Shown here: positions 1 to 64,000 of the stretch, in pieces
How positions within the stretch are numbered: the first letter of the stretch is position 1
Layout of the letters: each line of letters begins with the position of its first letter
From: Pannonibacter sp. SL95
Lineage (GTDB): Bacteria; Pseudomonadota; Alphaproteobacteria; Rhizobiales; Stappiaceae
Length of the DNA stretch: 64,000 nucleotides
Direction of reading: 5' to 3'
Assembly (NCBI RefSeq): GCF_026672425.1
Contig: NZ_JAPPRC010000003.1
Location: 1,036,501-1,100,500 of the forward strand
Position numbers and translations under genes: made by a program
The notes under the pieces: generated by a model
What the model was told of the DNA's origin: nothing
Databases searched by the model: none
What the model saw: only the letters and a program-made list of their open reading frames with translations

Positions 1-511
1 GCGCGGCGTATTTGCGGTTGAAGGTCGACTGCTCGATCAGCAGGAACAGCACATAGATGAAAACCAGCGAGGCCGAACCGGCCATGGTGGTGATGAAGCT
101 GGCCGCCTGGGTGACCAGCTGCGTCAGCGAGGTTTGCGGGAACAGGTCCCGCATCTGGAGTGGCTCGCGCAGGCCCGCCATGGCCGACAGGCTGGCGAAG
201 ACCTGTTCCAGCCGTGCCTGGTAGCCCGGCGTGTCGCGCGCCAGCTGCGTCAGGTTGGCCGCCACAAGGTCGAACATGAAGGTCGCGGCAGCGAAGATGA
301 TGATGAGCGCGATCAGCAGCGCCGGCAGGGCCGGCAGCCGCCAGCTGCCCAGCGGTATGGCACGCAGGCCGCTCGCCAGTGCATTGATCAGATACCAGAC
401 GATCAGCGCCGTCACGAAAGGCAACAGCAGCGCCCGTCCGACGACCAGCAGCCAGCCGGTCAGGCAGACAAGCACAAGGGCCAGGGTGACATTCAGAAGG
501 GAGTTTCGCAT
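1..511 (-). CDS. AI-2E family transporter (PerM/TqsA-like), C-terminus cut by window edge
   Basis: Reading the minus strand from an ATG at 509-511 gives about 170 residues with no stop before the window edge. The N-terminus starts MRNSLLNVTLALVLVC and runs into two strongly hydrophobic helices (about residues 5-37 and 50-75). A soluble stretch follows (about 85-135), then further hydrophobic segments containing SASLVFIYVLFLLIEQS. This N-terminal helix pair, cytoplasmic insert and returning helices match the AI-2E/PerM permease family. Members are inner-membrane proteins of roughly 350 residues with varied or unknown substrates (TqsA exports autoinducer-2). The substrate cannot be inferred here. 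It is a host gene upstream of the tRNA and reads away from it. The 235 bases between it and the tRNA show nothing recognisable. Confidence 0.8.
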   Translation of the reverse strand, partial: MRNSLLNVTLALVLVCLTGWLLVVGRALLLPFVTALIVWYLINALASGLRAIPLGSWRLPALPALLIALIIIFAAATFMFDLVAANLTQLARDTPGYQARLEQVFASLSAMAGLREPLQMRDLFPQTSLTQLVTQAASFITTMAGSASLVFIYVLFLLIEQSTFNRKYAA

Positions 512-746
512 CAGGGCCCGCGCTTGCAGCTTCAATCCGCTGCCACCCTGCACGCGACGGGCACAGGCTTGCAAGGGGGGCAAGCCGCCGTGAGGCCAGG
601 ACGGCGGGCAGTCCACATCGCGAGGCGGCGCAAACGCTGCAGCACAGCCACCGCTTTGCGGCCCCGACCATCCCGCACAACCCCGCCGCTCACCACTTGC
701 CCGACACGGCAAGCCTGGTGTACCAGAAGGCTCCGCCTTTGGCGCA

Positions 747-822
747 GGGCCTGTAGCTCAATGGTTAGAGCCGTCCGCTCATAACGGATTGGTTGGGGGT
801 TCGAGTCCCTCCGGGCCCACCA
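747..822 (+). tRNA. tRNA with CAU anticodon (Ile2 or elongator Met)
   Basis: A full cloverleaf can be folded. The acceptor GGGCCTG pairs with CGGGCCC (one G-U), followed by discriminator A and an encoded CCA at 820-822. The D stem is GCTC/GAGC. The anticodon stem GTCCG/CGGAT closes the loop CTCATAA, and the T stem carries TTCGAGT. The anticodon is CAT. This could be elongator tRNA-Met or the lysidine-modified tRNA-Ile2. The short D-loop (AATGGTTA) resembles Ile2 types, but sequence alone does not settle it. The gene is intact although the prophage begins 71 bp downstream. Confidence 0.93.
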
Positions 823-888
823 GATCTTTCCCCAGTGTTTTCCCGCCCGACTGCCTTGCAAGACATGCCCGCCGGCGTGCGACCTAGT

Positions 889-893
889 CGCAG
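889..893. repeat. 5-bp target-site duplication, right-end copy (CGCAG)
   Basis: CGCAG lies immediately before the phage terminus TGTAGCC and is repeated exactly after the opposite terminus at 41721-41725. Mu-family transposition makes 5-bp duplications, and both junctions have the expected TG...CA ends. Confidence 0.88.
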
Positions 894-901
894 TGTAGCC
901 G

Positions 902-938
902 GACGCGATTTTTTGCAAATTTGACGCAGGCTTTTGCA
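902..938 (+). repeat. Right-end transposase-binding repeats R1 (902-917) and R2 (923-938)
   Basis: Two copies of GACG-N5-TTTTGCA lie 21 bp apart, two helical turns, and start 8 bp inside the phage terminus. The same 16-bp pattern, inward-facing, occurs at the left end (41697-41712 and 41580-41595). In Mu, MuA binds the closely spaced R1 and R2 sites and more widely spaced L sites. By that precedent these are inferred transposase sites. Binding is not shown. Confidence 0.8.
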
Positions 939-997
939 GCAGGCCCTTTGTAGCCGTCGCCGTCTGAATGCACGGCAGCGGCGTTTTTAAATGCCGC

Positions 998-1705
998 TTA
1001 CGCGCTCTTTGAAAGCCGTTCGCAGGCGATGTCGAAATAGGCCTCCTCGCGCTCGCAGCCGACGAAGAACCGGCCACTGCGGAGCGCCGCGACGCCGGTG
1101 GAGCCGGAGCCGGCGAACGGGTCGAGGACCGTGCCCTCGGGACATGCCTTGATCAGGTCATCCATCAGCGGCACGGGCTTGCCCGTCGTGTGCAGCTTCG
1201 GGCCTCCGGCTGTGACCGAATGGCGGAACACGCCGGGCAGCGCAGGCCCCTCATTGGAGTGCCAGGCTCCTTTTGAGCCCCAGATGACGAACTCGGTCTG
1301 GGCGCGGAACCGGCCCTTCTGCGGCCGGCTCGCCTCGGTCTTGTCCCAGGTGACGATGCCGCGCCAGGTGAAGCCGGCCGCCTGAAACGCGCTGGTGATC
1401 ACCGGCAGCTGCCGCCAGTCGGTAAAAACCAGCGCCGTCGCACCCGGCCGCAGCACGCGGAACGCGTGGGTCATCCAGAGCGTCGACCATTGCAGATAGG
1501 AGAACTGGTCCCGGTTCTCCCCGCTGAACTCCGGGTACTTCTCCGGCGAGGAGAGGTACTTGTTGTTGGCGCTGTCTGCCGTCCGGGTGCCTGCGTGCAG
1601 GCCACCGGAGGAATAGGGCGGGTCGGTGACCAGGGCGTCGAACTGTTCGGCGGACTGGTCGATCAGCCAGGGGATGGCGTCGAGGTTATGCAATTGCCAG
1701 CGCAT
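998..1705 (-). CDS. Prophage DNA methyltransferase (DPPY class) in the mom position
   Basis: The protein has 235 residues. It carries DPPY at residues 28-31 (amino-methyltransferase catalytic motif IV) and FAGSGSTG at about 197-204 (AdoMet-binding motif I). The catalytic motif precedes the AdoMet motif, the beta-class order of N6-adenine and N4-cytosine methyltransferases. No restriction endonuclease is next to it, so it is probably an orphan modification enzyme that shields phage DNA from host restriction. Its start overlaps the end of the com-like gene by about 43 bases in another frame, the same coupling as com-mom in phage Mu, where Com activates translation of the modification gene. Target sequence and base are unknown. 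Confidence 0.88.
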   Translation of the reverse strand: MRWQLHNLDAIPWLIDQSAEQFDALVTDPPYSSGGLHAGTRTADSANNKYLSSPEKYPEFSGENRDQFSYLQWSTLWMTHAFRVLRPGATALVFTDWRQLPVITSAFQAAGFTWRGIVTWDKTEASRPQKGRFRAQTEFVIWGSKGAWHSNEGPALPGVFRHSVTAGGPKLHTTGKPVPLMDDLIKACPEGTVLDPFAGSGSTGVAALRSGRFFVGCEREEAYFDIACERLSKSA

Positions 1706-1881
1706 GGGCCGGGCTCCGTGTCGGGCGCTGTGGGACTGTCGCGCTCAGGTGCGGGCTCGGGCGGCCTCAGGTGATTGATCGTGCCGCAGCGGCGGCACTT
1801 GATCTCGATGGCGGGTGCGGATGGCGCAGCCGCCATCCGGAAAAGCAGGGCGCGGCAACAGCCGCAACGAATGTCTTTCAT
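1663..1881 (-). CDS. com: Com-like zinc-finger translational regulator
   Basis: From ATG 1881 the product has 72 residues beginning MKDIRCGCCRALLF. It has two CxxC pairs (C6/C9 and C29/C32) separated by a hydrophobic segment, the signature of Mu Com. In Mu, Com binds the com-mom mRNA and opens the mom start site. Here the gene runs into the methyltransferase start with an overlap, so the same role is likely for the modification gene. The tail after residue 40 is proline-rich and variable. A GTG seven codons upstream (1902) is an alternative start, but the family begins right at the MK-IRC motif. Confidence 0.85.
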   Translation of the reverse strand: MKDIRCGCCRALLFRMAAAPSAPAIEIKCRRCGTINHLRPPEPAPERDSPTAPDTEPGPCAGNCITSTPSPG

Positions 1882-2021
1882 CTTACCGGACGACTCAGCC
1901 ACACTGCCGGCGCTCGCGCGAGCAGCGGGTGCGGCGGTGATCCTGATCGGTCTGCCGGGCGGAGCCTGCGAATGGTCCCCGCCGTTCGGGCCGTTGGCGC
2001 GGCCCGGACCGCCCGTCGCGG

Positions 2022-2237
2022 TTAGCTGATCGTCGCCATCACGGCGTCGTAGATCTCCTGGCTGCTGGCGCTCTCAGGCAGCCCCTCCAGCACTACATCG
2101 CTGGACCGGGTCCCGGCGTCGTCGGCCCATTCGAACCGCACGTACCAGGTATCCGGCCGGCCCGTGTCGCCAGGCTCCTCGGGATCCGGCAGGCGGCCGG
2201 GGCGAAACTCAGTGGAATGGATCAGCAGGGTAATCAT
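2022..2237 (-). CDS. Small prophage protein of unknown function
   Basis: It encodes 71 acidic residues starting MITLLIHSTEF, without membrane segments or cysteines. It lies between the large structural protein gene and com, in the late transcription direction, with only 18 bases to the upstream gene. Its position at the end of the tail operon suggests a structural or fibre-associated accessory protein, but no motif was recognised. Confidence 0.6.
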   Translation of the reverse strand: MITLLIHSTEFRPGRLPDPEEPGDTGRPDTWYVRFEWADDAGTRSSDVVLEGLPESASSQEIYDAVMATIS

Positions 2238-2255
2238 CGGCGATCTCCTTGGCCG

Positions 2256-4598
2256 TTAGGTTGCAGTGTAGCCCTGTGCGTTGATCCGGACGGTGCCGGC
2301 AGCGCTGAGGTTGACGTTAAGCGCGGTGTTGGTGCTGACCTGAAGCCCCGTCGGCAGCTGCACCGACACGGGCACGTTGACCGGGAGAGGCATGCGCCAC
2401 CGCTCGGTCGTGCCGTCGAGAATGATCAGGTCGACCATGGCTGCGCCGGTGTTGATGGCCTGGATTGCCGTCAGATGACGCCGGAGACCGGACCCGGCCG
2501 CACCCTGGATCACCTGCGCCGTGGTGGTCGTCAGTGCGGCGGACATCGACCATTCGGCGTCCGGGATCGAATACGGTTTGACGACCATCGCGCCGATCAT
2601 CGTGGCCAGCGCATGGACCGCGTCTCCGGACGCGGACATGGGCGAGGGGTTGCTGGAGCGCGCGCGGACGCCCATGGCCATCGGGTTGACCGATGACAGC
2701 GAGCCATCCTCTGCAGTAGCGCCAGCGACCGATGACGCGCCGCCCTGGATGGTGACCGGGAACGCATCGCTGCTGTCGCCGCCCGGCCGGGGAATGGCCT
2801 CGACGCGCAAGCGCTCGAAATCGATGAGCCTCAAGAACGACAGCCTAATATCGCTGCGTTTGATCACAGCGCCGCCGCATGCGGTCGCCGCAATGTCACC
2901 GCCGCTCGGCGAAACATCGGCGTTGATCTGCTCGAGGAGCAGTGTGGTACCGTTGATCTCCCGGACCCTGTACGCTCCGTCGACGCCGACCGCAGCCCCG
3001 AGCGGGGCGACGGTCCGCCTGCACCCGACCACGTTGACGTAGTCGCCGTGAATTAGCCCTGACCAACTCGCGGAGCCCGTCAGCGTCACGACATTGTCCG
3101 TGCGGGCAACCGAGATGATCGATTGAGCCACCGCGCCAGCCTGGCCCTGCCCACCCTGCGCCAACGAGACATAGCCGCCATAGGAGGTCGCGGTAGCCGA
3201 GGGGCCAAAAGCTACCGTGAAGGTCGTCGCATTCACAACGCTGGCGACCGTCGCCGGAGTGCCCATAACCGGGAAGTTCGTTCCGTCGGCGATGCCGAAA
3301 ATCACGACCTGACTGGCAGCGTTGAGGCCGTGCGGCAGGTCGGTGACAATCGTCGCGGTCGAATTCCCCGCCTTAGCGGCGCTGATGATCTGCGCGACAG
3401 GGCGCGTGATCGCCTTGTTGTGCTGCGCGCGCAACCTGACTTTGTAATTTTGGGTTTCGTCAGGAATAACCTGCGACCGGCGTGCCCTGTTAGACGGTTG
3501 CGAAGCGCTGTCCACACCCACATCAGACACCTGCACACTGTCAACTCGCGAGACCATCCGGGTCTCAACAGACGGCAAAAACGCATAAGTGCGGGCGACG
3601 TTGATCGGCGATTGCGAGGTGGTCGAACCGGTCGTGATGCGATGATCGCCAGCGACGCTACCGGTGGGCATCAGGTCACCGCTGGCGCTGCGCAGGTAAA
3701 ACGACGCAGAGGTCTGAGACGCCCCCTCAAAAACCAGCGAGACGCCATTTTGTGCGCGGCCCATGCCGGGCCGCAGATACAGCGTGCCGGAAGTGAGCGG
3801 CCCGGCCGTCACCGATGGCAACGTGCCATTGACGCCAGCCGTCACCGTGAGGGTAGTCGCGGTCGGTGTTGTTGCGACGACCACCCCGGCGTAGTTCAAG
3901 CGGCTGTCTGCAACATCGCAAATGCCGATGCGCTTGCCCGGAACAAGCCCGTGCGGGACCGTCGTCGTGATCGACAACACCGTACCAGCCTGGCTGATCG
4001 ACGCAATCGCCAGATCTGGCACATCCGGCAGCGCCGGCTCGTCAGACACGACCTCGATCGCCGCCTCAAGCCCGACAGCTCGTTGCGACATGTGCAGACC
4101 GAATGCCAGGTCATACGGCATCGTAAAAAGCGTCTTGCCAGTCACGACAGTTTCAGTGCCGGAGCTGAGCGGGTCTTTCGAGATTACAAGGTAGCTGGCG
4201 CTGATTGCATTGCCGTCAACGGCGGCAATGTCGCCCGGTGCCAGATCGAGTTGCCAGCGATCGGCTGAGAACGTCTCGAACGCCTCGCGGAATTTGCCCA
4301 CGACATTGGTCGCGGCAACCGAGGTAAATGCGACCTCCTCGAACACCCTGACGGCCTGGCCGGCACCGTTCTCCCGGACCGTCACCCGCATCTGGGGCAT
4401 GCGCGCCAGCCGCGCCTGGCGCTGGCCATGCCGCGACAATGTCACCAGCGGCAGCCACGGTGCCGCGTCATTGACGCGCCCCTCAATGTCCACTAGCGCG
4501 CGCGGGTCGGCGCAATCTGCCTGCAGGACAACGTCGCCGGAGGGGCTCCAGGGCGGTGAGACGGCGGCGGCGGCGGTTGTCGAAAATCTCTCGGTCAT
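2256..4598 (-). CDS. Large virion structural protein, probably tail tip or fibre related
   Basis: It encodes 780 residues, rich in Thr, Ser, Ala, Gly and Val with few charged clusters, typical of extended beta-structured virion proteins. Three degenerate internal modules can be seen (about residues 197-265, 405-470 and 490-560). Each has the pattern I-S-A...V-T-hydrophobic, HGL or IHGD, then a T-x-hydrophobic-T-V strand pair. The C-terminal 150 residues end in alternating hydrophobic strands. It starts 9 bases after the hub gene D, so it belongs to the tail operon. There is no signal peptide. I do not recognise a named family, and the tail role is inferred from position and composition. Confidence 0.7.
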   Translation of the reverse strand: MTERFSTTAAAAVSPPWSPSGDVVLQADCADPRALVDIEGRVNDAAPWLPLVTLSRHGQRQARLARMPQMRVTVRENGAGQAVRVFEEVAFTSVAATNVVGKFREAFETFSADRWQLDLAPGDIAAVDGNAISASYLVISKDPLSSGTETVVTGKTLFTMPYDLAFGLHMSQRAVGLEAAIEVVSDEPALPDVPDLAIASISQAGTVLSITTTVPHGLVPGKRIGICDVADSRLNYAGVVVATTPTATTLTVTAGVNGTLPSVTAGPLTSGTLYLRPGMGRAQNGVSLVFEGASQTSASFYLRSASGDLMPTGSVAGDHRITTGSTTSQSPINVARTYAFLPSVETRMVSRVDSVQVSDVGVDSASQPSNRARRSQVIPDETQNYKVRLRAQHNKAITRPVAQIISAAKAGNSTATIVTDLPHGLNAASQVVIFGIADGTNFPVMGTPATVASVVNATTFTVAFGPSATATSYGGYVSLAQGGQGQAGAVAQSIISVARTDNVVTLTGSASWSGLIHGDYVNVVGCRRTVAPLGAAVGVDGAYRVREINGTTLLLEQINADVSPSGGDIAATACGGAVIKRSDIRLSFLRLIDFERLRVEAIPRPGGDSSDAFPVTIQGGASSVAGATAEDGSLSSVNPMAMGVRARSSNPSPMSASGDAVHALATMIGAMVVKPYSIPDAEWSMSAALTTTTAQVIQGAAGSGLRRHLTAIQAINTGAAMVDLIILDGTTERWRMPLPVNVPVSVQLPTGLQVSTNTALNVNLSAAGTVRINAQGYTAT

Positions 4599-4607
4599 GA
4601 TGGTCTC

Positions 4608-5597
4608 TCAGGTCTGCGCGGCGAGTTCGACGGTCATCAACCAGCCGCCGCTCTCGTCGAATGTGAACTCGTGGGTGATGGACGTGGCGACTGCCGCCGC
4701 GCCGCCGTAGCCGGGCAGGATCACCGGCGCACCGGCCATGGCATCGGGATCGCCGATGGCAGTGACAGAACCGCTGACAGAGCCCCGGCCGAGGTCGAGG
4801 ACGGCGGCAGCGGCCGAGACAGCCGCCTCGACGGCCGAGGCAGCGGGATGCAGCAACAGCGCCTGCGCGGCCTTGCCGATGCCGGCTGCACTGGCCAGCT
4901 GCGACAGCCCGGCCTCCGGATCGAACCAGGGCTGTTGCGCCTCGCCGAATTTCGGCCGCTCCTCCTCGGTGATCTCGCAACCGGTGACGCGCTCGGGCGG
5001 GATGATGAGCGGCGGCAACAGCGTGCCGCCAGCGGTCTGGCCGCTGTTTTTCTTCGTCACCTGCCATTGCCCGTTGGCCGGCTTCAGGCTGCCGCCGATC
5101 TCGTCGGCCAGCGCCTGGGCAAAGCCGAGCGGTGATTGCCCCCAGTTGAGCCGATAGGGGATCTTGATGTTGGCCAGCGCGGGATGCACCCGCGCAGACT
5201 TGCCGGCCGACCCGGCGAGGCGCTGCATGATCTCGCCGACAGTCTCATCGTCGAAATGCGCGGTCTCTCCGGCTTTGTCGGCGTCGAGAAAGTCCGCCGA
5301 CCGGGCAACGACGGTCAGCGTCCAGCCATCGTCCGGCGCGTAGCTCAGCGACGACGACTGGACCGTGAACGAGCCGGCATCGCGCAGGCCTGCCTCGTCC
5401 CAGCCATAGAGCAGCCGGTAGCTGGTGCCGGAGGCCGGCCGGGACGCGCCCGGTCCGTCGACCGCGAACTCGATCTCGATCTCATCGGCATCCGCGCCCT
5501 CATTGTCCGTGTAGCGGACAGCGCGCAGCGCAGGTCCCCAGCCGGGGACGAGGTTGCCGCTCATGGCTCCGATGACGTGGACGACGGGGCGCTGCAT
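4608..5597 (-). CDS. D: Tail protein D (baseplate hub / late control protein)
   Basis: The 329-residue product begins MQRPVVHVIGAMSGNLVPGW and has the GPD-family core. This includes a SYRLLYGWDEAG segment near residue 60 and LNWGQSPLGFAQALADEIGG near residues 155-175. P2 gpD forms the hub at the tip of the tail tube and is needed for baseplate assembly. It sits directly after X and U, exactly as in the P2 FETUD operon, three bases downstream of X. Confidence 0.9.
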   Translation of the reverse strand: MQRPVVHVIGAMSGNLVPGWGPALRAVRYTDNEGADADEIEIEFAVDGPGASRPASGTSYRLLYGWDEAGLRDAGSFTVQSSSLSYAPDDGWTLTVVARSADFLDADKAGETAHFDDETVGEIMQRLAGSAGKSARVHPALANIKIPYRLNWGQSPLGFAQALADEIGGSLKPANGQWQVTKKNSGQTAGGTLLPPLIIPPERVTGCEITEEERPKFGEAQQPWFDPEAGLSQLASAAGIGKAAQALLLHPAASAVEAAVSAAAAVLDLGRGSVSGSVTAIGDPDAMAGAPVILPGYGGAAAVATSITHEFTFDESGGWLMTVELAAQT

Positions 5598-5600
5598 CGC

Positions 5601-5819
5601 TTACTCCCAGGCCAGCACGCGCCGGCTGCTTACAGCCGGCCGATAGTTTTCGGGGATCTCGATCACCGTGCCGCCCGGCACTGTCACGCCGTCGAGCAGG
5701 GTGGCAAGGCCCTGATTGGCCGTCAGGATCGCTTCCACCGTTCCGCCGCGCTCCGTCCGCAGCTCGTCCCGCGCGATCTTGTCGAGGCGCTTGCCGCCAT
5801 AAGGCACCGTGTAGCGCAT
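5601..5819 (-). CDS. X: Tail protein X (LysM-like)
   Basis: It encodes 72 residues. The segment KRLDKIARDELRTERGGTVEAILTANQGLA is shown here only in outline (residues about 10-39) and is followed by PGGTVIEIPE near the C-terminus, the small LysM-like fold of P2 gpX. The protein is an essential tail component that may bind peptidoglycan or bridge the baseplate hub. The start codon overlaps the stop of U by one base (5819), so the two are translationally coupled. Confidence 0.88.
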   Translation of the reverse strand: MRYTVPYGGKRLDKIARDELRTERGGTVEAILTANQGLATLLDGVTVPGGTVIEIPENYRPAVSSRRVLAWE

Positions 5820-6286
5820 CAGAGCAGCCCTCCGAGATCCGCGATCCGGCCCGTCTGGCCCAAATAGCTTTCGGCCGGCAACAGCAGCAGGCCGAGGCTG
5901 ACATCGATCTGCCGGCCCACGCCATCAAACGGATGCAGCCGCTCCTCGTCGTAATCGAGCGTCTCGATCGCAACCATGCCGCCGCTCTCGCCGAGATAGT
6001 TGCCGCGCAGGCGCACATAGGGGACGATTGACTGCGCCCGGTGATAGCCCTTGAGCAGCGCCAGGGCGTCGAGACCGCCGACCACATGGGGGAATGTCAC
6101 GGCCTCGATCGTCAGCCGCTCCTGGCCCGCGCCGGTGATCTGGTACGCGATGCCGCCCTGGACGGGATGCGCCGGAAACCGGGCATCGCTGGCATAGCTC
6201 AGCCGCTGCGGGTTGAGCCCGACCGTGTAGAGGATCGCCGAGCCGATGGAAAACAGTGCGCCGGCATTGCTGAGTGCGGGCGTCAT
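5819..6286 (-). CDS. U: Tail protein U (tail completion/tip protein)
   Basis: It encodes 155 residues. The segment AGQERLTIEAVTFPHVVGGL and the following GYHRAQSIVPYVRLRG and DEERLHPFDGVGRQIDVSLG are characteristic of the P2 gpU/Phage_P2_GpU family. The order T-U-X-D with overlaps (its ATG overlaps the stop of the tape measure gene at 6283-6286) is the P2 arrangement. GpU acts at the tail end in tail assembly. Confidence 0.9.
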   Translation of the reverse strand: MTPALSNAGALFSIGSAILYTVGLNPQRLSYASDARFPAHPVQGGIAYQITGAGQERLTIEAVTFPHVVGGLDALALLKGYHRAQSIVPYVRLRGNYLGESGGMVAIETLDYDEERLHPFDGVGRQIDVSLGLLLLPAESYLGQTGRIADLGGLL

Positions 6287-8547
6287 GTCGGCACCCTCGC
6301 CAGATCATGCTGGGCACGTGCAAAGCTGCGATTGACCGCGCGGGCCTGCTCGCGCCGGGCCTTGGCGGCCGCGTGCGACGGGTTGGGCGAGGTGATGTTC
6401 TGGGTCACGCGCAGGTTTTGTGAGGACTGCAGAGAGGAATGACGCTCGCCAGCGGTGGCCGGCGCAGCATCAGACCCACCGGAGCTGCCGGGTGCAACAT
6501 AGGTCGGCGCGATGGTCGGACTGACGGTAAATCCAAGCAGCGCCTTGATCCGGTCGGCGATGGACGCGGCCTCCTGCTCGGCCGCCGTGCCCTCGCTCGC
6601 CAGCCCCTCGACATAGCCGCGCATGCTGGCCTCGGCCTCGGGGCGCAGATCGCCGGAGAGCGGCGAGCCGCCGACGCCCCACATGGTCTCGCGGCGCTTT
6701 CGGGCCGCATCCCGCTCCTGACCGGCCTCGTAGTCCTCGGCGCTGTAGCGCTCGCCCTCCGCCCTGGTCTGGCCGTACTCCTGATACGCATCGATCACGT
6801 CGAGCCGCTTGGAGGCCTCCGACGGCTCCCAGCCGAGCAGCCGCTCGAAAAACCGGTTGGCCCGGTGCGCGTTGTCGGTGCGCGCGTGCATCTCCTGCTG
6901 CAACGCGCCGGAAGAGCCGGGCGGTGCCTTGAGCGTCGACGGCTCGTTCGTGCCGCTTTCCATCGCGGCAGACAGCGCATTCATGGCCTCAGTCAAAAGC
7001 GGCAAGGTGTTGGCCGCCAGGCCCTTGGCCTTGGCTGCGACATTGGCCGAAAACCGGTCCCAGGCAGCGCTGGCGTTGTCCGTGGCGATGGCGAAATCTT
7101 CCATCACCGTGCCGGGTGCTGCGTCCATGTCTTTCATCAGGTCTTTGGCGGCCTGGAGATTTTGAACAACCGCCGCCAACCCGGCTCCGGCCTGTTCTTC
7201 GGGCATCAACGCCTTCAGCTTGAATGGGTCGTTGCCAACCTTCGACTGGATCTCCTCCAGCACCGCCATCACGGGCGAAGTGCCGGCTTCCTGTGCGGCC
7301 GACAGCGTCTTTTGCACATCGATCCCGTACTCTGACGCATTGGCCAGGAAATCCTGTGCCGTAAACTTGCCGAGCATGCCTTCGAAGTTGGTCGCGGCCT
7401 CTGCACTGGTCCCCGTGGCCTTGCGAATTTGCTGCCCAAGCGCGACGAGGACCTTGGTGCCAGGCAGGCCGCCCTCTCCCAATGCCGCCATCCTGGCGGC
7501 TATGGATGGCACGTGCATGGCCATGTCCTTGACCTCGAACTGCCCCGCTTTGCCGCCGAGAGCCATGATGTCTTGCGCGCCCATCAGGTCATCTGACCCA
7601 ATCCCGAAATTGTTGCGCAGTGCAATCGTCGCCTTCGCCGCATCTTCAGAGGTGGAGCCGGTCGCCTTGCCAAAAACGATGGTCTGTTCCGTCATTGCGG
7701 CGGCTTCTTCTGGATTGATGCCGCCGGCGAGCAACTGCCCCATGACGTTCATTGCGCCAGCTGTTCCAACACCTTTCCGTGCCCCGATTTGCGCCATAAG
7801 CCGGTCATAACGGGCCTGATCAGCTTCGCTGTAGGCACCTGTGATCCGGATACTGTCGGAGATGAACTCGTCGCCGGCGGCGGCGGTAATCGAATGACCG
7901 GCGACGACACCCGCACCGGCAAACGCGCCGCCAATCGCATAGCCGGCCCCGGCCGTCAGCGGGATGAACGCATCGCCGCCGAGGCGGTCATAAGCCGCTG
8001 CGGCGATACCTGTGCCGCCACCCGCACCGCCGCCCGTCAGGCCGGGCCGGACCGGGCCAGAGCCCGTGCCATTGAGCGGGCCACCCATGCGCAGCGCGGC
8101 GAGTTTTGCCCGCTGCGCGTCGGCGGCAGCCCCGATGTCCTTGATCGCCTTTTCGGCCGCGTTGGCGTCGGCCTTGAGCCCATCGAATGCGCCATCGTCG
8201 ATCCGGCCGAGCGCCTGGCGTGTGGTCTGGGCCTCGGTGCGGATGCCACGGATCGCGTCCTCGGCGCGCTGCGCATCCGCCCGGATGCCCGAGGCCCCGT
8301 CGCCGATCCGGCCAAGCGCCTGCCGGGCCTCGTTTGCCGATTGAGTGATGTTGCCCAGCTTGCCCTTGGCAGCCTCGGCATCGCGACCGAGCTGCTGCAG
8401 TCCGGTGCCGAGCTCGGCACCGACGCGCGTGCGGCCGAGCTGCTGCGCGGCGCGGCCGAGCTGCTGCAAATCCCGCTCGGCTTCCTCGGCAGGACGCGAG
8501 AGCTGGTTGACCAGGCGAAGGCGCAGGGCGACGTCGAGATCACTCAT
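6283..8547 (-). CDS. T: Tail tape measure protein T
   Basis: The protein has 754 residues from ATG 8547, which overlaps the E' stop codon (ATGA). The first 140 residues form repeated heptad-rich units around QLGR, ALGRI and DGA motifs, predicted long coiled coil. A glycine-rich hydrophobic region lies at about 195-225, followed by a conserved helical domain (ADQARYDRLMAQIGARKGVG and AMNVMGQLLAGGINPEEAAA). Tape measure proteins set tail length and leave the tube on DNA ejection. Length and position after E/E' match P2 gpT (about 815 residues). Confidence 0.92.
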   Translation of the reverse strand: MSDLDVALRLRLVNQLSRPAEEAERDLQQLGRAAQQLGRTRVGAELGTGLQQLGRDAEAAKGKLGNITQSANEARQALGRIGDGASGIRADAQRAEDAIRGIRTEAQTTRQALGRIDDGAFDGLKADANAAEKAIKDIGAAADAQRAKLAALRMGGPLNGTGSGPVRPGLTGGGAGGGTGIAAAAYDRLGGDAFIPLTAGAGYAIGGAFAGAGVVAGHSITAAAGDEFISDSIRITGAYSEADQARYDRLMAQIGARKGVGTAGAMNVMGQLLAGGINPEEAAAMTEQTIVFGKATGSTSEDAAKATIALRNNFGIGSDDLMGAQDIMALGGKAGQFEVKDMAMHVPSIAARMAALGEGGLPGTKVLVALGQQIRKATGTSAEAATNFEGMLGKFTAQDFLANASEYGIDVQKTLSAAQEAGTSPVMAVLEEIQSKVGNDPFKLKALMPEEQAGAGLAAVVQNLQAAKDLMKDMDAAPGTVMEDFAIATDNASAAWDRFSANVAAKAKGLAANTLPLLTEAMNALSAAMESGTNEPSTLKAPPGSSGALQQEMHARTDNAHRANRFFERLLGWEPSEASKRLDVIDAYQEYGQTRAEGERYSAEDYEAGQERDAARKRRETMWGVGGSPLSGDLRPEAEASMRGYVEGLASEGTAAEQEAASIADRIKALLGFTVSPTIAPTYVAPGSSGGSDAAPATAGERHSSLQSSQNLRVTQNITSPNPSHAAAKARREQARAVNRSFARAQHDLARVPT

Positions 8548-8780
8548 CTGTTGCGGCCTCCACCTCGCCCCCACGTCTCGTCATAGATCGCACGCACCTC
8601 CGGAAACCATCGCAGCGCCTCGTCCCAGGGCATGGCTAGGAGCGCAGGCAGCGGCGTTGCAAACGAGCTGGCGAGGCGCGCGATGTAGGCGCGCCAGCGC
8701 GGCAGGTCGATCACGACACGGTCTATTGGCCGGTCGCTGTCGACGTCGGCCGGAACACGGGGGGCAAAAAATCCCAGCAC
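8544..8780 (-). CDS. Tail assembly protein E' (reached by -1 frameshift from E)
   Basis: This 78-codon frame overlaps the end of E in the -1 frame. It has no convincing start of its own, only a GTG at 8780 inside E. It contains DLPRWRAYIARLASSFATPL and ends just before the tape measure ATG. In P2, E' is made only as an E-E' fusion through -1 slippage. A slippery T-TTT-TTG occurs here at 8771-8765 in the E frame, inside the overlap. The product should be E residues 1 to about 169 joined to the E' residues after the slip. Confidence 0.78.
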   Translation of the reverse strand: MLGFFAPRVPADVDSDRPIDRVVIDLPRWRAYIARLASSFATPLPALLAMPWDEALRWFPEVRAIYDETWGRGGGRNR

Positions 8781-9274
8781 ACCTCCACCACGCGGCCACC
8801 GTCGCCGGCCTCCAGCCCGCGCAGAACAGGGGCCGGCAGCTGCGTCATCTCGGCGTAAATGTCGTAAAGGTCCGGCGCGTTGGTCCGGCTGCGCCGGTCG
8901 AGGATGTCGCCAACCTGGGCGACCGTCAGCCGGCGCACGATGACGCTGGCGATGTGACCGAGCTCCGGGTGATCGAATGCGAACTCCAGCGGCACGGTGG
9001 TCGCCACCGACCGGCTGAAGGCCAGCTTTTCCACCTCTCGTGCGGGCAGCGCCGCAGCCGGCGCGGTCGGCGCGCCAGTGGATGCACCAGTGGATGCGCC
9101 AGTCGACGGCTTTGCACTGCCGTGGCTCTGCGCCGAGTTGTCCAGCTCGGCCCAGAGTGCCGGCGGCGGCATCGGGATCTCCGAAACGGCGGGTGCCTCG
9201 CCGGTTGCCTGCGGCATGTTGACGATTGCAACGGGGGCGATGGCAACGGGTGTTTCAGTCACGTTCGAGCCCAT
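8723..9274 (-). CDS. E: Tail assembly chaperone E
   Basis: It encodes 183 residues. The first 75 are low-complexity (Pro, Ala, Ser, with repeated STGA units). The conserved chaperone part follows: KLAFSRSVATTVPLEFAFDH then VIVRRLTVAQVGDIL, typical of P2 gpE/phage_tail_X-adjacent chaperones. It lies between the tail tube gene FII and the tape measure gene, as in P2. E and the frameshift product E-E' are thought to coat the tape measure during tail assembly and are not in the virion. The low-complexity N-terminal extension is longer than in P2 E (91 residues). Confidence 0.85.
   Translation of the reverse strand: MGSNVTETPVAIAPVAIVNMPQATGEAPAVSEIPMPPPALWAELDNSAQSHGSAKPSTGASTGASTGAPTAPAAALPAREVEKLAFSRSVATTVPLEFAFDHPELGHIASVIVRRLTVAQVGDILDRRSRTNAPDLYDIYAEMTQLPAPVLRGLEAGDGGRVVEVCWDFLPPVFRPTSTATGQ
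8765..8771 (-). promoter_or_regulatory. Programmed -1 frameshift site T-TTT-TTG in E
   Basis: In the E reading frame the codons read GAT TTT TTG CCC, so the heptamer T TTT TTG has canonical X-XXY-YYZ spacing. Slipping back one base enters the E' frame, which stays open to 8544. The same type of site drives E-E' synthesis in P2-like phages and G-GT synthesis in lambda. The heptamer lies in the only stretch where the two frames overlap. Confidence 0.8.
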
Positions 9275-9299
9275 CTCGAATGCTCCTTAAATCAGCCGG

Positions 9300-9845
9300 T
9301 CAGGCGGCGATGATGCGGTTGTGCTCGGCGGTGTAGTTGACGCCGTTGATCACCAGCACGTTGTTCTGGATGTCGAACTTGTGCACCGTGTTGCCGTCCA
9401 GGATGTCGTGATAGAGCACGATCGAGGACCAGCGCAGGCGGGTCGGCGCGGTGGATTTCTGGCCCTTGACGCCGCCCTGGGCGTAGCCGTTGAGGAGGCC
9501 TTTGAGCATGACCACCCGACCGCGCATCTGCACCTTCGACGCACTGCCGGTCTCGCCGGTCGAGGCGGCCGGGAACACGTTCAGCAGGTTTTCGTAGTAG
9601 GTGACCGTGGTCCAGTCACCGGGCTCGCGGCCAAAGCGCGTCTTGAGATCCTCATGAACGCCATTGACCGCCATCTCGCAAGTCAGCGCCGCGATCTCGG
9701 CCGGCAGCTCCATTGCAAACCAGCCGCCGCCCATGACGAAGGGCAGCATCTCGCGGGAGAGCTCCGGCAGCGTCGTCTCGTCGATGCGCAGGCGCTGGTT
9801 GACTTCGTTGCAGTACCAGTTGGCACCGCGAATGATGCGATCCAT
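9300..9845 (-). CDS. FII: Major tail tube protein FII
   Basis: It encodes 181 residues starting MDRIIRGANWYCNEVNQRLR. MNGVHEDL-like and YYENLLNVF segments are followed by QMRGRVVMLKGLLNGYAQGG and the C-terminal DIQNNVLVINGVNYTAEHNR, the P2 FII tube family. It forms the hexameric inner tube of the contractile tail. It starts 11 bases after the sheath gene FI, the usual pair. Confidence 0.93.
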   Translation of the reverse strand: MDRIIRGANWYCNEVNQRLRIDETTLPELSREMLPFVMGGGWFAMELPAEIAALTCEMAVNGVHEDLKTRFGREPGDWTTVTYYENLLNVFPAASTGETGSASKVQMRGRVVMLKGLLNGYAQGGVKGQKSTAPTRLRWSSIVLYHDILDGNTVHKFDIQNNVLVINGVNYTAEHNRIIAA

Positions 9846-9856
9846 GGCTGAGCTCC

Positions 9857-11113
9857 TTAGGCGGTGACGCGGATGTTGGACGAGCCGAGCTGCGACAGTG
9901 CAGAGGCGATCGCGGCCTGCAGCACGTCGAACGCTTCGGGCATGGGCTCATCGTAGAGCTGCAGGTCGACAAGATCCGGGGTCTCGGCCCACCGCATCTT
10001 GACGCGCAGCGCACCGGCCTCCAGCACGGCTGCCGGATTGAGCGCCTTGGACCACAGCACCTCGTAGTCGATCAGCGCGCCGAGGGTGACGAGGTCGGAG
10101 AGGAACTGGTCGAGCGCGCGGTAAATCAGCGTGACCATGTGCGGCGTGATGTCCTCGTTGAGATACTGGCGCATCGGCCGCAGCATCGCTTTCGAGACCG
10201 CCAGGCGCGTGCGGATCTTTTTGATCGAGCGCCAGGACGAGACGGTCGGGTCGGTGGCCGTGGTGAAGGGTGCCCAGAGCTGGTTGCCCTCGATCACCGT
10301 ACCGACGCCGGCCTGGGCGAGCTGGTTGGCCTCGGACCCGGCATCGCCGTCGGTGTATCCGACCGGGACGGACGTCCCGAGAACGCCCTTGAGAGGCCGG
10401 TTCCAGAACGCCTTGTAGGGGCCGCCCGTCTCCTTGTCCCGGCGCACCATGGCAGCAGCGACCGAGGCGGACAGCGGCCGGGTGACATTGCCAGCGCCGA
10501 AATTGTAGACCCCGGCCGGGTACATGCCGATGACGTTGAGCGCGGTTCTGAAATCCTCGGCCCAGGTGATGGCACTTGCGACCGACGTCGACGGCGTGTC
10601 GGCGATGACCATGCAGTCGATGATCCGGTCGGCGACCGTGCGCGCGGCGGCGGTCACCGCGTTGGCAGCGCTGCCGATCCGGTGCGCGGTATAGCCCGGC
10701 GCGAGGATGCAGCCCGGCTCCAGCTTCAGGTGGGATTTGGCCTCCAGCAGCGCCCAGACGCCGGTGCCAGCCCCGGCCGAACCAACGATCGAGTTGATCT
10801 CGGCCTCAAGCTTTTGCTGCGCGTCGACCAGGGCCGAATGCTGGGCGCGGACAAACACGATGTCGGTCGAGATCCCCTCGGCTTTGATCTGATTGACCGT
10901 GTCCTGGGCGACGCCGGCACCCAACTTTGTGAACTGGTCGGCGTCATCGGTGGAGAGCCGCACCGGCTCGTTGATCGGAAACGCCGTGTTGTCGGCGAGC
11001 GGTGCCGGCAGCACCAGCCCGATGGCCGTGCTGTCGCGCGTGTCGATCCGGGCGACGGTCGACCGGAGATCCGAAAAGCGGCGAACGCCGACGAAATTGG
11101 TGGTGCCCGACAT
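9857..11113 (-). CDS. FI: Contractile tail sheath protein FI
   Basis: The protein has 418 residues. The middle domain contains AGVYNFGAGNVTRPLSASVA, and the conserved C-terminal sheath domain has WAPFTTATDPTVSSWRSIKK followed by RTRLAVSKAMLRPMRQYLNE. These are hallmarks of P2-type sheath. The length is close to P2 FI (396). It opens a transcription unit: upstream lies a 16-bp dyad (11185-11200) also found before the other late operons, and the gene before it on this strand ends at 11702. A contractile tail is therefore expected for the virion. Confidence 0.94.
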   Translation of the reverse strand: MSGTTNFVGVRRFSDLRSTVARIDTRDSTAIGLVLPAPLADNTAFPINEPVRLSTDDADQFTKLGAGVAQDTVNQIKAEGISTDIVFVRAQHSALVDAQQKLEAEINSIVGSAGAGTGVWALLEAKSHLKLEPGCILAPGYTAHRIGSAANAVTAAARTVADRIIDCMVIADTPSTSVASAITWAEDFRTALNVIGMYPAGVYNFGAGNVTRPLSASVAAAMVRRDKETGGPYKAFWNRPLKGVLGTSVPVGYTDGDAGSEANQLAQAGVGTVIEGNQLWAPFTTATDPTVSSWRSIKKIRTRLAVSKAMLRPMRQYLNEDITPHMVTLIYRALDQFLSDLVTLGALIDYEVLWSKALNPAAVLEAGALRVKMRWAETPDLVDLQLYDEPMPEAFDVLQAAIASALSQLGSSNIRVTA

Positions 11114-11179
11114 GGTCCATCCCGTGTGTGATCAGTGAGCGATCTGCTGGGATGGAGAGTACGGATGGCGCAAAAAACA

Positions 11180-11205
11180 AACGGGCTGACACCAGTCAGC
11201 CCGTT
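11180..11205 (-). terminator. Strong hairpin with U-tract; also contains the GCTGAC-N4-GTCAGC dyad
   Basis: On the minus strand an 11-bp perfect stem (AACGGGCTGAC and its complement) encloses a 4-base loop and is followed by TTGTTTTTT. This is a good intrinsic terminator for the fibre operon arriving from 11702. Its stem contains GCTGAC-ACCA-GTCAGC (11185-11200), the same half-sites and spacing as dyads at 22120 and 30373. It may therefore also mark the promoter of the sheath operon, which starts 72 bases on. A second looser copy with 6-base spacing lies at 11235-11252. Confidence 0.75.
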
Positions 11206-11324
11206 CTGCTGCAATCGATCATCAGTTGCGATGGGCTGACAATGCGGTCAGTTGTTGCCAAAATCAAGGGGCGTATGGCTATTGCCATCGATCAGCAACT
11301 CAACCTCAAAAAGGCCACCCCGGT

Positions 11325-11648
11325 ATGCGCCCAACAATCACCCTTGCTCTTGCTGCAGTTCTCGTCCCAACCCTGTCACATGCGAAAGATCCCGCAGTCG
11401 AGTTCGCTCGATTTTGGGGGGCAGTTCTCGCAATTGAAGACGCCTGCGAAGCATACGAGGTCAAGACTGACGCTGTTATGGGCAACCACCTTTCTGCGAG
11501 GGATTATGCTTACGCGGAGACGCTTGTCGAAAAGGAAAGGCTGTCGGCCGAGACGCTTGTTGCGACGCTTGGGTGTGACGAAGCCGCCAAGGACGTCCTG
11601 AGAATGACCGACCGCTCCTTCTTTGAGGTCTGGAACAAGCGCAAGTAG
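11325..11648 (+). CDS. Small exported protein, opposite-strand prophage cargo (moron-like)
   Basis: From ATG 11325 the product has 107 residues. It begins with a clear signal peptide (MRPTITLALAAVLVPTLSHA, probable cleavage after SHA). The mature part is helical and charged, with two cysteines, ending VWNKRK. It is the only plus-strand gene between the fibre and sheath operons and has its own downstream hairpin. That suggests expression from the lysogen independent of the late genes. No family was recognised. A periplasmic role affecting host or superinfecting phage is possible but not shown. Confidence 0.7.
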   Translation: MRPTITLALAAVLVPTLSHAKDPAVEFARFWGAVLAIEDACEAYEVKTDAVMGNHLSARDYAYAETLVEKERLSAETLVATLGCDEAAKDVLRMTDRSFFEVWNKRK

Positions 11649-11657
11649 TCTAGAAAT

Positions 11658-11679
11658 AAAGCCCGCCGAAGCGGGCTTT
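11658..11679 (+). terminator. Hairpin after the 11325-11648 gene
   Basis: AAAGCCCGC, loop CGAA, GCGGGCTTT forms a perfect 9-bp stem 10 bases after the stop codon. The T-tract is short on the plus strand and longer on the minus strand (TTTATTT). It may act in both directions, also ending transcripts of the fibre genes. Confidence 0.7.
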
Positions 11680-11701
11680 ACCAATTGAACAGGACAAATG
11701 T

Positions 11702-11938
11702 TCAAACCCGTTCCCGTCTCCCACGCGCGCTGTTGCCGCCCTCGTCGGTCTCGATCGCCGCGAGCCAGTGCCGGCGCAGGAGGGCCGGCCAGGGCACGCG
11801 TGCGGCCCAGCCTCCGGCAGCCAGGCTCTTGCCGATCCGGCCCGACAGGCTCTCGTCCGGGTCGCCGCCGATCAGCACGTTGGCGAGCTGCGACAGGGCG
11901 ACGTGCAGATTGTAGAGGTAATTGAGGATGGTGGTCAC
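11702..11938 (-). CDS. Small conserved phage protein, function unknown
   Basis: It encodes 78 residues starting MTTILNYLYNLHVALSQLANVLIGGDPDESLSGRIG in outline, then a tryptophan-rich AARVPWPALLRRHWLAAIE. This kind of short protein is often found beside tail fibre genes of proteobacterial prophages. Its ATG overlaps the stop of the upstream gene (11935-11938), so the two are coupled. No transmembrane segment is clear. The role is unassigned. Confidence 0.65.
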   Translation of the reverse strand: MTTILNYLYNLHVALSQLANVLIGGDPDESLSGRIGKSLAAGGWAARVPWPALLRRHWLAAIETDEGGNSARGRRERV

Positions 11939-12375
11939 AGCGGCGCTCCCGTGCCGATCTCGGCCGCGCGGGCCGGGGTGATCAGGTTTTCGGCGGCGAG
12001 ATACTCCAGCCCGTCCCGTGTCGACTGCCGCGTCACGTCGACCTCGGACAAGCGCGGATCTTCAAGGATGGTCAGCCAGTCAGAGATCACCGGATTGGTC
12101 GGCCGTGCCGCCCGGATTGCAACGCGCTCGGCCGCCGTGAACAGGAGCAAAAATTCGGGCGGCGTGAACACGGTCCGGCGCGGCACTGCGGTGGCCGGCG
12201 TCTCGGCCGGGGCCTCGGGAGCCGACCAGGTGCTGCCCTGTTTGCGCCAGCCGCGCTCGACCTGAGCCGGGACGCTGACAAACTGGCTCGCCACGTCCGG
12301 ATGGTAGAGGCCGGAAGGATCGGCGGCGGTGACGTCGACCGCGATGCCGTCGATGATGCGTGCAAATTTCGTCAT
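11935..12375 (-). CDS. Putative tail fibre assembly / tail-associated protein
   Basis: It encodes 146 residues. The start MTKFARIIDGIAVDVTAADP and the later QFVSVPAQVERGWRKQGSTW resemble the N-terminal part of phage proteins placed right after fibre genes, often annotated as fibre assembly or tail chaperones. The C-terminal half is helical (TPPEFLLLFTAAERVAIRAA). It lies one base after the glycine-rich fibre gene. The assignment is from position and weak resemblance. Confidence 0.6.
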   Translation of the reverse strand: MTKFARIIDGIAVDVTAADPSGLYHPDVASQFVSVPAQVERGWRKQGSTWSAPEAPAETPATAVPRRTVFTPPEFLLLFTAAERVAIRAARPTNPVISDWLTILEDPRLSEVDVTRQSTRDGLEYLAAENLITPARAAEIGTGAPL

Positions 12376-12376
12376 T

Positions 12377-13528
12377 TCACCACTCCACGATCACGAAGCC
12401 TGCGCCACCCGCGCCGCCATTGCTGGCTCCGGCTGCCATTGACGCACCACCGCCGCCGCCGCCGTGGCCGAACTGCGCGGCACCGCCAGCGCCACCAGCG
12501 TACGAGTTGCCACCGGCCCCACCGCCACCAGCGCCACCGCCACGCCCGAGGCCACCCGGATGCGGCGAATGCGACGTCGGCGCGCCCGAACCGCCGCCTG
12601 CGCCGCCGCCTGCCTCGGCCGTCCGTCCCGGCGCGCCGCTTGATGTAATGATGCCCCCCTCGCCACCGGAGGAGGTTTCGAGGTCCGTCTCGAAACGGGG
12701 GGAAAACGGACGGGTCGCCGAGATGCCCGCGCCACTCGACTGCAACGCGCCGTCCGCATTCGGGCCGGGCGTTGCCGTCGCGGTGCCGGGTCCGCCAACG
12801 CCGCCGCCTCCAGCTCCGTTGTAACTCGTCGCGGTGGTCAGGGTGCCGCCTGCATTGCCGGCTGCGCCACCGCCGCCGCCGCCGCCATTGTCGCCCTGGG
12901 CAGACAGCGCGCAGCCGTTGCCGCCCGCACCGCCGATGCCGAGCGGACCACCGGCCGCGCCGCCACCCGCGCCTGATCCGCCAGTGCCTGCGCCACCGTT
13001 GCCACCCGCGCCACCGGCCACGTTCATACCGCCACCTGACGACAGACCGCCTGCGCCGCCCGCGCCAGTGGTGATGCCGCCGACACCGCCAGCACCGCCT
13101 GTTACAGACAACATCGTCCCGAACGAGGAGGTGCCACCGGCCGTGCCGTTGCCACCAGCCGAACCGGCCGCGCCGCCCGCGCCAACCGTGACGCTCACGG
13201 CCTGGCCGGGCACCACGGTGTACACGCCCATCCCAAAGCCGCCGCCACCGCCGCCGCCGCCGCCACGGCGGTTACCGGAGCCACCGCCGCCACCGCCGCC
13301 ACCGCCGCCGCCACGGGCGCGCACGCGCACCGCGGTGACGCCCTCCGGCACCACGAATGTGCTGCTGTTGGTGATCACCCGGTACTGGCCGATGCCGAAC
13401 ACGTCCTGGCCGAGACTGGCCGTGCGCGTGATGGCGAGCAGCGAGACGCTGCCCGTCAGTGATCCGTTGCCCCCACTTGCGCGGCCGAGCTTGCCGCGCG
13501 GGAACCCGTTAAGGCCGAAGTTCGCCAT
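12377..13528 (-). CDS. Glycine-rich tail fibre / adhesin
   Basis: It encodes 383 residues. After a short head (MANFGLNGFPRGKLGRASGG) and a VRVRARGG start, residues about 70-375 are dominated by runs of glycine with Ala, Ser, Thr and Asn, for example a run of 11 glycines. Such Gly-rich domains form packed polyglycine-II helices in phage adhesins, such as the S16 gp38 tip, where loops between glycine strands contact the receptor. Here it sits among the fibre genes after the gpH-like protein. It is probably the receptor-binding tip and host-range determinant. The repeated GGN/GGC triplets on the minus strand may be prone to slippage. Confidence 0.8.
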   Translation of the reverse strand: MANFGLNGFPRGKLGRASGGNGSLTGSVSLLAITRTASLGQDVFGIGQYRVITNSSTFVVPEGVTAVRVRARGGGGGGGGGGGSGNRRGGGGGGGGGFGMGVYTVVPGQAVSVTVGAGGAAGSAGGNGTAGGTSSFGTMLSVTGGAGGVGGITTGAGGAGGLSSGGGMNVAGGAGGNGGAGTGGSGAGGGAAGGPLGIGGAGGNGCALSAQGDNGGGGGGGAAGNAGGTLTTATSYNGAGGGGVGGPGTATATPGPNADGALQSSGAGISATRPFSPRFETDLETSSGGEGGIITSSGAPGRTAEAGGGAGGGSGAPTSHSPHPGGLGRGGGAGGGGAGGNSYAGGAGGAAQFGHGGGGGGASMAAGASNGGAGGAGFVIVEW

Positions 13529-13929
13529 CAGAACTGCCCTCCAAACGCCATGACGTGGAACGTCTCCGCGACATGCGTGCAGGCCCGGAGCGAATGGCCG
13601 GCCGGCAGCACCAGGCCGTATGCCGAGCTCTCGCCGGTCGTAAAATCGATCACGGTTTCGAACGAGGCGACGGTGGCGCTGACGGTGATAGCCGGGACCG
13701 GGATCTCGGCGATGCAGCGCGCGGCCGTGCCGTCATGAATAAACAGCCGGAGCATGCCGGCCGTGGTGTTGCCGGTCGCCTTGAGCACCGCGCGGTCGAT
13801 CCGGCCACCGCCTGCCGGCAGCGTCAGGACCGTGGCGAGCGTGCCGGATCCGTCGCGGTTGGTGTTGGCTGTCGAGACGACGGCCGAGCCATAGAGCGGG
13901 GTGCCGGTGAATTGCGGAGATGCGGCCAT
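13528..13929 (-). CDS. Tail fibre-associated protein, unknown family
   Basis: It encodes 133 residues beginning MAASPQFTGTPLYGSAVVST. The sequence alternates hydrophobic and small polar residues (beta sandwich-like) with DGTAARCIAEIPVPAI in the middle and ends HVMAFGGQF. Its stop codon overlaps the next start at 13528. It lies between the gpH-like fibre and the glycine-rich adhesin, so a virion connector or decoration role is likely. No named domain was recognised. Confidence 0.62.
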   Translation of the reverse strand: MAASPQFTGTPLYGSAVVSTANTNRDGSGTLATVLTLPAGGGRIDRAVLKATGNTTAGMLRLFIHDGTAARCIAEIPVPAITVSATVASFETVIDFTTGESSAYGLVLPAGHSLRACTHVAETFHVMAFGGQF

Positions 13930-13938
13930 GTCGGGTCC

Positions 13939-14661
13939 TCACAACAGAGTTTCGAAACGGTAGATCACGTCGCCCTGCGGCGGCGGCAGCGCCGCCACGG
14001 CGGCATCGATCATGGATTTGACGCCGGCGGGGTGTGTGGCCTTTGTCGAGATTGTGCCGGCCAGGTGCTCGGGAGCGTTTGCCAGTTCCAGCGGATCGGG
14101 CAGGTTTTCGACCGCCGCGTTGATCATCGCCGCGACGCCGGCCGGGTGCGCTGTTTTGGTCGAGATTGTGCCGGCGAGGTGCTCGGGGATCGTCGCAAAC
14201 GATGGGATCCGCTGATCGACGTAGTCCTGCGTCGCCCAGCTGCCGGGGTGCGCGACCAGCGTCACCTGCGCAGTCTCGGAGACGACCAGGACCAGCTCGA
14301 TGGTCAGCGTCGTATCGACGCCCTGGGCCGTCGTGTTTTTCCGGGTGTCCGGATAGTCGGCGATGGCGACGAGCTGGCCGTTGCTGGCAAACAGCCCGAT
14401 CTCGCGGATCGTGAAGGGACCGGCATTGGCCGGGATCACCGCCGTGACGATGATGTAATTTGCATTTTGCGGATCGGTCAGAGCCGACTGGACGCCGGTG
14501 CGATAGACCTCGCGGACGAGCTGCGTCGCGGTCTCGACCGGGGTGATCGCCGCCCCGTTGCCATCGCCGACAGCAATTGCGGCGAGCGGCACAGCGGTGC
14601 CGCCCTGGGCGGCCGCCTGGGCAAACAGGGCCTGGCCCTGCAGTGTGACAATGACGCCCAT
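13939..14661 (-). CDS. Tail fibre protein (gpH-like, DUF3751-type N-terminus)
   Basis: It encodes 240 residues from the second of two adjacent ATGs. That ATG is best placed behind AGGAGG. The N-terminal region (MGVIVTLQGQALFAQAAAQG, then AIAVGDGNGAAITP and IREIGLFASNGQLVAIADYP) is the conserved baseplate-attachment domain of P2 gpH. After residue 160 two copies of APEHLAGTISTK..HPAGV occur, about 40 residues apart, a short fibre-shaft repeat. It is much shorter than P2 gpH (669), so the distal part is supplied by the following genes, including the glycine-rich protein. Confidence 0.85.
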   Translation of the reverse strand: MGVIVTLQGQALFAQAAAQGGTAVPLAAIAVGDGNGAAITPVETATQLVREVYRTGVQSALTDPQNANYIIVTAVIPANAGPFTIREIGLFASNGQLVAIADYPDTRKNTTAQGVDTTLTIELVLVVSETAQVTLVAHPGSWATQDYVDQRIPSFATIPEHLAGTISTKTAHPAGVAAMINAAVENLPDPLELANAPEHLAGTISTKATHPAGVKSMIDAAVAALPPPQGDVIYRFETLL

Positions 14662-15284
14662 CATGCGCCTCCTGCAATGCGGGTCGACTGGCGGACACGG
14701 ACCGCACCGCCGACGTGGATGTAAGGCCGCGCCTGGAGCGCGCCGGGGAGGATCGGACCGATGCGGGCGCGGCTGCGGATCGAGACCGACCCGCCGATAT
14801 AGAGCGGGGCCTCGTTTCGCCGGACGAGCCGGATCAGCTCCAGCCGCGAGCGGGTGTTTTTGGTCCGCAGCGCCAGGCGCGCCAGCATCTCGCCGGCCTC
14901 GCCCGTCCAGGGCTCGACCGGTCCGAGCGTCACGGTCAGGCGAAACCGGTAGGGAGAGCCGCCGTACTCGAACCACTCCTCGAGCGCGGCGGCATAGCCG
15001 GTCGCGGCGATCGCGGTCTGCACCGCCCAGGCGGTGCCCTTATGCCGGTGGACTTCGGGGGCCGCCTTGATCACTGCGCGCTGGACGGCCACTGGCCAGG
15101 CCGGATCCCACTCGTCGACCGACCAGGCCCAGGCGAGCAGCGGCAGCCAGGCGGGCGGGCAGAGATCTGGATCATGGACACGGCGGATGATGTCGACGTC
15201 GATTGCGCGGATCCGCTCCACATCAATCGCCGCTAACGCCTTGATCGGCTCGGGCGAGTTGCCGGGGACCGTGGGCGCACTCAT
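14661..15284 (-). CDS. I: Tail protein I (baseplate)
   Basis: It encodes 207 residues. The segment DLCPPAWLPLLAWAWSVDEW followed by HRHKGTAWAVQTAIAATGY is diagnostic of P2 gpI. GpI is a baseplate-edge component that carries the fibres. The ATG at 15284 shares its A with a TGA that would be the natural end of J if two frameshifts in J are corrected (see J). That supports the original J-I coupling. Confidence 0.92.
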   Translation of the reverse strand: MSAPTVPGNSPEPIKALAAIDVERIRAIDVDIIRRVHDPDLCPPAWLPLLAWAWSVDEWDPAWPVAVQRAVIKAAPEVHRHKGTAWAVQTAIAATGYAAALEEWFEYGGSPYRFRLTVTLGPVEPWTGEAGEMLARLALRTKNTRSRLELIRLVRRNEAPLYIGGSVSIRSRARIGPILPGALQARPYIHVGGAVRVRQSTRIAGGA

Positions 15285-15414
15285 CAGATCACCTCGACGG
15301 TGAGCGTGACGGCGGTGACGCGGGCGAGCTCCTTTGGACCAGGCAGCACGTCACTGACAACCTGGGTTAGCCGCCGTGATCACGATGTCAGCGTCCTCGA
15401 CCAGGGCGACAGCC
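15284..15414 (-). pseudogene. Displaced C-terminus of baseplate J
   Basis: No frame from J continues here, yet the sequence translates into a typical J end if two bases are skipped. After HVADAAG the +1 frame gives AVALVEDADIVITAAN, and the third frame gives TQVVSDVLPGPKELARVTAV and ends TVEVI-stop at 15284, overlapping the I start. One apparent extra base lies near 15412-15414 and another near 15369-15371. This is either two real frameshift mutations or two sequencing errors in a GC-rich stretch. Confidence 0.7.
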
Positions 15415-16299
15415 GGCCGCGTCGGCGACATGCACCGCCGCAGCGATGGCCGTATCGGAGAGCATGCGGGCGATGCCGCGCCGGCTCGCCAGATAGGCAG
15501 TCAGGCGGGCCAGGGCGAGGGTCCGCAGCGTCGACGGATCCGGACCGCGCGGCATTTTGAGCGTGACGCTGATCGTGCAATCCAGCGTCGAGCAGGCCTC
15601 AATGATCACCCGGTCCGTGAGCGGGCGCAGTTTCTGGCGGCGGGTCAGGGCGCGGACACGCGGGCTGCCGACCGCATAGCGGATCAGCCCGGCGTCGAGA
15701 AACTCGGCCATGGCATCGAGCACGGCCGGCGTCGGCACGCCGTCGCCCTGGCTGGAGGCAACGACGATGAGCGCCTCGCCGTCATTGGCAAGACCCGAGT
15801 GCGGGTCATAGACCGCCACATCGAGCACGTGCGGATGCGCGGCGAGCCCGAAAAACAGATAGGCCCCGTCGGGACCAGCGGTCGAGAACGCCTCTATCGC
15901 GAGCTGCCGGCGACGGCGCAGGCTCTCGTCGCTCTCCATGATGGCAGGGGTCGGCGGTGTCGTTGCCGGGTCGGCCGGGACCAGCACCTGACGCACAACG
16001 CCGAGATCGGCCGCGCGCTGCTCGAGATCCGCGCCGCGCGCAAACGCCAGATGCGTCGCCTTGACCGCGTCATTGACAGCAGCCATCAGCTGCACCTCAA
16101 AAAACGCGCCATGCTGCAACAGGATCGCGGCCGGATCGCTGTCGATCGTGCCGACATCGAAGGGCTGGCCTGCCTCATCCATGCGGGCAACAAAGTCGGC
16201 CAAGCGCTGTTGAAATGCCGCCTCATGGTCGAGCGGCTGCAAGGCATCGGGAGCCGGCAGACGGGAGAGATCGATGTCGACAAACCGGCTGGTCATCAC
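15388..16299 (-). CDS. J: Baseplate protein J, C-terminus frameshifted
   Basis: The open frame has 303 residues. It begins MMTSRFVDIDLSRLPAPDAL and has the Baseplate_J landmarks DLEQRAADLGVVRQVLVPAD, an ESDESLRRRRQLAIEAFSTA motif and PHVLDVAVYDPHSGLANDGE. P2 gpJ forms the baseplate wedge. The last 8 residues (CRPGRGR) do not belong to the family. The expected ending lies in the other frames between 15284 and 15414. The gene overlaps W by one ATGA. If the shifts are real, this prophage is probably unable to build a normal baseplate. Confidence 0.88.
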   Translation of the reverse strand: MMTSRFVDIDLSRLPAPDALQPLDHEAAFQQRLADFVARMDEAGQPFDVGTIDSDPAAILLQHGAFFEVQLMAAVNDAVKATHLAFARGADLEQRAADLGVVRQVLVPADPATTPPTPAIMESDESLRRRRQLAIEAFSTAGPDGAYLFFGLAAHPHVLDVAVYDPHSGLANDGEALIVVASSQGDGVPTPAVLDAMAEFLDAGLIRYAVGSPRVRALTRRQKLRPLTDRVIIEACSTLDCTISVTLKMPRGPDPSTLRTLALARLTAYLASRRGIARMLSDTAIAAAVHVADAAGCRPGRGR

Positions 16300-16682
16300 G
16301 CGCCTCCGCCCGCAATCGCGCCGAACGGCACCGCGATCGAGTAGTCGTTAAACCGGCCGTGCGGGTAATAGAGACCGCCATGCCGGATACCGAGGACGCC
16401 GGTCTCCGTCAGCCGGACGAGCTGCAGCGATGTGATCGCCGCCTCCGGCTCATGCCGGGCAGCAGAGGCAACCATCTCGCTGTAGATCTGCAATGCGATC
16501 GCGGGCGTCAGATCCTCGCCGAGCGCCGAGCGCAGGTCAGCGCCGTAGGTCAGCCGCATCAGCCGCGATCCGGGGCGCGTTGCCCAGATCCGGCCGAGCG
16601 ACTGGATCAGATGCGGCAGGCCGGTGAGCGGCTGCAGCGTCCGCTCATTGAGGCCCTTCCGATATCTGATTGCGCCTGCCAT
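16296..16682 (-). CDS. W: Baseplate protein W (gp25-like, lysozyme-fold wedge)
   Basis: It encodes 128 residues. LGRIWATRPGSRLMRLTYGA followed by DLRSALGED is the core of the GPW/gp25 family. W is a baseplate wedge component shared by P2 and T4 (gp25). The stop overlaps the start of J. It ends FGAIAGGGA. Confidence 0.92.
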   Translation of the reverse strand: MAGAIRYRKGLNERTLQPLTGLPHLIQSLGRIWATRPGSRLMRLTYGADLRSALGEDLTPAIALQIYSEMVASAARHEPEAAITSLQLVRLTETGVLGIRHGGLYYPHGRFNDYSIAVPFGAIAGGGA

Positions 16683-16726
16683 TTAATGCCTCATCAAAGC
16701 TCGATCACGTGGGGTTTCAGGAGCTG

Positions 16727-16924
16727 TTAAACAGCCGGCCGGATGTGCAGGGCGATCAGTTCGGAGCGCGCCTGGTCCTCGGTCAGCTGCAAGATTTCGC
16801 CTGCGGCAACGCGCCGGCCGGCAACGCGCGGCGGCGCTGTGTCAGTCACGATGTAATCAGCAACGCCGGCCGGGGCGGGGCTGACAGGTGCAGGGGTGAC
16901 GGGCTCAGGGGACTTGCGGGTCAT
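16727..16924 (-). CDS. Small tail-module protein of unknown function
   Basis: It encodes 65 residues with a proline-rich head (MTRKSPEPVTPAPVSPAPAG). A compact part follows, ending VAAGEILQLTEDQARSELIA, that resembles the short domain seen in small tail/head accessory proteins with a G-E-x-hydrophobic-x-L-T pattern. It sits between V and W, where P2-like modules often carry a small extra gene. No function is known. Confidence 0.6.
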   Translation of the reverse strand: MTRKSPEPVTPAPVSPAPAGVADYIVTDTAPPRVAGRRVAAGEILQLTEDQARSELIALHIRPAV

Positions 16925-16961
16925 GGGTCAATACCTCTCGGTTTAGAGTGCGAATGGTCTC

Positions 16962-17495
16962 TCAGGCGGGTGGGCCAGTGAGCATGGGGCCAGGCGTGAT
17001 GTCCTTGTGTTTGTGCAAGTAGCCGGTGTCCACGCCGTTGTGCGTGACGTGGCTGCCTTCGATGTCGACGGCACCGTCGATCTTGACCGGCCCGACCAGG
17101 CGGATCTTGTCGGAGATCTCGATCCGGACATCGCCGCGCGCGATCACCGTGGTGTCGCTGGCCGTCGACGGGGCGGGATGGTCGCGGTCAAATGTGGCGG
17201 GCACGGCAATCGAGGCGGTGCCGATGGTGCCGGAGCCGGAGACCAGCCGCATCTGCTCGCCGATGGCCGGCTCGCTGTGGATCGACAGCGCGCCGACGCC
17301 GGGCTCCTGCCAGCGCACCCAGGGCGATAGCACCGGCCGGCCCTTGGCATCCTGGCCGAGTTTGAGCCGCAGGCGGCGCTTGGCCGGATCGACTTCGTGC
17401 ACCTTGCCGGTGAGGTCGGCCATGGCCAGCCGGCGCTCGATCGTCGCCATCGCCGCTGCCTGCCGGCGCAGCGCCAGGGCGTAGGGATCACGCAT
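16962..17495 (-). CDS. V: Baseplate assembly protein V (central spike)
   Basis: It encodes 177 residues from ATG 17495, which overlaps the end of the upstream gene. Residues about 25-90 form the OB domain (ADLTGKVHEVDPAKRRLRLK, then WVRWQEPGVGALSIHSEPAI and GEQMRLVSGSGTIGTASI). The C-terminus ends with HVTHNGVDTGYLHKHKDITP. The HxH motif near the C-terminus is the iron-binding tip of P2 gpV spikes. It forms the membrane-piercing trimer. A P2 tail gene here marks the join between Mu-type head genes and the P2-type tail module. Confidence 0.93.
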   Translation of the reverse strand: MRDPYALALRRQAAAMATIERRLAMADLTGKVHEVDPAKRRLRLKLGQDAKGRPVLSPWVRWQEPGVGALSIHSEPAIGEQMRLVSGSGTIGTASIAVPATFDRDHPAPSTASDTTVIARGDVRIEISDKIRLVGPVKIDGAVDIEGSHVTHNGVDTGYLHKHKDITPGPMLTGPPA

Positions 17496-18138
17496 CGCCG
17501 GCCTCGCTGTCATCGCTGTCCGGCACCTGCCGCGCCGGGATAAAGCGGGCGAGCTCGGCGAGATCCGCCGCAGTGTCATAGAGGATCAGCCCGGAGGCCT
17601 CGTCATAGCTGCCGGTCGCATCGGGCAGGATCGGCGCTCCGAGGTCGGCGATCACCTGCGTCCACGTCACCGCGTAGTACACCGTGCCCTGGGCCTGATC
17701 GCGGACCGTGAACATGGGCTTGAGCTCGGGCAGCGGCGAGGTCTCGGGCGGCAGGATCCCGGTGAGGCCCCAGGTGCTGGTCTCCATGTCGCCGAGGATC
17801 GCAAGCAGCCGCGAGCCGATGGCGAGGCCGACGGCCTCTTTTTCAACGCGCCGGCTGGCGACCACGCGGGCCTCGGCGACGACATAGGCGACCCACTCGA
17901 CGGCCAGGCAAAACGCGCCATCGACCATCGCGGTCTCGCGAATGCGGGTAAATCCGATGCCGACGCCGGGGGCCTGGACGACCGTCCTGGCGACGAGCTC
18001 CGAGATGTCGACCTTGCCCGGATGCGCCACGACGGAGACGCCGGTGATCAGCTCGCCGACGCGGCGCACGATGGCCGTCTGCGTCTGCGCCAGGCTGTCG
18101 GTTGCAATCAGGGTTTCGAGGGGTACCGGTGCGATCAC
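17488..18138 (-). CDS. Mu gp37-like protein (tail terminator position)
   Basis: It encodes 216 residues from a GTG at 18138 that overlaps the stop of gene G and follows GGAGG. It begins MIAPVPLETLIATDSLAQTQ and continues VVAHPGKVDISELVARTVVQ. DGAFCLAVEWVAYVVAEARV follows at about residue 75. This matches the Mu gp37 family, which sits after gp36/G in Mu and is thought to finish the tail end. It lies directly before the P2-type spike gene V. Confidence 0.78.
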   Translation of the reverse strand: MIAPVPLETLIATDSLAQTQTAIVRRVGELITGVSVVAHPGKVDISELVARTVVQAPGVGIGFTRIRETAMVDGAFCLAVEWVAYVVAEARVVASRRVEKEAVGLAIGSRLLAILGDMETSTWGLTGILPPETSPLPELKPMFTVRDQAQGTVYYAVTWTQVIADLGAPILPDATGSYDEASGLILYDTAADLAELARFIPARQVPDSDDSEAGDA

Positions 18139-18611
18139 AGGAGGCCTCCGAGAAAGTCGGTCACCAGTTCCAGGATCTCGGCCTCGTTGTCTGGCGAGAG
18201 ACCGACAAACGGCCGGGCCGGGATCGACACTTTCTGGGTAGTGACCATTCGGCCGCCGAGGTTGAACATCAGCGCCTTGGCATCTTTGGGCACAATCACC
18301 GCGCCCTCCTGGTGGACATGCGCGAACTCCCAGGACGCGCCCCATTCGGCCTCGGTGGCCGAGGCGCGCCAGGCGACAGAGGCCAGCAGATGCTGGCCGG
18401 TGGCGACGAGGACCGGCGTGCCGGCAGCGTTCGGGGGCCAGGGCGTCCCATCCGGGCCGGTCTTTTCGTCGGTGATGCGCCGGCGGGTCTGGCTCTCGCC
18501 GAGCGCGGCGATACCGGTCATCAGTTCTTCGGCATCAAAATCGAGGAGCGGGCGCAGCCGCTGCATCGCATCGGCCATGTCGCTCGCGTCAATGACGATC
18601 GAGACGCTCAT
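18135..18611 (-). CDS. G: Virion morphogenesis protein G
   Basis: It encodes 158 residues from ATG 18611, which overlaps the gp36 stop codon. Landmarks of the phage virion morphogenesis family (Mu G / P2 gpS) are FDAEELMTGIAALGESQTRR, RITDEKTGPDGTPWPPNAAG and the C-terminal IPARPFVGLSPDNEAEILEL. Members help complete or join head and tail. The order gp36-G-gp37 is unusual for Mu itself but common in Mu-like prophages. Confidence 0.9.
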   Translation of the reverse strand: MSVSIVIDASDMADAMQRLRPLLDFDAEELMTGIAALGESQTRRRITDEKTGPDGTPWPPNAAGTPVLVATGQHLLASVAWRASATEAEWGASWEFAHVHQEGAVIVPKDAKALMFNLGGRMVTTQKVSIPARPFVGLSPDNEAEILELVTDFLGGLL

Positions 18612-19069
18612 ATCCGGCCGAGCCGTTCGCGGGTGAAGATGCGGCCGGGCGAGGTCAGGATCACCTCGTTTGCACCGATCCCGTCGGCCTCGCCGGGCGT
18701 ACCGCTGTTGTTGCTGATCGCGCTTGTCAGCGCGCCCTTGCCGGCAGCGATTGCCTCCAGGCGTTTGATCGCGGCAGCATGGCGCTCCTTGATCGCCTCT
18801 GTGCAGCGCGAGAAATCCAGGGCGATCCGGAAAAACGCGATGTCGATGCAATAGAGGCGGAGCACGGCGAGCGAGGCCTCGTCCAGCTGCGCCAGCTCGG
18901 CGGCCGAGTAGCGGGCGGCGAGGATCGCCTGGATCTCGGCCGACGCATCGGTCAGGCCGCTGGTGATGCGCGCATCATCGCGCAGGCCCGTCTGTTCGTC
19001 GGCTGCGATCAGGGTCAGCTGATCCGGATAGCGGGCGTCGATGTCGGCGATGCTGGCGTAGAGTTGCAT
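18608..19069 (-). CDS. Mu gp36-like protein (DUF1320)
   Basis: It encodes 153 residues starting MQLYASIADIDARYPDQLTL. A conserved LRLYCIDIAFFRIALDFSRC helix lies near residues 75-95. This is the DUF1320 family, head-tail connector-like proteins encoded after the major head gene in Mu-like phages. It is mostly alpha-helical. The 140 bases before its start (19070-19210) hold no recognised feature. Confidence 0.9.
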   Translation of the reverse strand: MQLYASIADIDARYPDQLTLIAADEQTGLRDDARITSGLTDASAEIQAILAARYSAAELAQLDEASLAVLRLYCIDIAFFRIALDFSRCTEAIKERHAAAIKRLEAIAAGKGALTSAISNNSGTPGEADGIGANEVILTSPGRIFTRERLGRI

Positions 19070-19210
19070 GATCCTGTCCCATCAGATCTGCCACTGTTGA
19101 CCGAGGCTCAGCGTCTAGCGCTCTCATGACCTCGGCGGGGCTTCGGGGCATTCTCCGGTCAATCCGGCTTGTCCTCTCGCGGCGCTCCCCGACGAATTCC
19201 GGGTTGGTGC

Positions 19211-19579
19211 CTATTCGATTTCGACCAGGCGCACGGTGACGCGCAGCATCGGGTCATCGCGCAGGCGCTCAAGCGTAGCTTCGACATCAGGGCCGAGATC
19301 CGCCTCGCTCAAGGTGAGAGGTGCGGGGCCGAAGGCGATGCCGGCACGGCGGCGCGGGCCGGCCGGAGCCGAAACGTCATAGACCGGCACGGTGACGACG
19401 TCGGCCGGAGCGGCCGGTTCGGCGGCAGTCTCGGCCTGCGCCTCGGCCGGGGCGGTCTGTTCGGCCTCGGTCGCCGGAGCGCGCTCAACGGGAGCGCTGT
19501 TTTCCAGCGTCTCGACCGGAGTTTCAGCCGGAGCTTCAGCCGAGGTATCTGCCGGGGCCTTGCTGCGAATGCGGGTCAT
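19211..19579 (-). CDS. Mu gp35-like protein with long Ala/Pro/Glu-rich linker
   Basis: It encodes 122 residues from ATG 19579, placed 7 bases after AGGAG. An ATG six codons upstream is less well spaced. Residues about 5-65 are a low-complexity acidic Ala-Pro-Glu-Thr linker. The conserved end (RRAGIAFGPAPLTLSEADLG and RLRDDPMLRVTVRL) matches the short HI1506/gp35 family that follows gene T in Mu-like phages. Function is unknown. A structured RNA lies just before it. Confidence 0.75.
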   Translation of the reverse strand: MTRIRSKAPADTSAEAPAETPVETLENSAPVERAPATEAEQTAPAEAQAETAAEPAAPADVVTVPVYDVSAPAGPRRRAGIAFGPAPLTLSEADLGPDVEATLERLRDDPMLRVTVRLVEIE

Positions 19580-19611
19580 GGGGATCTCCTGAGCCATTGT
19601 CGATGTCTGTG

Positions 19612-19684
19612 CCGGGTTGTCGGGCGAGCGGGCGGCGCTCGCCGGAAAACCCGGCAGCCTGGCATTCTGCGGCCAGGCTGCCGG
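19612..19684 (-). ncRNA. Structured RNA element downstream of head gene T (Mu-gpT-DE-like)
   Basis: Between gpT (ends 19705) and the gp35-like gene two strong hairpins can form. One has a perfect 13-bp stem (19651-19663 with 19672-19684, loop 8). The other has an 8-bp stem (19623-19630 with 19636-19643, loop 5). The segment 19612-19618 (CCGGGTT) can pair with 19648-19654, which overlaps the first stem, so alternative folds are possible. A conserved RNA of this kind has been described downstream of gpT in Mu-like phages (Mu-gpT-DE). I infer membership from position and folding only. Confidence 0.6.
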
Positions 19685-19704
19685 CCAGTGCTGCGGTCGA
19701 TGGG

Positions 19705-20601
19705 CTACTGCAGCAACGGTGCCTGGATGATCGAAACGAGGTTCTGATCGATGTTGCTGGTCGCGCCGATCTGGGCCGGCAGCAGCAAGTCGCGGGCCTT
19801 GAACAGGTTGCCACTGCCAACGATCAGATGGGTCGGCCGGATGTTGAGCTTGCGCCCCTCATCGTCGGTGAAATTGGTCATGGCGGTGTAGGCAGCGCGC
19901 AGGTTTGCAGAATTGAGCTCGGCCTTGGAGCCGAAGGCCATCTGCCAGAACCCGTAGCCGGCCGCGACGCGCGCATCGACGCCATAGAGATACTGGTCGC
20001 GCATGAACACATGGTCGGAGGTGCTGGGGTCTTCTTTGCGCGCGAAATTGTAGTCGCGGCGCTTCTGGAAAACCCAGGGCTTCAGCGGCCGGCTGAGATC
20101 GGCGAGGATCCAGGCCTCGCCCGCTCCGGCCTGCATGTTCGAGACCGACACATGCGCGCCCTCCGGCCCGACCGGATGGTCCGTGTCGAAAAAATTCTGG
20201 CCGTCGTAGCAAACCTGGACGAAGCCCATGTTGACGAGCTCGAACAGGATCTCATCCGGGTGGCTCGCAGCCGACTGGCCCATCATTTCAAAACGCGGTC
20301 CGTAGAGGCCGAGACTATCGTCCTCGATATCGTCCCGCTCGACACCCACCGTCATCTCGAATTTGCGATTGCGGATCGAGTAGCCCTTGGCCGACAGCTG
20401 CTTGATGCGGCGGTCGCCGATCCACTCGCGCATTTTCGGCATGTCGCCGAGCCAGGAGTAGATCTCCTCGCGAGCCGTCGAGGTGATGACGGTCGCCAGC
20501 GAGGTATGAAGCGACGTCGAGCTGGCAAAGCCCCTCTGGTATGCGGTCTTGAAGCCCTTGAACGAGGCCTCGATAATTTCCGGCGTAATGACGCGAGGCA
20601 T
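19705..20601 (-). CDS. T: Major head subunit T
   Basis: It encodes 298 residues. It begins MPRVITPEIIEASFKGFKTA and has YSWLGDMPKMREWIGDRRIK, then VERDDIEDDSLGLYGPRFEM and QNFFDTDHPV, all hallmarks of Mu gpT (pfam Mu-like_gpT). It assembles into the icosahedral capsid (HK97-type fold). Length matches Mu gpT (305). It follows the protease/scaffold pair and the putative decoration protein in the same operon. Confidence 0.95.
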   Translation of the reverse strand: MPRVITPEIIEASFKGFKTAYQRGFASSTSLHTSLATVITSTAREEIYSWLGDMPKMREWIGDRRIKQLSAKGYSIRNRKFEMTVGVERDDIEDDSLGLYGPRFEMMGQSAASHPDEILFELVNMGFVQVCYDGQNFFDTDHPVGPEGAHVSVSNMQAGAGEAWILADLSRPLKPWVFQKRRDYNFARKEDPSTSDHVFMRDQYLYGVDARVAAGYGFWQMAFGSKAELNSANLRAAYTAMTNFTDDEGRKLNIRPTHLIVGSGNLFKARDLLLPAQIGATSNIDQNLVSIIQAPLLQ

Positions 20602-20628
20602 GTCTGGTATCCCTGATTGCGGCGAGGG

Positions 20629-21033
20629 TCAGAGACCGACGCGGACGAACACGATCCCGTCCTCAATGTCGACGATACGGCCGGCGACAGAGCGGGTGTT
20701 GGTGGCGGAGGTGCGGGCAACGGTTTGATCGTCGACGATGAAACAATCCGCGCCGATATCGCTGGCGGTCACAGCGTCGGCCGCGTGATTGGCAAAGCCG
20801 AACACGCCGCGCTCGATCGCAACACTGGCGGCACCGTTTGCGCCAGCGTTGACGACGGTGACACGGGACAGGCCGACGGCGCGCAGATTGACGGCGACGC
20901 GGCCGGGACAGGCCCAGCCTGCGTCCATCACGACGAGGCCGCCCTGGTAGATCGTGGTCGCGGCTTTGACCGGGACGGTGGCATTACGGCCCTCGATCTC
21001 GACGATCTTGCGGGCCTGTGTCAGTGCGGGCAT
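20629..21033 (-). CDS. Putative head decoration protein
   Basis: It encodes 134 residues, Gly/Ala/Val-rich with the repeated beta pattern of small capsid-decorating proteins (YQGGLVVMDAGWACPGRVAV, then GVFGFANHAADAVTASDIG and VAGRIVDIEDGIVFVRVGL). It lies between scaffold Z and major head T, where many Mu-like phages encode a decoration protein. The name is inferred. Confidence 0.68.
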   Translation of the reverse strand: MPALTQARKIVEIEGRNATVPVKAATTIYQGGLVVMDAGWACPGRVAVNLRAVGLSRVTVVNAGANGAASVAIERGVFGFANHAADAVTASDIGADCFIVDDQTVARTSATNTRSVAGRIVDIEDGIVFVRVGL

Positions 21034-21097
21034 CTCAGCCTCCGGGATAGGCCGGCGCGGCAGCGCGGGCCGGGTCAGTTGGGATCAGTCGGCTGCG

Positions 21098-21568
21098 TCA
21101 GGCAGCGGTCAGGCCATTGGCCTTGCGGTACTCGTCCTCGCTCAGACCCATCTGGCGCATGACCTCGCGATCCTCCGCGCTCAGGGTGGCGAGATCACCG
21201 GTCAGCTCACCGGCCGGGACCGTCTGGGCGTCGAGACGCGAGGGCGTCAGGGCCGCACCGAAAGTCTCGAGCAGCGCCTCGACCTGGGCGAGCCCCTCGG
21301 GCGTGGCGCAGAGCGCCTCATAGGCGGCACGCTGGGCCGGGACGATTTTGCGGGCCTTCAGCGCGCCCTCAAGCGTCGCGGCAACCTTGGCGTCATGCGC
21401 CGCCTTGTCGCGGGCTGCCAGGTCGGCCGTGAGCTGCGCGCAGCGCGCCAGCGCCTCGGCATGGACGGCCGGATCAACGCGGGCCTTGAGCGTGGTGATT
21501 GCCGAGAGGCAGGACGTTTCACCGGCATCGGGACTGAGGCCGAGGGCGAGGGCAATTTCCTTGGGCAT
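21098..21568 (-). CDS. Z: Nested scaffold protein Z (internal start in I)
   Basis: An ATG at 21568 is in frame inside I, preceded at 8 bases by a perfect AGGAG. It starts a 156-residue product (MPKEIALALGLSPDAGE...) corresponding to the helical, charged scaffold part after a Pro/Ala-rich linker. Mu I/Z uses the same in-frame nested design, with Z as the scaffold. The internal ribosome site is visible in the sequence; expression is inferred. Confidence 0.75.
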   Translation of the reverse strand: MPKEIALALGLSPDAGETSCLSAITTLKARVDPAVHAEALARCAQLTADLAARDKAAHDAKVAATLEGALKARKIVPAQRAAYEALCATPEGLAQVEALLETFGAALTPSRLDAQTVPAGELTGDLATLSAEDREVMRQMGLSEDEYRKANGLTAA

Positions 21569-22084
21569 GTTGTGCTCCTGAGGTGAGGGATCAGCCGAGG
21601 CAACGGCGGGCATGGACACGGCCGGGGCCGCAACCAGGGCGGCCGAATGCAGCCAGATCGCCCGCTTGGTATCGTCGAGCTGCAGGACCGGCGAAATGTA
21701 GCGGTGGGTGCGGGCGGTGAGGATGCGCAGGCCCTCATCGAGCCAGTCGACCGCGCCATAGAGACCATCGGCGCGGGCTTCGAGCTGCGTTACCCAGCCG
21801 ACAGCCGGAGCAGCCTCGCCGGCAGCTGCCCGTCTGACCGTCGCATGATCGAGATCGATCGGCAGATGGACGCCATCTGCAGCAAACCGCGCGACCAGCA
21901 CCTCCGGGTCGACATCGAACACACGGCCGTCGCGCGCGGTGAACCGGCCGCGCGGCGCGATCTTGATCGATGCCGGTCCGGCCTGCCGGGCAACCGCATC
22001 CGGGTCGGCGGCGAATGCGTCGACGACCGTCAGGCCGGATGCCATTTCGGCGGAGAGGCAGTGGAGGGAGCGCGGTGTCATCAT
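21098..22084 (-). CDS. I: Mu I-type prohead protease
   Basis: It encodes 328 residues. The N-terminal protease domain includes RGRFTARDGRVFDVDPEVLV, LPIDLDHATVRRAAAGEAAP and VGWVTQLEARADGLYGAVDW, then a YISPVLQLDD stretch, as in Mu gene I (pfam10123). The C-terminal half is a helical scaffold region that is also made alone from an internal start (Z). The protease matures the prohead and removes scaffold. A 16-bp dyad (22120-22135) lies 36 bases before the start and may be the site of a late activator (compare PI of Mu). Confidence 0.9.
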   Translation of the reverse strand: MMTPRSLHCLSAEMASGLTVVDAFAADPDAVARQAGPASIKIAPRGRFTARDGRVFDVDPEVLVARFAADGVHLPIDLDHATVRRAAAGEAAPAVGWVTQLEARADGLYGAVDWLDEGLRILTARTHRYISPVLQLDDTKRAIWLHSAALVAAPAVSMPAVASADPSPQEHNMPKEIALALGLSPDAGETSCLSAITTLKARVDPAVHAEALARCAQLTADLAARDKAAHDAKVAATLEGALKARKIVPAQRAAYEALCATPEGLAQVEALLETFGAALTPSRLDAQTVPAGELTGDLATLSAEDREVMRQMGLSEDEYRKANGLTAA

Positions 22085-22119
22085 GCGGCGACAGTGCCAC
22101 GCGACACGGCAAGCGCCTG

Positions 22120-22135
22120 GCTGACAGCTGTCAGC
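22120..22135. promoter_or_regulatory. 16-bp dyad GCTGAC-AGCT-GTCAGC upstream of protease/head operon
   Basis: This perfect palindrome is centred about 43 bases before the I start. An identical 16-mer lies before the endolysin gene (30373-30388), and one with the same half-sites and spacing lies before the sheath gene (11185-11200). In Mu, the late activator C binds before lys, I and P. Recurrence at equivalent places suggests an activator site for the Mor-type protein encoded here. Confidence 0.65.
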
Positions 22136-22286
22136 AGCGCGAAATCAGGGGCAGCGATTTTTGGGAAAGGGTCGCGGGGCGAACAGCGTCTCGTCCGGCG
22201 ATGCCCTCATCTAACGCGGGACGGGGGCGAGGATCAAGAGCCGTTCAAAATTTGAAGCGGATTTGAAGCCCTTGGGCGCGATTTAA

Positions 22287-22311
22287 AGCCCCCGGCGCTA
22301 TGGCGGGGGCT
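22287..22311 (-). terminator. GC-rich hairpin between protease I and the 22375 gene
   Basis: AGCCCCC and GGGGGCT form a 7-bp perfect stem around an 11-base loop. On the minus strand it is followed by TTTAAAT, so it could stop transcripts coming from F before the I operon. No other feature was seen in 22136-22374 apart from a TATAAA box near 22344 that could serve the plus-strand gene. Confidence 0.5.
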
Positions 22312-22374
22312 CCGAGGGGCTTCTCGCGCGTCTGTGGCCCTCGTATAAAGGGGCCAGTTGACCGGAGCCTGACC

Positions 22375-22815
22375 ATGATCCGCCGCCTCGCCACCGCTGT
22401 GTTTGCCGCCGCCGTTCTCGCCCTGCCGATCCCTGTGCCCGCTGCAGCCGCATCGGACTGGCCGACGGCGGAGACCTATCTGAACATCATGGGGTGCAAG
22501 ACCACCGCGGCTACATGCGAGGTCAGCAAAAGCGACTGGAGCAAGAACTATTCAGACGCGATACGCGGGGACTATCAGGCACAGCGGAATGTTGCCTATT
22601 GCCTGTCGACAGGCTGCGACGGCGCCATTTTGCCGAACCCGCAGCTCGGTTGCGCTTGGCGCTTTGTGATCTTGGAGAGCGGGCATTTGCTCGCCGGGAA
22701 CATGGATCTCTCCGCCTTGCGTGCGTTCTGCTCCCAACCTTATGTCGATGATGCTGGGGTCGCTCTGTCAAAGGCACAAGCCGTTCGGATGTTGCAGATG
22801 CTCGGCAATCGTTGA
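22375..22815 (+). CDS. Exported Sel1-like protein, opposite-strand prophage cargo
   Basis: From ATG 22375 the product has 146 residues. It begins with a signal peptide (MIRRLATAVFAAAVLALPIP, cleavage near AAAA-S). The mature part has six cysteines and contains GDYQAQRNVAYCLSTGC, then NPQLGCAWRFVILESGH. These resemble Sel1/TPR-like repeats common in exported proteins of Hyphomicrobiales. It lies between F and I on the strand opposite to the late genes, so it is probably expressed in the lysogen. Possible roles include host envelope change or superinfection exclusion. It may have been acquired from a host genome. Confidence 0.72.
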   Translation: MIRRLATAVFAAAVLALPIPVPAAAASDWPTAETYLNIMGCKTTAATCEVSKSDWSKNYSDAIRGDYQAQRNVAYCLSTGCDGAILPNPQLGCAWRFVILESGHLLAGNMDLSALRAFCSQPYVDDAGVALSKAQAVRMLQMLGNR

Positions 22816-22846
22816 TGTGTTGGTGGCAGCTTGCTATTCTGCAGTA

Positions 22847-22926
22847 GCGCGGCGGAGAAGTCCGTAGCCCACGATGGCCCTTGGGGGAGCCGGGTCAAGC
22901 CCCGGAAGCGGTCCCCCCCGCCGCGC
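22847..22926. other. Highly structured GC-rich intergenic element
   Basis: Three nested pairings fit one fold: outer GCGCGGCGG (22847-22855) with CCGCCGCGC (22918-22926), middle GGGGGA with TCCCCC, and inner CCGGG with CCCGG. It sits between the stop of the plus-strand gene at 22815 and the stop of F at 22942, two convergent genes. It may be a two-way terminator, and TTTAT follows the outer stem on the plus strand. It could also be a structured RNA. Confidence 0.5.
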
Positions 22927-22941
22927 GTTTATCCCTTACCG

Positions 22942-24186
22942 TCAGTCCCAGGGCCAGCTCAGGCCAGCGCGCGTGATCTGCTTGCGCAGCTCGCTCTCGC
23001 CCTTTTGGTGCAGCGAGTTGGCGCGTAAATAGCCGTTGGCCGAAACCGCCACAAACGACCGCCAGATCGTCTTTCCGATCCGGTGCAGGACCGTGCGAAC
23101 ACGGGTGTCTCCACCGATGTCAGGCAGGATTGCACCCTCGGTCAGGATCTGCGGCAGCAACGCAAAGTCATCGACTGACATTTTGTGCCGCTCGATCCGG
23201 ACCGTGATCGCCTCGCTGGTGATCGAGATCACCGGCGACACAGCCCCGAGCTCGGCCGCCAGGGCCGGATTGTGCCCGGCCGGCAACCAGACTTTTTCCG
23301 GCAGCAGCGGCGCGAGCCGCAAATAGGGATCAGCCCAGAGCTCGGTCAGCACGCGATTTGCGTCGACCGGCGCGGCCTCGGCGAGCTGCGCCTCCAGATT
23401 GGCGATCAGCGTCGACGCGCGGGCGAGGCCCGGATTGGTGTGCCAGCCCGGATCGATGCCGGCCGGGATGCTGGACCGCTCGCCCGTGCGGCGGTTGATG
23501 ACGTCAACCGGAGGGCCGAGATCTGGCGCAGTGTCACGGTACTCGATCGTGATGTCGGAGCCGTCCGGGTTGCGGCCGATGACACGCGTTGTGCCGATGA
23601 GGCGCTCGGCCTCTCGCGCCGAGATCATCCGCACCTGGCATTTGCAGCCCCAGCCGTTGGGCGGCCAGTAGCTGCGCCAGAACGGGTGATCGACCGGCAG
23701 GATGGTGCCGACCAGGGCGCGGTGTTCGGGCCGGGGATCGCTGCTCGTCGTTGCCACATAGAGCGCATAGGGGAGGATTTTTTTCGACCGCTGCGCGCGC
23801 TCCCATTGCCCGGCCGAGCGGGCGGAATTGACGTTCGACCAGAATATGGTCTTGGGCCGGCGCGGGTTGGAGAAATCCACCCGCACCGGGTCATCCTGGC
23901 CGGTCGGGTCCATGACCAGGCGCGGCCCCCACCAGCCGAGTTTCGTCAGCTCCGCCTGGATCAGCGGCCGCCAGCTGTCGATGCCTTGGCCATCGGAGAG
24001 CGCCTGCGAGATCGTGCGACGAAACGCGTTGAGGAGATCAAGTTCGGTCGCCTTGGCGACGGTAAAGCGATACGCGTGCTCCTCGGCCCAGACGTCGAGC
24101 CAGGAGAACGCCGGCCGGTTGCTCTTGCCGTCGAAATAGCCGGTCACCTCGGGAGGGGGCGCAAAGCCGCGCGTGGGGCTTGGCAT
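22942..24186 (-). CDS. F: Head morphogenesis protein F (gp30)
   Basis: It encodes 414 residues. The start MPSPTRGFAPPPEVTGYFDG and WLDVWAEEHAYRFTVAKATE lead into the Mu F / SPP1 gp7 core (ARSAGQWERAQRSKKILPYA, then RPEHRALVGTILPVDHPFWR and NGWGCKCQVRMISAREAERL). Mu F is a minor capsid protein that enters the prohead with the portal. The C-terminal part, after residue 290, contains a GDTRVRTVLHRIG segment of unknown role. The gene abuts the portal gene (overlap at 24186). Confidence 0.92.
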   Translation of the reverse strand: MPSPTRGFAPPPEVTGYFDGKSNRPAFSWLDVWAEEHAYRFTVAKATELDLLNAFRRTISQALSDGQGIDSWRPLIQAELTKLGWWGPRLVMDPTGQDDPVRVDFSNPRRPKTIFWSNVNSARSAGQWERAQRSKKILPYALYVATTSSDPRPEHRALVGTILPVDHPFWRSYWPPNGWGCKCQVRMISAREAERLIGTTRVIGRNPDGSDITIEYRDTAPDLGPPVDVINRRTGERSSIPAGIDPGWHTNPGLARASTLIANLEAQLAEAAPVDANRVLTELWADPYLRLAPLLPEKVWLPAGHNPALAAELGAVSPVISITSEAITVRIERHKMSVDDFALLPQILTEGAILPDIGGDTRVRTVLHRIGKTIWRSFVAVSANGYLRANSLHQKGESELRKQITRAGLSWPWD

Positions 24187-25898
24187 CAGTCGGCCAGGTC
24201 GCCGATGCCACGCGCGATCGCGGTGAGCGGGCCGAGCCTCTCGGCGAGTTTTGCCGCGTCCGGAAGCCGGGTTTCAAGCATCGTTAACGCCTCTTCTAGC
24301 GAGCCAGCCTCGCGGATGATCGCGGCGAGCGGCGCGAGCAGCGGATCGGAAACAGCCTGCCAGTCGTCCATGGCTCCGGCGAACAGCGCGTCGACCTCGG
24401 CCATGGCGTCTGGCTGGCCAGCCTCGGCACTCAGCAGTGCGGTGCAGGCTGCGCAGGCGCAGGACCGTTTGTGGTCGGAGACGATCGCCGCAAGCGCCGC
24501 CTGGCGCTGGTCCTGTTCCTTGGCTGGGGCCTCCTTGTCCGATGGCTTCTCGCCGGGCTTTTCCCTGGCGGGGTCGGACTTGGCGGGGTCGGCCTTGGCC
24601 GGCGCACTCTCCGCCTTGTCGGCCGAGGTGCCGGCCGGTGCCGGGGGCGCGCTGGGGGCCGGGGCCGCGAGCAGCTCGTCGTCGTCGGACGGATCGGAAA
24701 GGCCCAGTTTCTCGCGGATCTCGCCCTGGGCGACCTTGAACCCCAGCGGAACGAGGATGCCCAGGCTCTCGGCCAGCGCCTTGACGTCCTCGGGATCCGG
24801 GACAGGCAGCTCGAGGAGCGGATAGACCTCCTGCGGACCGAAATTGAGGTCGACAAACGGACGGATCAGATCGCGGTTGAACGTCGCCGCAAGCTGGCGG
24901 CAGTCGGCGCGCAGGATGTCGAGGCGCACCTCGTTGTGGATCTTTGCTTGTCCGAGCGACGAGCCGTTGTCGCTGGTCATCGTCTGGCCGAGGATCAGCT
25001 TGGAGATCTGCGCGTCGATGTATTCGAGCAAGCCTGAAAACACCGCAGATCCGTTCGCGCCGTTGACCTCATGAAACTCGATCTCCATCCCGGCCGGGAT
25101 GATGGCTGCCGCGTCATTGGCGATGGACGCCACAGCCCGCAACAGCGTGCGTTTATCCTCCGGGCTGGCAGCCGCGTTGTACTTGCCGACGCGCAGCGGC
25201 ATCCCGTAAACCTCCGAGAATGCCGCCCAGTCCTGGGCCGTAAACTGGTGGATCAGATAGCCCCAGGCAGCAGGCCTCGCCATGCCACGCCGCAACGGTA
25301 GCCCAAGGCGGGTGCGCGGCATGTGCCGCAGGAACTTTGCCTCCGGCAGCGGTTCGCCCTCGACAGAGCCTTCGACTTCGAGCCGCAGCGTGCGCAGGGT
25401 CAGATCGTCAAACCGGAAAAATCGCGGGTCGCGGTCGACATAGGCGACCGGCCGCAGCGCGCCGCGCTCGTACTCCCACATCATTTCAGAGACCGCGTAG
25501 CCCTTTGCGATCCCGTCGGGCAAATGATCGCGCGCGTCCTCGAACCCGGCATCCTCGATCAGGCTGTTGACGGCATCGACGATCCGCGCCGGCACGCCCT
25601 CGCTCTCGATGGTGAAATCGACAGAGCGGATCGCCAGACGGCGCGTCTGCAGCTGCGACGCGTAATGGAGGTATCGCTCCTCCATCTCCTCGGCGAGGGT
25701 CAGGTAGGCGCGGCCGAAGCCCTTGGCAGCGTCCCGCAGGATCGTGCCGAGCCGCTCCGGCGTGAGGTCCGCAGCGACACGGTCTTCGTGCGTGCGACGG
25801 ACGCCGGCGACCGTCGGCGTGGCGACTTCCTTGGCCAGCTCGGAAACCACAATTGGCTCACCGTCAGGTCCAAGGATCCTGCTCTTGCGGGTTACCAA
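24186..25898 (-). CDS. Portal protein (Mu gp29, DUF935)
   Basis: It encodes 570 residues. The DUF935 portal core spans about residues 45-400 (AYLTLAEEMEERYLHYASQL, SEMMWEYERGALRPV, YLIHQFTAQDWAAFSEVYGM, LGQAKIHNEVRLDILRADCR). It is followed by a long Ala/Pro/Lys-rich linker (about 415-480) and a helical C-terminal domain with two cysteines (CACAAC). The portal is the dodecameric DNA gate of the capsid. The order gp27-gp28-gp29-F is as in Mu. The linker region is longer than usual. Confidence 0.93.
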   Translation of the reverse strand: MVTRKSRILGPDGEPIVVSELAKEVATPTVAGVRRTHEDRVAADLTPERLGTILRDAAKGFGRAYLTLAEEMEERYLHYASQLQTRRLAIRSVDFTIESEGVPARIVDAVNSLIEDAGFEDARDHLPDGIAKGYAVSEMMWEYERGALRPVAYVDRDPRFFRFDDLTLRTLRLEVEGSVEGEPLPEAKFLRHMPRTRLGLPLRRGMARPAAWGYLIHQFTAQDWAAFSEVYGMPLRVGKYNAAASPEDKRTLLRAVASIANDAAAIIPAGMEIEFHEVNGANGSAVFSGLLEYIDAQISKLILGQTMTSDNGSSLGQAKIHNEVRLDILRADCRQLAATFNRDLIRPFVDLNFGPQEVYPLLELPVPDPEDVKALAESLGILVPLGFKVAQGEIREKLGLSDPSDDDELLAAPAPSAPPAPAGTSADKAESAPAKADPAKSDPAREKPGEKPSDKEAPAKEQDQRQAALAAIVSDHKRSCACAACTALLSAEAGQPDAMAEVDALFAGAMDDWQAVSDPLLAPLAAIIREAGSLEEALTMLETRLPDAAKLAERLGPLTAIARGIGDLAD

Positions 25899-27319
25899 TG
25901 CTTCCTCCCAAAACTGGATCCGGTGTTGTCATCATCATCGTCGTCGTCGAAACCGGATCGGCCGAGGCTGCGCACTGACTGGTACGCGTACTGCATCGGC
26001 TGTACTCCAGCCGCCTGGAGCGCGAGCGCCAAGGCCCAGAACCGGTCCGCGTGCCCGTCCGGCGTGCGCTCGGCCGTGAACCGGACATTGCCGGCAGCAG
26101 TGACCTGCTTCGTCACTGACCTGAGGTCGGCGCGAATGTCGCGATCATAGGGGATGCGCAAGCGCCGCTCCTCCATGTGCGACCGGACCGGATAGGCCAG
26201 GGCCTCCTTGACGCGGGTCGTGAAGGTGACCGCCTCCACCGCATAGTCGCCGAACTTTGCCTGCGCATCGTCTGCCCAGCCGATGCCGAGACCGGTGGCG
26301 TCGACACAGGACCGAACGCACCGGTCCAGCCAGGGCCACAAAACCTTTTCCTGATCCGGCTTGCTCATGTTGCGCATGGTTTCGACATGGCGCGTGTAGA
26401 GGACGTCGCCGAGGCGCTCGAGGATCCAGATGACGGTCAGGTCCTTTTTGCGGCCGATGTCGATGCCGGCATAGAGCTGCCGTCCCTCAATCGTTGTCCA
26501 GGCGGTGCCCTCCGGGTACTCGCAGGCAGCGATCAGGTCGTATTCCAGAAACGCGGCATCGTCGTCGGCCGGCTGGCACATGTACTCCTGAAGAAAGCTC
26601 TCCTCGTCGGCGGTGCCGGATTTGACCCAGTTGAAATAGTCCGCCTCGTCCATCTCCTGCCGTTCATCATCGGCAGGCAGGGACTGCTGCAGCTTCCAAA
26701 GGAAACCGTCGGCGAGCGCATCTTCCAGCGTCACGCGGTGCAGGCTGATCTTCTTGGGATTGCCCTTTTCACGCGCTTCGCGGATCAGCTGATTGAAGAA
26801 ATTACGGCTGCCGCGATGCGTGGAGATCACCTCCATCGCGCCGCCCCAGGTAATGCCGGGATAGGCAATCGACCACAGCTTGCGCGGATCCGGATGCAGC
26901 GCAAACTCGTCGAGCACACGGCCGCCGCGCTTGCCGGCCTGGGCGTCCGGATTGGAGCTCATCGAATGGATGCGCTTGCCGTTGGCAAATCGCAGCACAT
27001 AGGCGCTGTGCTTGCCTTCAGGATCGAGCGCGACCTCGCCCAGGTCCCGCGCGGCAAGGTCCAGGTTTCCGGACCAGAGCTTGCAATCCTCCAGAAACAG
27101 CCGCGCCTGAATGTCGTCCCGCGACGAAACCCATTGGTCATTCCGGGCCGTCGCCAGCGCCGTACGCGAGACCGTCGCATAGGCAGTCGACCAGGACAGG
27201 CCGATCTGACGGCCCTTTTCCATCAGCTTCAGGCGCGACTGATCCAGCACCCAGCGACTTTGATAGGGCAGGAAAATCGCGGCCGTGTTCTCAGGGATGA
27301 TCCGCGCACGGCCCATCAC
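25892..27319 (-). CDS. Terminase large subunit (Mu gp28)
   Basis: It encodes 475 residues. An ATPase part has the adenine/Walker-A-like GRQIGLSW at 36-43 and VLDE at 135-138. A nuclease part opens with GIDIGRKKD at 285-293. This is the gp28-type motor that packages Mu DNA by a headful process from host-linked ends. The C-terminus ends in a run of seven aspartates, encoded by simple GAT/GAC repeats. The start lies within the end of the gp27-like gene (two ATGs, 27319 and 27316) and the stop overlaps the portal start. Confidence 0.94.
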   Translation of the reverse strand: MMGRARIIPENTAAIFLPYQSRWVLDQSRLKLMEKGRQIGLSWSTAYATVSRTALATARNDQWVSSRDDIQARLFLEDCKLWSGNLDLAARDLGEVALDPEGKHSAYVLRFANGKRIHSMSSNPDAQAGKRGGRVLDEFALHPDPRKLWSIAYPGITWGGAMEVISTHRGSRNFFNQLIREAREKGNPKKISLHRVTLEDALADGFLWKLQQSLPADDERQEMDEADYFNWVKSGTADEESFLQEYMCQPADDDAAFLEYDLIAACEYPEGTAWTTIEGRQLYAGIDIGRKKDLTVIWILERLGDVLYTRHVETMRNMSKPDQEKVLWPWLDRCVRSCVDATGLGIGWADDAQAKFGDYAVEAVTFTTRVKEALAYPVRSHMEERRLRIPYDRDIRADLRSVTKQVTAAGNVRFTAERTPDGHADRFWALALALQAAGVQPMQYAYQSVRSLGRSGFDDDDDDDNTGSSFGRKHW

Positions 27320-27885
27320 ACCACACCCAGACGGCGGTTGATCTCGTCCATCGTATCCTGCGAGATCCCGGCCTTTTCGGCGACTGCGGCCACCGCAGCC
27401 TTGGCCTGTGCCCTGAACTCGGCCTCGATCTTTTTGCGCCGGTCACTCGAAACGGTCTGGGCCTGTGTTGCCGATCTGAGTGCCTGCGCCAGTGCCATCG
27501 CACCTTTCGGGTCAATGCCATGCGGGTTGGTCATCATCTCGAAAACGAGGCTCTTGATCGCCTCGGCCGCGATCAGCGTCAGGTTGTCGGACGCGGCCGG
27601 GTCGAACTTGCCGGCGATCGCTGTCGCGATCTCGCGCGTCTCGTCCAGGCGGCGGGTCAGATTGGCAAGCTTGATTGAGTAGCGGTTGAAAGCGGAAAAC
27701 GAAGGGATCTTTATGTCCAGTTCGCCGCGATACTCGCGATCCAGATCCTGCAGTTTCTGCACGAACTCTGCGTAGATCTCGGTTTGCGTCCGGTCCCGAT
27801 CCTGCAAGGCGTCGGCAGCCCAAGCGACAATCGGGCCGCACTCCTCGGGCAGCAGCTCGATATGGTTCAGCCGGCCGCGTCCCAT
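27316..27885 (-). CDS. Mu gp27-like protein (DUF3486, probable small terminase)
   Basis: It encodes 189 residues, starting MGRGRLNHIELLPEECGPIV. A DRTQTEIYAEFVQKLQDLD helix follows, then FSAFNRYSIKLANLTRRLDE, both diagnostic of DUF3486. Members lie just before the large terminase in Mu-like phages and are proposed small terminase subunits that recognise the packaging start. Confidence 0.92.
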   Translation of the reverse strand: MGRGRLNHIELLPEECGPIVAWAADALQDRDRTQTEIYAEFVQKLQDLDREYRGELDIKIPSFSAFNRYSIKLANLTRRLDETREIATAIAGKFDPAASDNLTLIAAEAIKSLVFEMMTNPHGIDPKGAMALAQALRSATQAQTVSSDRRKKIEAEFRAQAKAAVAAVAEKAGISQDTMDEINRRLGVV

Positions 27886-27886
27886 G

Positions 27887-28204
27887 TCAGGCTCCGATCG
27901 CGCGGGACGGGCGCTTGACGCCCTCGATCGCGATATGCCGCTGCAGGTGCCGGTGGCCGTGCTCGGTCAGCGTGGCGATCTGCACGGTGCCGGCAGCCGT
28001 CAGGGTGACGGCGTCCATCATCTGCAGATACTCCAGTTGCTGGTGGATCCACGGCCGGGGCTGGTGGATTGCGAAACGTGCCAGGACCGGCTCGATCAAA
28101 GACGATGCGAGGCTTTCGTTCGTCTGCTCGGCCAGTGCCCGCAGGATGATCAGCCGAGCCTCTTCCCTGACGAGGCGTGCGAAGTCGGTGGCCAGCTCAC
28201 TCAT
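27887..28204 (-). CDS. Mu gp26-like small protein with winged-helix features
   Basis: It encodes 105 residues from ATG 28204, overlapping the stop of the DUF2730 gene. The sequence EEARLIILRALAEQTNESLA, then HQPRPWIHQQLEYLQMMDAV and TVQIATLTEHGHRHLQRHIA, resembles a winged helix with a C-terminal basic tail. It corresponds in place to Mu gp26. A DNA-binding part in packaging is possible; function is not established. Confidence 0.75.
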   Translation of the reverse strand: MSELATDFARLVREEARLIILRALAEQTNESLASSLIEPVLARFAIHQPRPWIHQQLEYLQMMDAVTLTAAGTVQIATLTEHGHRHLQRHIAIEGVKRPSRAIGA

Positions 28205-28530
28205 TTCTTGGCGTGCTCCATCAGCAGTTCGTGCATGCGTTCGCTGGTCGCTGCAATTGGCCTGAGCCGCTCGTCCATCGCAGCGAACATCCCCTTCATT
28301 TCCGTGAGCTGCAGCTCCATCCGGTGTTGGGCGTCGCGGTCCGGCAAGTGCTTTATCTCGCCCTCGATCCACTGGATCCGCCGTTCGTGGCTGTCCTGCG
28401 CGGTCGACATCTTTTCAACGCGGCTGGTCAGGGCCTTTTCGCCACTGGCAAAGTAGCCCTTGAGGTGGCCGAGGAGCGCGATCACGGCGAGCACCAGGCC
28501 GAGGTACTGAGAGATCTCGGATGGGGTCAT
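28201..28530 (-). CDS. Mu gp25-like membrane-anchored coiled coil (DUF2730)
   Basis: It encodes 109 residues from ATG 28530. It has one N-terminal membrane segment (SQYLGLVLAVIALLGHLKGY) and then a charged helical coiled coil (VEKMSTAQDSHERRIQWIEG and following). This is the DUF2730 family, encoded between lysis genes and terminase genes in Mu-like phages. The role is unknown, possibly lysis or membrane association. Confidence 0.85.
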   Translation of the reverse strand: MTPSEISQYLGLVLAVIALLGHLKGYFASGEKALTSRVEKMSTAQDSHERRIQWIEGEIKHLPDRDAQHRMELQLTEMKGMFAAMDERLRPIAATSERMHELLMEHAKK

Positions 28531-28745
28531 CGTGCGTAGATCTCCCGCTCGACCTGACACTGGCAAGCGACGCAGCGGGTTGCCGCCGGATAGGCGGCGC
28601 GGCGGGCGGCGGGGATGGTGCAGCCGCAGTCGGCGCAGTCATCCGAGCCGCTGCAGCGCATGTTGGCCACGGCGGCCGAAATGGTCGCGTCGCGCTCCTG
28701 ATCGGCACGCAGCTGCGCCAGCTCCAGCGCATATTCATCCAGCAT
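28527..28745 (-). CDS. TraR/DksA-type C4 zinc-finger protein
   Basis: It encodes 72 residues from ATG 28745. An N-terminal helix (MLDEYALELAQLRADQERDA) precedes CADCGCTIPAARRAAYPAAT, then RCVACQ. The CxxC ... CxxC pair is the zinc finger of short TraR-like proteins. TraR binds RNA polymerase like DksA plus ppGpp and shifts promoter use, so this gene could tune host or late phage transcription. Its start lies within the end of Rz1 and its stop overlaps the next gene. Confidence 0.88.
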   Translation of the reverse strand: MLDEYALELAQLRADQERDATISAAVANMRCSGSDDCADCGCTIPAARRAAYPAATRCVACQCQVEREIYAR

Positions 28746-29013
28746 TCGGTGGTCCTCCAGATGCCGCGACAGCGGCCGCGCGGCGGGTCTCACATGTGCG
28801 TAGTGCCGTGCGATCGCGGCCCCACAAATCAGCGGTCTCGCGCTCGCCCAGGCGCCGGTCTGGCAGCGGCACCGGCGCGGCGCAGGGCACGATCGCGACG
28901 GCCGGTAGCTCGCGCTCGACCAGTGCGGTTTGCAGGATCGGGCTATCTGCCGTTGAGCAGCCGGACGCGATCACGGCCGCGGCCACACTCCGGGCTCGCA
29001 GGCAGCTCCGCAT
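28735..29013 (-). CDS. Rz1: Outer-membrane spanin lipoprotein (Rz1-like)
   Basis: From ATG 29013 the product has 92 residues. It has a signal sequence MRSCLRARSVAAAVIASGC ending in a lipobox (VIASGC, lipidated C19). A Pro/Arg-rich mature part follows. It overlaps the end of the Rz-like gene in another frame, the typical Rz/Rz1 arrangement. Rz and Rz1 join inner and outer membranes to finish lysis. Confidence 0.82.
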   Translation of the reverse strand: MRSCLRARSVAAAVIASGCSTADSPILQTALVERELPAVAIVPCAAPVPLPDRRLGERETADLWGRDRTALRTCETRRAAAVAASGGPPNAG

Positions 29014-29308
29014 TGGCTCTCTCCAGTTCAGCGGCTCGGGCATCGGCGGCGGCAATCTGATCGCGGGCGGTTGCCTCGGCTGCCATGGTGCGGCGGAGCG
29101 CGTCGGCGATGGCCTGAGCCGTGCGAGCCTCGGCGGCCTGGATCTCGGCGCGCCAATGAGCATCGCGCTCGCTGATGGCGGAGGCCCTGACGATCTCGAT
29201 CAGGGCGTTGACCTGGCGCAGGCTCTGCCAGCCGACCAGGGCGATGGCGAGGACGAGCGTCCCCGCGAGGATGAAGCCGACCATGCGGCCACTCACGAGC
29301 GACATCAT
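28943..29308 (-). CDS. Rz: Inner-membrane spanin (Rz-like)
   Basis: It encodes 121 residues. There is one N-terminal transmembrane anchor (GFILAGTLVLAIALVGWQSL), then a long Ala/Glu/Arg-rich periplasmic coiled coil (about 35-105). This is the i-spanin layout. The end of its frame contains the start of the Rz1-like gene. The ATG overlaps the putative holin stop, so holin, Rz and Rz1 are translated together. Confidence 0.84.
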   Translation of the reverse strand: MMSLVSGRMVGFILAGTLVLAIALVGWQSLRQVNALIEIVRASAISERDAHWRAEIQAAEARTAQAIADALRRTMAAEATARDQIAAADARAAELERANAELPASPECGRGRDRVRLLNGR

Positions 29309-29571
29309 GCGCCGGCCTCCGGGTCTGCGCGCGGATCATAGGCCCGGCTCGCCTGGGCGGCCGCGCGGTAGTCCAGCGAACCAAAGGCGCGATGCAGACC
29401 GAGGATCGCGACGATCATCGCCACCATGGACGGGAGGGCGACCGCGCCGAATGCGACGGCGGTCTCGACGCCAGCAACAGCGCCAACGGTGAGCGCCAGG
29501 ATCACGACCCAGGCGAGGACCATCGACGCCCAAAGCGCTTGTTTGGAGGTGCGGTAAGCGGGGCGGTTCAT
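29305..29571 (-). CDS. Two-helix membrane protein, putative holin
   Basis: From ATG 29571 the product has 88 residues. Two membrane segments (ALWASMVLAWVVILALTVGA and VAFGAVALPSMVAMIVAIL) are joined by a short turn, with a charged C-terminus. Size, topology and place directly after the endolysin and before Rz/Rz1 fit a class II holin. No family match was recognised, so the name is positional. Confidence 0.7.
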   Translation of the reverse strand: MNRPAYRTSKQALWASMVLAWVVILALTVGAVAGVETAVAFGAVALPSMVAMIVAILGLHRAFGSLDYRAAAQASRAYDPRADPEAGA

Positions 29572-29576
29572 GGCAG

Positions 29577-30299
29577 TCACCGCTGATAGTTTTCGAGGGC
29601 AGAGAACGGCGGACGCCCGTTGAGCGCGAGGCGCATCTCGTTGCGCGTCTGCGGACCGACGACGCCGTCGGCCACGATCTGGCGCTCGCGCTGGAATGCC
29701 AGCGTCTCGGCCTCTACAGCATGACCAAACAGGTCGTCTGGATCCTGGCTGCTCAGCAGCGGGCTCGGTTGATTGCGGTTCTCGCGCCACGTGATGAGCT
29801 GATCGCGCCAGGATTGAGCAAACTGGCCGGCGTCGCCCCGCTGCAGGAGGTGATCGACAATTGGCTTAAAGAGGCGTTCTCGTCCCTCGAACAGATGATC
29901 ATACTCGGCCGACGCGTCGAAGCTCGGGCAGGCCTTGGCAGCGTATTCGTTGTGACCGGAGATCTTGCGAATGTTGAAACGGTCGCGCAGCTCCATCAGC
30001 TCGGCCGCGAGGGCGCGCCGCTGTGCCGGGGTCCGCGTGTCCTTCGGTGTCCGACCATCGGCGGCGAGGCCACCCACATAAACGACGCCAATCGTGCCGG
30101 TGTTGTGTCCAGCACAATGCGCGCCGACGGCAGACAACGGACGGCCGGCCAGGCGCGCGCCGGTGATGTCGATCACCCGGTGATAGCCGATGCCGGACCA
30201 GCCCCGCGCGCGGTGCCAGGCGTCGATTTCCGCGACGCTGACCGGCCGGCCTTCCGGCGTCGCGGTGCAGTGGACGATGATTTCGTTGATGGGGCGCAC
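29577..30299 (-). CDS. Endolysin: N-acetylmuramoyl-L-alanine amidase with peptidoglycan-binding tail
   Basis: The start is GTG 30299, which follows AGGAG at 9 bases. It gives 240 residues beginning MRPINEIIVHCTATPEG. A TTG at 30344 would add 15 residues without family support. The amidase_2 domain shows likely zinc ligands in IVHCTAT, GYHRVID/HCAGHN and the KACPSFD motif. The C-terminal 60 residues contain ADGVVGPQTRNEMRLAL, a peptidoglycan-binding or Gly-x-x-Thr helix motif. It lyses the cell wall after holin action. A 16-bp dyad lies about 80 bases upstream. Confidence 0.92.
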   Translation of the reverse strand: MRPINEIIVHCTATPEGRPVSVAEIDAWHRARGWSGIGYHRVIDITGARLAGRPLSAVGAHCAGHNTGTIGVVYVGGLAADGRTPKDTRTPAQRRALAAELMELRDRFNIRKISGHNEYAAKACPSFDASAEYDHLFEGRERLFKPIVDHLLQRGDAGQFAQSWRDQLITWRENRNQPSPLLSSQDPDDLFGHAVEAETLAFQRERQIVADGVVGPQTRNEMRLALNGRPPFSALENYQR

Positions 30300-30372
30300 G
30301 GGCGGAGCTCCTGTCGGGCCGGTGGATCGGCGAACGTGGAGCAACTCTGCGGTGCGGGGGGGATTTCAGCGG

Positions 30373-30388
30373 GCTGACAGCTGTCAGC
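30373..30388. promoter_or_regulatory. 16-bp dyad GCTGAC-AGCT-GTCAGC upstream of lysis operon
   Basis: It is identical to the palindrome at 22120-22135. It lies in the 120-base gap between the Mor-type gene (ends 30421) and the endolysin start (30299). In Mu the equivalent gap holds Plys, bound by C. It is a candidate activator site, with no binding data. Confidence 0.65.
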
Positions 30389-30420
30389 AGGGCGTCAGGC
30401 GGGACGCGACAAGCGGCTGA

Positions 30421-30843
30421 TCAGAACAGCGAGCCCTGCGCGTCATCATCGCGCTGCCCTGCTTTCATGCGCCAAATCGTGCGTTCATGCAAGCCCGAAC
30501 GGCGGGCGGCCTCGCGGGCGCTGGCTCCGGCCTGCAGCTCGCGCGCAGCCTGGCGGCGGGCATTGGCGAGGAGCGACGCGGGTCCGCGCGGGATGATCTC
30601 ATTCGACACGCCGCGCAGCCGGCCATCCGGGTCGAGAGTGGCGAGGCCACGGCAGATCTGGTCCGCCGTGGCAAATCCGACAAGCTCGGTCAGCCAGTGC
30701 CCGTCGACGGCCTGCGGCGGGATCGAGACGCGAGTGCCGCCGTGGCTCGACGCGATTTGATAGGCCACATCGACGCCTGCGATCTCGGCGATGTCGCCGA
30801 GGAGACCCGGCAGGGATGTCGTGTAGGACTGGTCGTCGCTCAT
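30421..30843 (-). CDS. mor: Mor-type transcription activator
   Basis: From ATG 30843 the product has 140 residues. It has the Mor/C family layout. A dimerisation part with IAEIAGVDVAYQIASSHGGT and RVSIPPQAVDGHWLT is followed by a helix-turn-helix, GASAREAARRSGLHERTIWR. Mor and C activate Mu middle and late promoters. No separate C gene was seen, so this single protein may do both. The start overlaps the stop of the gene before it. It is the last gene before the lysis promoter region. Confidence 0.88.
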   Translation of the reverse strand: MSDDQSYTTSLPGLLGDIAEIAGVDVAYQIASSHGGTRVSIPPQAVDGHWLTELVGFATADQICRGLATLDPDGRLRGVSNEIIPRGPASLLANARRQAARELQAGASAREAARRSGLHERTIWRMKAGQRDDDAQGSLF

Positions 30844-31103
30844 GACGGACGTCTCCGGTCTCGCACCTGGACGGTGACGGTCGCCACGACGACGACACCC
30901 GGCGCGCCGGTCTGCTCGGCCCGGCGCGTCAGGTGATAACGCACCTGGCCGAGCCGCACGGCGCTGGCACCATAGGCAGCACCGGCCGCCACATCGCCGC
31001 CGATCATTGCCCGGATCGCGGCGACATCGATCCCGTGCACCCGCTCCAGCCAGCGCAATACGGCATGGTCGGAGACATCGACAACAGTCGGCAGCGGCCT
31101 CAT
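30840..31103 (-). CDS. Small middle-region protein, unknown function
   Basis: It encodes 87 residues. SDHAVLRWLERVHGIDVAAI is followed by RAMIGGDVAAGAAYGASAVR and RYHLTRR. The motif H-A-x-x-R-W-L-E-R is shared by a group of short phage proteins found between GemA and Mor. It may be a toxin-like (BrnT/RelE-size) fold, but no catalytic pattern is clear. Both ends overlap neighbours by ATGA. Confidence 0.65.
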   Translation of the reverse strand: MRPLPTVVDVSDHAVLRWLERVHGIDVAAIRAMIGGDVAAGAAYGASAVRLGQVRYHLTRRAEQTGAPGVVVVATVTVQVRDRRRPS

Positions 31104-31726
31104 GATGCACCTCGGATCAGGGTGCCGAGGTCATTCATGACCGCGATCCACTGGTCACCTGAAAGTTCCCCGAAATCGACCGGAAAGCCCATTCTAACGA
31201 GCAGCTCTCCGAGCAGACCGGTGGCCTGCCCCCGCTCTCGCACGATGGCCCATTGCGCCATTACAACATGGGTACGTGGATCGTTCAGGGCCGGTCGGCA
31301 GTCTTGGCGGACCCTGAACATCCAGTCGTTACCTGTCTCGCGGCGGATCCAGCCTTTGAGCGCTTCGATCGCCCGGGCCGCGTCGCCGGCATCCGACAGA
31401 AACCGGGTGTGATCGAGGCCCGTCTGGCGCTTGACGAACGCGAGCATCGCCGCGTCGCGCTTGTCCCGGACGATGCCGAGGTTCCAGGCGGCGATCCAAA
31501 GGCTTTGGAGTTTCGGCGCGTATTTGCCTGTCGCGCGGTCCTTGCGCTGCGCCGGACGCGGCCCGAAGCCCTGGCCGCGCAGCACCGTCAGCACCTTCTG
31601 TCGCTCGGCCTCACTCATGTCCCGTGTGGAGGTCTTGCCGGTGATCGAGGCGAGCTTGGAGCGGTAGGTGTCGTCGTCGAGGCCGAGCTGGGATTTGGCG
31701 ACATGGATAGCGGCGATCGAGCTCAT
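31100..31726 (-). CDS. gemA: GemA / Mu gp16-like regulatory protein (DUF1018)
   Basis: It encodes 208 residues. The start SIAAIHVAKSQLGLDDDTYR, then LASITGKTSTRDMSEAERQK and LQSLWIAAWNLGIV with ALKGWIRRETGN, is diagnostic of the gp16/GemA family. In Mu, GemA changes host gene expression and DNA supercoiling. It overlaps its neighbours at both ends inside the middle operon. Confidence 0.93.
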   Translation of the reverse strand: MSSIAAIHVAKSQLGLDDDTYRSKLASITGKTSTRDMSEAERQKVLTVLRGQGFGPRPAQRKDRATGKYAPKLQSLWIAAWNLGIVRDKRDAAMLAFVKRQTGLDHTRFLSDAGDAARAIEALKGWIRRETGNDWMFRVRQDCRPALNDPRTHVVMAQWAIVRERGQATGLLGELLVRMGFPVDFGELSGDQWIAVMNDLGTLIRGAS

Positions 31727-31992
31727 GCGCCGACCCTCCGCAGCTCGACGGCGTACTCGCGGCGCAGGATCTCGCAGGCCTTGCTGATCACGAGCTCATG
31801 CTGCTCGTCAGTCAGTTTCCGGGTCGCCTTGGCCAGTTTTTTGGCCATCAGCACAGTCAGGATGCCCATCTCATCGACCGGGCTTTCCACGGACGCCGCA
31901 GCCGCTTGGACGGCGAGCATGACCCGGTCCGTCGCCAGGTCACTCGTCGATCCACCAGTATCGTGGCTTTTCACAAACGCTGTCATGTCCAT
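31723..31992 (-). CDS. Small middle-region protein, unknown
   Basis: It encodes 89 residues, mostly helical and charged, with LMAKKLAKATRKLTDEQHEL then VISKACEILRREYAVELRRV. The ATG at 31992 follows GGAGAG and lies within the last 53 bases of the previous gene in another frame. No domain was recognised. It overlaps the start of gemA. Confidence 0.65.
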   Translation of the reverse strand: MDMTAFVKSHDTGGSTSDLATDRVMLAVQAAAASVESPVDEMGILTVLMAKKLAKATRKLTDEQHELVISKACEILRREYAVELRRVGA

Positions 31993-32194
31993 CGGGTTTG
32001 CTCTCCGTTTCGCGCCGAGCCTCTAGCTCCATGCGCATCAGATCCGTAGTGGCGCGGGCGAGCTGCTGTTGCAGGTCCGGCAGCCGGTGCAGTCGCCAGC
32101 GGCGGCGGTTTGCCTCGGCGAGCAGATCCCGCCGCCGCTGGCGCAAGTGCTCCGCCTCGGCATTCATCTGTTGATGATCGTCGAGGCGGGTCAT
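31940..32194 (-). CDS. Small helical protein, unknown
   Basis: It encodes 84 residues rich in Arg, Glu and Gln. It is predicted a coiled coil over most of its length (AEHLRQRRRDLLAEANRRRW, then LQQQLARATTDLMRMELEAR). Its end, SVCEKPRYWWIDE, overlaps the next gene by 53 bases in a different frame. No family was assigned. Confidence 0.6.
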   Translation of the reverse strand: MTRLDDHQQMNAEAEHLRQRRRDLLAEANRRRWRLHRLPDLQQQLARATTDLMRMELEARRETESKPDGHDSVCEKPRYWWIDE

Positions 32195-32195
32195 G

Positions 32196-32474
32196 TCAGT
32201 GGCTCTTGGCGTTCAGATGAGTGGCGACCCGTTCCTGAAAGCGCTGTAGCGCAGTCAGGGCGTCATCGTCTGTTGCCGCCTCCGGAATGCCAGGGACAAG
32301 GAGTGTTTTGCCGTCATATGCATGGCGGGCAATCGCCAGGATGGCGCTGGACAATTGGCGGCGAGGTCCATAACCGATGGCGATTGCGCCGGCTGGGCAT
32401 TCATCCGTGACTTCCAGTTCGCCGCTGCGCCAAGCGATGAGGGTCGCTCTTTTGGCCCACTGCTTCTTCGCCAT
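32196..32474 (-). CDS. Small middle-region protein, unknown
   Basis: It encodes 92 residues from ATG 32474, two bases after the upstream stop. The sequence AKKQWAKRATLIAWRSGELE then VTDECPAGAIAIGYGPRRQL reads as a small alpha/beta protein with one cysteine. It has no recognised domain. It resembles short proteins encoded near gemA in alphaproteobacterial transposable phages. Confidence 0.6.
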   Translation of the reverse strand: MAKKQWAKRATLIAWRSGELEVTDECPAGAIAIGYGPRRQLSSAILAIARHAYDGKTLLVPGIPEAATDDDALTALQRFQERVATHLNAKSH

Positions 32475-32475
32475 G

Positions 32476-32760
32476 TCACTGCGCTCCGAGCTGTTGGTTG
32501 AGCCGATCAATCGAACGGTTTGCGGCTCGTACCCACCCCTTCAGCAGTGGTGTGCCGGCCTGTGTGCAGCTCGCACCGACGCCGCCGCAGCGCAGGACAT
32601 ACGCGCCTCCGGAAAACCCGATCTTTGCCCCCTCCAAAAACTCCATATGGTGGATCACCGTGTTGGCATCGGAGCGGTCTAGCTCGAAGTTGACCCATTC
32701 AATGAGGTCGCGGAGGTATTGGACTTTCTCTGCTCCGCGCAGATGACGCTTTGCCTTCAT
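32476..32760 (-). CDS. Small middle-region protein, unknown
   Basis: It encodes 94 residues with a basic start (MKAKRHLRGAEKVQYLRDLI). A central FLEGAKIGFSGGAYVLRCGG is followed by CTQAGTPLLKGWVRAANRS. Two cysteines are close to glycine turns. No family was recognised. Its ATG overlaps the stop of the upstream gene. Confidence 0.6.
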   Translation of the reverse strand: MKAKRHLRGAEKVQYLRDLIEWVNFELDRSDANTVIHHMEFLEGAKIGFSGGAYVLRCGGVGASCTQAGTPLLKGWVRAANRSIDRLNQQLGAQ

Positions 32761-33053
32761 GCCGATCCTCCCCCGCCAACAATCTCGACGTCAGGTTCGG
32801 AGTGAACTTTGACCGTGATGCCCGCATCCTTTAGAACGCCATAGCCTTCGGCAAAATCATCCGGCGAGACTTCGGAGACGTTCGCGGCAAACCATGCGAT
32901 ATGTCTTGCATGTGCCTCGTAGGCATCTTCGTCAGTGCCGAAGTCTGTGATTACGGCATTGAACTCCTCCATGAGTTCTTTGGTGAACCTGGACGTATCG
33001 AGCTCGACAGTGACTTGGCGCGTCACTTCAACGACGAAGCACTTAGTTGTCAT
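32757..33053 (-). CDS. Small acidic middle-region protein, unknown
   Basis: From ATG 33053 the product has 98 residues and is strongly acidic (for example MEEFNAVITDFGTDEDAYEA). It starts MTTKCFVVEVTRQVTVELDT. GGAGGTGG lies 4 to 9 bases before the start. Acidic small early proteins in phages often mimic DNA or inhibit nucleases, but nothing in this sequence shows that. Function unknown. Confidence 0.62.
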   Translation of the reverse strand: MTTKCFVVEVTRQVTVELDTSRFTKELMEEFNAVITDFGTDEDAYEAHARHIAWFAANVSEVSPDDFAEGYGVLKDAGITVKVHSEPDVEIVGGGGSA

Positions 33054-33063
33054 CTCCACCTCC

Positions 33064-33678
33064 TCAAACGCTGGCGATGTCGAGCGAGATTGGGATCCGG
33101 TCATCCTCGCGCTGGCCGCGCTTGTAGGCCCGGACATAGGTCTTGGTGCCGGTGACGCGCACGGCATCCGAGATCGCGTCCATCGCCCGTGTCCAGTCGG
33201 CATCGTCGATGTTGAGGCGGCGGAGGCCGAGCACGCGGTGGGTCGAGATTTTGCCCTGCTTGTCGACCATGAATGCCTGGTCGATCAGGACGCGCAGATT
33301 TGCGTTGGCCCCTTCGCTCCAGCGATGGATGCACCCGTCAATCAGCGATTTTGCGGCCTCCAACTCGGCACCAAACGTGATGTTTTCGGCGACCGCGACA
33401 AGGATCTGTGCCGATCCGTCGAACCGCGACAACGTCACATTCCCTTTCTGGCCACCGCGCCGAGCGCCGTATTTTTCCGCCACCAGATCCCGGAACGCCT
33501 GGACGTCTCCGAGAGCGCGCGCTTTGAACGCCGCCAGCCGTGCCGACAGTTCCTCGGCCTCGGCGACGAGCTCACGAACGAGCGCATCCTCCTCCTGGTG
33601 TTCGGGTTTGATGGCGCTGACCGGGATCAAAGCGCCCTTGGCGTCCATCCAGTAGCCCTCGGGCAGTTCAGTGGTCAT
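33064..33678 (-). CDS. DUF3164 family protein
   Basis: It encodes 204 residues. MDAKGALIPVSAIKPEHQEE is followed by a coiled-coil stretch (about 30-60), then YGARRGGQKGNVTLSRFDGS and LIDGCIHRWSEGANANLRVL. This is the DUF3164 family, typical of the early/middle region of Mu-like phages next to the transposition genes. Its role is not known. It is one of the longer genes of the middle block and overlaps the preceding gene by 11 bases. Confidence 0.92.
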   Translation of the reverse strand: MTTELPEGYWMDAKGALIPVSAIKPEHQEEDALVRELVAEAEELSARLAAFKARALGDVQAFRDLVAEKYGARRGGQKGNVTLSRFDGSAQILVAVAENITFGAELEAAKSLIDGCIHRWSEGANANLRVLIDQAFMVDKQGKISTHRVLGLRRLNIDDADWTRAMDAISDAVRVTGTKTYVRAYKRGQREDDRIPISLDIASV

Positions 33679-34072
33679 TCGAGTAGCCTTTCACAGTTGG
33701 GAGGGAGATCCTGGACTTGCGCGCCACCTTGGTGGCTCGCCGGTCCGGCTGCGGATCGCCCATGAGGGATGCTGTGGGATTGCGCTCGGCCAGTTCCGCG
33801 ATCAGGTCCACATGCGGGCTGACGCGGTACTGGCGGGCCGGAACGGCGGCCGCGCGCCGTTCCGGGTATCGGGTGCGATCCACGGAGTTGACCGTCAGCA
33901 ACGGCTCGATCCACTCCTCGGCCCGGATCAGGCACCGGGCGGTGCGCAGCGTTGTCGCTACATCGGCTTCCGAGCGTGCCAGCGTCGATGCGATTGCCTC
34001 GTAATTCTCGCCGAGGGCACGCATGCCGATCAGCATGGCGAGCTCCTGCATGGTCCAGTGACGCACTCTCAT
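33668..34072 (-). CDS. Middle-region protein with helix-turn-helix-like start
   Basis: It encodes 134 residues from ATG 34072. The N-terminal part, RHWTMQELAMLIGMRALGEN YEAIASTLARSEADV split here by a space, has the spacing of a GcrA/SANT-like or Myb-like DNA-binding helix set (W..xEL..L..M...G..Y..IA..L.RS...V). The rest is Arg-rich. A DNA-binding role is likely but the family is not certain. The start overlaps the stop of the upstream gene. Confidence 0.65.
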   Translation of the reverse strand: MRVRHWTMQELAMLIGMRALGENYEAIASTLARSEADVATTLRTARCLIRAEEWIEPLLTVNSVDRTRYPERRAAAVPARQYRVSPHVDLIAELAERNPTASLMGDPQPDRRATKVARKSRISLPTVKGYSNDH

Positions 34073-34341
34073 GCCGCACCTCCCGGCCCATCGCCGCCGC
34101 TCGCGAGCGCAGCCCGATCGCGCGCTGTGAACAGCACAACATTCGACCCGGCGAGCTGGTCGGCCGTGACCTGCGCGAGCCGGGCGGCCTGTTCGGCCTC
34201 GATCTGCTCGGCAGCGCTGATGCATTTCTCAAGCGCCCGATCGAGGAGGTCGGCAACGCTCGCATGCATGGACAAGGAGCCGTCGGGAGCACGGCCGGAT
34301 GCCACGCTGTTCCGCATGATTTTCAGGTGATCGCTCAGCAT
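34069..34341 (-). CDS. Small early protein, unknown
   Basis: It encodes 90 residues, helical, with LLDRALEKCISAAEQIEAEQ as its core and a Gly-rich end. It has no recognised domain. It overlaps both neighbours by 4 to 7 bases within the operon running from muB. Confidence 0.6.
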   Translation of the reverse strand: MLSDHLKIMRNSVASGRAPDGSLSMHASVADLLDRALEKCISAAEQIEAEQAARLAQVTADQLAGSNVVLFTARDRAALASGGDGPGGAA

Positions 34342-34616
34342 GCGTCATCCTCCGTTGTGCGCCTGAACACAGGCCGGATCACGTTGTCGGTTGAGGTTGA
34401 GACGGCCGTGAGAGCTCCGGCGACCGCCTCGGCGGCGAGCTGCCTCGTTTGCTGACCCCGCTCCAGGAGGCGATGCGCCTGGAGCTCGCATTCGAGCGCC
34501 GCTGCCAGGTCGGCGAGCGCGGCTACCTCGGCAGCAATGCGGTCCAGAATTGCAGGTTCAGCATGCGGCAGGGTAATGGCGATCGACCGCAGCTCGCGAG
34601 AGAGGACCAGGCTCAT
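34335..34616 (-). CDS. Small early protein after muB, unknown
   Basis: It encodes 93 residues from ATG 34616, overlapping the muB stop by ATGA. It is a helical protein (AEPAILDRIAAEVAALADLA, then LECELQAHRLLERGQQTRQL), probably a short coiled coil. No family was recognised. Confidence 0.62.
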   Translation of the reverse strand: MSLVLSRELRSIAITLPHAEPAILDRIAAEVAALADLAAALECELQAHRLLERGQQTRQLAAEAVAGALTAVSTSTDNVIRPVFRRTTEDDAC

Positions 34617-35638
34617 GCCATGTCCTCCACGTCGCGGTTGCTCCACGCGTCGCGGATGTGCGTCGCGGTCACTTGTTCCGCGCCTTCGCTCATGGACAGC
34701 ATGGAGGCGAGCTTCATCGTTTTGTCGATCTGGCCGAGGGCACCGCCCTTCATGCCGACACCCGTCAGGAACCGCACCGCGTCCGGATCGGTTACGCCCC
34801 AGGCTGCGATGTATGCGCTGAGGTCCTCGGCGTACGGCTTGTTGCGCTTGAGCCGCTTGCCGATGCGCCGCTTGAGCTGGGCATAGCTCGGCCCGTCCGC
34901 CCGACGGGTAAACCGGGCATAGATTTCTTCATTGCCGACGAGGGCAATGCCACAGCGATTGATGTCGACAAAATGACGAAGCTGGTTGATCGCGTCATCA
35001 ACGAGGTTCTGCGCCTCGTCGACGATCAGGAGCGTATGTCCGCCCTGGGCCTCCAGCCGCTGGCCGATGGCCTCGACGTAGCGCGCCGGATTGTGCTGCG
35101 TCACACCGAGCGCGCCGACCAGGGCGACCAGCATCCCGTGCACCGTTTTGGTGTGCGGGCTGATCGTGACCATGTGCACGTGCGGCGTCACGGCCTGGTA
35201 GTAGCGGCAGGCAGCGGTTTTGCCGAGCCCGGAGGCGGCGGTGATCACAACCAGATCGGGGCAGATCTGCGCCCACTGCAGCGTGTTGATGATCTCGCTG
35301 GCCGTACGCAGCCGGAGGAAACCGGGTCCGGTCGGGATCGCGGACACGAGCTCCTGCTGGTTCTCGACCGCCTCCAGCCAGCGGCGGATCTGCTCATTCT
35401 GGCGGTCAAGCCGGCCCATGTAGGAGCCGCTGTACCACTGCGAAAATGCGGAGGCGGTGAACTCAGCACGACGTCCCGCCTCGGTTTTGTTCCACCCGCG
35501 CGCCTGGGCGACCTCGCGGACGCGCTCGATAAGACCTCTCCAATTCTCGATATCGTCCGCCGTCCGTCCGGCGATCATTGCCGGCTCCTTTGTGGGGCGG
35601 TCCCAATTGCTGCCGCTTGTGCTGACTGTTTCATTCAT
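34613..35638 (-). CDS. B: Transposition ATPase B (MuB-like)
   Basis: It encodes 341 residues. The N-terminal helix-turn-helix (about 30-80) is followed by an AAA+ core with Walker A ASGLGKT at 135-141 and Walker B LLIVDEAQN at 203-211. The C-terminal helical domain follows. MuB binds target DNA as ATP filaments, delivers target to MuA and protects its own genome from insertion. It follows MuA by 35 bases. Length is slightly above Mu B (312). Confidence 0.95.
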   Translation of the reverse strand: MNETVSTSGSNWDRPTKEPAMIAGRTADDIENWRGLIERVREVAQARGWNKTEAGRRAEFTASAFSQWYSGSYMGRLDRQNEQIRRWLEAVENQQELVSAIPTGPGFLRLRTASEIINTLQWAQICPDLVVITAASGLGKTAACRYYQAVTPHVHMVTISPHTKTVHGMLVALVGALGVTQHNPARYVEAIGQRLEAQGGHTLLIVDEAQNLVDDAINQLRHFVDINRCGIALVGNEEIYARFTRRADGPSYAQLKRRIGKRLKRNKPYAEDLSAYIAAWGVTDPDAVRFLTGVGMKGGALGQIDKTMKLASMLSMSEGAEQVTATHIRDAWSNRDVEDMA

Positions 35639-35673
35639 CTATAAAGTTCCTTGAGTGACTTCTTTGGGCGGGA

Positions 35674-37653
35674 TCAGTTCCCGCCCTTTCTTTTTTCGGA
35701 ACCGTACGCAGTACTTTGCGGCCCATTCCCGTTCGGGAATTCCAGGACGTTCGCGCCGACAAGGCTCATTGCCCGCGCGAACCGATCTTCAAATTCTTCG
35801 GCTTGCTGCGGCTCCACCTTGCGGGCCGCGTTGCCTGTAAACACGCGCCGGACTGCCGGGCGGACCGGCGTTGTCTCGGTCGGAGCTGTCGGCTTGCCTT
35901 TTGCGTAGACCTGCGCGAGCTGCTCGGCCGTGAGCGCCGCGTGGGTGTCGCGCTCGAGGCGCAATGCCTTCTGGTAGGCGGACCTTTTGCGCTCGTGCAC
36001 CCGCGCGGCCTCTGCATCGTGAAACCCGGTGTCCTCGACGCACGCGGCCTCGCAGATCAGCGAATTGTCGAGGTCGTAAACGCGCAGCGGCTTGGTGAGA
36101 TGGTCCGGATCGAAACGGACAATGACCTTGCGGCCGGCAAACGCGGTGAGCTCTTTCGACCAGTAGCGGTTGCCGTAAATGTGGATCTCGCCGTTGCCTT
36201 TTCGGGCGCGCAGGCCCTCAGAGGCGAGCAGCCACAGCGACCGCTGCGCTGCCGTTGGCTGGCGGACGATCGTCCCGGGAGCCACCATCGACGCCTGAAA
36301 CGTCTCGTCGAAAGACCGGCCGGCACAGGAGCCGCCCTTGCGTCCCGGACGCGCATTGTGCTCGGCAATCATCGCGTCCACATGCGACCGAAAAACCTCC
36401 AGCGGCACAGCGTGGCTGGCATAGTTTTCCGGTTTAGCATCCGGCCGATTGCCGGTGTAGGCACCGGCGCAGACCGGGTGTCGTGCGACGTCGTCGGTGA
36501 GATCGCGGAATGCGCGCTCGATCGGTTTCGACTGCCCGGAATACGGCTTGGTGAACTGGAGCTCGACACCGAGCGCGGTCAGCAGGCCCTGGGGATCCTC
36601 GTCACGCACCTTGAACCGGTAGCGGTTCGGTGCCCCGCCCGTGATCCACTTGCTGGCAAAGGCGCGACCGTTGTCGAGCGTGATGCGTTCGGGGATCCCG
36701 AAACGCTCGACCATGTCGCCGATCACCAGCCGCGTCGTCTCTTTGTTTTCGCTGTCGGACAAGCGCCAGGCGACGAACTTGCCGGAGTAGAGATCTTGCA
36801 GGGCGATCAGATAGAGGCGGGTGATCGTCCCGTCCGGCATGCGGACGAACACATCGAATTTATGGCCGTCCATGTTGACCGCCTCCATCGCGTGGAGGTG
36901 GTCCCGCGTCCGCCGTTGCGCCGGGTAAAGAGCCTTTGCCCGGTCCCGGCCAGAGCGCGCGAGGATCTGCGCGGCCTCGGAAACCTCGGCATCCAATCGC
37001 CGCCGCAGCGCCCGCTCCGACGGGAGCGGCGTCCAGCCGTGCTCGGCCGCTGCCGCAGCAACGCGGCGATAGCAGGCCGAAAACGACGGCTTTTCGGGTC
37101 GCAGGTAGTCGCTCTTGATGCAGTCCCATATCTGCGGGTGGCAGTCGGCCCACTCGCGCTCCGAACGATAGGAGGGTGCGAGCGCCGCGAGCCAATCCTC
37201 GCGCGGGTGCTGAGCTGTCAATTCATGCCAGTAGAAGATCGTCCGGACTGAGACCTGCTCGCGACGGGCAATCAAGACGGCTGCAACCTGCATCGTCGAC
37301 CCGGCGGCAACCATTGCCATGCAGTCACTCACCGCCCGAAGCCGGGCTTGCGCGATCTCTTTGTGTCTGGCCGGCAGCGCATCATACCGCTGCCACAGCG
37401 CATCACGCGCAGGCTCGCATGCATCGTTCGCCGGTGCTGCAAAGAGCATCATCAGCCGGGTTTGTGCCGTGCGCGGTAACAGACTGATGTGGTACTCCCA
37501 GCCGCCGCCCCGCGCGGCAACCTTGCGAGACTTGCCATCCTGATGCTGCCAGCCCTCCCGCGTTGCCAGATTGGCGACCGCGACGTGGCTTTTCGGCAAC
37601 TCAGGCAGCGCCGCTGCGGCAAGCTCTGCCGCTGTGAACCACTCCTTGGTCAT
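35674..37653 (-). CDS. A: Transposase A (MuA-like DDE recombinase)
   Basis: It encodes 659 residues, close to Mu A (663). The N-terminus has a winged-helix enhancer-binding domain (MTKEWFTAAELAAAALPELP). End-binding helix domains follow, then the RNase-H catalytic core. The DDE residues fit D262 (NMDGHKF), D327 (TLDNGRAF) and E379 (SKPIERAF), with TGGAPNRYRFKV between the last two exactly as in MuA. The C-terminus carries the MuB/ClpX-interacting region. It cuts and joins the phage ends during integration and replication, presumably at the GACG-N5-WTTTGCA repeats. Confidence 0.97.
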   Translation of the reverse strand: MTKEWFTAAELAAAALPELPKSHVAVANLATREGWQHQDGKSRKVAARGGGWEYHISLLPRTAQTRLMMLFAAPANDACEPARDALWQRYDALPARHKEIAQARLRAVSDCMAMVAAGSTMQVAAVLIARREQVSVRTIFYWHELTAQHPREDWLAALAPSYRSEREWADCHPQIWDCIKSDYLRPEKPSFSACYRRVAAAAAEHGWTPLPSERALRRRLDAEVSEAAQILARSGRDRAKALYPAQRRTRDHLHAMEAVNMDGHKFDVFVRMPDGTITRLYLIALQDLYSGKFVAWRLSDSENKETTRLVIGDMVERFGIPERITLDNGRAFASKWITGGAPNRYRFKVRDEDPQGLLTALGVELQFTKPYSGQSKPIERAFRDLTDDVARHPVCAGAYTGNRPDAKPENYASHAVPLEVFRSHVDAMIAEHNARPGRKGGSCAGRSFDETFQASMVAPGTIVRQPTAAQRSLWLLASEGLRARKGNGEIHIYGNRYWSKELTAFAGRKVIVRFDPDHLTKPLRVYDLDNSLICEAACVEDTGFHDAEAARVHERKRSAYQKALRLERDTHAALTAEQLAQVYAKGKPTAPTETTPVRPAVRRVFTGNAARKVEPQQAEEFEDRFARAMSLVGANVLEFPNGNGPQSTAYGSEKRKGGN

Positions 37654-38105
37654 TTGCGCCTCCGGAGGTTCAGGGGCTTGGCCCGCAGCTCACTAAGGCG
37701 AGAGGCGCAACGGCGCTGCTCTTCCTGCCAATAGGCAATCTCGGCAAGCAGGGTCTCGTCGCCGTCCATCATGGTCAGCCCGTCATCGCTGACGAGTTCG
37801 TCCCAAAGCCAGGTTGCCCCGCTTGCCTTCACAAAGGCCTTGAACCGCAGCAACGTGATGTCATGGCCGGTCTTGCTCTCGGCCGTGTAGGCATCGAGCA
37901 CGCTCTTTGTCACAGAGGTTGCGAGATAGCGGCTCATGCGGGCCGCGATTTCCGCGCGGTCGAAAGGACACTCCCGGATTGCCCGTGCCAGCGCCCGCTT
38001 CAGCCGCGCACGAAACTTGTCCGCGTCAATGCTGTCGATGAAGACGCGGACAGGGAAGGCGGAACTGTCGCCAAAGAGGTCCAGCTGGTGAGGATTGCGG
38101 CTCAT
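37650..38105 (-). CDS. Early protein upstream of transposase A, unknown
   Basis: It encodes 151 residues. MSRNPHQLDLFGDSS precedes a helical domain (FRARLKRALARAIRECPFDR, then AEIAARMSRYLATSVTKSVL). The MAARMS..L...VT...L pattern is seen in proteins encoded directly before muA in many alpha- and betaproteobacterial transposable phages. A DNA-binding accessory role is plausible. It overlaps parB and A by ATGA. Confidence 0.75.
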   Translation of the reverse strand: MSRNPHQLDLFGDSSAFPVRVFIDSIDADKFRARLKRALARAIRECPFDRAEIAARMSRYLATSVTKSVLDAYTAESKTGHDITLLRFKAFVKASGATWLWDELVSDDGLTMMDGDETLLAEIAYWQEEQRRCASRLSELRAKPLNLRRRK

Positions 38106-38932
38106 GCCTGTGCCTCCCTGAGCGCGGTTTGCGGGTCGGCAGCGCCCGTCGCAACAAGACCGAAGTTGGCGAGAAAGCGTGCTTGGACACTCGCATTCGA
38201 CCGCGACCAGAGATCCGCGAGCCGATAAAACGCCTGTTCATCCGCCGATACGGGCGTCACTGGCCGTTCACTCAGCAGGCGGAATACGGCCTTGATGTCC
38301 TGCGTCTCACGCCATCCAATCGCTGCACGCCGCTGGAGCGCCGGTTCCATCTTGGCCAGCTTCAGAAGAACTGTTGTCTGATCCGCGATCGGCGAATGGC
38401 GCAGGGCGGAACGCAGTTCCGGATGCAAGCGGCGAGCTATCTGGTCCAATCTCTCCGTGCTTCGCTTGGATAAGCCAAGACGGTCAGCCACATGCTCTGA
38501 AAAGCCGCCCTCGATCAAACCGCCACGGTGGCGGTTTGATTTCTGATCGCCACCGCGTTTGATCTCTCCGTGTTCCTCTTCCCACAGCTCCCGGTAGCGC
38601 TGCACGAAGATCGACCTGTCGATCACGGAAAGGTCGTTCCGGAACAGGTTCTCGGCGATCTCCAGGAGCTGCGCCTGACGGCCGTCCGCCTTGACCACAA
38701 AGGCGTCGATCTCGGTCAACCCGGCGATCTGGCAGGCCCTGAGGCGATGCCCCCCGGCGACAAGTGTGAACTTGCCGCCTTTCTGTGCCGGCGTCGGGCG
38801 AACCTGTACCGGCGACTGCAGTCCGATCTCGCGGATCGATGCCGCGATCACCGCAGCGTGATCCTCGTCGATCTCCCGCAGCCGCTCTCCGACATGGATG
38901 TCGGCGATCGCGATGGTCTTGATTTCAGCCAT
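38102..38932 (-). CDS. ParB/Spo0J-like nuclease-domain protein
   Basis: It encodes 276 residues. The ParB N-domain is clear: IGLQSPVQVRPTPAQKGGKF, LVAGGHRLRACQIAGLTEID and LLEIAENLFRNDLSVIDRSI (GGHRxxA motif near residue 60). It is followed by a helix-turn-helix region (SEHVADRLGLSKRSTERLDQ). There is no ParA partner, so it is unlikely to be a partition pair. Stand-alone ParB-like proteins before muA are typical of Rhodobacterales Mu-like phages. It may bind phage DNA with CTP-dependent clamping, but that is inference. Confidence 0.88.
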   Translation of the reverse strand: MAEIKTIAIADIHVGERLREIDEDHAAVIAASIREIGLQSPVQVRPTPAQKGGKFTLVAGGHRLRACQIAGLTEIDAFVVKADGRQAQLLEIAENLFRNDLSVIDRSIFVQRYRELWEEEHGEIKRGGDQKSNRHRGGLIEGGFSEHVADRLGLSKRSTERLDQIARRLHPELRSALRHSPIADQTTVLLKLAKMEPALQRRAAIGWRETQDIKAVFRLLSERPVTPVSADEQAFYRLADLWSRSNASVQARFLANFGLVATGAADPQTALREAQA

Positions 38933-39656
38933 TACGCTGCCCTCGCTTTTCTGATCTTGTTGTGCGTGACGATGCGATTCCAGCCTGGCGGCTCTGCTTG
39001 CGTGCCCCCAGCTTGCGCCGCAACCGCCACAGGAACTGCGCAGTTTTTCCAGTCGGGGCGACCGTTTCAGGATCTCGCCCGGCGAGAAGGCATAGGAAAA
39101 TCAGCCATGTCGCTAGACCGTTATGCCAGTGCGGCAAGATCAATCGCCGAAGAGCTGCAACAAGAGCTCCGCGACGACTGTTTCGAAACGCTTCCCTTGC
39201 CGACGACTGTCGGCACTGTGATACAAGCACTGCTAACGTTTCAGGGTCAGAACAGATCAGACGCCATAAGGCTGCTTGGTCTTCCACCAGCGCAGCGCGC
39301 CGCTTTTCTGTCAAAGGTCGATGTCGAGACGCGCTTTTGGCTCCTCGCGGTGGCAACACATCTGGCTCTGCAATCTGTGAAGCTGCTGGAGGATGTGGAC
39401 AATCACCTTCAGCCAGGTGGGCCATATCGGGCAAAGCTCCGCTCGGCGGCTGGTGTTGTGATCCGCCAGTCCACTCTGTCGCTTGATTGGTGGCCCTTTG
39501 CCGATCTGGATGAAGATTGATGCCCGCTGGCTGACGAGAGCGTTCTTCTTCGAACTGCGCTCGACGCCGGAAATGATTTGTGACCATCTGCCGGACAAGC
39601 TCCGGATCATCATAAGGGACACCCGGCTGCTCGCGGCTTTTGTCCGGTTTGGCCAT
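38925..39656 (-). CDS. Doubtful minus-strand reading frame opposite the 39107 gene
   Basis: The frame is open for 243 codons. It joins its neighbours tightly (start overlaps the 39656 stop, end overlaps the parB start), which argues for it. The first 45 residues (MAKPDKSREQPGVPYDDPEL...) have normal codon-position composition. Inside 39107-39520, however, its second codon positions are more GC-rich than its third, the reverse of a real gene in this DNA. The product is also loaded with Arg, Ser, Pro and His. It could be a fragment, a real overlapping gene, or mostly a shadow. Confidence 0.35.
   Translation of the reverse strand: MAKPDKSREQPGVPYDDPELVRQMVTNHFRRRAQFEEERSRQPAGINLHPDRQRATNQATEWTGGSQHQPPSGALPDMAHLAEGDCPHPPAASQIAEPDVLPPRGAKSASRHRPLTEKRRAALVEDQAALWRLICSDPETLAVLVSQCRQSSAREAFRNSRRGALVAALRRLILPHWHNGLATWLIFLCLLAGRDPETVAPTGKTAQFLWRLRRKLGARKQSRQAGIASSRTTRSEKRGQRNG
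39107..39520 (+). CDS. Opposite-strand early-region protein, unknown (cargo candidate)
   Basis: It encodes 137 residues from ATG 39107 (AGGA 9 bases before). The product has a natural composition: helical SIAEELQQELRDDCFETLPL, VGTVIQALLTFQGQNRSDAI, RFWLLAVATHLALQSVKLLE and an acidic end, LDWWPFADLDED. GC rises from codon position 2 to 3, as expected for a coding frame here. It reads against the early operon, like the repressor, so it would be made in the lysogen. No family was recognised. A role in immunity or exclusion is possible only by position. Confidence 0.55.
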   Translation: MSLDRYASAARSIAEELQQELRDDCFETLPLPTTVGTVIQALLTFQGQNRSDAIRLLGLPPAQRAAFLSKVDVETRFWLLAVATHLALQSVKLLEDVDNHLQPGGPYRAKLRSAAGVVIRQSTLSLDWWPFADLDED

Positions 39657-40042
39657 CAGGCAGCCCTCCTGATGCGCGTCTCAAGGACCAGGCTACGGGC
39701 ACGATCTGTCAGGTTCTGGTAGCACTCGAAGAACAGCGGCTCCCCGAGACGCTCGTCGATGGTCCGCAGTGCCCGGTTGACGGCCTCCCGCGAGCGCCCC
39801 TGCATCTCGACAACACGGCGCTTCGGGACGAAGAACGTTTTCACCATCAGGTGAAGCGCGATTTGCCGCGCAAGTGCCGCATCGAACCATTCATGCGGCG
39901 GCGCGATAACGTCGCGCAGGGAAAGCCAGGGGAACAGGTCTTTCGCAGCGACAAAGCAAGCTGCCTGGATGTCATTCAGGGCTTCGTCATCCGGCAGGCC
40001 GGTAGGCATAGACCTGTCGAATTCGACCGATGGTTTCGTCAT
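39656..40042 (-). CDS. Early protein with DnaA C-terminal-like helix-turn-helix
   Basis: It encodes 128 residues. The core LARQIALHLMVKTFFVPKRR then VVEMQGRSREAVNRALRTID resembles DnaA domain IV (ARQIAMYL ... R-x-x-V-x-x-A-x-x-x-I). The aromatic segment DLFPWLSLRDVIAPPHEWF precedes it. It is the first gene after ner in the early operon, so it might assist replicative transposition or regulation. The DnaA resemblance is by eye. Confidence 0.68.
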   Translation of the reverse strand: MTKPSVEFDRSMPTGLPDDEALNDIQAACFVAAKDLFPWLSLRDVIAPPHEWFDAALARQIALHLMVKTFFVPKRRVVEMQGRSREAVNRALRTIDERLGEPLFFECYQNLTDRARSLVLETRIRRAA

Positions 40043-40196
40043 TGTCAGGAACGCCTTGCTGGAGGAAAGTGAAGGCGTGGCGCGGTCGGGAGGGCAGCCG
40101 GGGGAATGAAAGCCGGATAAGCACGAAGCTCATTGGCCTTCCCCTGCCGCTCGCCGGACAATCAAGGGCTAGAACCTCCCGGCCGCTCCACACCCC

Positions 40197-40493
40197 TCAG
40201 GCCGCATCGCGTGCGGCTTGAGCCTTTGTGTCGTTGCCGTTAAGCAGTTGCTCATTGGCACGGGACAGGATCCGGGAACTGCGGATCGGATAGCGGTCCG
40301 GAAACAGGTCCGCGACCGGCACCTTCAGAAAGTCTGCAATGGCCTGCTCGGCCTTGCGGACCGGACGGGTCCAGACATGGCCAAAGATGGCGGGCGTTGA
40401 ACCCGCGAGCTTTGCCAGGGCAGCCATGGTCATCCCCCGGCGGTGCAATTCCGCCTTGATGGCATGGCGATCCCAGGTTCTGGGCTTCGACAT
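40197..40493 (-). CDS. ner: Ner-like negative regulator
   Basis: It encodes 98 residues. TWDRHAIKAELHRRGMTMAA, then LAKLAGSTPAIFGHV and RPVRKAEQAIADFLKVPVAD with DLFPDRY, match the Ner/Nlp/SfsB helix-turn-helix (W-x-R-x-x-I-x-A-x-L ... P-x-R-Y). Ner shuts down early and repressor transcription in Mu after infection. It is the first gene of the early transcript, divergent from the repressor. The 154 bases after it hold no convincing gene. Confidence 0.9.
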   Translation of the reverse strand: MSKPRTWDRHAIKAELHRRGMTMAALAKLAGSTPAIFGHVWTRPVRKAEQAIADFLKVPVADLFPDRYPIRSSRILSRANEQLLNGNDTKAQAARDAA

Positions 40494-40508
40494 GGAATAC
40501 CTCGCTGG

Positions 40509-40631
40509 AAAACGGCTTGCTGCAACAGGCCGTTTTCTTGTCTTTGTTGTGTGATTTCCCGGCGCGCTGATTTGCGCCGATAGATAAGGGATAACTGAGA
40601 ATCCTCTTTTAGTAAAGAAGGATTTTCAGTT
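40509..40631. promoter_or_regulatory. Early/immunity control region between ner and repressor
   Basis: Three dyads occupy the 150 bases between the divergent genes. AAAACGGC (40509-40516) pairs with GCCGTTTT (40529-40536). CGGCGC pairs with GCGCCG at about 40560-40579. A long near-palindrome runs from AACTGAGAATCCT (40593-40605) to AGGATTTTCAGTT (40619-40631), with the spacer TCTTT-TAGT-AAAGA itself palindromic. These are the expected place of Pe, Pc and the operators for the repressor and Ner. The long dyad overlaps the region just before the repressor start, suggesting autoregulation. Confidence 0.7.
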
Positions 40632-40644
40632 AATTGGTGTTGGT

Positions 40645-41172
40645 TTGGCGCGACCGGAAAACGAACCAAAAACCCCGCTTGGAGCGCGTTTGAGGCGGGT
40701 TAGAAGGGAGTTAGGCGAGCCAAAACGCGAAGATTTTGCTCGAACCCTTGCCGTTAGTAAGGACGCTCTTGCTCTGTATGAGCGGGGAGAGAACGTGCCG
40801 GCTGCAAATGTGCTGGCCGAGTACCGAATAAAATTTGGTGTCGACATTAATTGGCTACTGACAGGCGAAGGCGAAATGTTCGCAGACCCGTCAAAGCGCC
40901 CGGCAGCTGCGCCGGTACCCGCCATTGACGCGGATCTGTTCCGAGCCGTCGGCCGGCTGATTTTGAAGGTCTACAAGGACGAGGGGGTTAAGCTGCCCCC
41001 TGAAGCGCTCCTGGACGAACAGTCCGGCGCATACAACGCACTCATCGCCCGCGCAGAAGATCCGCGCGACATCACCGAGCTGACAGCCCTGCTGCCATGG
41101 TTGGAAGCGCGCCTGCGCAAGTCCTTGGCTGCGGCCGCCGCCGAGCCCGGATCTGGCAAACACGCGGGTTGA
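40645..41172 (+). CDS. c: Prophage repressor (c-type, XRE helix-turn-helix)
   Basis: It encodes 175 residues from a TTG start. No ATG precedes the DNA-binding domain in frame. The helix-turn-helix is at about 11-66 (LGARLRRVRRELGEPKREDF, LAVSKDALALYERGENVPAA), followed by YRIKFGVDINWLLTGEGEMF, the usual end of this domain in phage repressors. The C-terminal part (after residue 90) is helical with no peptidase motif, so it is not LexA-type. The gene is transcribed toward the left end and divergent from ner, as Mu c. The weak start fits low, controlled expression. Confidence 0.88.
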   Translation: MARPENEPKTPLGARLRRVRRELGEPKREDFARTLAVSKDALALYERGENVPAANVLAEYRIKFGVDINWLLTGEGEMFADPSKRPAAAPVPAIDADLFRAVGRLILKVYKDEGVKLPPEALLDEQSGAYNALIARAEDPRDITELTALLPWLEARLRKSLAAAAAEPGSGKHAG

Positions 41173-41336
41173 TGCTGATAGGAAGTGCAATCATCAGTAT
41201 AATTGCCAAAGCCTTGGTAAACTGTCCGTTTCCAAATGCTCGCTTGAGACGATTTCAACTCGCACTCGCGTAAAAAGCGCACCCTCCGGCCGCATCGTTC
41301 GCCGCCGCTTAGGACAGCGCGGCCCTAGACCGTTCG

Positions 41337-41422
41337 ATGAAACTTAAATTCCTCGAAAATTCGCAAAAAAATATTCAAAATCAAATGTTTAGTTCAAGTT
41401 TCATGGGCGGATGAAACTTGAA
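41337..41422. repeat. Left-end dyad TTCAAGTTTCAT-N6-ATGAAACTTGAA plus a third half-site
   Basis: A perfect 12-bp inverted repeat (41393-41404 and 41411-41422) is separated by GGGCGG. A third related half-site, ATGAAACTTAAAT, lies at 41337-41349. It lies in AT-rich DNA 220 bases after the repressor stop and 300 bases inside the left terminus. It could be an operator or protein-binding array, or a weak terminator of the repressor transcript (TTT follows). It differs from the GACG-N5-WTTTGCA repeats. The rest of 41173-41579 holds no gene. Confidence 0.6.
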
Positions 41423-41579
41423 TTTGGCCTGCTCGACCTTCCGGAGGCAAAAACAGCAAAAGCCCGAGACCGGTTTAACGGCGGAGTTCTGCGGTTTTGA
41501 ACACTATTTGAAGAGCTTCCCAAGCCTCGACCTCAGCCCACGAGCCTCGGTTCAAATGCTGGCCGGATCCCTGATATGC

Positions 41580-41595
41580 TGCAAATCAGGGCGTC
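41580..41595 (-). repeat. Internal left-end transposase-binding repeat (L2-like)
   Basis: On the minus strand it reads GACG-CCCTG-ATTTGCA, the same 16-bp pattern as the repeats at the very ends, facing inward. It lies 125 bases from the terminus. In Mu, L2 lies about 110 bases from the end, so the placement is comparable. A possible weak third site is near 41454-41469 but has several mismatches. Confidence 0.7.
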
Positions 41596-41696
41596 AAATT
41601 CTCGCGAGTAATTCCATCCGGAGCTAGCGGGACTTCTTGTTCTTTTCCAATCGCTTACCGGTCTTTCCCGCACGTTCCCACTTGTTCCCGGTTAAC

Positions 41697-41712
41697 TGCA
41701 AAACCACCCGTC
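41697..41712 (-). repeat. Terminal left-end transposase-binding repeat (L1-like)
   Basis: GACG-GGTGG-TTTTGCA on the minus strand starts 8 bases inside the terminus, at exactly the same offset as R1 at the right end (902-917). The two termini share TGT, GACG and TTTTGCA at identical positions. Confidence 0.8.
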
Positions 41713-41720
41713 AAACAACA

Positions 41721-41725
41721 CGCAG
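41721..41725. repeat. 5-bp target-site duplication, left-end copy (CGCAG)
   Basis: It is identical to 889-893. Removing the prophage and one copy joins ...CTAGTCGCAG to GGCAGAGCC, restoring the uninterrupted target downstream of the tRNA. Confidence 0.88.
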
Positions 41726-42053
41726 GGCAGAGCCGGGGTCAGCGGGTAGATTTCCGAGCCCTCGTTGCGGAGCGGAATGGCGCTGTCCCGGCTGTCCTGT
41801 CCTTGCATCAGCGGCACCCGCAGAGGCTGCCCCTGACCACTAACCGGCTGCGCCAACACTCGACCCGCGCCCTCAACCAAACCGAGCGCCAGCACACCAC
41901 GTCCGACAAGTCTGCCACCCCGCCCCACCTGCCGCCTCCCTCGCCTCGAAGCCCGATGGGACGTTAGATCGAGCGGGCGTGGGTTGAATGGGGGAGGAAT
42001 TGTGAGGGCTGTTTGCTGTAGAGTGACCTAGTACATGCAGGCCCATCAATTTT
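41726..42053. other. Intergenic host DNA right of the prophage, no gene seen
   Basis: The first 200 bases are GC-rich without a convincing coding frame. A 78-codon minus frame (41692-41928) reads out of the host into the phage end. In the restored target it would stop two codons past the junction, so it is not credible as a disrupted gene. From about 42000 the DNA becomes markedly AT-rich. No RNA or repeat was recognised. Confidence 0.5.
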
Positions 42054-42671
42054 CTACTCTTGTTTTGAGAGCTTTAGTGGGCCTAGTTTACTGTCGTATA
42101 TCCCATATATATCAACAGATCCCTTGCTTAAGCCGAAAAATAAGTTATACTTTTCATAAGTATATAGTCGCGCCGTTCCATCTGAGTTTGCGTTCATTTC
42201 GGAATGAGTTCCCAGTTTTTCTGTAATTTCATCTATTGTCGTCCCCTTTGATATTCCAAAAATTCGATCATTAATTTTTGGCTCGAGGTATGGAACGTGT
42301 AAAATATATTGGACGTGCCCGTCCTTGAATTTAATTACCGTCTCTGATTGTACATTTTCTGAATACAAGTCATTGTTCTTGTATGTCCATCGAGAATCAT
42401 TTTCTCTTTTTGCTGGCTCACCTTTTATGAAAAGTACATCTTCTTTTGAAGCTCCCAGAGATACGTCTTGGAATCTATTCATTTTTGTTGGTAGGGAGCT
42501 TATGTATTGGTATGCAAAGGTTGATGCAAGCAGGGCAGCAGCCAAAGCTATTGGTGCGGCTATGAGGTAAGCCGTTATTTTTTTCCAGTTCCAGTTATGT
42601 CTGGTTACTGTAAAAATTATTGTAATCGAAAGTAAAATTGCAGCAAGGAAGATTCCCGTTCCTATAGACAT
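42054..42671 (-). CDS. Membrane-anchored protein with BamE/SmpA-like domains, in an AT-rich island
   Basis: It encodes 205 residues. Two N-terminal membrane segments (GIFLAAILLSITIIFTV and ITAYLIAAPIALAAALLAST) are followed by two similar modules. The first has VSLGASKEDVLFIKGEPAKR then WTYKNN. The second has GISKGTTIDEITEKLGTHSE then RLYTYEKYNLFFG. The G-x-S/T-x-x-E-V ... G-x-P ... W/Y-x-Y pattern resembles the SmpA/BamE fold. The gene is far more AT-rich than its neighbours and uses A/T-ending codons, a sign of recent transfer. Function unknown. Confidence 0.72.
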   Translation of the reverse strand: MSIGTGIFLAAILLSITIIFTVTRHNWNWKKITAYLIAAPIALAAALLASTFAYQYISSLPTKMNRFQDVSLGASKEDVLFIKGEPAKRENDSRWTYKNNDLYSENVQSETVIKFKDGHVQYILHVPYLEPKINDRIFGISKGTTIDEITEKLGTHSEMNANSDGTARLYTYEKYNLFFGLSKGSVDIYGIYDSKLGPLKLSKQE

Positions 42672-43112
42672 GTGCAGTGCCCATTCGGTGGCGTCGTGAC
42701 TATTCTCAAATATTATCAGGTCGGTTTGTCTTGGAAAGGTTTCAATTTTTGTAAATAATATATCAAAGGCTTAAGGCTGCTCAAGTGATCGTATATGAAA
42801 AGGCAGTAACCGAGCCAGGACTCTCGAGCTTGGCGTTCGTTGGGCGAGACCATGGATCACTGGCTAGATGCGTCCCGAAGGCTGAATGTACCCCGCCTTT
42901 TTTAGCGGCTCTGTTTGCGAGCAATTTTCGACCAGACCCACTCGAAACTCGGCCCCATTTAATACTTGACTCAACACCTCATATTTTAATACTCCCTCCC
43001 ATAACGGTGCAGCGCGGATGGTGCGCGCCGGATTTGCCAGCCCAAAGCAAGCGATCCCTTCCTTGAACCGCGGTCCGGACTGAAACGTCCCGGGCCTTTC
43101 GGGAGCCTTTTC
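42672..43112. promoter_or_regulatory. Intergenic region with likely heme-operon promoter
   Basis: The 441 bases lie between divergent genes. Near the receptor gene TTGACT (42965-42970) could be a -35 box, with an AT-rich stretch about 17 bases later. The sequence TTTAATACT occurs twice in direct orientation, 27 bases apart (42958-42966 and 42985-42993), around this promoter. It may bind an iron regulator, but it is not a clear Fur, Irr or RirA box. GGGAG lies 7 bases before the receptor ATG. The left half is AT-rich, with no gene seen. Confidence 0.45.
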
Positions 43113-45488
43113 ATGTCTGTTGCTCCAGGGCGCGATGCCCTTTGGCTGGCGAGTGTCGCCGGCCTCGCTCTCCTTTGCGCCGCAGCCGGTACGTCGCCGG
43201 CGCTGGCCCAAACAACTGGCCAGACAACTGGCCAGACAGCTGGCCAGACAGCGGCCAAGCCCGCGCCCGGGACCCGTGCGGCAACGGCTGCGGCACCTGC
43301 CCCGGCGGCGGCTGCGGCGGCTGCCCCGGTCGCCGAGGCCGGTGGCCTCATCACCCAGCTCAGCCGCATCACGCTGTTTGCCGACCGGCAGGAAACCGCC
43401 GTGCTGGATGTGCCTGCGCATGTGTCCGTGGTGACGGGAGAGGAGCTGGAGCAGCTCGGCATTTCCGACATGCAGCAGCTGACCCGTTATCTGCCCGGCG
43501 TCACCGTGCAGCGCCAGACCTCGGCCACCGATCCGTTCAACACCTTCTCCGGCTTCACCATCCGCGGCGTCGGTGGCAACCGGGTGCAGATGCAGGTGGA
43601 CGGCTCGCGCGTCGCCGAGCGCATCACCGACGGCACCCGCGACTATCTCGACTTCAACTTCGTGCGTCAGGTGGAGGTGGTGCGCGGCCCGGCCTCGGTG
43701 CTGTGGGGCGCCGATGCGCTGGGCGGTGTTGTCGCCGTCGAGACCCTGGACCCGGAAGACGTGCTGAAGGGCCGCAAGATGGGCGGCGAGGGCCGCGTTG
43801 CCTATGACAGTTTCAACAGCTCCGGCCTTGCCTCTGGCGTGTTCGCGCAGCGCTGGTCCGAGACCTTCGCGGTGATGGCGGCCGTGTCGCGGCAGGCGAG
43901 CGAGGAGGCGAAACTCTCCAACGCCCGCGCCGACGGCGGCATCTACGGCTGCCCGCGCGTGCTCTCGGCTGGCCAGTTGCCCTGCGACAAGCTCGACCCG
44001 ACCAATGCCGACAGTTATCGCGGCCTGTTCAAGTTCGTCTGGACGCCGTCGAACGAGCACCGGCTGGAGGCCTCGGCCGACCTTCTGCGGCGCACGACCG
44101 ACGTGGACTACACCCGCACGCGCGGGGTCCAGACCAACGGCAATGTCATCACCGGCTATGACCGTGACCTGACCCTGACGCGCAACCGCTTCGCGCTGGA
44201 ACACAGCTGGACTCCGGACAGCGGCTTCCTCGACGAGCTGAAGACCACCTTCGCCTACACACCGCACAAGTATGACCGCAAGGGCCTCCAGCGCGGCCGC
44301 AACAAGGCCGGGCAGGGCTACATCCTGCAGGATTATCTCTCCTACAAGGAGAACTTCTTCGAGCTGGACGTGCAGGCGACCAAGGCCTTCGAACTCGGTG
44401 CCACCGACCACGAGCTGACCTTCGGCTTCGATGGCGATTATTCCAAGGTCGACTACACCCGCCTTGACCGCACCACCAACCTTGCCACCGGCGCGGTGAC
44501 GGAGGCGCGGGCGGGCGGCTTCAACTTCGCCAATTCCGACACGCGCCGGGCCGATGTCTATGCCCAGCACAAGATCGGCCTGTTCGACAACAAGCTGGAG
44601 CTGACGCCGGGCCTGCGCCTGGCCACCTACCGCATCAATCCGCGTCCGAATCCGGATTACAAGGTCGTGCCCGGCTCCGAGCCGCGCGTGCGGGAGGATA
44701 CGGCGCTGCTGAAGAGCCTCGGCGCGCTTTATCACATCGATGACACCTGGTCGGTCTGGGGCAAGTACGGCGAAGGCTTCAAGATGCCGACGGCGCAGCA
44801 GCTCTTCACCTCCGTGCCCGGTGCCGCCTTCGACCAGATCCCGGCGCCGAACCTGAAGCCGGAAAAGGTGCGCAGCCTCGAGGCCGGTGTCCGCGCCCAG
44901 ATCGAGCGCGGCTACCTGTCGATCACCGGCTTCCGCGCCGACTACACCGACTTCATCGAGAGCTTCTACAACCCGCCCGGCACCAATGACTACACCTACC
45001 GCAACCTGTCGGAAGTGGCCGTCTGGGGCGTGGAAGTGGAGGGCGCCTATGGCCTGACCGAGGATCTCACCGCCACCGCCAGCGTCGCCTGGCAGAAGGG
45101 CACGCAGAAGGCCGCAGCCGGCGCCGCCACGACGCCGCACACCCTGCCGCCGCTCACCGCCGTGCTCGGTCTCAGCTACGCGCTGCCGCAGTACAACCTG
45201 ACGCTGGATGCGATGACCCGCATGGCCGCGCCGGTCTACGAGACCTCCTCGCCCACCGGCTTCAAGCCGGGTGGCTATGCGGTGCTCGATGTCTTTGCCT
45301 CCTGGCAGGTCACCGAAATGGCAAGCCTCGATCTCGGAGTGAAGAACGTCTTCGACACCCGCTATTTCGAGGCCTCCGCCGCCGGCATGACCACGCGGCC
45401 GACCTCGGCCATTGCCAACCAGAACCCGCTCGAGCTGCAGACCGGCCCCGGCCGCACCTTCCAGGCCTCGTTCAACGTTAAGTTCTGA
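43113..45488 (+). CDS. TonB-dependent heme/hemoglobin receptor
   Basis: It encodes 791 residues. A signal peptide (LASVAGLALLCAAAGTSPAL-A) is followed by a low-complexity linker with TGQTTGQTAGQT repeats. The plug domain carries LDVPAHVSVVTGEELEQLGI, IRGVGGNRVQMQVDGSRVAE and VEVVRGPASVLWGADALGGV. The 22-strand barrel ends in an aromatic-terminated strand (FQASFNVKF). The plug motifs are those of the heme/hemoglobin receptor family (HmuR-like). It imports heme across the outer membrane with TonB energy. It heads an operon with an ABC protein, a heme carrier and ChaN. The FRAP/NPNL box and heme-ligand histidines were not verified. Confidence 0.9.
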   Translation: MSVAPGRDALWLASVAGLALLCAAAGTSPALAQTTGQTTGQTAGQTAAKPAPGTRAATAAAPAPAAAAAAAPVAEAGGLITQLSRITLFADRQETAVLDVPAHVSVVTGEELEQLGISDMQQLTRYLPGVTVQRQTSATDPFNTFSGFTIRGVGGNRVQMQVDGSRVAERITDGTRDYLDFNFVRQVEVVRGPASVLWGADALGGVVAVETLDPEDVLKGRKMGGEGRVAYDSFNSSGLASGVFAQRWSETFAVMAAVSRQASEEAKLSNARADGGIYGCPRVLSAGQLPCDKLDPTNADSYRGLFKFVWTPSNEHRLEASADLLRRTTDVDYTRTRGVQTNGNVITGYDRDLTLTRNRFALEHSWTPDSGFLDELKTTFAYTPHKYDRKGLQRGRNKAGQGYILQDYLSYKENFFELDVQATKAFELGATDHELTFGFDGDYSKVDYTRLDRTTNLATGAVTEARAGGFNFANSDTRRADVYAQHKIGLFDNKLELTPGLRLATYRINPRPNPDYKVVPGSEPRVREDTALLKSLGALYHIDDTWSVWGKYGEGFKMPTAQQLFTSVPGAAFDQIPAPNLKPEKVRSLEAGVRAQIERGYLSITGFRADYTDFIESFYNPPGTNDYTYRNLSEVAVWGVEVEGAYGLTEDLTATASVAWQKGTQKAAAGAATTPHTLPPLTAVLGLSYALPQYNLTLDAMTRMAAPVYETSSPTGFKPGGYAVLDVFASWQVTEMASLDLGVKNVFDTRYFEASAAGMTTRPTSAIANQNPLELQTGPGRTFQASFNVKF

Positions 45489-45492
45489 TCCG

Positions 45493-47247
45493 ATGCGCGC
45501 TGTTCTTGCCCGCATTTATCGCCTGACGCGGCTTGCCGCGTCAGGGCCCGGCGCGTCGATGGCGCTGGTTCTTTATGCCGTGGTGCTCGGGCTGCAGTTT
45601 GCCGCCGTCTGGGTGTCGGTGCAGATCATCAGCTGGTACAAGGCCTTCTATGACGCGCTGGAACGGCGGGATGCGGCAGAAGCCCTGCTTCAGGTCGGCC
45701 ATTTTGCCGCGCTGACTGCGGCTGCCGCCGCGTGTTTCCTCGTTGGCGACTGGCTGCGCAAACGGCTGCAGATGCGCCTGCGCGCGCGGCTGACGTCTTG
45801 CATGCAGGATGCCTGGCTTGCCAACAAGGCCTACTGGCATCTGCGCCCCGGCTTTTCGGCGCAGCCAGTCGACAACCCGGACCAACGCATTGCCGAAGAC
45901 TGCCGCAAGTTCATCGAGCGGCTGCTCATCGAAACGCTGGACGTGATCTCAAACGCGGTCGCCCTTGTCTCCTATGTGGCGGTGCTGTGGTCACTTTCAG
46001 CCGTGCCACTCAGCTTCCACCTGTTTGGTCTCGATGTGGAAATCCCGCGTTACATGGTCTGGGCCGCCTTCCTCTATGTGGCTGTGTCGAGCCTCCTGAC
46101 CCATTTGCTGGGCCGGCCGGTCAAGGGGCTGGTGTTCCAGCAGGAGCGCTGCGAGGCGGACTTCCGCCATGCTCTGGTGCAGCTGCGGGAAGGCACGGAC
46201 GAAATTGCACAGTCCTCCGGCGAGGAGGCGGAGCGCCGCCGCCTTGAGCGCAGGTTCGGCGAGATCCGCCGCAACTGGCACCGGCTTATCCGCGCCGAAG
46301 TCATCCTCGGCCTGTTCGTCCGGCCCTACATGCAGACGATCCTGCGCATTCCGACCTTTCTGGCCTTGCCCATCTATTTTGCCGGAAACCTGACCCTCGG
46401 CGGGCTGATGCAGCTGGCGCAGAGCTTCTCCACCACCGCAACGACCCTGAGCTGGTTCATCTTCTCCTACCGGGATCTGGCGGAATTCGTGGCGGTGTCG
46501 GAGCGTCTGGATGACCTTTTGGCGCTGACGCGCAATCCGCAGACGCCTGAGGGCGTGCCGCAGGCGATCACGCGGGGGCCAGCCCCCGGCGGCGGCATGA
46601 AGCTGCAAGGTGTCGCGCTCTCCACTCCGCAGGGCAGGCGGCTGGCTCCGGTTCCGGATATGGCGCTGCAGCCCGGTCAGAGCCTCTGGGTGGCCGGGCC
46701 GTCAGGGGCCGGCAAGAGCACGCTGCTTGCGGCGCTCTCCGGCCTCTGGCCCTTTGGCGAGGGCCGCATCAGCGTGCCCGAAGGGTCGCGCCTCGTGCTG
46801 CCGCAGACCCCGCGTGTCTTCCCCGAAGGTCTCGCTCATGCCGTGACCTATCCACGGGAGCCGGAGGACGTGGGCCGTGACGCCATCGAGGCGGCCCTCC
46901 GGGAGACCGGTCTGGGGCACAAGCTCGCCGCGCTCGATCTGCCTGGGCCAGAGGGTTATGCGGGCCTGTCGATGGGCGAACGCCAGCGTCTTGCCCTGGC
47001 GCGGGTCTTCATCCACCGGCCTGCCGTGCTCATCCTGGATGAAGCAACCAGCGCCCTTGATGCCCGCAGCGAGGTGGACCTGCTGGCCAGGGTCAGGGCC
47101 GAACTGCCCAACGCCACCATCATCTGCGCCGCCCATCGCCCGCCCGAGGGGCTCGCGCCCTACCAGATCCTCGCCCTTGACCCCGCAGCCGCCACTGACC
47201 GTGCAAGTCAGCCGCTGCCAGCCCCACGTGCCGGAGCCCTCGCATGA
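45493..47247 (+). CDS. ABC transporter permease/ATPase fusion (SbmA/BacA-like, YddA type)
   Basis: From ATG 45493, five bases after the receptor stop, the product has 584 residues. The N-terminal membrane domain (about 1-370, six or so helices) has WYKAFYDALERRDAAEALLQ, NPDQRIAEDCRKFIERLLIE and the FRHALVQLREGTDEIAQSSG segment typical of SbmA/BacA. The C-terminal ATPase has Walker A GPSGAGKST at 402-410, signature LSMGERQ at 492-498 and Walker B VLILDE at 512-517. Family members import peptides, bleomycin or vitamin B12 (Rv1819c). Here it sits in a heme operon in place of HmuTUV, so heme is a possible substrate (inference). Confidence 0.88.
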   Translation: MRAVLARIYRLTRLAASGPGASMALVLYAVVLGLQFAAVWVSVQIISWYKAFYDALERRDAAEALLQVGHFAALTAAAAACFLVGDWLRKRLQMRLRARLTSCMQDAWLANKAYWHLRPGFSAQPVDNPDQRIAEDCRKFIERLLIETLDVISNAVALVSYVAVLWSLSAVPLSFHLFGLDVEIPRYMVWAAFLYVAVSSLLTHLLGRPVKGLVFQQERCEADFRHALVQLREGTDEIAQSSGEEAERRRLERRFGEIRRNWHRLIRAEVILGLFVRPYMQTILRIPTFLALPIYFAGNLTLGGLMQLAQSFSTTATTLSWFIFSYRDLAEFVAVSERLDDLLALTRNPQTPEGVPQAITRGPAPGGGMKLQGVALSTPQGRRLAPVPDMALQPGQSLWVAGPSGAGKSTLLAALSGLWPFGEGRISVPEGSRLVLPQTPRVFPEGLAHAVTYPREPEDVGRDAIEAALRETGLGHKLAALDLPGPEGYAGLSMGERQRLALARVFIHRPAVLILDEATSALDARSEVDLLARVRAELPNATIICAAHRPPEGLAPYQILALDPAAATDRASQPLPAPRAGALA

Positions 47248-47927
47248 CCGATCAAGTCAAACGCCACCGTCTCGACGTCCAGCCTGCCGCCGTCTTCCCG
47301 CTGCTTCCCGGCCTTGGCCGCATCATGGTCATTGTGCGGAGCGCCGGCAGCCTGCACGAGCGCATCGGCCCCCTCGACACGGCCGAGATCAGCGACCACA
47401 GCGTCACCCTGTCCGGCGCCTGCCACGCGGCCGTCATCGACCTGAATTCCCTCGACAGCCTGCACTACGACACCTCCTCGGTGATGAAGGACAAGGTGCT
47501 GCCGCGGCTTGACTTCATGACCGCCAGCGGCGAGCCGGGCGTCTCCGTCGTGGGGCTGGAGGGGGCCGAGCCGTTCGAGACGGCGCTGCGCCAGTTTGCC
47601 CGCATTCCGGCTGTTGCGCCCGAGCGGGCCGCCGCCGAGGCCACGCCGCCCGAGACCGGGGACGATCCCGCAGCTCCGGTGCTGGAGGCGCTGGTCGGCG
47701 GCGATCCGGTGACAATCCGTTTCGAGACCGCCAGCGTGCGCCAGCAGTGGCAGGGCAAGGTCGAGGCGGTGAAGCCGATGAGCGGCTTCTTCAACATCAT
47801 GACGCCGGATTTCCACCTGCATCTGAAGGCCGGCACCGTCGCCGCCTGGCAGGACGCGGACAGCTGGCGCCATGCCCTTGACGCTGAGGGCAACCGCACC
47901 GGCCTCGCCATCGGGCCGCTCGCATGA
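47244..47927 (+). CDS. HutX/HmuS-like cytosolic heme carrier
   Basis: It encodes 227 residues, start overlapping the ABC stop by ATGA. LLPGLGRIMVIVRSAGSLHE then RIGPLDTAEISD corresponds to the 'LGRVMALTRN..AVHEKIG' core of HmuS/HutX proteins. The end GFFNIMTPDFHLHLKAGTVA matches their C-terminal motif. A variable Pro/Glu-rich linker (about 130-150) lies between. HutX-type proteins accept heme in the cytoplasm and pass it to heme-degrading enzymes. A histidine that could bind heme lies in HLHL. It overlaps chaN by ATGA. Confidence 0.83.
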   Translation: MTDQVKRHRLDVQPAAVFPLLPGLGRIMVIVRSAGSLHERIGPLDTAEISDHSVTLSGACHAAVIDLNSLDSLHYDTSSVMKDKVLPRLDFMTASGEPGVSVVGLEGAEPFETALRQFARIPAVAPERAAAEATPPETGDDPAAPVLEALVGGDPVTIRFETASVRQQWQGKVEAVKPMSGFFNIMTPDFHLHLKAGTVAAWQDADSWRHALDAEGNRTGLAIGPLA

Positions 47928-48742
47928 GCGGGGCCGCCATGACCCCCGGCCAATGGATCCGGCCGTCCGACGGGGCCGTCCTCGCCCATCCCGAGGTGCT
48001 CGCCCATGCTGCCCGCGCCGATGTGGTGCTGCTGGGGGAGCAGCACGACAAGGCGGCGCAGCACCGCTGGCAGCTGCATGTCCTGGCCGGCCTCCTCGCC
48101 CATCGCGCCGACATCGCGGTCGGCTTCGAGATGTTCCCGGCACGGCTTGATCCGGTGCTGGCGCGCTGGGTGGCGGGTGAGCTGACCGAGGCCGATTTCC
48201 TCGATCAGGCGGAATGGGGCACGGTCTGGGGCTTCCCGGCCGAGATTTACCTGCCGCTGTTCCGCTTCTGCCGGCAATTCCGCCTGCCGATGCTGGGGCT
48301 CAACTGCCGCCGCGCGCTGGTGACAGAGGTCGGTATCGGTGGCTGGGACGCCATCACTGACGCCGACCGGGACGGGGTGACGCCCGCGCTGCCGGCCACC
48401 CCGGCCTATCGCCGTTTCCTGTTCGAGTTCACCGGCGGCGGCTCGCCGAACCGCAAGGTCACGAGCCCCGACGATCCGGCCTTTGACCGGTTCGTCCGCG
48501 CGCAGCAGGTCTGGGACCGCGCCTTCGCCTGCCGCATGGCTGAGGCCCGCGCGGCAAGGGGCGCGCCGCTGGTCGTCGGCATCATTGGCCGGGGTCATCT
48601 CGAATTCGGCCATGGCACGCCGGCGCAGCTGGCTGATCTCGGCGTCGCAACTGTCACGGTGCTCTTGCCGCACACCGCGCCGGAGAGACCGGCACCGGGA
48701 ATTGCCGATGCGGTCTTCGTCATGGATCCGCTGGACATGTGA
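47924..48742 (+). CDS. ChaN-like heme-binding protein
   Basis: It encodes 272 residues. ADVVLLGEQHDKAAQHRWQL then VGFEMFPARLDPVLARWVAG, WGFPAEIYLPLFRFCRQFRL and VVGIIGRGHLEFGHGTPAQL are family signatures of ChaN (Cof-like TIKI fold, GEQHD and GRGHLEFGHG). The Campylobacter homologue is an iron-regulated lipoprotein that binds two hemes. No signal peptide or lipobox is present from this start (MSGAAMTPGQWI), so it may be cytosolic or use another start. It is the last gene of the overlapping heme operon. Confidence 0.86.
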   Translation: MSGAAMTPGQWIRPSDGAVLAHPEVLAHAARADVVLLGEQHDKAAQHRWQLHVLAGLLAHRADIAVGFEMFPARLDPVLARWVAGELTEADFLDQAEWGTVWGFPAEIYLPLFRFCRQFRLPMLGLNCRRALVTEVGIGGWDAITDADRDGVTPALPATPAYRRFLFEFTGGGSPNRKVTSPDDPAFDRFVRAQQVWDRAFACRMAEARAARGAPLVVGIIGRGHLEFGHGTPAQLADLGVATVTVLLPHTAPERPAPGIADAVFVMDPLDM

Positions 48743-48862
48743 GGCCGCGCGCGACGACACACGGAGTGGTACCCGGAGTGGCACAAAAGGCCTGCCATCG
48801 CGGCGCATCTGGTCTAGGCTTGGGGCTCGACTGTTTGGGGTTCAAATGTCCGAGGCCTCGCA

Positions 48863-49666
48863 ATGCTGCGGTTTTCTGCCAATCTCGGATTTCTCTTCAC
48901 GGACCGGCCGCTGCCCGAGGCCGTCGTTGCTGCGGCGCGGGCCGGGTTCGATGCGGTGGAGCTGCACTGGCCACACGTGGGCCCCGGCGCCGTTCCGGCG
49001 GATGAGCTGAAATCCGCAGCTGCAGAGGCGGGCCTGCCGATCCTGGCGCTCAACACGGCAAGGGGCGACGTTGCGGCGGGTGACTTCGGCCTCTCGGCCC
49101 TGGCCGGACGCGAGCGCGAGGCGCGCGCGGCCATCGATGCGGCACTGGCCTACGCGTCAGCCTGCGGGGCAGGGGCCGTGCATCTGATGGCCGGCAAGGC
49201 CGATGGCCCTGAGGCGCACGCGGTGTTTCTCGCCAACCTGCGCTACGCGCTCACCTCGGCCCGGCCGCATGGCATCCGCATCCTGCTGGAGCCGATCAAC
49301 ACCTTCGACGTGCCCGGCTATTTCGTCTCGACGGTGGACCGAGCCCTGGCGCTGATCGAGGAGACGGGCGGGGAGGCCGAGCTCCTGCTCGACTGCTACC
49401 ATGTCGCCCGCATGGGCGGAGATCCGGCCACCGCCATCGCCGAGGCCTTCCCGAAGATCGGCCACATCCAGATCGCCGGTGTGCCCGACCGCGGCGAACC
49501 CGACCAGGGCACGCTCGCCTATCCCCCGCTCCTCGACGGCCTCCAGCGCCTCGGCTACACCGGCCACATCGGCGCCGAATACCGCCCCCGCATGTCCGGG
49601 GCCGGGGGAACGGAGGCCGGCCTCGCCTGGCTTGCGGCGTTCCGGAAGGGGAGGGGCGCAGGATAG
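48863..49666 (+). CDS. hyi: Hydroxypyruvate isomerase / 2-oxo-tetronate isomerase (TIM barrel)
   Basis: It encodes 267 residues. It begins RFSANLGFLFTDRPLPEAVV and contains RPHGIRILLEPINTFDVPGY, LLDCYHVARMGGDP and HIQIAGVPDRGEPDQGTLAY, then HIGAEYRP. The metal-binding Glu/Asp/His set of the AP-endonuclease-2-like barrel is visible (E in LLEPIN, D in LLDCYH, E in GAEYRP). It interconverts hydroxypyruvate and tartronate semialdehyde or similar C4 acids. It follows the heme operon after 120 bases and is probably separate from it. Confidence 0.9.
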   Translation: MLRFSANLGFLFTDRPLPEAVVAAARAGFDAVELHWPHVGPGAVPADELKSAAAEAGLPILALNTARGDVAAGDFGLSALAGREREARAAIDAALAYASACGAGAVHLMAGKADGPEAHAVFLANLRYALTSARPHGIRILLEPINTFDVPGYFVSTVDRALALIEETGGEAELLLDCYHVARMGGDPATAIAEAFPKIGHIQIAGVPDRGEPDQGTLAYPPLLDGLQRLGYTGHIGAEYRPRMSGAGGTEAGLAWLAAFRKGRGAG

Positions 49667-49745
49667 GTCTTGCCAACGCGGCGCAGTCCGGAAACACTGG
49701 CTGGACGAGTGAACGTGATCACATTTTCCGTTGTCAGAGACCCGA

Positions 49746-51068
49746 ATGCTGAAATCCCTCGATCTTCTCACCGCCAATGACCGTCCGGGACAGCATGCAA
49801 ACTCCTGGTACGCGGCGACGGCCGGGTGGAAGACCGGGTATCCGGCGCTGGCCGGCGAGGTGACGGCCGATGTTGTCATCGTCGGTGGCGGCTATACGGG
49901 GCTCAGCTCCGCGTTGCATCTGGCGGAGGCCGGGCTTTCGGTTGTCGTGCTGGAGGCGCATCGCATCGGCTGGGGCGCCTCGGGCCGCAATGGCGGGCAG
50001 GTGGGCTCCGGCCAGCGGCTCGACCAGATCACGCTGGAGGACATGGTCGGCAAGTCCGACGCCCGGCTGCTGTGGGATCTTGCCGAGGACTCCAAGGCCA
50101 TTGTCCATGAGCTGATCGGCAAGCATCAGATCGACTGCGACTACCGGCCTGGCATCCTCTACGCCGACCACCGCCCGGACATCGCCCGCGAGCACGCGGA
50201 CTACGCCGAGCATCTGGCGCAGCATTACGGTTATCACGACATCGAGGTGCTGAGCCGCGCGGCCATCCAGGCGCGCCTGGCCAGCCCGCTTTACCACGGC
50301 GGCGCGCTGGACAAGGGGGCAGGGCATGTGCATCCGCTGAACCTTGCCCTCGGCATCGGCCGGGCGGCCGAACGTGCCGGCGCACGGATCTTCGAAGCCT
50401 CGACCGTCACCGGTTACCGCAATGACGGCGGCAAGATTACGGTTACGACGGCCGGCGGACAGGTCAAGGCCAGCCACATGGTGCTGGCGTGCAATGGCTA
50501 TCTCGGCAAGCTTGAGCCGAAGGTTTCGGCCCGCGTCATGCCGATCAACAATTTCATCATTGTTACCGAGCCGCTTGGCTCTGAGCGTGCCGAGGCCCTG
50601 ATTCAGGGCGGTGTGGCGGTGGCCGACAGCAAGTTCGTCATCAACTACTTCCGCATGACCCATGACCACCGCCTGCTGTTTGGCGGCGGCGAGACCTATG
50701 GCTACCGGTTCCCGGCCGACATTCCCGAGTTCGTGCGCAAGCCGCTGAAATCCGTGTTCCCGCAGCTGGCCGATGTGCGCATCGACTATGGCTGGGGCGG
50801 CACGCTGGCGATCACGCCGAAGCGGATGCCCTATTTCAGCCGGCTCGCTCCCAATATCTTCAATGCTTCGGGCTATTCCGGCCATGGTGTCGCGATGGCC
50901 TGTCTCGCCGGGCGCCTGATCGGAGAGGCTGTTGCGGGCAATACGGCACGTTTCGAGGTGTTCGAGCGCATCCGCATCCCGTCCTTCCCCGGCGGGGCCA
51001 GCATGCGCTTCCCGCTGCTTGTTCTGGCGATGACCTGGTTCTCGCTGCGCGACCGGCTCGGGATCTGA
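49746..51068 (+). CDS. FAD-dependent oxidoreductase, PuuB-like (copy 1)
   Basis: It encodes 440 residues from ATG 49746. A TTG five codons upstream is an alternative start. The FAD Rossmann motif VVIVGGGYTGLSSALHLAEA is followed by HRIGWGASGRNGGQV, typical of gamma-glutamylputrescine and other amine oxidases of the DAO family. FRMTHDHRLLFGGGETYGYR and SGYSGHGVAMACLAGRLIGE are the C-terminal flavin contacts. It oxidises a secondary or primary amine with O2 or an electron carrier; the substrate is unknown. A second related gene follows 4 bases on. Confidence 0.88.
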   Translation: MLKSLDLLTANDRPGQHANSWYAATAGWKTGYPALAGEVTADVVIVGGGYTGLSSALHLAEAGLSVVVLEAHRIGWGASGRNGGQVGSGQRLDQITLEDMVGKSDARLLWDLAEDSKAIVHELIGKHQIDCDYRPGILYADHRPDIAREHADYAEHLAQHYGYHDIEVLSRAAIQARLASPLYHGGALDKGAGHVHPLNLALGIGRAAERAGARIFEASTVTGYRNDGGKITVTTAGGQVKASHMVLACNGYLGKLEPKVSARVMPINNFIIVTEPLGSERAEALIQGGVAVADSKFVINYFRMTHDHRLLFGGGETYGYRFPADIPEFVRKPLKSVFPQLADVRIDYGWGGTLAITPKRMPYFSRLAPNIFNASGYSGHGVAMACLAGRLIGEAVAGNTARFEVFERIRIPSFPGGASMRFPLLVLAMTWFSLRDRLGI

Positions 51069-51072
51069 CCCC

Positions 51073-52404
51073 ATGATCGACGAGCCCGGCCTTCCGATCG
51101 GCAGCTACTGGGAGGAAAGCGTCGGGCCCCTCGTGCCGGATCCGGAGCTAGAGACGCCGAAGGGCGAGGCGCTGGCGGTTGATGTTGCTATTGTTGGCGC
51201 GGGCTACACCGGCCTCAACGCGGCGCTTCGGGCGGCGGAGCTTGGCGCCTCCGTTGCCGTGCTTGATCGGCATCAGGTTGGCTATGGGGCATCGGGGCGC
51301 AATGGCGGCTTCTGCTGCATCGGCGGGTCGAAGCGGTCGCCGGAAGACCTGGTTGCCACCTACGGCGAGCATGAGGCGCAGCGCTTTGTGGCGCTGCAGC
51401 TGGATGCCATTGCCCATGTGGGCCGGCTCCTCGACAAGCACGTCATTTCCGCTGATCAGACAGGAAGCGGCGAGCTGGTTCTGGCGCACAAGCCGTCGGC
51501 GCTGAAGGCGCTTCGTTCGGAGAGCGCCTTCGTCAACGCCCGCTTTGGCCTTGGCAGCCAGATGCTGACGCCCTCCGACCTTGCGGCACGGGGCCTGTCG
51601 GCGTCCGGTGTCCATGGCGGCATGTTTACGCCGCACGGGTTCGGTCTCAATCCGCTGAAATATGTCCGCGGGCTGGCGCGGGCCTTGCGCGAGGCGGATC
51701 AGTCGATCTTCGGCAATTCGCCGGTGCTTGATATCGTGCCGGAGGCAGGCCGCTGGCGGGTCGAGACGCCGAAGGGCCGGCTGCTGGCGCGCCGGGTCAT
51801 TCTGGCCGGTAACGGTTATCTGGATGAGGATCTCCTGCCCTGGCTGGAGGGCCGGCTGCTGCCGGTCATGTCCAATGTCATGGTCACCCGCGTGCTGACG
51901 CAGGAGGAGCGGTTGTCGCAGGGCTGGACCAGCCCGGTGATGAGTTCGGACAGCCGCACGCTTTTGCATTACTTCCGCCTCTTGCCTGACGGCCGGATGC
52001 TCTTCGGCATGCGTGGCGGCATCTTCGGCTCCGTGCGGGAGACGAACCGGCTGCGGCGCCTCATCCGGTCGGATTTTGATGCCCTGTTCCCGGCACTCGC
52101 CCATGTGGAGACGACGCATTACTGGTCGGGCCGGGTCTGCCTGGCGCTGGATCTCAACCCTTATGTTGGCGGCGTTCCCGGCTACCCCGGAGTGTTTGCG
52201 GCCCTTGCCTATCACGGCAATGGCGTGGCAATGGGCTCGAAGGCCGGCGCGCTTGCGGCCGAACTGGCGCTGGACGAAACCCCGCCCTGGCAGGTGCCAG
52301 AGGTCCTGCGCGGCCCCTTGCGCTCCTTCCCCCTCGCCCCCCTGCGCCGCCACTACCTCCAGGCCGCCTACTGGTGGTACGGGCTGAAGGACTGGCTGGG
52401 GTGA
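51073..52404 (+). CDS. FAD-dependent oxidoreductase, PuuB-like (copy 2)
   Basis: It encodes 443 residues with VAIVGAGYTGLNAALRAAEL, then HQVGYGASGRNGGFC, the same motifs in the same order as the gene just upstream, and GNGVAMGSKAGALAAELAL at the end. The two are clearly paralogous but diverged in the N-terminal 35 residues and the middle. They may form a heteromer or act in one amine pathway. The stop overlaps the GTG of the next small gene. Confidence 0.87.
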   Translation: MIDEPGLPIGSYWEESVGPLVPDPELETPKGEALAVDVAIVGAGYTGLNAALRAAELGASVAVLDRHQVGYGASGRNGGFCCIGGSKRSPEDLVATYGEHEAQRFVALQLDAIAHVGRLLDKHVISADQTGSGELVLAHKPSALKALRSESAFVNARFGLGSQMLTPSDLAARGLSASGVHGGMFTPHGFGLNPLKYVRGLARALREADQSIFGNSPVLDIVPEAGRWRVETPKGRLLARRVILAGNGYLDEDLLPWLEGRLLPVMSNVMVTRVLTQEERLSQGWTSPVMSSDSRTLLHYFRLLPDGRMLFGMRGGIFGSVRETNRLRRLIRSDFDALFPALAHVETTHYWSGRVCLALDLNPYVGGVPGYPGVFAALAYHGNGVAMGSKAGALAAELALDETPPWQVPEVLRGPLRSFPLAPLRRHYLQAAYWWYGLKDWLG

Positions 52405-52667
52405 GCGTGAGGGCCTACTGGGGCTACATGCTCGCCGGGCACAAAAACGGGACCCTTTACACGGGCGTGACCAACGACCTGGCCAGACGGCTTTACGAGC
52501 ATCAGACCGGGCAAGGGTCTCGTTTTACTGCCCGCTATTCGGTCCGGCGGCTGGTCTGGTATGAACAGCACGCGACCGCCGAGCTCGCCATTGCCCGCGA
52601 AAAAGCAATCAAGACATGGCCCCGTGCATGGAAAGTCAGTCTGATCGAAGCGGAAAACCCCGAATAG
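52401..52667 (+). CDS. GIY-YIG nuclease-like protein
   Basis: From GTG 52401 (overlapping the upstream stop) the product has 88 residues. WGYMLAGHKNGTLYTGVTND then LARRLYEHQTGQGSRFTARY and RLVWYEQHATAELAIAREKA are the YhbQ/UPF0213-type GIY-YIG domain. The first motif reads GYM...YTG, and the catalytic Arg and Glu positions appear conserved (R in LARRLYEH, E in AREKAIK). Its role is unknown (DNA repair or structure-specific nuclease). GTG 52407 is an alternative start. Confidence 0.88.
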   Translation: MSVRAYWGYMLAGHKNGTLYTGVTNDLARRLYEHQTGQGSRFTARYSVRRLVWYEQHATAELAIAREKAIKTWPRAWKVSLIEAENPE

Positions 52668-52741
52668 TTTGACCTTGGGCGCATGCTGAATTCGTGAGAC
52701 TGGTCCGGTTGGAAGCACCCGCCATTACCAACGATCTCCTT

Positions 52742-52889
52742 CGTCATGCCATGGCTCGACCATGGCATCCATGCCGTGACCTCTCCTTGAGCAAGGCATC
52801 TCTGCGAGGCTGCGTGGTTATCCTCCGACAGGTTCTCCGTGCCGACAGGGATCGGCATGGATGCCATGATCAAGTCATGGCATGACGAA
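52742..52889. repeat. MITE-like element, copy 1 (148 bp)
   Basis: The element opens CGTCATGCCATG and closes with the exact complement CATGGCATGACG. The inverted termini extend to 34 bp with three mismatches. The same element recurs at 52970 and 53197 at about 228-bp intervals. There is no coding capacity. It resembles palindromic intergenic elements of Rhizobiales (RIME/MITE type). Confidence 0.85.
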
Positions 52890-52969
52890 ATCGAGAGGCA
52901 GTGCACTCGCAACCGGACTTCTAAGCCTTTGGCGGCTTGAAACATGACGACCACCACACCCCCATCCTT

Positions 52970-53116
52970 CGTCATGCCATGGCTCGACCATGGCATCCAT
53001 GCCGTGTCCTCTCCTTGAGCAAGGCATCTCTGCGGGCTGCGTGGTTATCCTCCGACAGGTTCTCCGTGCCGACAGGGATCGGCATGGATGCCATGATCAA
53101 GTCATGGCATGACGAA
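52970..53116. repeat. MITE-like element, copy 2 (147 bp)
   Basis: It is nearly identical to copy 1, with a one-base deletion near 53034 and a G-to-T change in GCCGTG. The spacer between copies (about 80 bp) is partly conserved (GGCGGCTTGAAA precedes both copies 2 and 3). Confidence 0.85.
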
Positions 53117-53196
53117 ATCGAGAGTTGGTGCGCTCAAGACCGTTCGTCTCTGCTGCTGGCGGCTTGAAATCAGGCTACTGCCCTAACCCCATCCTC

Positions 53197-53344
53197 CGTC
53201 ATGCCATGGCTCGACCATGGCATCCATGCCGTGACCTCTCCTTGAGCAAGGCATCTCTGCGAGGCTGCGTGGTTATCCTCCGACAGGTTCTCCGTGCCGA
53301 CAGGGATCGGCATGGATGCCATGATCAAGTCATGGCATGACGAA
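53197..53344. repeat. MITE-like element, copy 3 (148 bp), upstream of ettA
   Basis: It has the same terminal inverted repeats as copies 1 and 2. It ends 126 bases before the ettA start, so it lies in that gene's promoter or leader region and could affect its expression. Together with the spacers it forms a direct array over 52742-53344. Confidence 0.85.
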
Positions 53345-53470
53345 GGAGAGAACGGTGCGTGTGGCGATGCGGGCTGGTCGCCTCGCCCATTGCCCGGCGC
53401 GACAATCTCCCGTAAAAGTGCGCTCCAAAGATCCCCGGATTCCCCTTCAAGCACGGAGACGCGAGGCCCC

Positions 53471-55123
53471 ATGGCGCGCCAGTTCATCTACCACATGCAT
53501 GGCCTTTCCAAGTCCTACACGGGCGGCAAGAAGGTTCTCGACAACATCCACCTGTCCTTCTACCCGGACGCGAAGATCGGTATCCTCGGTCCGAACGGTG
53601 CGGGTAAGTCGACCCTGCTCAAGATCATGGCGGGCATCGACAAGGAGTACACCGGTGAGGCCTGGGCTGCCGAAGGCGCCAAGGTCGGCTACCTGCCGCA
53701 GGAACCGCAGCTCGACAACTCCAAGACGGTTCGCGAAAACGTCATGGAAGGCGTCGCGCACAAGCAGGCGATCATCGACCGTTACAACGAGCTGATGATG
53801 AACTACTCGGACGAGACGGCCGAGGAAGGCGCCAAGCTGCAGGACATCATCGATGCCGAGGATCTGTGGAACCTCGAGAGCAAGGTCGAGATGGCGATGG
53901 AAGCCCTGCGCTGCCCGCCGTCGGACAGCCCGGTCGACAACCTCTCCGGTGGTGAGCGCCGCCGCGTTGCACTCTGCAAGCTGCTCCTGTCCGAGCCGGA
54001 CCTGCTGCTGCTCGACGAGCCGACCAACCATCTGGACGCTGAAACGGTCCATTGGCTGGAGCGTCACCTGCGCGAGTTCAAGGGCTCGGTGCTGATCATC
54101 ACCCACGACCGCTACTTCCTCGACAACGTCACCGGCTGGATTCTCGAGCTGGACCGCGGTCAGGGCATCCCCTACGAGGGCAACTACTCGGTCTATCTGG
54201 AGAAGAAGACCAAGCGCATGGTCCAGGAAGGCCGCGAGGACATGGCGCGCAGCCGCGCCATCGCCCGCGAGCGCGAGTGGATGGGCATGTCGCCGAAGGG
54301 TCGCCAGACCAAGTCCAAGGCCCGTATCAAGGCCTACGAGGACCTGCTGGCCGCTCAGGAGGAGCGCATCCCGACGATCGAGCAGATCATGATCCCGGTG
54401 GGCGAGCGTCTCGGCGCCAACGTCATCGAGGTCAAGAATGTCTCGAAGGGTTTTGGCGACCGCCTGCTGATCGACAACCTGTCGTTCAAGCTGCCGCGCG
54501 GCGGCATCGTTGGCGTCATCGGTCCGAACGGTGCCGGCAAGTCGACCCTGTTCCGCATGCTGACCGGCCAGGACAAGCCGGATTCAGGCGAGATCATCGT
54601 TGGCGACAGCGTGCGCCTTGGCTATGTCGACCAGTCGCGTGATGCACTGAACCCGACCAACAACGTCTGGGAGGAAATTTCCGGCGGCGCCGAGGTGATC
54701 TATCTCGACGACAAGGAAATCAACTCGCGCGCCTACTGCTCGTCCTTCAACTTCAAGGGCCCGGCACAGCAGGCGAAGGTCGGCGATCTCTCCGGTGGTC
54801 AGCGCAACCGCGTGCATCTTGCCAAGGTGCTGAAGCAGGGCGCAAACGTCCTCCTGCTTGACGAACCGACCAACGATCTCGACACCGAAACGCTGGCCGC
54901 GCTCGAAGACGCGCTGGAAAACTACGCCGGCTGCGCCGTGGTCATCTCGCACGACCGCATGTTCCTCGACCGTCTGGCCACCCACATGCTCGCCTTCGAG
55001 GGCGACAGCCATGTGGAATGGTTTGAGGGCAACTTCGAGGACTACGAGAAGGACAAGGTCCGCCGCCTCGGCGCCCATGCCGCTGACCCGCGCCGCATCA
55101 AGTACAAGCCGCTGACCCGCTGA
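53471..55123 (+). CDS. ettA: ABC-F translational throttle ATPase EttA
   Basis: From ATG 53471 the product has 550 residues. There are two ABC modules: Walker A GPNGAGKST at 40-48 and 351-359, signatures LSGGERRR and LSGGQRNR, and Walker B LLLLDEPTNHLD and VLLLDEPTNDLD. The arm and the P-site-tRNA linker (GRQTKSKARIKAYEDLLAAQ) lie between. Length equals E. coli EttA (555). It binds the ribosomal E site and controls the first peptide bond according to energy state. Earlier in-frame starts run into the repeat element and are unlikely. An intrinsic terminator follows. Confidence 0.95.
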   Translation: MARQFIYHMHGLSKSYTGGKKVLDNIHLSFYPDAKIGILGPNGAGKSTLLKIMAGIDKEYTGEAWAAEGAKVGYLPQEPQLDNSKTVRENVMEGVAHKQAIIDRYNELMMNYSDETAEEGAKLQDIIDAEDLWNLESKVEMAMEALRCPPSDSPVDNLSGGERRRVALCKLLLSEPDLLLLDEPTNHLDAETVHWLERHLREFKGSVLIITHDRYFLDNVTGWILELDRGQGIPYEGNYSVYLEKKTKRMVQEGREDMARSRAIAREREWMGMSPKGRQTKSKARIKAYEDLLAAQEERIPTIEQIMIPVGERLGANVIEVKNVSKGFGDRLLIDNLSFKLPRGGIVGVIGPNGAGKSTLFRMLTGQDKPDSGEIIVGDSVRLGYVDQSRDALNPTNNVWEEISGGAEVIYLDDKEINSRAYCSSFNFKGPAQQAKVGDLSGGQRNRVHLAKVLKQGANVLLLDEPTNDLDTETLAALEDALENYAGCAVVISHDRMFLDRLATHMLAFEGDSHVEWFEGNFEDYEKDKVRRLGAHAADPRRIKYKPLTR

Positions 55124-55157
55124 GGACTGCCTCGGTAAGGCTTGACGGCAGAAGACA

Positions 55158-55189
55158 AATCCCCGGGGGCTTCCCCCGGGGATTTTTTT
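55158..55189 (+). terminator. Intrinsic terminator of ettA
   Basis: AATCCCCGGGGG (55158-55169) and its exact complement (55173-55184) form a 12-bp stem with a 3-base loop, followed by TTTTTTT. It lies 35 bases after the ettA stop. Confidence 0.92.
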
Positions 55190-55210
55190 GACTGCCTGCA
55201 TACTCCCAAT

Positions 55211-55340
55211 CGTCATCCCGGACGCAGCGAAGCGAAGATCCGGGATCGGAGAGCTTAGGTCTCTCCGTAGGTAACTCATTGAAATATTGAGGCCTCAGTT
55301 CTCCGGTCCCGGCTCGGCGCTGCGCTTGGCCGGGATGACG
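55211..55340. repeat. Palindromic intergenic element (CGTCATCCCGG ... CCGGGATGACG)
   Basis: The 130-bp segment begins CGTCATCCCGGACGCAGCGA and ends with the inverse (TGCGCTTGGCCGGGATGACG), with a second internal pair (GATCCGGGATC). This type of REP/BIME-like repeat is widespread in alphaproteobacterial intergenic regions. It separates convergent ettA and mscS and is different from the MITE copies upstream. Confidence 0.75.
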
Positions 55341-55412
55341 GAGTTGAGGGTATGGTTTGCCTGCAAGATGGATCGTAAGGCAGGCTCCAGGTTTTGTCTT
55401 CAATGCGCCGGA

Positions 55413-57761
55413 TCACTGCGCCGGCTGGGCTGCCGGTGCGCCATCCGGCTCGGTCCCGATGTCTACGCTGCCGGCAACAGCTGCGCCGGCAGCGGCGATC
55501 TGCGCCGGCGTCGGGTTATGGATCACGTATCCATCTTCGGTGGCCACACGCACGGTCACCTCGCGGTGGGCGAAGTGGATGCCGTTCTTCTCGAACAGCT
55601 CCTGCAGGCCCGCATAGATCACCTTGCGCAGCTCGAACTGCTTGCCGGGCTTCGACATGAACTTCACGCGGGCGATCATCGCGCTGTCTTCCATCGACAG
55701 GATGCCCTGCGACTTCAGCGGATCGAGGAACATCGGCCCATAATAGGGGTCGTTCATCAGCTCCTGGCCGAACTTCTTGATGATCTTGCGCATCTTCTCG
55801 GTATCTGTGTCATAGGTGACGCGGAAGGCGAGCTTCATGATGGCCCAGTCGCGCGAGTAGTTCTGCACGTGCTTGATCTCGCCGAAGGGCACCGTGGTGA
55901 GCGCCCCGCGGTGGTGGCGCAGCTGCATGGAGCGGATCGAGATCTTCTCCACCGTGCCCTTGGCACCGCCGATGTCGATGTACTCGCCTTTGCGGAAGGC
56001 ATCGTCGATCAGATAGAAGGCACCGGAAAAGATGTCCCGGATCAGGGTCTGTGCGCCAAAGCCGATGGCCAGACCAACGACACCGGCACCGGCAAAGAGC
56101 GGGGCGATGTCGATGCCCATCTGCGACAGGATCAGCATGCCGGAGATGACGACGATCGTGATCAGCAGGAAGTTGCGGAAGATCGGCAGCAGCGTCGACA
56201 GGCGCGAGTCGCCCTGGCCGCCCATGTCGATCTCGTGCGCCTCATGGCTGTCGCCCGCCGGCTTCTGCCGCCGCATGGCCTGGGCCACCGCGATTTCCAC
56301 GGCCTGATAGGCCATGTATCCGAGGAAGCCGACGATCGCGATCTCGACCAGATTGCTGAGAATGGAGTTGTCGTCCTGCAGCGAGATACCCCAGGCTTGC
56401 AGCAGCAGCCAGGAGGCAAAGACCAGCGTCAGGATGCCGGCGCCGTGGTCGAGGAGCTCACGGTAGGGCGCACGTGCCGCTTCGTTTTCCAGCGCTTCCG
56501 CGTGGGCCTGTGCCGCATTTGCCGCTTGGTTCGCCGGCTCGCCAGCCGTTTCTTCGCTGCGTTCGATGTCACTGACGAGGGCGGCCTGGGCGCGCCTTGT
56601 GTCGAGACGCGGCAGCAGACGGTCGATGATCAGCAGCAGGATGGCATAGAGCAGCATGGCCGCAATGAGCGACTGGATCGGGGCGGCGACCAGTCCGACG
56701 GCAAACGGCTGTTCCAGCAGGATACGCAGGGCCGACGCGCCGAAGGCAACAACGAAATACAGGATCGCCAAAACGTGCCAGATCCGGGCTACGAACTGCA
56801 ACGGTCCGCCTGATGTGTCAGGCGATGACCCCAGGATCGCGCCCGCCACATCCTTGCGCCAATGGAAGGCGATTGCGGAAAGGGCCAGCATCGAGAAAGC
56901 GCCGGCTCCGATCAGTGCAAGCTTGTGCGCATTCGCAGCCAGTCCAAGCTTCGACATCCAAAGGCAGATCGACAGCAGCACGATGGACACGCCGACCCCG
57001 GCACGGATGGCGTGATAGAGCCCGTCAGCAGCCCTGTCGCTGAGCGCCAGCATGCGATACTGAGACGAGTAGGGGACAATGATGTTGAAGAAAATCAGCC
57101 GGGCCAAGAGCCAGCTGGCATAGGCAGACACGCCGGTCATGACCGTGATCCGCCCGGCCTCCGTGTCCTCATGCAGAAGGACGGCGACGCTCCAGGCAAC
57201 GATACAAAATACCAGCGTGCCGAGCGCCATCACGATACCACGTCCAAGCAGATAAGCGATCTTCTCGGTTCGTGTCTCGGGCGCCTGCGTGAAACGGGCT
57301 GCGTAGAGCGGGCGCGCCCAGCGGCGGAAAAGCAAACTGGCGCCGTTACCTGCCAGAACCGCAATCACGATCACGACCAGCGCGCCCCAAAGCCAGCGCA
57401 GCGAGCCATCGGCTGACTTGGACTGCAGCGTGGCAATCATGCTCTCGGGCAGGCTCGGCAGTTCTGCAAGGATCCGCTGCAGCGCGCCGCGCAGCTGGAA
57501 CGTCTCGGTCATGGTCTGGCCCATGTCCTTCGACATCTGGTCATAGGCCGAGATGTCGTAGGCAACAGGAGCAGACGAGGACGAGGGGGCGGCTGCCGCT
57601 GCGGTCTGCTGCGAACTGTCCTGGGCAGAGGCCATGCCCCCGGCCAGCGTCAGCAGCGCCAGACTGAGCGCCATACTTGCCGCTACTGCCAAGAGCTTTA
57701 CATGGGAGACCCGGCCGATCAGACGTTGCATCAGAGCAAGTAACGGGAAACCCATGTTCAT
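55413..57761 (-). CDS. Large MscS-family mechanosensitive channel
   Basis: From ATG 57761 the product has 782 residues. An upstream frame start would add 23. A signal peptide (LLAVAASMALSLALLTLAGG-MASAQ) is followed by a periplasmic helical region and about 11 membrane helices. The MscS domain near 560-760 has AGVVGLAIGFGAQTLIRDIF, the pore helix TM3 pattern, then GEYIDIGGAKGTVEKISIRS and VPFGEIKHVQNYSRDWAIMK. It protects against osmotic downshock. It is longer than MscS (286), similar to MscM/YbdG or MscK types. The C-terminus is Ala/Gly/Pro-rich. Confidence 0.9.
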   Translation of the reverse strand: MNMGFPLLALMQRLIGRVSHVKLLAVAASMALSLALLTLAGGMASAQDSSQQTAAAAAPSSSSAPVAYDISAYDQMSKDMGQTMTETFQLRGALQRILAELPSLPESMIATLQSKSADGSLRWLWGALVVIVIAVLAGNGASLLFRRWARPLYAARFTQAPETRTEKIAYLLGRGIVMALGTLVFCIVAWSVAVLLHEDTEAGRITVMTGVSAYASWLLARLIFFNIIVPYSSQYRMLALSDRAADGLYHAIRAGVGVSIVLLSICLWMSKLGLAANAHKLALIGAGAFSMLALSAIAFHWRKDVAGAILGSSPDTSGGPLQFVARIWHVLAILYFVVAFGASALRILLEQPFAVGLVAAPIQSLIAAMLLYAILLLIIDRLLPRLDTRRAQAALVSDIERSEETAGEPANQAANAAQAHAEALENEAARAPYRELLDHGAGILTLVFASWLLLQAWGISLQDDNSILSNLVEIAIVGFLGYMAYQAVEIAVAQAMRRQKPAGDSHEAHEIDMGGQGDSRLSTLLPIFRNFLLITIVVISGMLILSQMGIDIAPLFAGAGVVGLAIGFGAQTLIRDIFSGAFYLIDDAFRKGEYIDIGGAKGTVEKISIRSMQLRHHRGALTTVPFGEIKHVQNYSRDWAIMKLAFRVTYDTDTEKMRKIIKKFGQELMNDPYYGPMFLDPLKSQGILSMEDSAMIARVKFMSKPGKQFELRKVIYAGLQELFEKNGIHFAHREVTVRVATEDGYVIHNPTPAQIAAAGAAVAGSVDIGTEPDGAPAAQPAQ

Positions 57762-58032
57762 CGTGCGCGCCTCTTGAAAACGATGGCGCATAAAAGCCGA
57801 AATCCTTGACTGTGACAAGTTCTGCTGCATGGATAATCATGGTCGGAAAATTTTCTATTTTTCGATGTGGATGCCACATTCCAGGCAGATTATTGCGTAT
57901 TTTGTCTGGATGCGATTCTGTATAATTCTGACATCAGTTAGATCTTACATCGGCTGTGCCGACTTGGAATAAAGAAAGTCCCCGGCGGCTGGCGACGGAG
58001 GCTTGGAAATACTTGAGCTCTGGCGATCCCTG

Positions 58033-59118
58033 TCAGTGGCTGACCATGTCGTCCCAGTGGGCGAGCTTCTGCCGGGCCTCATCCGGACGCATCGTGTCAT
58101 AGTGGGCGAGCGCCAGGGCGCGTGCCTGAACGGAGAGCCTGTGCCGCCAGGGGCCGACCTTGAGCAATGTTGCGACCGTGAGCGGTGTGAAGCCTGCGGC
58201 CTTGGCAACCGTCAGGAAGGGCTCGACATCAAGACGGACCATCCAGTGGCTGGCCTCATACAAGCCGATCCGGGTCAGGCAGGCGAAGGCAACGACGGCT
58301 TCTGCAAAGCGGTCGTCGGCCGCAAACCAGCGTAAGGTCGCTTCGGTGAGCCGGCCCTCGCGGGCAATCGTCATCACGCGGCCCCGCGCGGTCTCGAAGT
58401 CGTAGCGGCTCAGCCAGTAGTCGTTGGACATGCGCTGCGCCGCGATTGTCGCGGCCTGTGGCAGCTGATCGGTTTCTTCCGCCGCAGCGGTTCCTGTCAG
58501 CTTCAGCCGGACCGCTTCGGTCGCAATCGAGATCAGGTGCTGGATCTGGTCTTCCGCAAGGTCCGAACGGTCGCTCAGGGCAAGCTGCAACGTCTGGTCC
58601 AGGCTGGCCGCCTCCATCAGCGTTGCCATGCCATCGACCGAGAACACAGCGCCGTGGTTGGCTGCGACCCGGCGTTTGACCCGGATGTCGCCCCTGTTGA
58701 CGAGGACGTCAGTGACCTGTTCGGAAAGGACATCGCGCTGGGCGATGGCGAGCCGATGGGCATTGCTCTGGACATCGGCAATGTCGACGAGGTCGCAGTC
58801 GCGCAGGACCGGTGAACGGCTCAGAAGATGGTCGGCAATGTCGATCTGGTCACCGGCAAGCTGCCGGATGGTGCGCTCAGGGCCACGGCGCAACTCGGAC
58901 AGGCGTTCAGCGACGAAGCGCCGGACTTCCGTTTCAACCATGTCGACAAGGCGCAGGAGAACTGAATCGTAAATGTCGACCTGCTCGTCGGTGCATTTTT
59001 CCGAAGTCAGTGAGAACAGCACCGCCACATGCCTGGCCAGCTCGGCCCGTCTGTCAGCACTTGTTTCACCTGAAAGATCTTGAAAGTTTACCAGTTCAGT
59101 CTTGTAAGCTTCGGTCAT
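58033..59118 (-). CDS. DUF2336 domain protein
   Basis: It encodes 361 residues, nearly all helical. SADRRAELARHVAVLFSLTS and VDMVETEVRRFVAERLSELR, then LLSRSPVLRDCDLVDIADVQ and DVLVNRGDIRVKRRVAANHG are DUF2336 signatures. This HEAT-like family is found almost only in Alphaproteobacteria and has an unknown role, perhaps regulatory. It is the gene upstream of mscS on the same strand but with 270 bases between, so it is probably a separate unit. Confidence 0.9.
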   Translation of the reverse strand: MTEAYKTELVNFQDLSGETSADRRAELARHVAVLFSLTSEKCTDEQVDIYDSVLLRLVDMVETEVRRFVAERLSELRRGPERTIRQLAGDQIDIADHLLSRSPVLRDCDLVDIADVQSNAHRLAIAQRDVLSEQVTDVLVNRGDIRVKRRVAANHGAVFSVDGMATLMEAASLDQTLQLALSDRSDLAEDQIQHLISIATEAVRLKLTGTAAAEETDQLPQAATIAAQRMSNDYWLSRYDFETARGRVMTIAREGRLTEATLRWFAADDRFAEAVVAFACLTRIGLYEASHWMVRLDVEPFLTVAKAAGFTPLTVATLLKVGPWRHRLSVQARALALAHYDTMRPDEARQKLAHWDDMVSH

Positions 59119-59531
59119 TCGAATTCACCCGTCCTTTGGACATGAGACCCTTTTAGAGGCGAGTTTTAAAGATAAGAAAAATGCAGATGATGAGAAATTA
59201 TACTTTTTTTATTTTGATTTAACTCAAGTTGTAATCAGTTTTAACCGAATTATTGTGAGGGCTCGACAGATTTCTGGCGGAAATGCGCCAGTTTTTGAAT
59301 TTGGCCTGTACTGGGCAGTACAATGTGGCGGCGACCTTGGACGGCTTTGCAGCCGGAACCTGTAAAAAAGGACGGGGCGATCGTGAGATCACCCCGTTAG
59401 TCTGGCATCAATTCGCAAACTTGGTTACCTGCGGAACCCGCCGGACAACCAAGCTGAATGTGTTGTAGACCGAAAGGCGCAATCAGCTCCAATCGGATTG
59501 CATTCAGCTTCCGATCAGTTATTCTTATCAA
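59119..59531 (+). other. AT-rich intergenic region with an orphan terminator-like hairpin
   Basis: These 413 bases lie between divergent genes. CTGGCG (59274-59279), loop, CGCCAG (59286-59291) and TTTTT make a small plus-strand terminator with no plus-strand gene before it. A small RNA ending there is possible. A second dyad, ACGGGGcGATC / GATCaCCCCGT, lies near 59373-59399 without a T-tract. Promoters for oxyR and the DUF2336 gene must also lie here. No convincing coding frame is present. Confidence 0.4.
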
Positions 59532-60449
59532 ATGATTTCGCTACGCCAGCTCCGTTACCTCGACGCCCTTGCCACGCATGCGCATTTCCGGCGCGCGGCG
59601 GAGGCCGTGTCCGTGTCGCAGCCGGCCCTGTCGATGCAGATCAAGGAGCTGGAAGGGGAACTCGGCCTGGTTCTGGTCGAGCGGCGCAGCGGCTCGGTCC
59701 GTCTGACCCCGGAAGGGGAGGAGGTTGTCCGGCGCGCAAGGCGGATCCTCTCGGATGTCAGGGATCTTTCGGACTATGCCCGCCACCGCGGCAAGCCGCT
59801 CAGCGGTCCGCTGCGGCTTGGCATCATTCCCTCCATCGCGCCTTATCTTTTGCCCCGTATCCTGCCGGTGCTGCAGGACCGGCATCCGGATCTGCGCCTG
59901 ACCCTAAGGGAAACGCTCACGGCTCAGCTGCTGCAGGAGCTCGATGATGGTGATCTTGATGCGGTGATCATCGCGCTTCCCGTCGAGCGGCCGGATCTTG
60001 TGTCCCTGCCGCTGTTCCTGGACAGGTTCCTGCTTGCGGTTCACAATCGCCCGGACCTCGACGAACGGCGCCGCGTCAATGTGGAGGAGATCCGGCATTA
60101 CGATCTGCTGCTGCTCGAGGAAGGCCATTGCTTGCGCGATCAGACGCTGAGCTATTGTCAGGCTGTGGTGGGCGGCCGGCGCTCGGCCTTCGGGGCAACC
60201 AGTCTGGCGACGGTCATGCAGATGGTCGCCGCAGGCTACGGCGTGACGCTCCTGCCCGAGATCTGCACTGACGTCGAGGTGCGTGATGACCGGGTAGCCC
60301 TGTTGCGTTTCGCCGATCCGCAGCCCAAGCGAATGGTCGGGCTCGTCTGGCGGCGCTCCTCGCCCCGGCGTCAGGACTTCGAGACGCTGAGGCAGACCCT
60401 TGCCAGCCCGTTGGCCGAGCTTGGTGTTGATGTCCCTGACATTTCCTAG
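59532..60449 (+). CDS. oxyR: OxyR hydrogen-peroxide sensor (LysR family)
   Basis: It encodes 305 residues. The LysR helix-turn-helix is at about 4-62 (MISLRQLRYLDALATHAHFR, AAEAVSVSQPALSMQIKELE). In the sensor domain LLLLEEGHCLRDQTLSYC holds cysteines C200 and C209, matching the redox pair C199 and C208 of E. coli OxyR. ATSLATVMQMVAAGYGVTLL follows. On oxidation it activates catalase and peroxide defence. A related function with iron/heme load nearby is sensible. The neighbouring SufR-like gene is convergent. Confidence 0.93.
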   Translation: MISLRQLRYLDALATHAHFRRAAEAVSVSQPALSMQIKELEGELGLVLVERRSGSVRLTPEGEEVVRRARRILSDVRDLSDYARHRGKPLSGPLRLGIIPSIAPYLLPRILPVLQDRHPDLRLTLRETLTAQLLQELDDGDLDAVIIALPVERPDLVSLPLFLDRFLLAVHNRPDLDERRRVNVEEIRHYDLLLLEEGHCLRDQTLSYCQAVVGGRRSAFGATSLATVMQMVAAGYGVTLLPEICTDVEVRDDRVALLRFADPQPKRMVGLVWRRSSPRRQDFETLRQTLASPLAELGVDVPDIS

Positions 60450-60461
60450 ATCGGCTTTTGC

Positions 60462-61094
60462 TCACGCGGCTGCGGGGGTGACACGGTAGACGCAGCGCCG
60501 TCCTCCTGACAGCAGGTGTTCCGTGCGCTCGATCCTCGCGTCAGTGCCCAGCACCCGTCCGAACAGAGCCAGTTCCGACCGGCAAAACCCCTGGCAGGTT
60601 GTTGCCGCCGCGCAGATCGAGCAATGGTTCTCGATGAAGAGCCAGCTGCCCTCGCTCTCGGCCTCGACCTCGGCCATGTAACCTTCGCGGCTGCGCAACT
60701 CGGCCAGGCGCTGCAGGCGGCTTGGCAGGTCCGGGGCGTCGTTCAGGGCGGCCCGGTACTGCGCTTCGCTTTCCTGTTCCCGCAGGCCGATCAGCCGGTC
60801 CAGCGCCTCTTCGCCATAGAGCTGGCGCAAGCCGCCCAGCAATCCTGCGACCAGGGTCGAATGATTATCGGGAAAACGGGCATGTCCCGCCGCCGTCAGC
60901 GCCCAGACCCGGCGCGGCCGGCCGACGGATCCCTTCTGATCCTCGAAATCGACCAGCTGCTCGCTGGCCAGGCCATCGAGATGCTGGCGGACAGCCACGG
61001 GCGTTACGGCCAGCGCTGTCGCCAGCTCGGCGGCCGTCTGTGGGCCTGACCCCTTCAGGGCATTCAGCAATCGGGTGCGGGTACGATCTGACAT
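60462..61094 (-). CDS. SufR-like Fe-S cluster transcription regulator
   Basis: From ATG 61094 the product has 210 residues. A winged helix (TRLLNALKGSGPQTAAELAT, LAVTPVAVRQHLDGLASEQL, GRPRRVWALT) is followed by a helical domain. Cysteines C158, C161, C167 and C171 lie in the motif ENHCSICAAATTCQGFCRSE. This four-cysteine cluster-binding end is that of SufR, which represses the suf operon when it holds a cluster. No suf genes are in view. A near-perfect 7-6-7 dyad lies in the promoter region at 61162-61181. Confidence 0.85.
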   Translation of the reverse strand: MSDRTRTRLLNALKGSGPQTAAELATALAVTPVAVRQHLDGLASEQLVDFEDQKGSVGRPRRVWALTAAGHARFPDNHSTLVAGLLGGLRQLYGEEALDRLIGLREQESEAQYRAALNDAPDLPSRLQRLAELRSREGYMAEVEAESEGSWLFIENHCSICAAATTCQGFCRSELALFGRVLGTDARIERTEHLLSGGRRCVYRVTPAAA

Positions 61095-61161
61095 GCCGGA
61101 TATGTAGCACGACACCCGAGATATAAAAAGTTTTCTCTTTTCATATTCGAGGGCTCAAAAT

Positions 61162-61181
61162 AAGAAAGTAATCTCTTTCTT
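61162..61181. promoter_or_regulatory. Dyad AAGAAAG-TAATCT-CTTTCTT upstream of the SufR-like gene
   Basis: A perfect 7-bp inverted repeat with a 6-bp spacer lies 68 bases before the regulator start and 15 bases before a small plus-strand frame (61196). Related CTCTTTTC and AAAAAGTTTTC sequences lie between. Placement between the regulator and the divergent DNA suggests its operator; binding is not shown. Confidence 0.55.
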
Positions 61182-61195
61182 TATCGAGGTATGTC

Positions 61196-61453
61196 ATGAC
61201 CATCCTGTCCCGGCTGCTGCTGTCCCTGTCGCCCTTTGCCTTGCGCACGCAGTGGCCCTTTGCGGCCAGGCGCCGGACGCGGCTACCCGATGCCCTGCAG
61301 CGCGATGTACTGGGTGATGAGTGGCCTGATAACCGGGGCAGGGGAGGGCGCGCCAAAGAGCCTTGTGCTATCCTCAAGGCACAATACGGGCAGGGGCAGA
61401 GACAGCAGTGGCGCCAGGTACGAAGCGGCAGCAGGACTTGCGCAAGACCCTGA
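61196..61453 (+). CDS. Doubtful small frame behind the dyad
   Basis: It has 85 codons. It starts MTILSRLLLSLSPFALRTQW like a short membrane or DUF1127-type peptide but continues with Arg/Gln/Pro-rich residues that overlap the next gene. Possibly only the first 25 to 45 residues are meaningful. It is kept because it lies immediately after a promoter-like dyad. Confidence 0.25.
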   Translation: MTILSRLLLSLSPFALRTQWPFAARRRTRLPDALQRDVLGDEWPDNRGRGGRAKEPCAILKAQYGQGQRQQWRQVRSGSRTCARP

Positions 61454-61746
61454 GGGCGATGGCGCCCCGCATTCCGATGCTGGATGCCGGAGCGGTGCTT
61501 GAGGCGGCGCAGGCGGGACACCTGCGGCATCTGCCGGTTTCGATTGCGGTCTGGCAGGGCCTGGCCAGTCACGTGCGCCACACCCACACCGATTACGACC
61601 TGTTGCTGGATGATGGCTATGACCGCGATGCGGCACGCTTTTTCGTGGCCCCGGCCATGAACGAGGTGTTCGAGGACTGGGGCTGCGCGCGCCGCATCGG
61701 CGAGGACGATGGCGAAGACCAGTCAGTTGGCCTGACGGGCGATTGA
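61408..61746 (+). CDS. DUF2293 domain protein
   Basis: From GTG 61408 the product has 112 residues. A TTG at 61363 would extend it. KRQQDLRKTLRAMAPRIPML then HLRHLPVSIAVWQGLASHVR and HTHTDYDLLLDDGYDRDAAR with FFVAPAMNEVFEDWGC fit DUF2293, a short conserved alphaproteobacterial family of unknown function. Conserved His, Tyr and Asp residues in the H-THTDYD motif suggest a binding or catalytic site. Confidence 0.85.
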   Translation: MAPGTKRQQDLRKTLRAMAPRIPMLDAGAVLEAAQAGHLRHLPVSIAVWQGLASHVRHTHTDYDLLLDDGYDRDAARFFVAPAMNEVFEDWGCARRIGEDDGEDQSVGLTGD

Positions 61747-61765
61747 GCCGCCTGCCGGCAGAGCC

Positions 61766-62023
61766 TCAGCGCACGGTCTCCAGGATCCACAGGAACGCCA
61801 TCGCGACCATGCAGAGAGCGGGAATGATCACGGCCGGATAGCCAAAGGTGACGATGGCCACGAGCCAGATCGTGACGACGTTGAAGGCGAACCACAGGCG
61901 ATCATTGTCGGTGCCATGAATGGCCTCGCGCAGGAACAGGTTGAACACCGGCACGAGCATCAGGATGCGCAGCAGCAGGATCGGCGGGGTCTTGCGGCTG
62001 GAAGCAGTGGCAAGGGCGGACAT
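61766..62023 (-). CDS. Small membrane protein, unknown
   Basis: It encodes 85 residues with two or three hydrophobic segments (ILLLRILMLVPVFNLFL, FAFNVVTIWLVAIVTFGYPA, VIIPALCMVAMAFLWILE). No family was recognised. It is convergent with the DUF2293 gene, 20 bases apart. Confidence 0.68.
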   Translation of the reverse strand: MSALATASSRKTPPILLLRILMLVPVFNLFLREAIHGTDNDRLWFAFNVVTIWLVAIVTFGYPAVIIPALCMVAMAFLWILETVR

Positions 62024-62176
62024 GGAAGGCCTCGGGGGTCAGAGCAAACACAGGCGCAGCAGGGAAACTGCTTACGCGCTTCTGCGTAAATGACGGCTGA
62101 CGGCCGGGAGGTCACTGCGGCGCGATGCCCTGCGGCAGGGCGCCACAGGGCGGAAAGCGTCTTGCGGCTGGTGCGT

Positions 62177-62569
62177 TCAGGGCCTGCGCGCGATCAGGTC
62201 GATCTCGACCAGCGCGTTCACGGCCAGCCCCGTGACGCCGATGCAGGTCCGGGCCGGCAGCTGGCCAGGAGCAAAGAAACTGCGGTAGGTCTCGTTCATC
62301 GCCGCGTAGTCGCGCTCGAACTCGGTCAGATAGACGCGCGCCATCGTGACGTGCTCAAGGCCGAGACCGATTCCGGCCAGAACCAGTTTGAGGTTCTCCA
62401 TCACCCGCGCTGTCTGTGCGGCCACGCCTTCCGGCAATGGGGCGTCCGGCGCATTGGGGTCGGTCGGCATCTGGCCCGTGACAAACACCCAGCCATCGGC
62501 CTCGACCGCATCGGAGAACGGGGCGACCGGACGCGGACCGCCCGGGATCATGTGGTGGATCGGAAGCAT
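62177..62569 (-). CDS. RidA family protein
   Basis: From ATG 62569 the product has 130 residues. VFVTGQMPTDPNAPDAPLPE and MARVYLTEFERDYAAMNETY with PARTCIGVTGLAVNALVEID are the RidA (YjgF/YER057c) signature, including the imine-binding Arg in PARTC. RidA hydrolyses reactive enamine/imine intermediates from PLP enzymes. It lies 26 bases after the MOSC gene on the same strand and may be cotranscribed with it. Confidence 0.9.
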   Translation of the reverse strand: MLPIHHMIPGGPRPVAPFSDAVEADGWVFVTGQMPTDPNAPDAPLPEGVAAQTARVMENLKLVLAGIGLGLEHVTMARVYLTEFERDYAAMNETYRSFFAPGQLPARTCIGVTGLAVNALVEIDLIARRP

Positions 62570-62595
62570 CTCGGTCCTTTCGCAGCTGTCCTGGC

Positions 62596-63228
62596 TTACG
62601 CCTTCGGATACAGCCAGTGTTCGGGGATGTGGGCCGTAACAAGCTCGCCCGGACGGATGATGCCCGGCTTCTCGACAAAGGCAACCAGCCCGCGCCGGTT
62701 GCGTGCCTTTTGCGGGAACAGGAGATCCAGGCCCTCCCGGTCCGGGTAGTGCTCGGCGATGCCCTTGCCGGCAATCCGGCACGGCACATTGTCGCCGTCC
62801 ACGCGCAGCACTGCGCCACTCTCGAACACCAGCCGCGTGCGCGGCGGCACCAGCGAGAAATGCGGGATGCCGGAGACGAGGATGTTGCCGCCGATCCAGG
62901 CAACGTCAACGCGCGGCAGCTCCATGCGGCTGGCGATGATTTCCAGCTCTTCGACCGAAAGCAGCGAGATCTGGCGCTCGTTCGCCATCTCCGTGTCGCG
63001 CGGATACCACGGCTCGCGACCGCCCGAGCGGCGGGTAAACCCGGCGTGACGGCCACCCGCGATGCCCTCGAACGCCAGCGGCAGTGTCTCCACATCCTGG
63101 GTCAGGAAATCGGTTGGCGTGATCGTTGCCAGCACGCGCTCGACCGTCCCCTTGATCCGGCGTCCAGGTGTACGAACGAGCCCTTCCGGGAATCCGTGTT
63201 CACGCTCGGTTTTTGCGTCATCTGCCAT
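62596..63228 (-). CDS. MOSC domain protein
   Basis: From ATG 63228, preceded by AGGAGAG, the product has 210 residues. The core DTEMANERQISLLSVEELEI, SGIPHFSLVPPRTRLVFESG and GDNVPCRIAGKGIAEHYPDR contains the MOSC cysteine in VPCR. GLVAFVEKPGIIRPGELVTA follows. MOSC domains bind molybdenum cofactor or transfer sulfur; here the substrate is unknown. Confidence 0.88.
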   Translation of the reverse strand: MADDAKTEREHGFPEGLVRTPGRRIKGTVERVLATITPTDFLTQDVETLPLAFEGIAGGRHAGFTRRSGGREPWYPRDTEMANERQISLLSVEELEIIASRMELPRVDVAWIGGNILVSGIPHFSLVPPRTRLVFESGAVLRVDGDNVPCRIAGKGIAEHYPDREGLDLLFPQKARNRRGLVAFVEKPGIIRPGELVTAHIPEHWLYPKA

Positions 63229-63358
63229 CCGGCTGCTCTCCTGTCTGTTCGCCAAGCTATAGCGCGGGTGTGGGGGAGCGGCCAGAGCAGCCCTCTCATC
63301 ACATCCGGTCAGCGCCGGCGTCCAACAGGCAGTGCCACCGCATCAGGAGACCGCCACC

Positions 63359-64000
63359 ATGGCCGCGCCGCTTGCCAGCATCACCTTGTCGCTCGTTGAT
63401 CTTCGCCCCGTCACCGACCGCAAGTCCGCCCTGTACGTGCTCCTGACCGCCGAGGATGTCACCGGCCTTGGCAACATCGCCGCGAACACGGTGACAGCCC
63501 TGACCGACATTCCCGGGGCAGAAATCAGCTTCACCACCATCACCAGCGGCCGGCTTTATGTCGGGCTGGAACCCTTTCCCAATCCGCCGGTGCCCTATGG
63601 CTCGTCTTGCTATGGCTGGATCGAGCTGACCCGCACGCCGGACGACGAAGGCGTCTGGCTCAACCTGTCCAACGTCGACCTGCTTGCGCTGCCCCTGAGT
63701 GTCGTCGGCACGCTGACGGGCGGGGCGCCCTTTTCCCTCGGCTTCAAGACGCCCGTCTCGACGCTGATGACGCAAGTCCAGACCTCCGCGCTGGTGCCTG
63801 GCCCTGCCGGACTGACGGCCGTTCTGAAGGCCTGGACAGGGCAGACCATGATCGCCGGTCCGACCATCGCGCCGCAGGCCTACCGCCCCTTCGATCCCTA
63901 TGTCGATGCCCTGACCAATGCGAGCGCGCCGCTTATGCTGACATCCGACACCCCGGCTGGTGGTGCGGCGCTCACCATGTCCGGGTCGTTCCTTGCCCCC
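63359..64000 (+). CDS. Possible GH64-like beta-1,3-glucanase, cut by window edge
   Basis: An ATG at 63359 follows AGGAGA at 8 bases and opens a frame that runs to the window end (214 codons seen). It begins MAAPLASITLSLVDLRPVTD. A segment ELTRTPDDEGVWLNLSNVDL then LALPLSVVG resembles the 'N-x-S-N-V-D-x-x-A-L-P-L' motif of thaumatin-like GH64 beta-1,3-glucanases. PQAYRPFDPYVDALTNAS follows. No signal peptide is evident. The assignment rests on this motif alone. The C-terminus is missing from the window. Confidence 0.5.
   Translation, partial: MAAPLASITLSLVDLRPVTDRKSALYVLLTAEDVTGLGNIAANTVTALTDIPGAEISFTTITSGRLYVGLEPFPNPPVPYGSSCYGWIELTRTPDDEGVWLNLSNVDLLALPLSVVGTLTGGAPFSLGFKTPVSTLMTQVQTSALVPGPAGLTAVLKAWTGQTMIAGPTIAPQAYRPFDPYVDALTNASAPLMLTSDTPAGGAALTMSGSFLAP

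What the first reader, a model, noticed from the sequence alone, without database searches (positions are those of the whole stretch)
11185..30388. One 16-bp dyad, GCTGAC-N4-GTCAGC, upstream of three late operons
Identical half-sites and spacing occur at 30373-30388 (before lysis genes), 22120-22135 (before protease/head) and 11185-11200 (before sheath/tail). These are the places where Mu has C-activated late promoters, but the sequence is unrelated to Mu sites. Only one Mor/C-type gene is present, so a single activator may run all late genes through this site.
Basis: partly seen in the sequence, partly recalled or inferred. Interest (0 to 1): 0.75.

Follow-up and report, generated by a model that had tools for sequence, protein, structure and literature searches.

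The report
Late-gene activator sites of Mu-like prophages
A dormant virus in a bacterial chromosome carries one short mirror-symmetric DNA site in front of each of three late gene blocks, and comparison with dozens of related viruses shows that it is very probably the landing site of the virus's own late-gene activator, whose DNA-reading residues change together with the site.

Summary
GCTGAC-N4-GTCAGC occurs three times in the window and eight times in the 5.04-Mb genome: six in two Mu-like prophages at the same three places, two inside transporter genes. Of 55 related prophages with a C-type gene and protease I, 37 carry one identical dyad after C and before I (1.0 expected by chance). The letters differ between phages but match within a phage. 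Seventeen of 23 with a located sheath gene have it there too.

The dyads look like promoter parts. A -10-like A..T pair sits 33-38 bp from the centre in 25 of 28 lineages at lys and 25 of 28 at I, which puts the centre near -44, where Mor binds Mu Pm (-43.5). The protease ATG lies at the inferred start point in 32 of 37, and 22 of 23 such lineages lack a Shine-Dalgarno motif, so its mRNA is probably leaderless. Half-site bases covary with the recognition helix of C (residue 121 with base -5, 37 of 37; 125 with -3, 36 of 37), naming C as the binder.

A new variant of the Mu C system. The sheath copy is also terminator-like. No binding or transcript has been measured.

The parts
30421..30843 (-). 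C-type late activator gene (140 aa; predicted helix-turn-helix, last helix residues 120-139; R121 and R125 are the covarying residues)
   Evidence: phrog_836 late transcriptional activator E 5e-22; hhalign to Mu Mor/C probability 92%, E 5e-7; model with helices 109-116 and 120-139; covariation
30373..30388 (-). dyad GCTGACAGCTGTCAGC, inferred C site of the lys promoter, 32 bp after the C stop codon
30344..30349 (-). -10-like hexamer CAGAGT of the lys promoter; inferred start about 30337
29577..30299 (-). lysis gene, N-acetylmuramoyl-L-alanine amidase; inferred GTG start at 30299 behind an AGGAG (the listed ORF starts at TTG 30344, upstream of the inferred transcript start)
   Evidence: Amidase_2 E 1.9e-11 and phrog_822; sequence; start inferred
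22120..22135 (-). dyad GCTGACAGCTGTCAGC, inferred C site of the protease I promoter
22091..22096 (-). -10-like hexamer CACTGT; inferred start at 22084, the A of the protease ATG
21098..22084 (-). protease I gene, first gene of the head operon behind this promoter, probably read from a leaderless mRNA
   Evidence: Mu-like_Pro E 5.6e-47; no Shine-Dalgarno motif before the ATG
11185..11200 (-). dyad GCTGACTGGTGTCAGC (minus strand), inferred C site of the sheath promoter; also the core of a terminator-like hairpin
11179..11206 (-). 12-pair hairpin followed by GTTTTTTGCG: terminator-like, or T-rich promoter spacer
11156..11161 (-). -10-like hexamer TACTCT of the sheath promoter; inferred start about 11149
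9857..11113 (-). tail sheath gene, first gene behind the third dyad
   Evidence: phrog_23 tail sheath E 3e-51

Best explanation
The three dyads are binding sites of a dimer of the C-type protein encoded at 30421-30843. Each lies centred about 44 bp upstream of the start point of a late promoter that has a weak -10 (CANNNT or TANNNT) and, as at Mor/C promoters, is expected to depend on the bound activator in place of a -35 box. C, encoded just before the lysis genes, thereby switches on three operons at once: lysis, protease/head and sheath/tail. The protease transcript starts at or within about one base of its ATG, so protease I is translated from a leaderless mRNA. Shown here by comparison: sites, positions, -10 spacing, missing Shine-Dalgarno motif, covariation with the C helix. 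Inferred: dimer binding, activation, start points, operon extents, and that C is made before the late genes.
For: 37 of 55 prophages share a perfect dyad (same half-site, same spacing) after C and before I, against 1.0 expected from random windows of the same loci; these fall in 28 clusters at 70% C identity. Second set from IMG/VR: 18 of 19, seven of them near-identical and some close to the first set. In POA1180, an isolated phage, TGACANTGTCA occurs three times in 41.7 kb, before endolysin, protease and sheath. Exact copies before sheath in 17 of 23 (L089 by arithmetic). A33..T37 or A34..T38 in 25 of 28 lys and 25 of 28 I sites; other offsets mean 1.9 and 1.5, maximum 7 and 5. In-frame protease ATG 43-45 bp from the dyad centre in 32 of 37. 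Shine-Dalgarno-like motif before I in 1 of 23 cluster representatives, before portal in 32 of 44 and sheath in 13 of 21 (these two not reduced to clusters), random positions 11%. The six strongest residue-base associations lie in the recognition helix: residue 121 with base -5 fits in 37 of 37, residue 125 with base -3 in 36 of 37; on a tree of the N-terminal domain, 4 residue changes, 4 base changes, 4 joint, and 5, 6 and 6.
Against: No binding, footprint or 5'-end data. In 18 of 55 prophages no perfect shared dyad was found, and the looser search of those gave scores no better than its controls. Six of 23 with a located sheath gene have no exact copy there. Five of 37 have the protease ATG elsewhere (40, 87, 98, 151, 161 bp). 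The sheath copy is terminator-like, and 10 of 37 sites at lys and 10 of 37 at I have a T-rich stretch behind the dyad. The C protein scores below the Pfam cut-off for Mor (18.6 against 24.9 bits; none found in the own genome at E<=0.001), and no Mor structure is among the 50 Foldseek rows listed of 111. The same exact test fails on Mu itself.
Confidence: 0.9

Rival explanations
1. The dyads are only intrinsic terminators that separate operons; the shared sequence reflects copying of one terminator.
For: The window sheath copy is a 12-pair stem followed by GTTTTTTGCG. A T-rich stretch follows the dyad in 10 of 37 lys and 10 of 37 I sites. The sites stand between operons.
Against: 27 of 37 sites in each set, among them the window's lys and I copies, have no such stretch. 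A terminator needs no fixed distance to a downstream -10 or ATG and no covariation with the C helix. By eye another hairpin with T-rich tail stands upstream of the sheath site at 11658-11679 (the scan does not list it). Mu lys and mom share a six-T stretch in their promoter spacers (PMC4461284), so T-runs fit a promoter too.
Confidence: 0.04
2. Dual element: at the sheath site here, and at lys and I in some relatives, the dyad both ends the upstream transcript and serves as the C site.
For: Hairpin plus T-run at the window sheath site and its two close relatives and at POA1180 sheath, and a T-run at both lys and I of L041, L045, L046, L080, L091, L133 and L135; -10-like hexamers stand at the right distance in most of the same sites.
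Against: T-runs may only be promoter spacer, as at Mu lys and mom. Over 8000-27000 the scan found no more terminator-like sites than its shuffles (7 against a mean of 8.8).
Confidence: 0.4
3. Another protein binds the dyad: the prophage repressor, a host regulator, or a P2-type Ogr activator for the tail operon.
For: A palindrome suits many dimeric regulators; matches of the sheath protein include Escherichia phage P88 (a P2-type phage by recall).
Against: Only 8 copies in 5.04 Mb, 6 of them in prophages; no Ogr_Delta match in the genome; the site covaries with the C recognition helix, including the sister pairs L068/L069 and L045/L046.
Confidence: 0.04
4. Chance, or recent copying of one sequence within the prophage.
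For: Two of the three copies are identical over 16 bp.
Against: Expected 0.007 in the window; the same places are occupied in phages whose protease is about 30% identical, some with other half-sites.
Confidence: 0.01

Closest known systems
Phage Mu C protein and its late promoters (Plys, PI, PP, Pmom)
   Same: Activator gene just upstream of lys; one activator for several late operons, with sites before lys and I and a non-consensus -10 (PMC4461284).
   Different: Half-site letters differ. Here the dyads are perfect and findable by symmetry, while the same exact test finds nothing shared at half-site length 4 or 5 between Mu lys and I. A site stands before the sheath gene. Protease ATG at the inferred start point. 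No second Mor/C-type gene found.
Phage Mu Mor protein and middle promoter Pm
   Same: 16-bp dyad at -51 to -36, centred -43.5, no -35 element (PMC4287176, passages); here a 16-bp dyad centred about -44.
   Different: Mor is the activator of Mu's middle promoter; here no second Mor/C-type gene was found in either prophage.
Ochrobactrum phage POA1180 (isolated, inducible)
   Same: Related C gene (38% identity) and three dyads before endolysin, protease and sheath.
   Different: Dyad one base shorter (TGACA-N1-TGTCA), and its C protein lacks nine alignment columns between the two domains. In word searches of the 2017 paper promoter, activator and palindrom gave no hit in the main text.
P2-type Ogr/Delta activators of tail operons
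   Same: Activate late operons of P2-type phages (recalled).
   Different: No Ogr_Delta gene found in this genome.

Membership tests
Mor/C activator family (PF08765; PHROG 836) | Sequence match to the family model | tested here: inconclusive
   Pfam Mor 18.6 bits, below the 24.9 cut-off, no hit in the own genome at E<=0.001; 19 of 22 homologues match at E<=0.01; phrog_836 E 5e-22 and 20 of 20 homologues; hhalign to Mu Mor/C 92%, E 5e-7
Mor/C activator family (PF08765; PHROG 836) | Mor fold (dimerisation domain plus HTH) | tested here: inconclusive
   Model mean pLDDT 83.6, pTM 0.58, two C-terminal helices as in an HTH; no Foldseek match at E<=0.001, Mor not among the 50 rows listed of 111
Mor/C activator family (PF08765; PHROG 836) | Binds a dyad and activates transcription | not testable with these tools
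   only covariation evidence
C-activated late promoters as in Mu | One shared site before the lys and I operons | tested here: met
C-activated late promoters as in Mu | Dyad near -44 with a -10 at fixed distance | tested here: met
   A33..T37 or A34..T38 in 25 of 28 and 25 of 28; relative to inferred, not mapped, start points
C-activated late promoters as in Mu | Further sites before P and mom | tested here: not met
   Only three exact sites in the window; the third is before the sheath; weaker sites not excluded
P2 Ogr/Delta regulation | Ogr_Delta zinc-finger activator present | tested here: not met
   No PF04606 match in the genome at E<=0.001
Intrinsic terminator | GC-rich stem directly followed by a T-run | tested here: inconclusive
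   Met for the sheath copy, no T-run behind the lys and I copies

The most novel reading that the evidence does not exclude
Mu-like phages of Alphaproteobacteria form a large natural set of co-evolved activator-promoter pairs. Each phage runs its late genes with one C protein on its own private dyad, re-specified by two or three residues of one helix (residue 121 reads base -5, residue 125 reads base -3), while promoter geometry and a leaderless protease mRNA are kept fixed for most of the group.
Probability: 0.65. Interest if true: 0.72.

Novelty: new variant of a known kind. Interest (0 to 1): 0.62.

Why it matters
It turns a little-known phage protein and three palindromes into a complete, testable late-gene switch, predicts transcript starts nearly to the base, and lets late operons be found in many Mu-like prophages from sequence alone. 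The residue-base pairing offers a readable recognition code for Mor/C-like activators, and the fixed ATG position predicts leaderless expression of the head protease. In the papers I could search (mostly listings and passages) I found no description of these sites.

Tried and rejected
Exact shared-dyad test on Mu itself (lys against I region): nothing at half-site length 4 or 5, so the method does not recover Mu's imperfect sites. Same test on five other phage records: shared at length 5 in Alteromonadaceae phage B23 only (centre 44 bp before the annotated I start; the end of its C gene was a guess); at length 4 CAAC-N2-GTTG in vB_ThpS-P1 (centre 45 bp before I) among three such hits, and one apparently chance hit in MuM16-2; nothing in RC1 or vB_PeaS-P1, though PeaS-P1 shows a near-identical non-palindromic stretch at both places by eye.

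Looser dyad search in the 18 prophages without a perfect shared dyad: no best score exceeds the highest of its controls. In 6 of the 18 the best-scoring I window lay 44 bp before an in-frame ATG (L049, L077, L078, L102, L118, L130), with L039 at 45, L131 at 46 and L121 at 47; not counted as evidence.

P2 Ogr regulation: no Ogr_Delta gene. The first scan of viral contigs with the window C protein found no relative. Foldseek gave no match at E<=0.001.

Statistics to read with care: the 37 include close relatives, so lineage counts use 28 clusters. In cross pairs, another phage's I region matches a C-side dyad in 9.7%, which includes relatives that share half-sites. The partial Mantel p (0.0005, r 0.44; N-terminal domain given helix 0.07) is not tree-corrected; the parsimony counts are the tree-aware check. 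Of 100 C hits in the loci searched, only those with a protease on the same strand of the same piece entered the count of 55; for loci with two C genes the downstream one was used. Not all genome hits were fetched. The IMG/VR set is not independent of the first set.
Full report
Observation. Three exact copies of GCTGAC-N4-GTCAGC stand at the stated coordinates and nowhere else in the window. The late genes run on the minus strand: C-type gene 30421-30843, amidase, portal, F, protease 21098-22084, sheath 9857-11113. The chance expectation is 0.007 copies in the window and 0.59 in the genome; the genome has 8. Three are in this prophage and three in a second one that aligns with it in pieces at 90-94% identity, at the same three places. 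The other two are inside an ABC permease frame and an MFS transporter frame.

Relatives. A search with the C protein matched 20 of 87 genomes of the family. A profile of 22 such proteins (A1) matched 43 of 397 genomes of the order, 23 of 385 of the class, 5 of 20 and 15 of 149 of two further families; these sets overlap. Stretches around most hits were fetched. Fifty-five loci hold both a C gene and protease I on one strand; they include the window, Shinella locus L005 and phage POA1180 (L006).

Shared dyads. For each of the 55 I asked whether any perfect dyad (half-site 5, spacer 0-6) occurs with the same letters and spacing both from 30 bp before to 200 bp after the C stop, and in the 270 bp around the protease start. 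It does in 37 of 55; random windows of the same loci give 1.0 expected. An earlier, smaller set gave 29 of 39 against 0.51. The half-sites differ widely between phages (GCTGACA, GGTAACA, GGTGAACC, CCCGACA, GCTGCA, GCGACGC and others) but agree within a phage. Thirty-two have an even centre; the five with an odd centre are L006 (POA1180), L040, L044, L047 and L048, whose C proteins all lack nine alignment columns between the two domains. Scanning up to 40 kb of each relative for its own dyad, most exact copies stand at lys, I and sheath; 17 of 23 phages with a located sheath gene have one within 400 bp before it (L089 placed by arithmetic because its sheath start lies on the next piece). Those without are L041, L045, L046, L080, L088 and L092. 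Copies at other places occur in L086 (2, no sheath located), L092 (1), L106 (1) and L129 (2; its I site is not exact to the consensus). A second set from IMG/VR gave 18 of 19, seven of them near-identical.

Promoter geometry. Aligned on the dyad centre, both lys and I sites show a -10-like A..T pair at positions 33-38. With one representative of each of 28 clusters it is present in 25 at lys and 25 at I; the same test at other offsets gives means of 1.9 and 1.5 and maxima of 7 and 5. In the window the hexamers are CAGAGT (lys), CACTGT (I) and TACTCT (sheath), each at positions 32-37. With a normal 6-bp gap the start point is position 44, so the dyad centre lies near -44. Mor binds a 16-bp dyad at -51 to -36 of Mu Pm, centred -43.5, without a -35 element (PMC4287176, passages). 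In 32 of 37 phages an in-frame protease ATG lies 43-45 bp from the centre, i.e. at the inferred start point; the exceptions are L088 (40), L110 (87), L092 (98), L113 (151) and L108 (161). A Shine-Dalgarno-like motif precedes that ATG in 1 of 23 cluster representatives, against 32 of 44 portal starts, 13 of 21 sheath starts and 11% of random positions. The protease mRNA is therefore probably leaderless.

Who binds. Over all pairs of protein column and half-site position, the strongest association is base -5 with residue 121 of the window protein, next bases -3 and -2 with residue 125, then -7 with residue 120, -6 and -7 with residue 124 (z 11.2, 9.5, 7.6, 7.1, 7.0, 6.6; pairs outside the helix reach 5.7). 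Residues 120-125 open the last predicted helix, 120-139. Arg121 goes with G in 32 of 32, Gln or Leu with A in 3, Ser or Asp with C in 2. Arg125 goes with C (G on the other strand) in 30 of 31, and Tyr, Lys or Met with A in 6. On a tree of the N-terminal domain alone, residue 121 changes between Arg and other 4 times, the base 4 times, jointly 4; residue 125 changes 5 times, its base 6 times, jointly 6. Site distance correlates with helix distance after allowing for the N-terminal domain (r 0.44, permutation p 0.0005), but hardly with the N-terminal domain after allowing for the helix (0.07). In the IMG/VR set the first rule holds in 18 of 18 and the second in 17 of 18 (exception L176), counted by hand; only L176 and L187 are informative there, the rest being Arg at both places.

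Terminator question. The sheath copy is a 12-pair hairpin followed by GTTTTTTGCG. T-rich stretches follow 10 of 37 lys and 10 of 37 I sites. In Mu, lys and mom share a six-T stretch in the promoter spacer (PMC4461284, section 3 read), so a T-run need not be a terminator. A dual role is possible and untested.

Family. The protein matches PHROG 836 (late transcriptional activator) and aligns with Mu Mor/C by profile comparison, but falls below the Pfam cut-off for Mor, and the structure search was uninformative. It works like Mu C; formal membership is likely but not settled. Two such genes were found in the genome, one per prophage, and no Ogr-type activator.

Literature. Papers were seen as follows: PMC4287176, PMC5492332, PMC9936078, PMC4378225, PMC10783043 and PMC5488378 as word-search passages; PMC4461284 as passages and its introduction; the rest as search listings. 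In what I saw, none described such sites in alphaproteobacterial Mu-like phages. PMC5488378 states that vB_ThpS-P1 and vB_PeaS-P1 lack Mor; the genes before their amidases match PHROG 836 at E 1e-19, and ThpS-P1 has a short shared dyad, so a distant activator of this kind is probably present.

Noticed in passing
L035:11755-11783, L036:17108-17136, L037:2760-2788, L038:2992-3020: A group of Mu-like prophages has two C-type genes in a row, with two dyads (CTGACG-N2-CGTCAG and TGACA-N2-TGTCA, centres 16 bp apart) between them and nowhere else in the fetched pieces, as if the first activator switched on the second (a Mor-to-C cascade).
   Followed up: partly
window 11226-11648 (+): A small reading frame on the opposite strand between the tail-fibre end and the sheath promoter, with a hairpin of the late strand at 11658-11679 by eye: looks like a moron.
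   Followed up: no
window 52740-53340: A tandem repeat of about 227 bp, three copies, rich in short palindromes (such as GCCGACAGGGATCGGC).
   Followed up: no
G000:C3:785000-825000 (L032, L052): A second, related Mu-like prophage in the same genome with the same three dyads; the two C proteins are 98% identical and would be expected to read each other's sites.
   Followed up: partly
L161 (Alteromonadaceae phage B23) 17836-17851: A phage of Alteromonadaceae shows CCTGAA-N4-TTCAGG centred 44 bp before its protease start, and the same half-site and spacing near 10240, before a small gene that precedes its transglycosylase gene: the layout may reach beyond Alphaproteobacteria.
   Followed up: partly
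L159:26254-26643, L160:26748-27191: vB_ThpS-P1 and vB_PeaS-P1, said in print to lack Mor (PMC5488378, passage), each carry a PHROG 836 late-activator gene before the amidase.
   Followed up: partly
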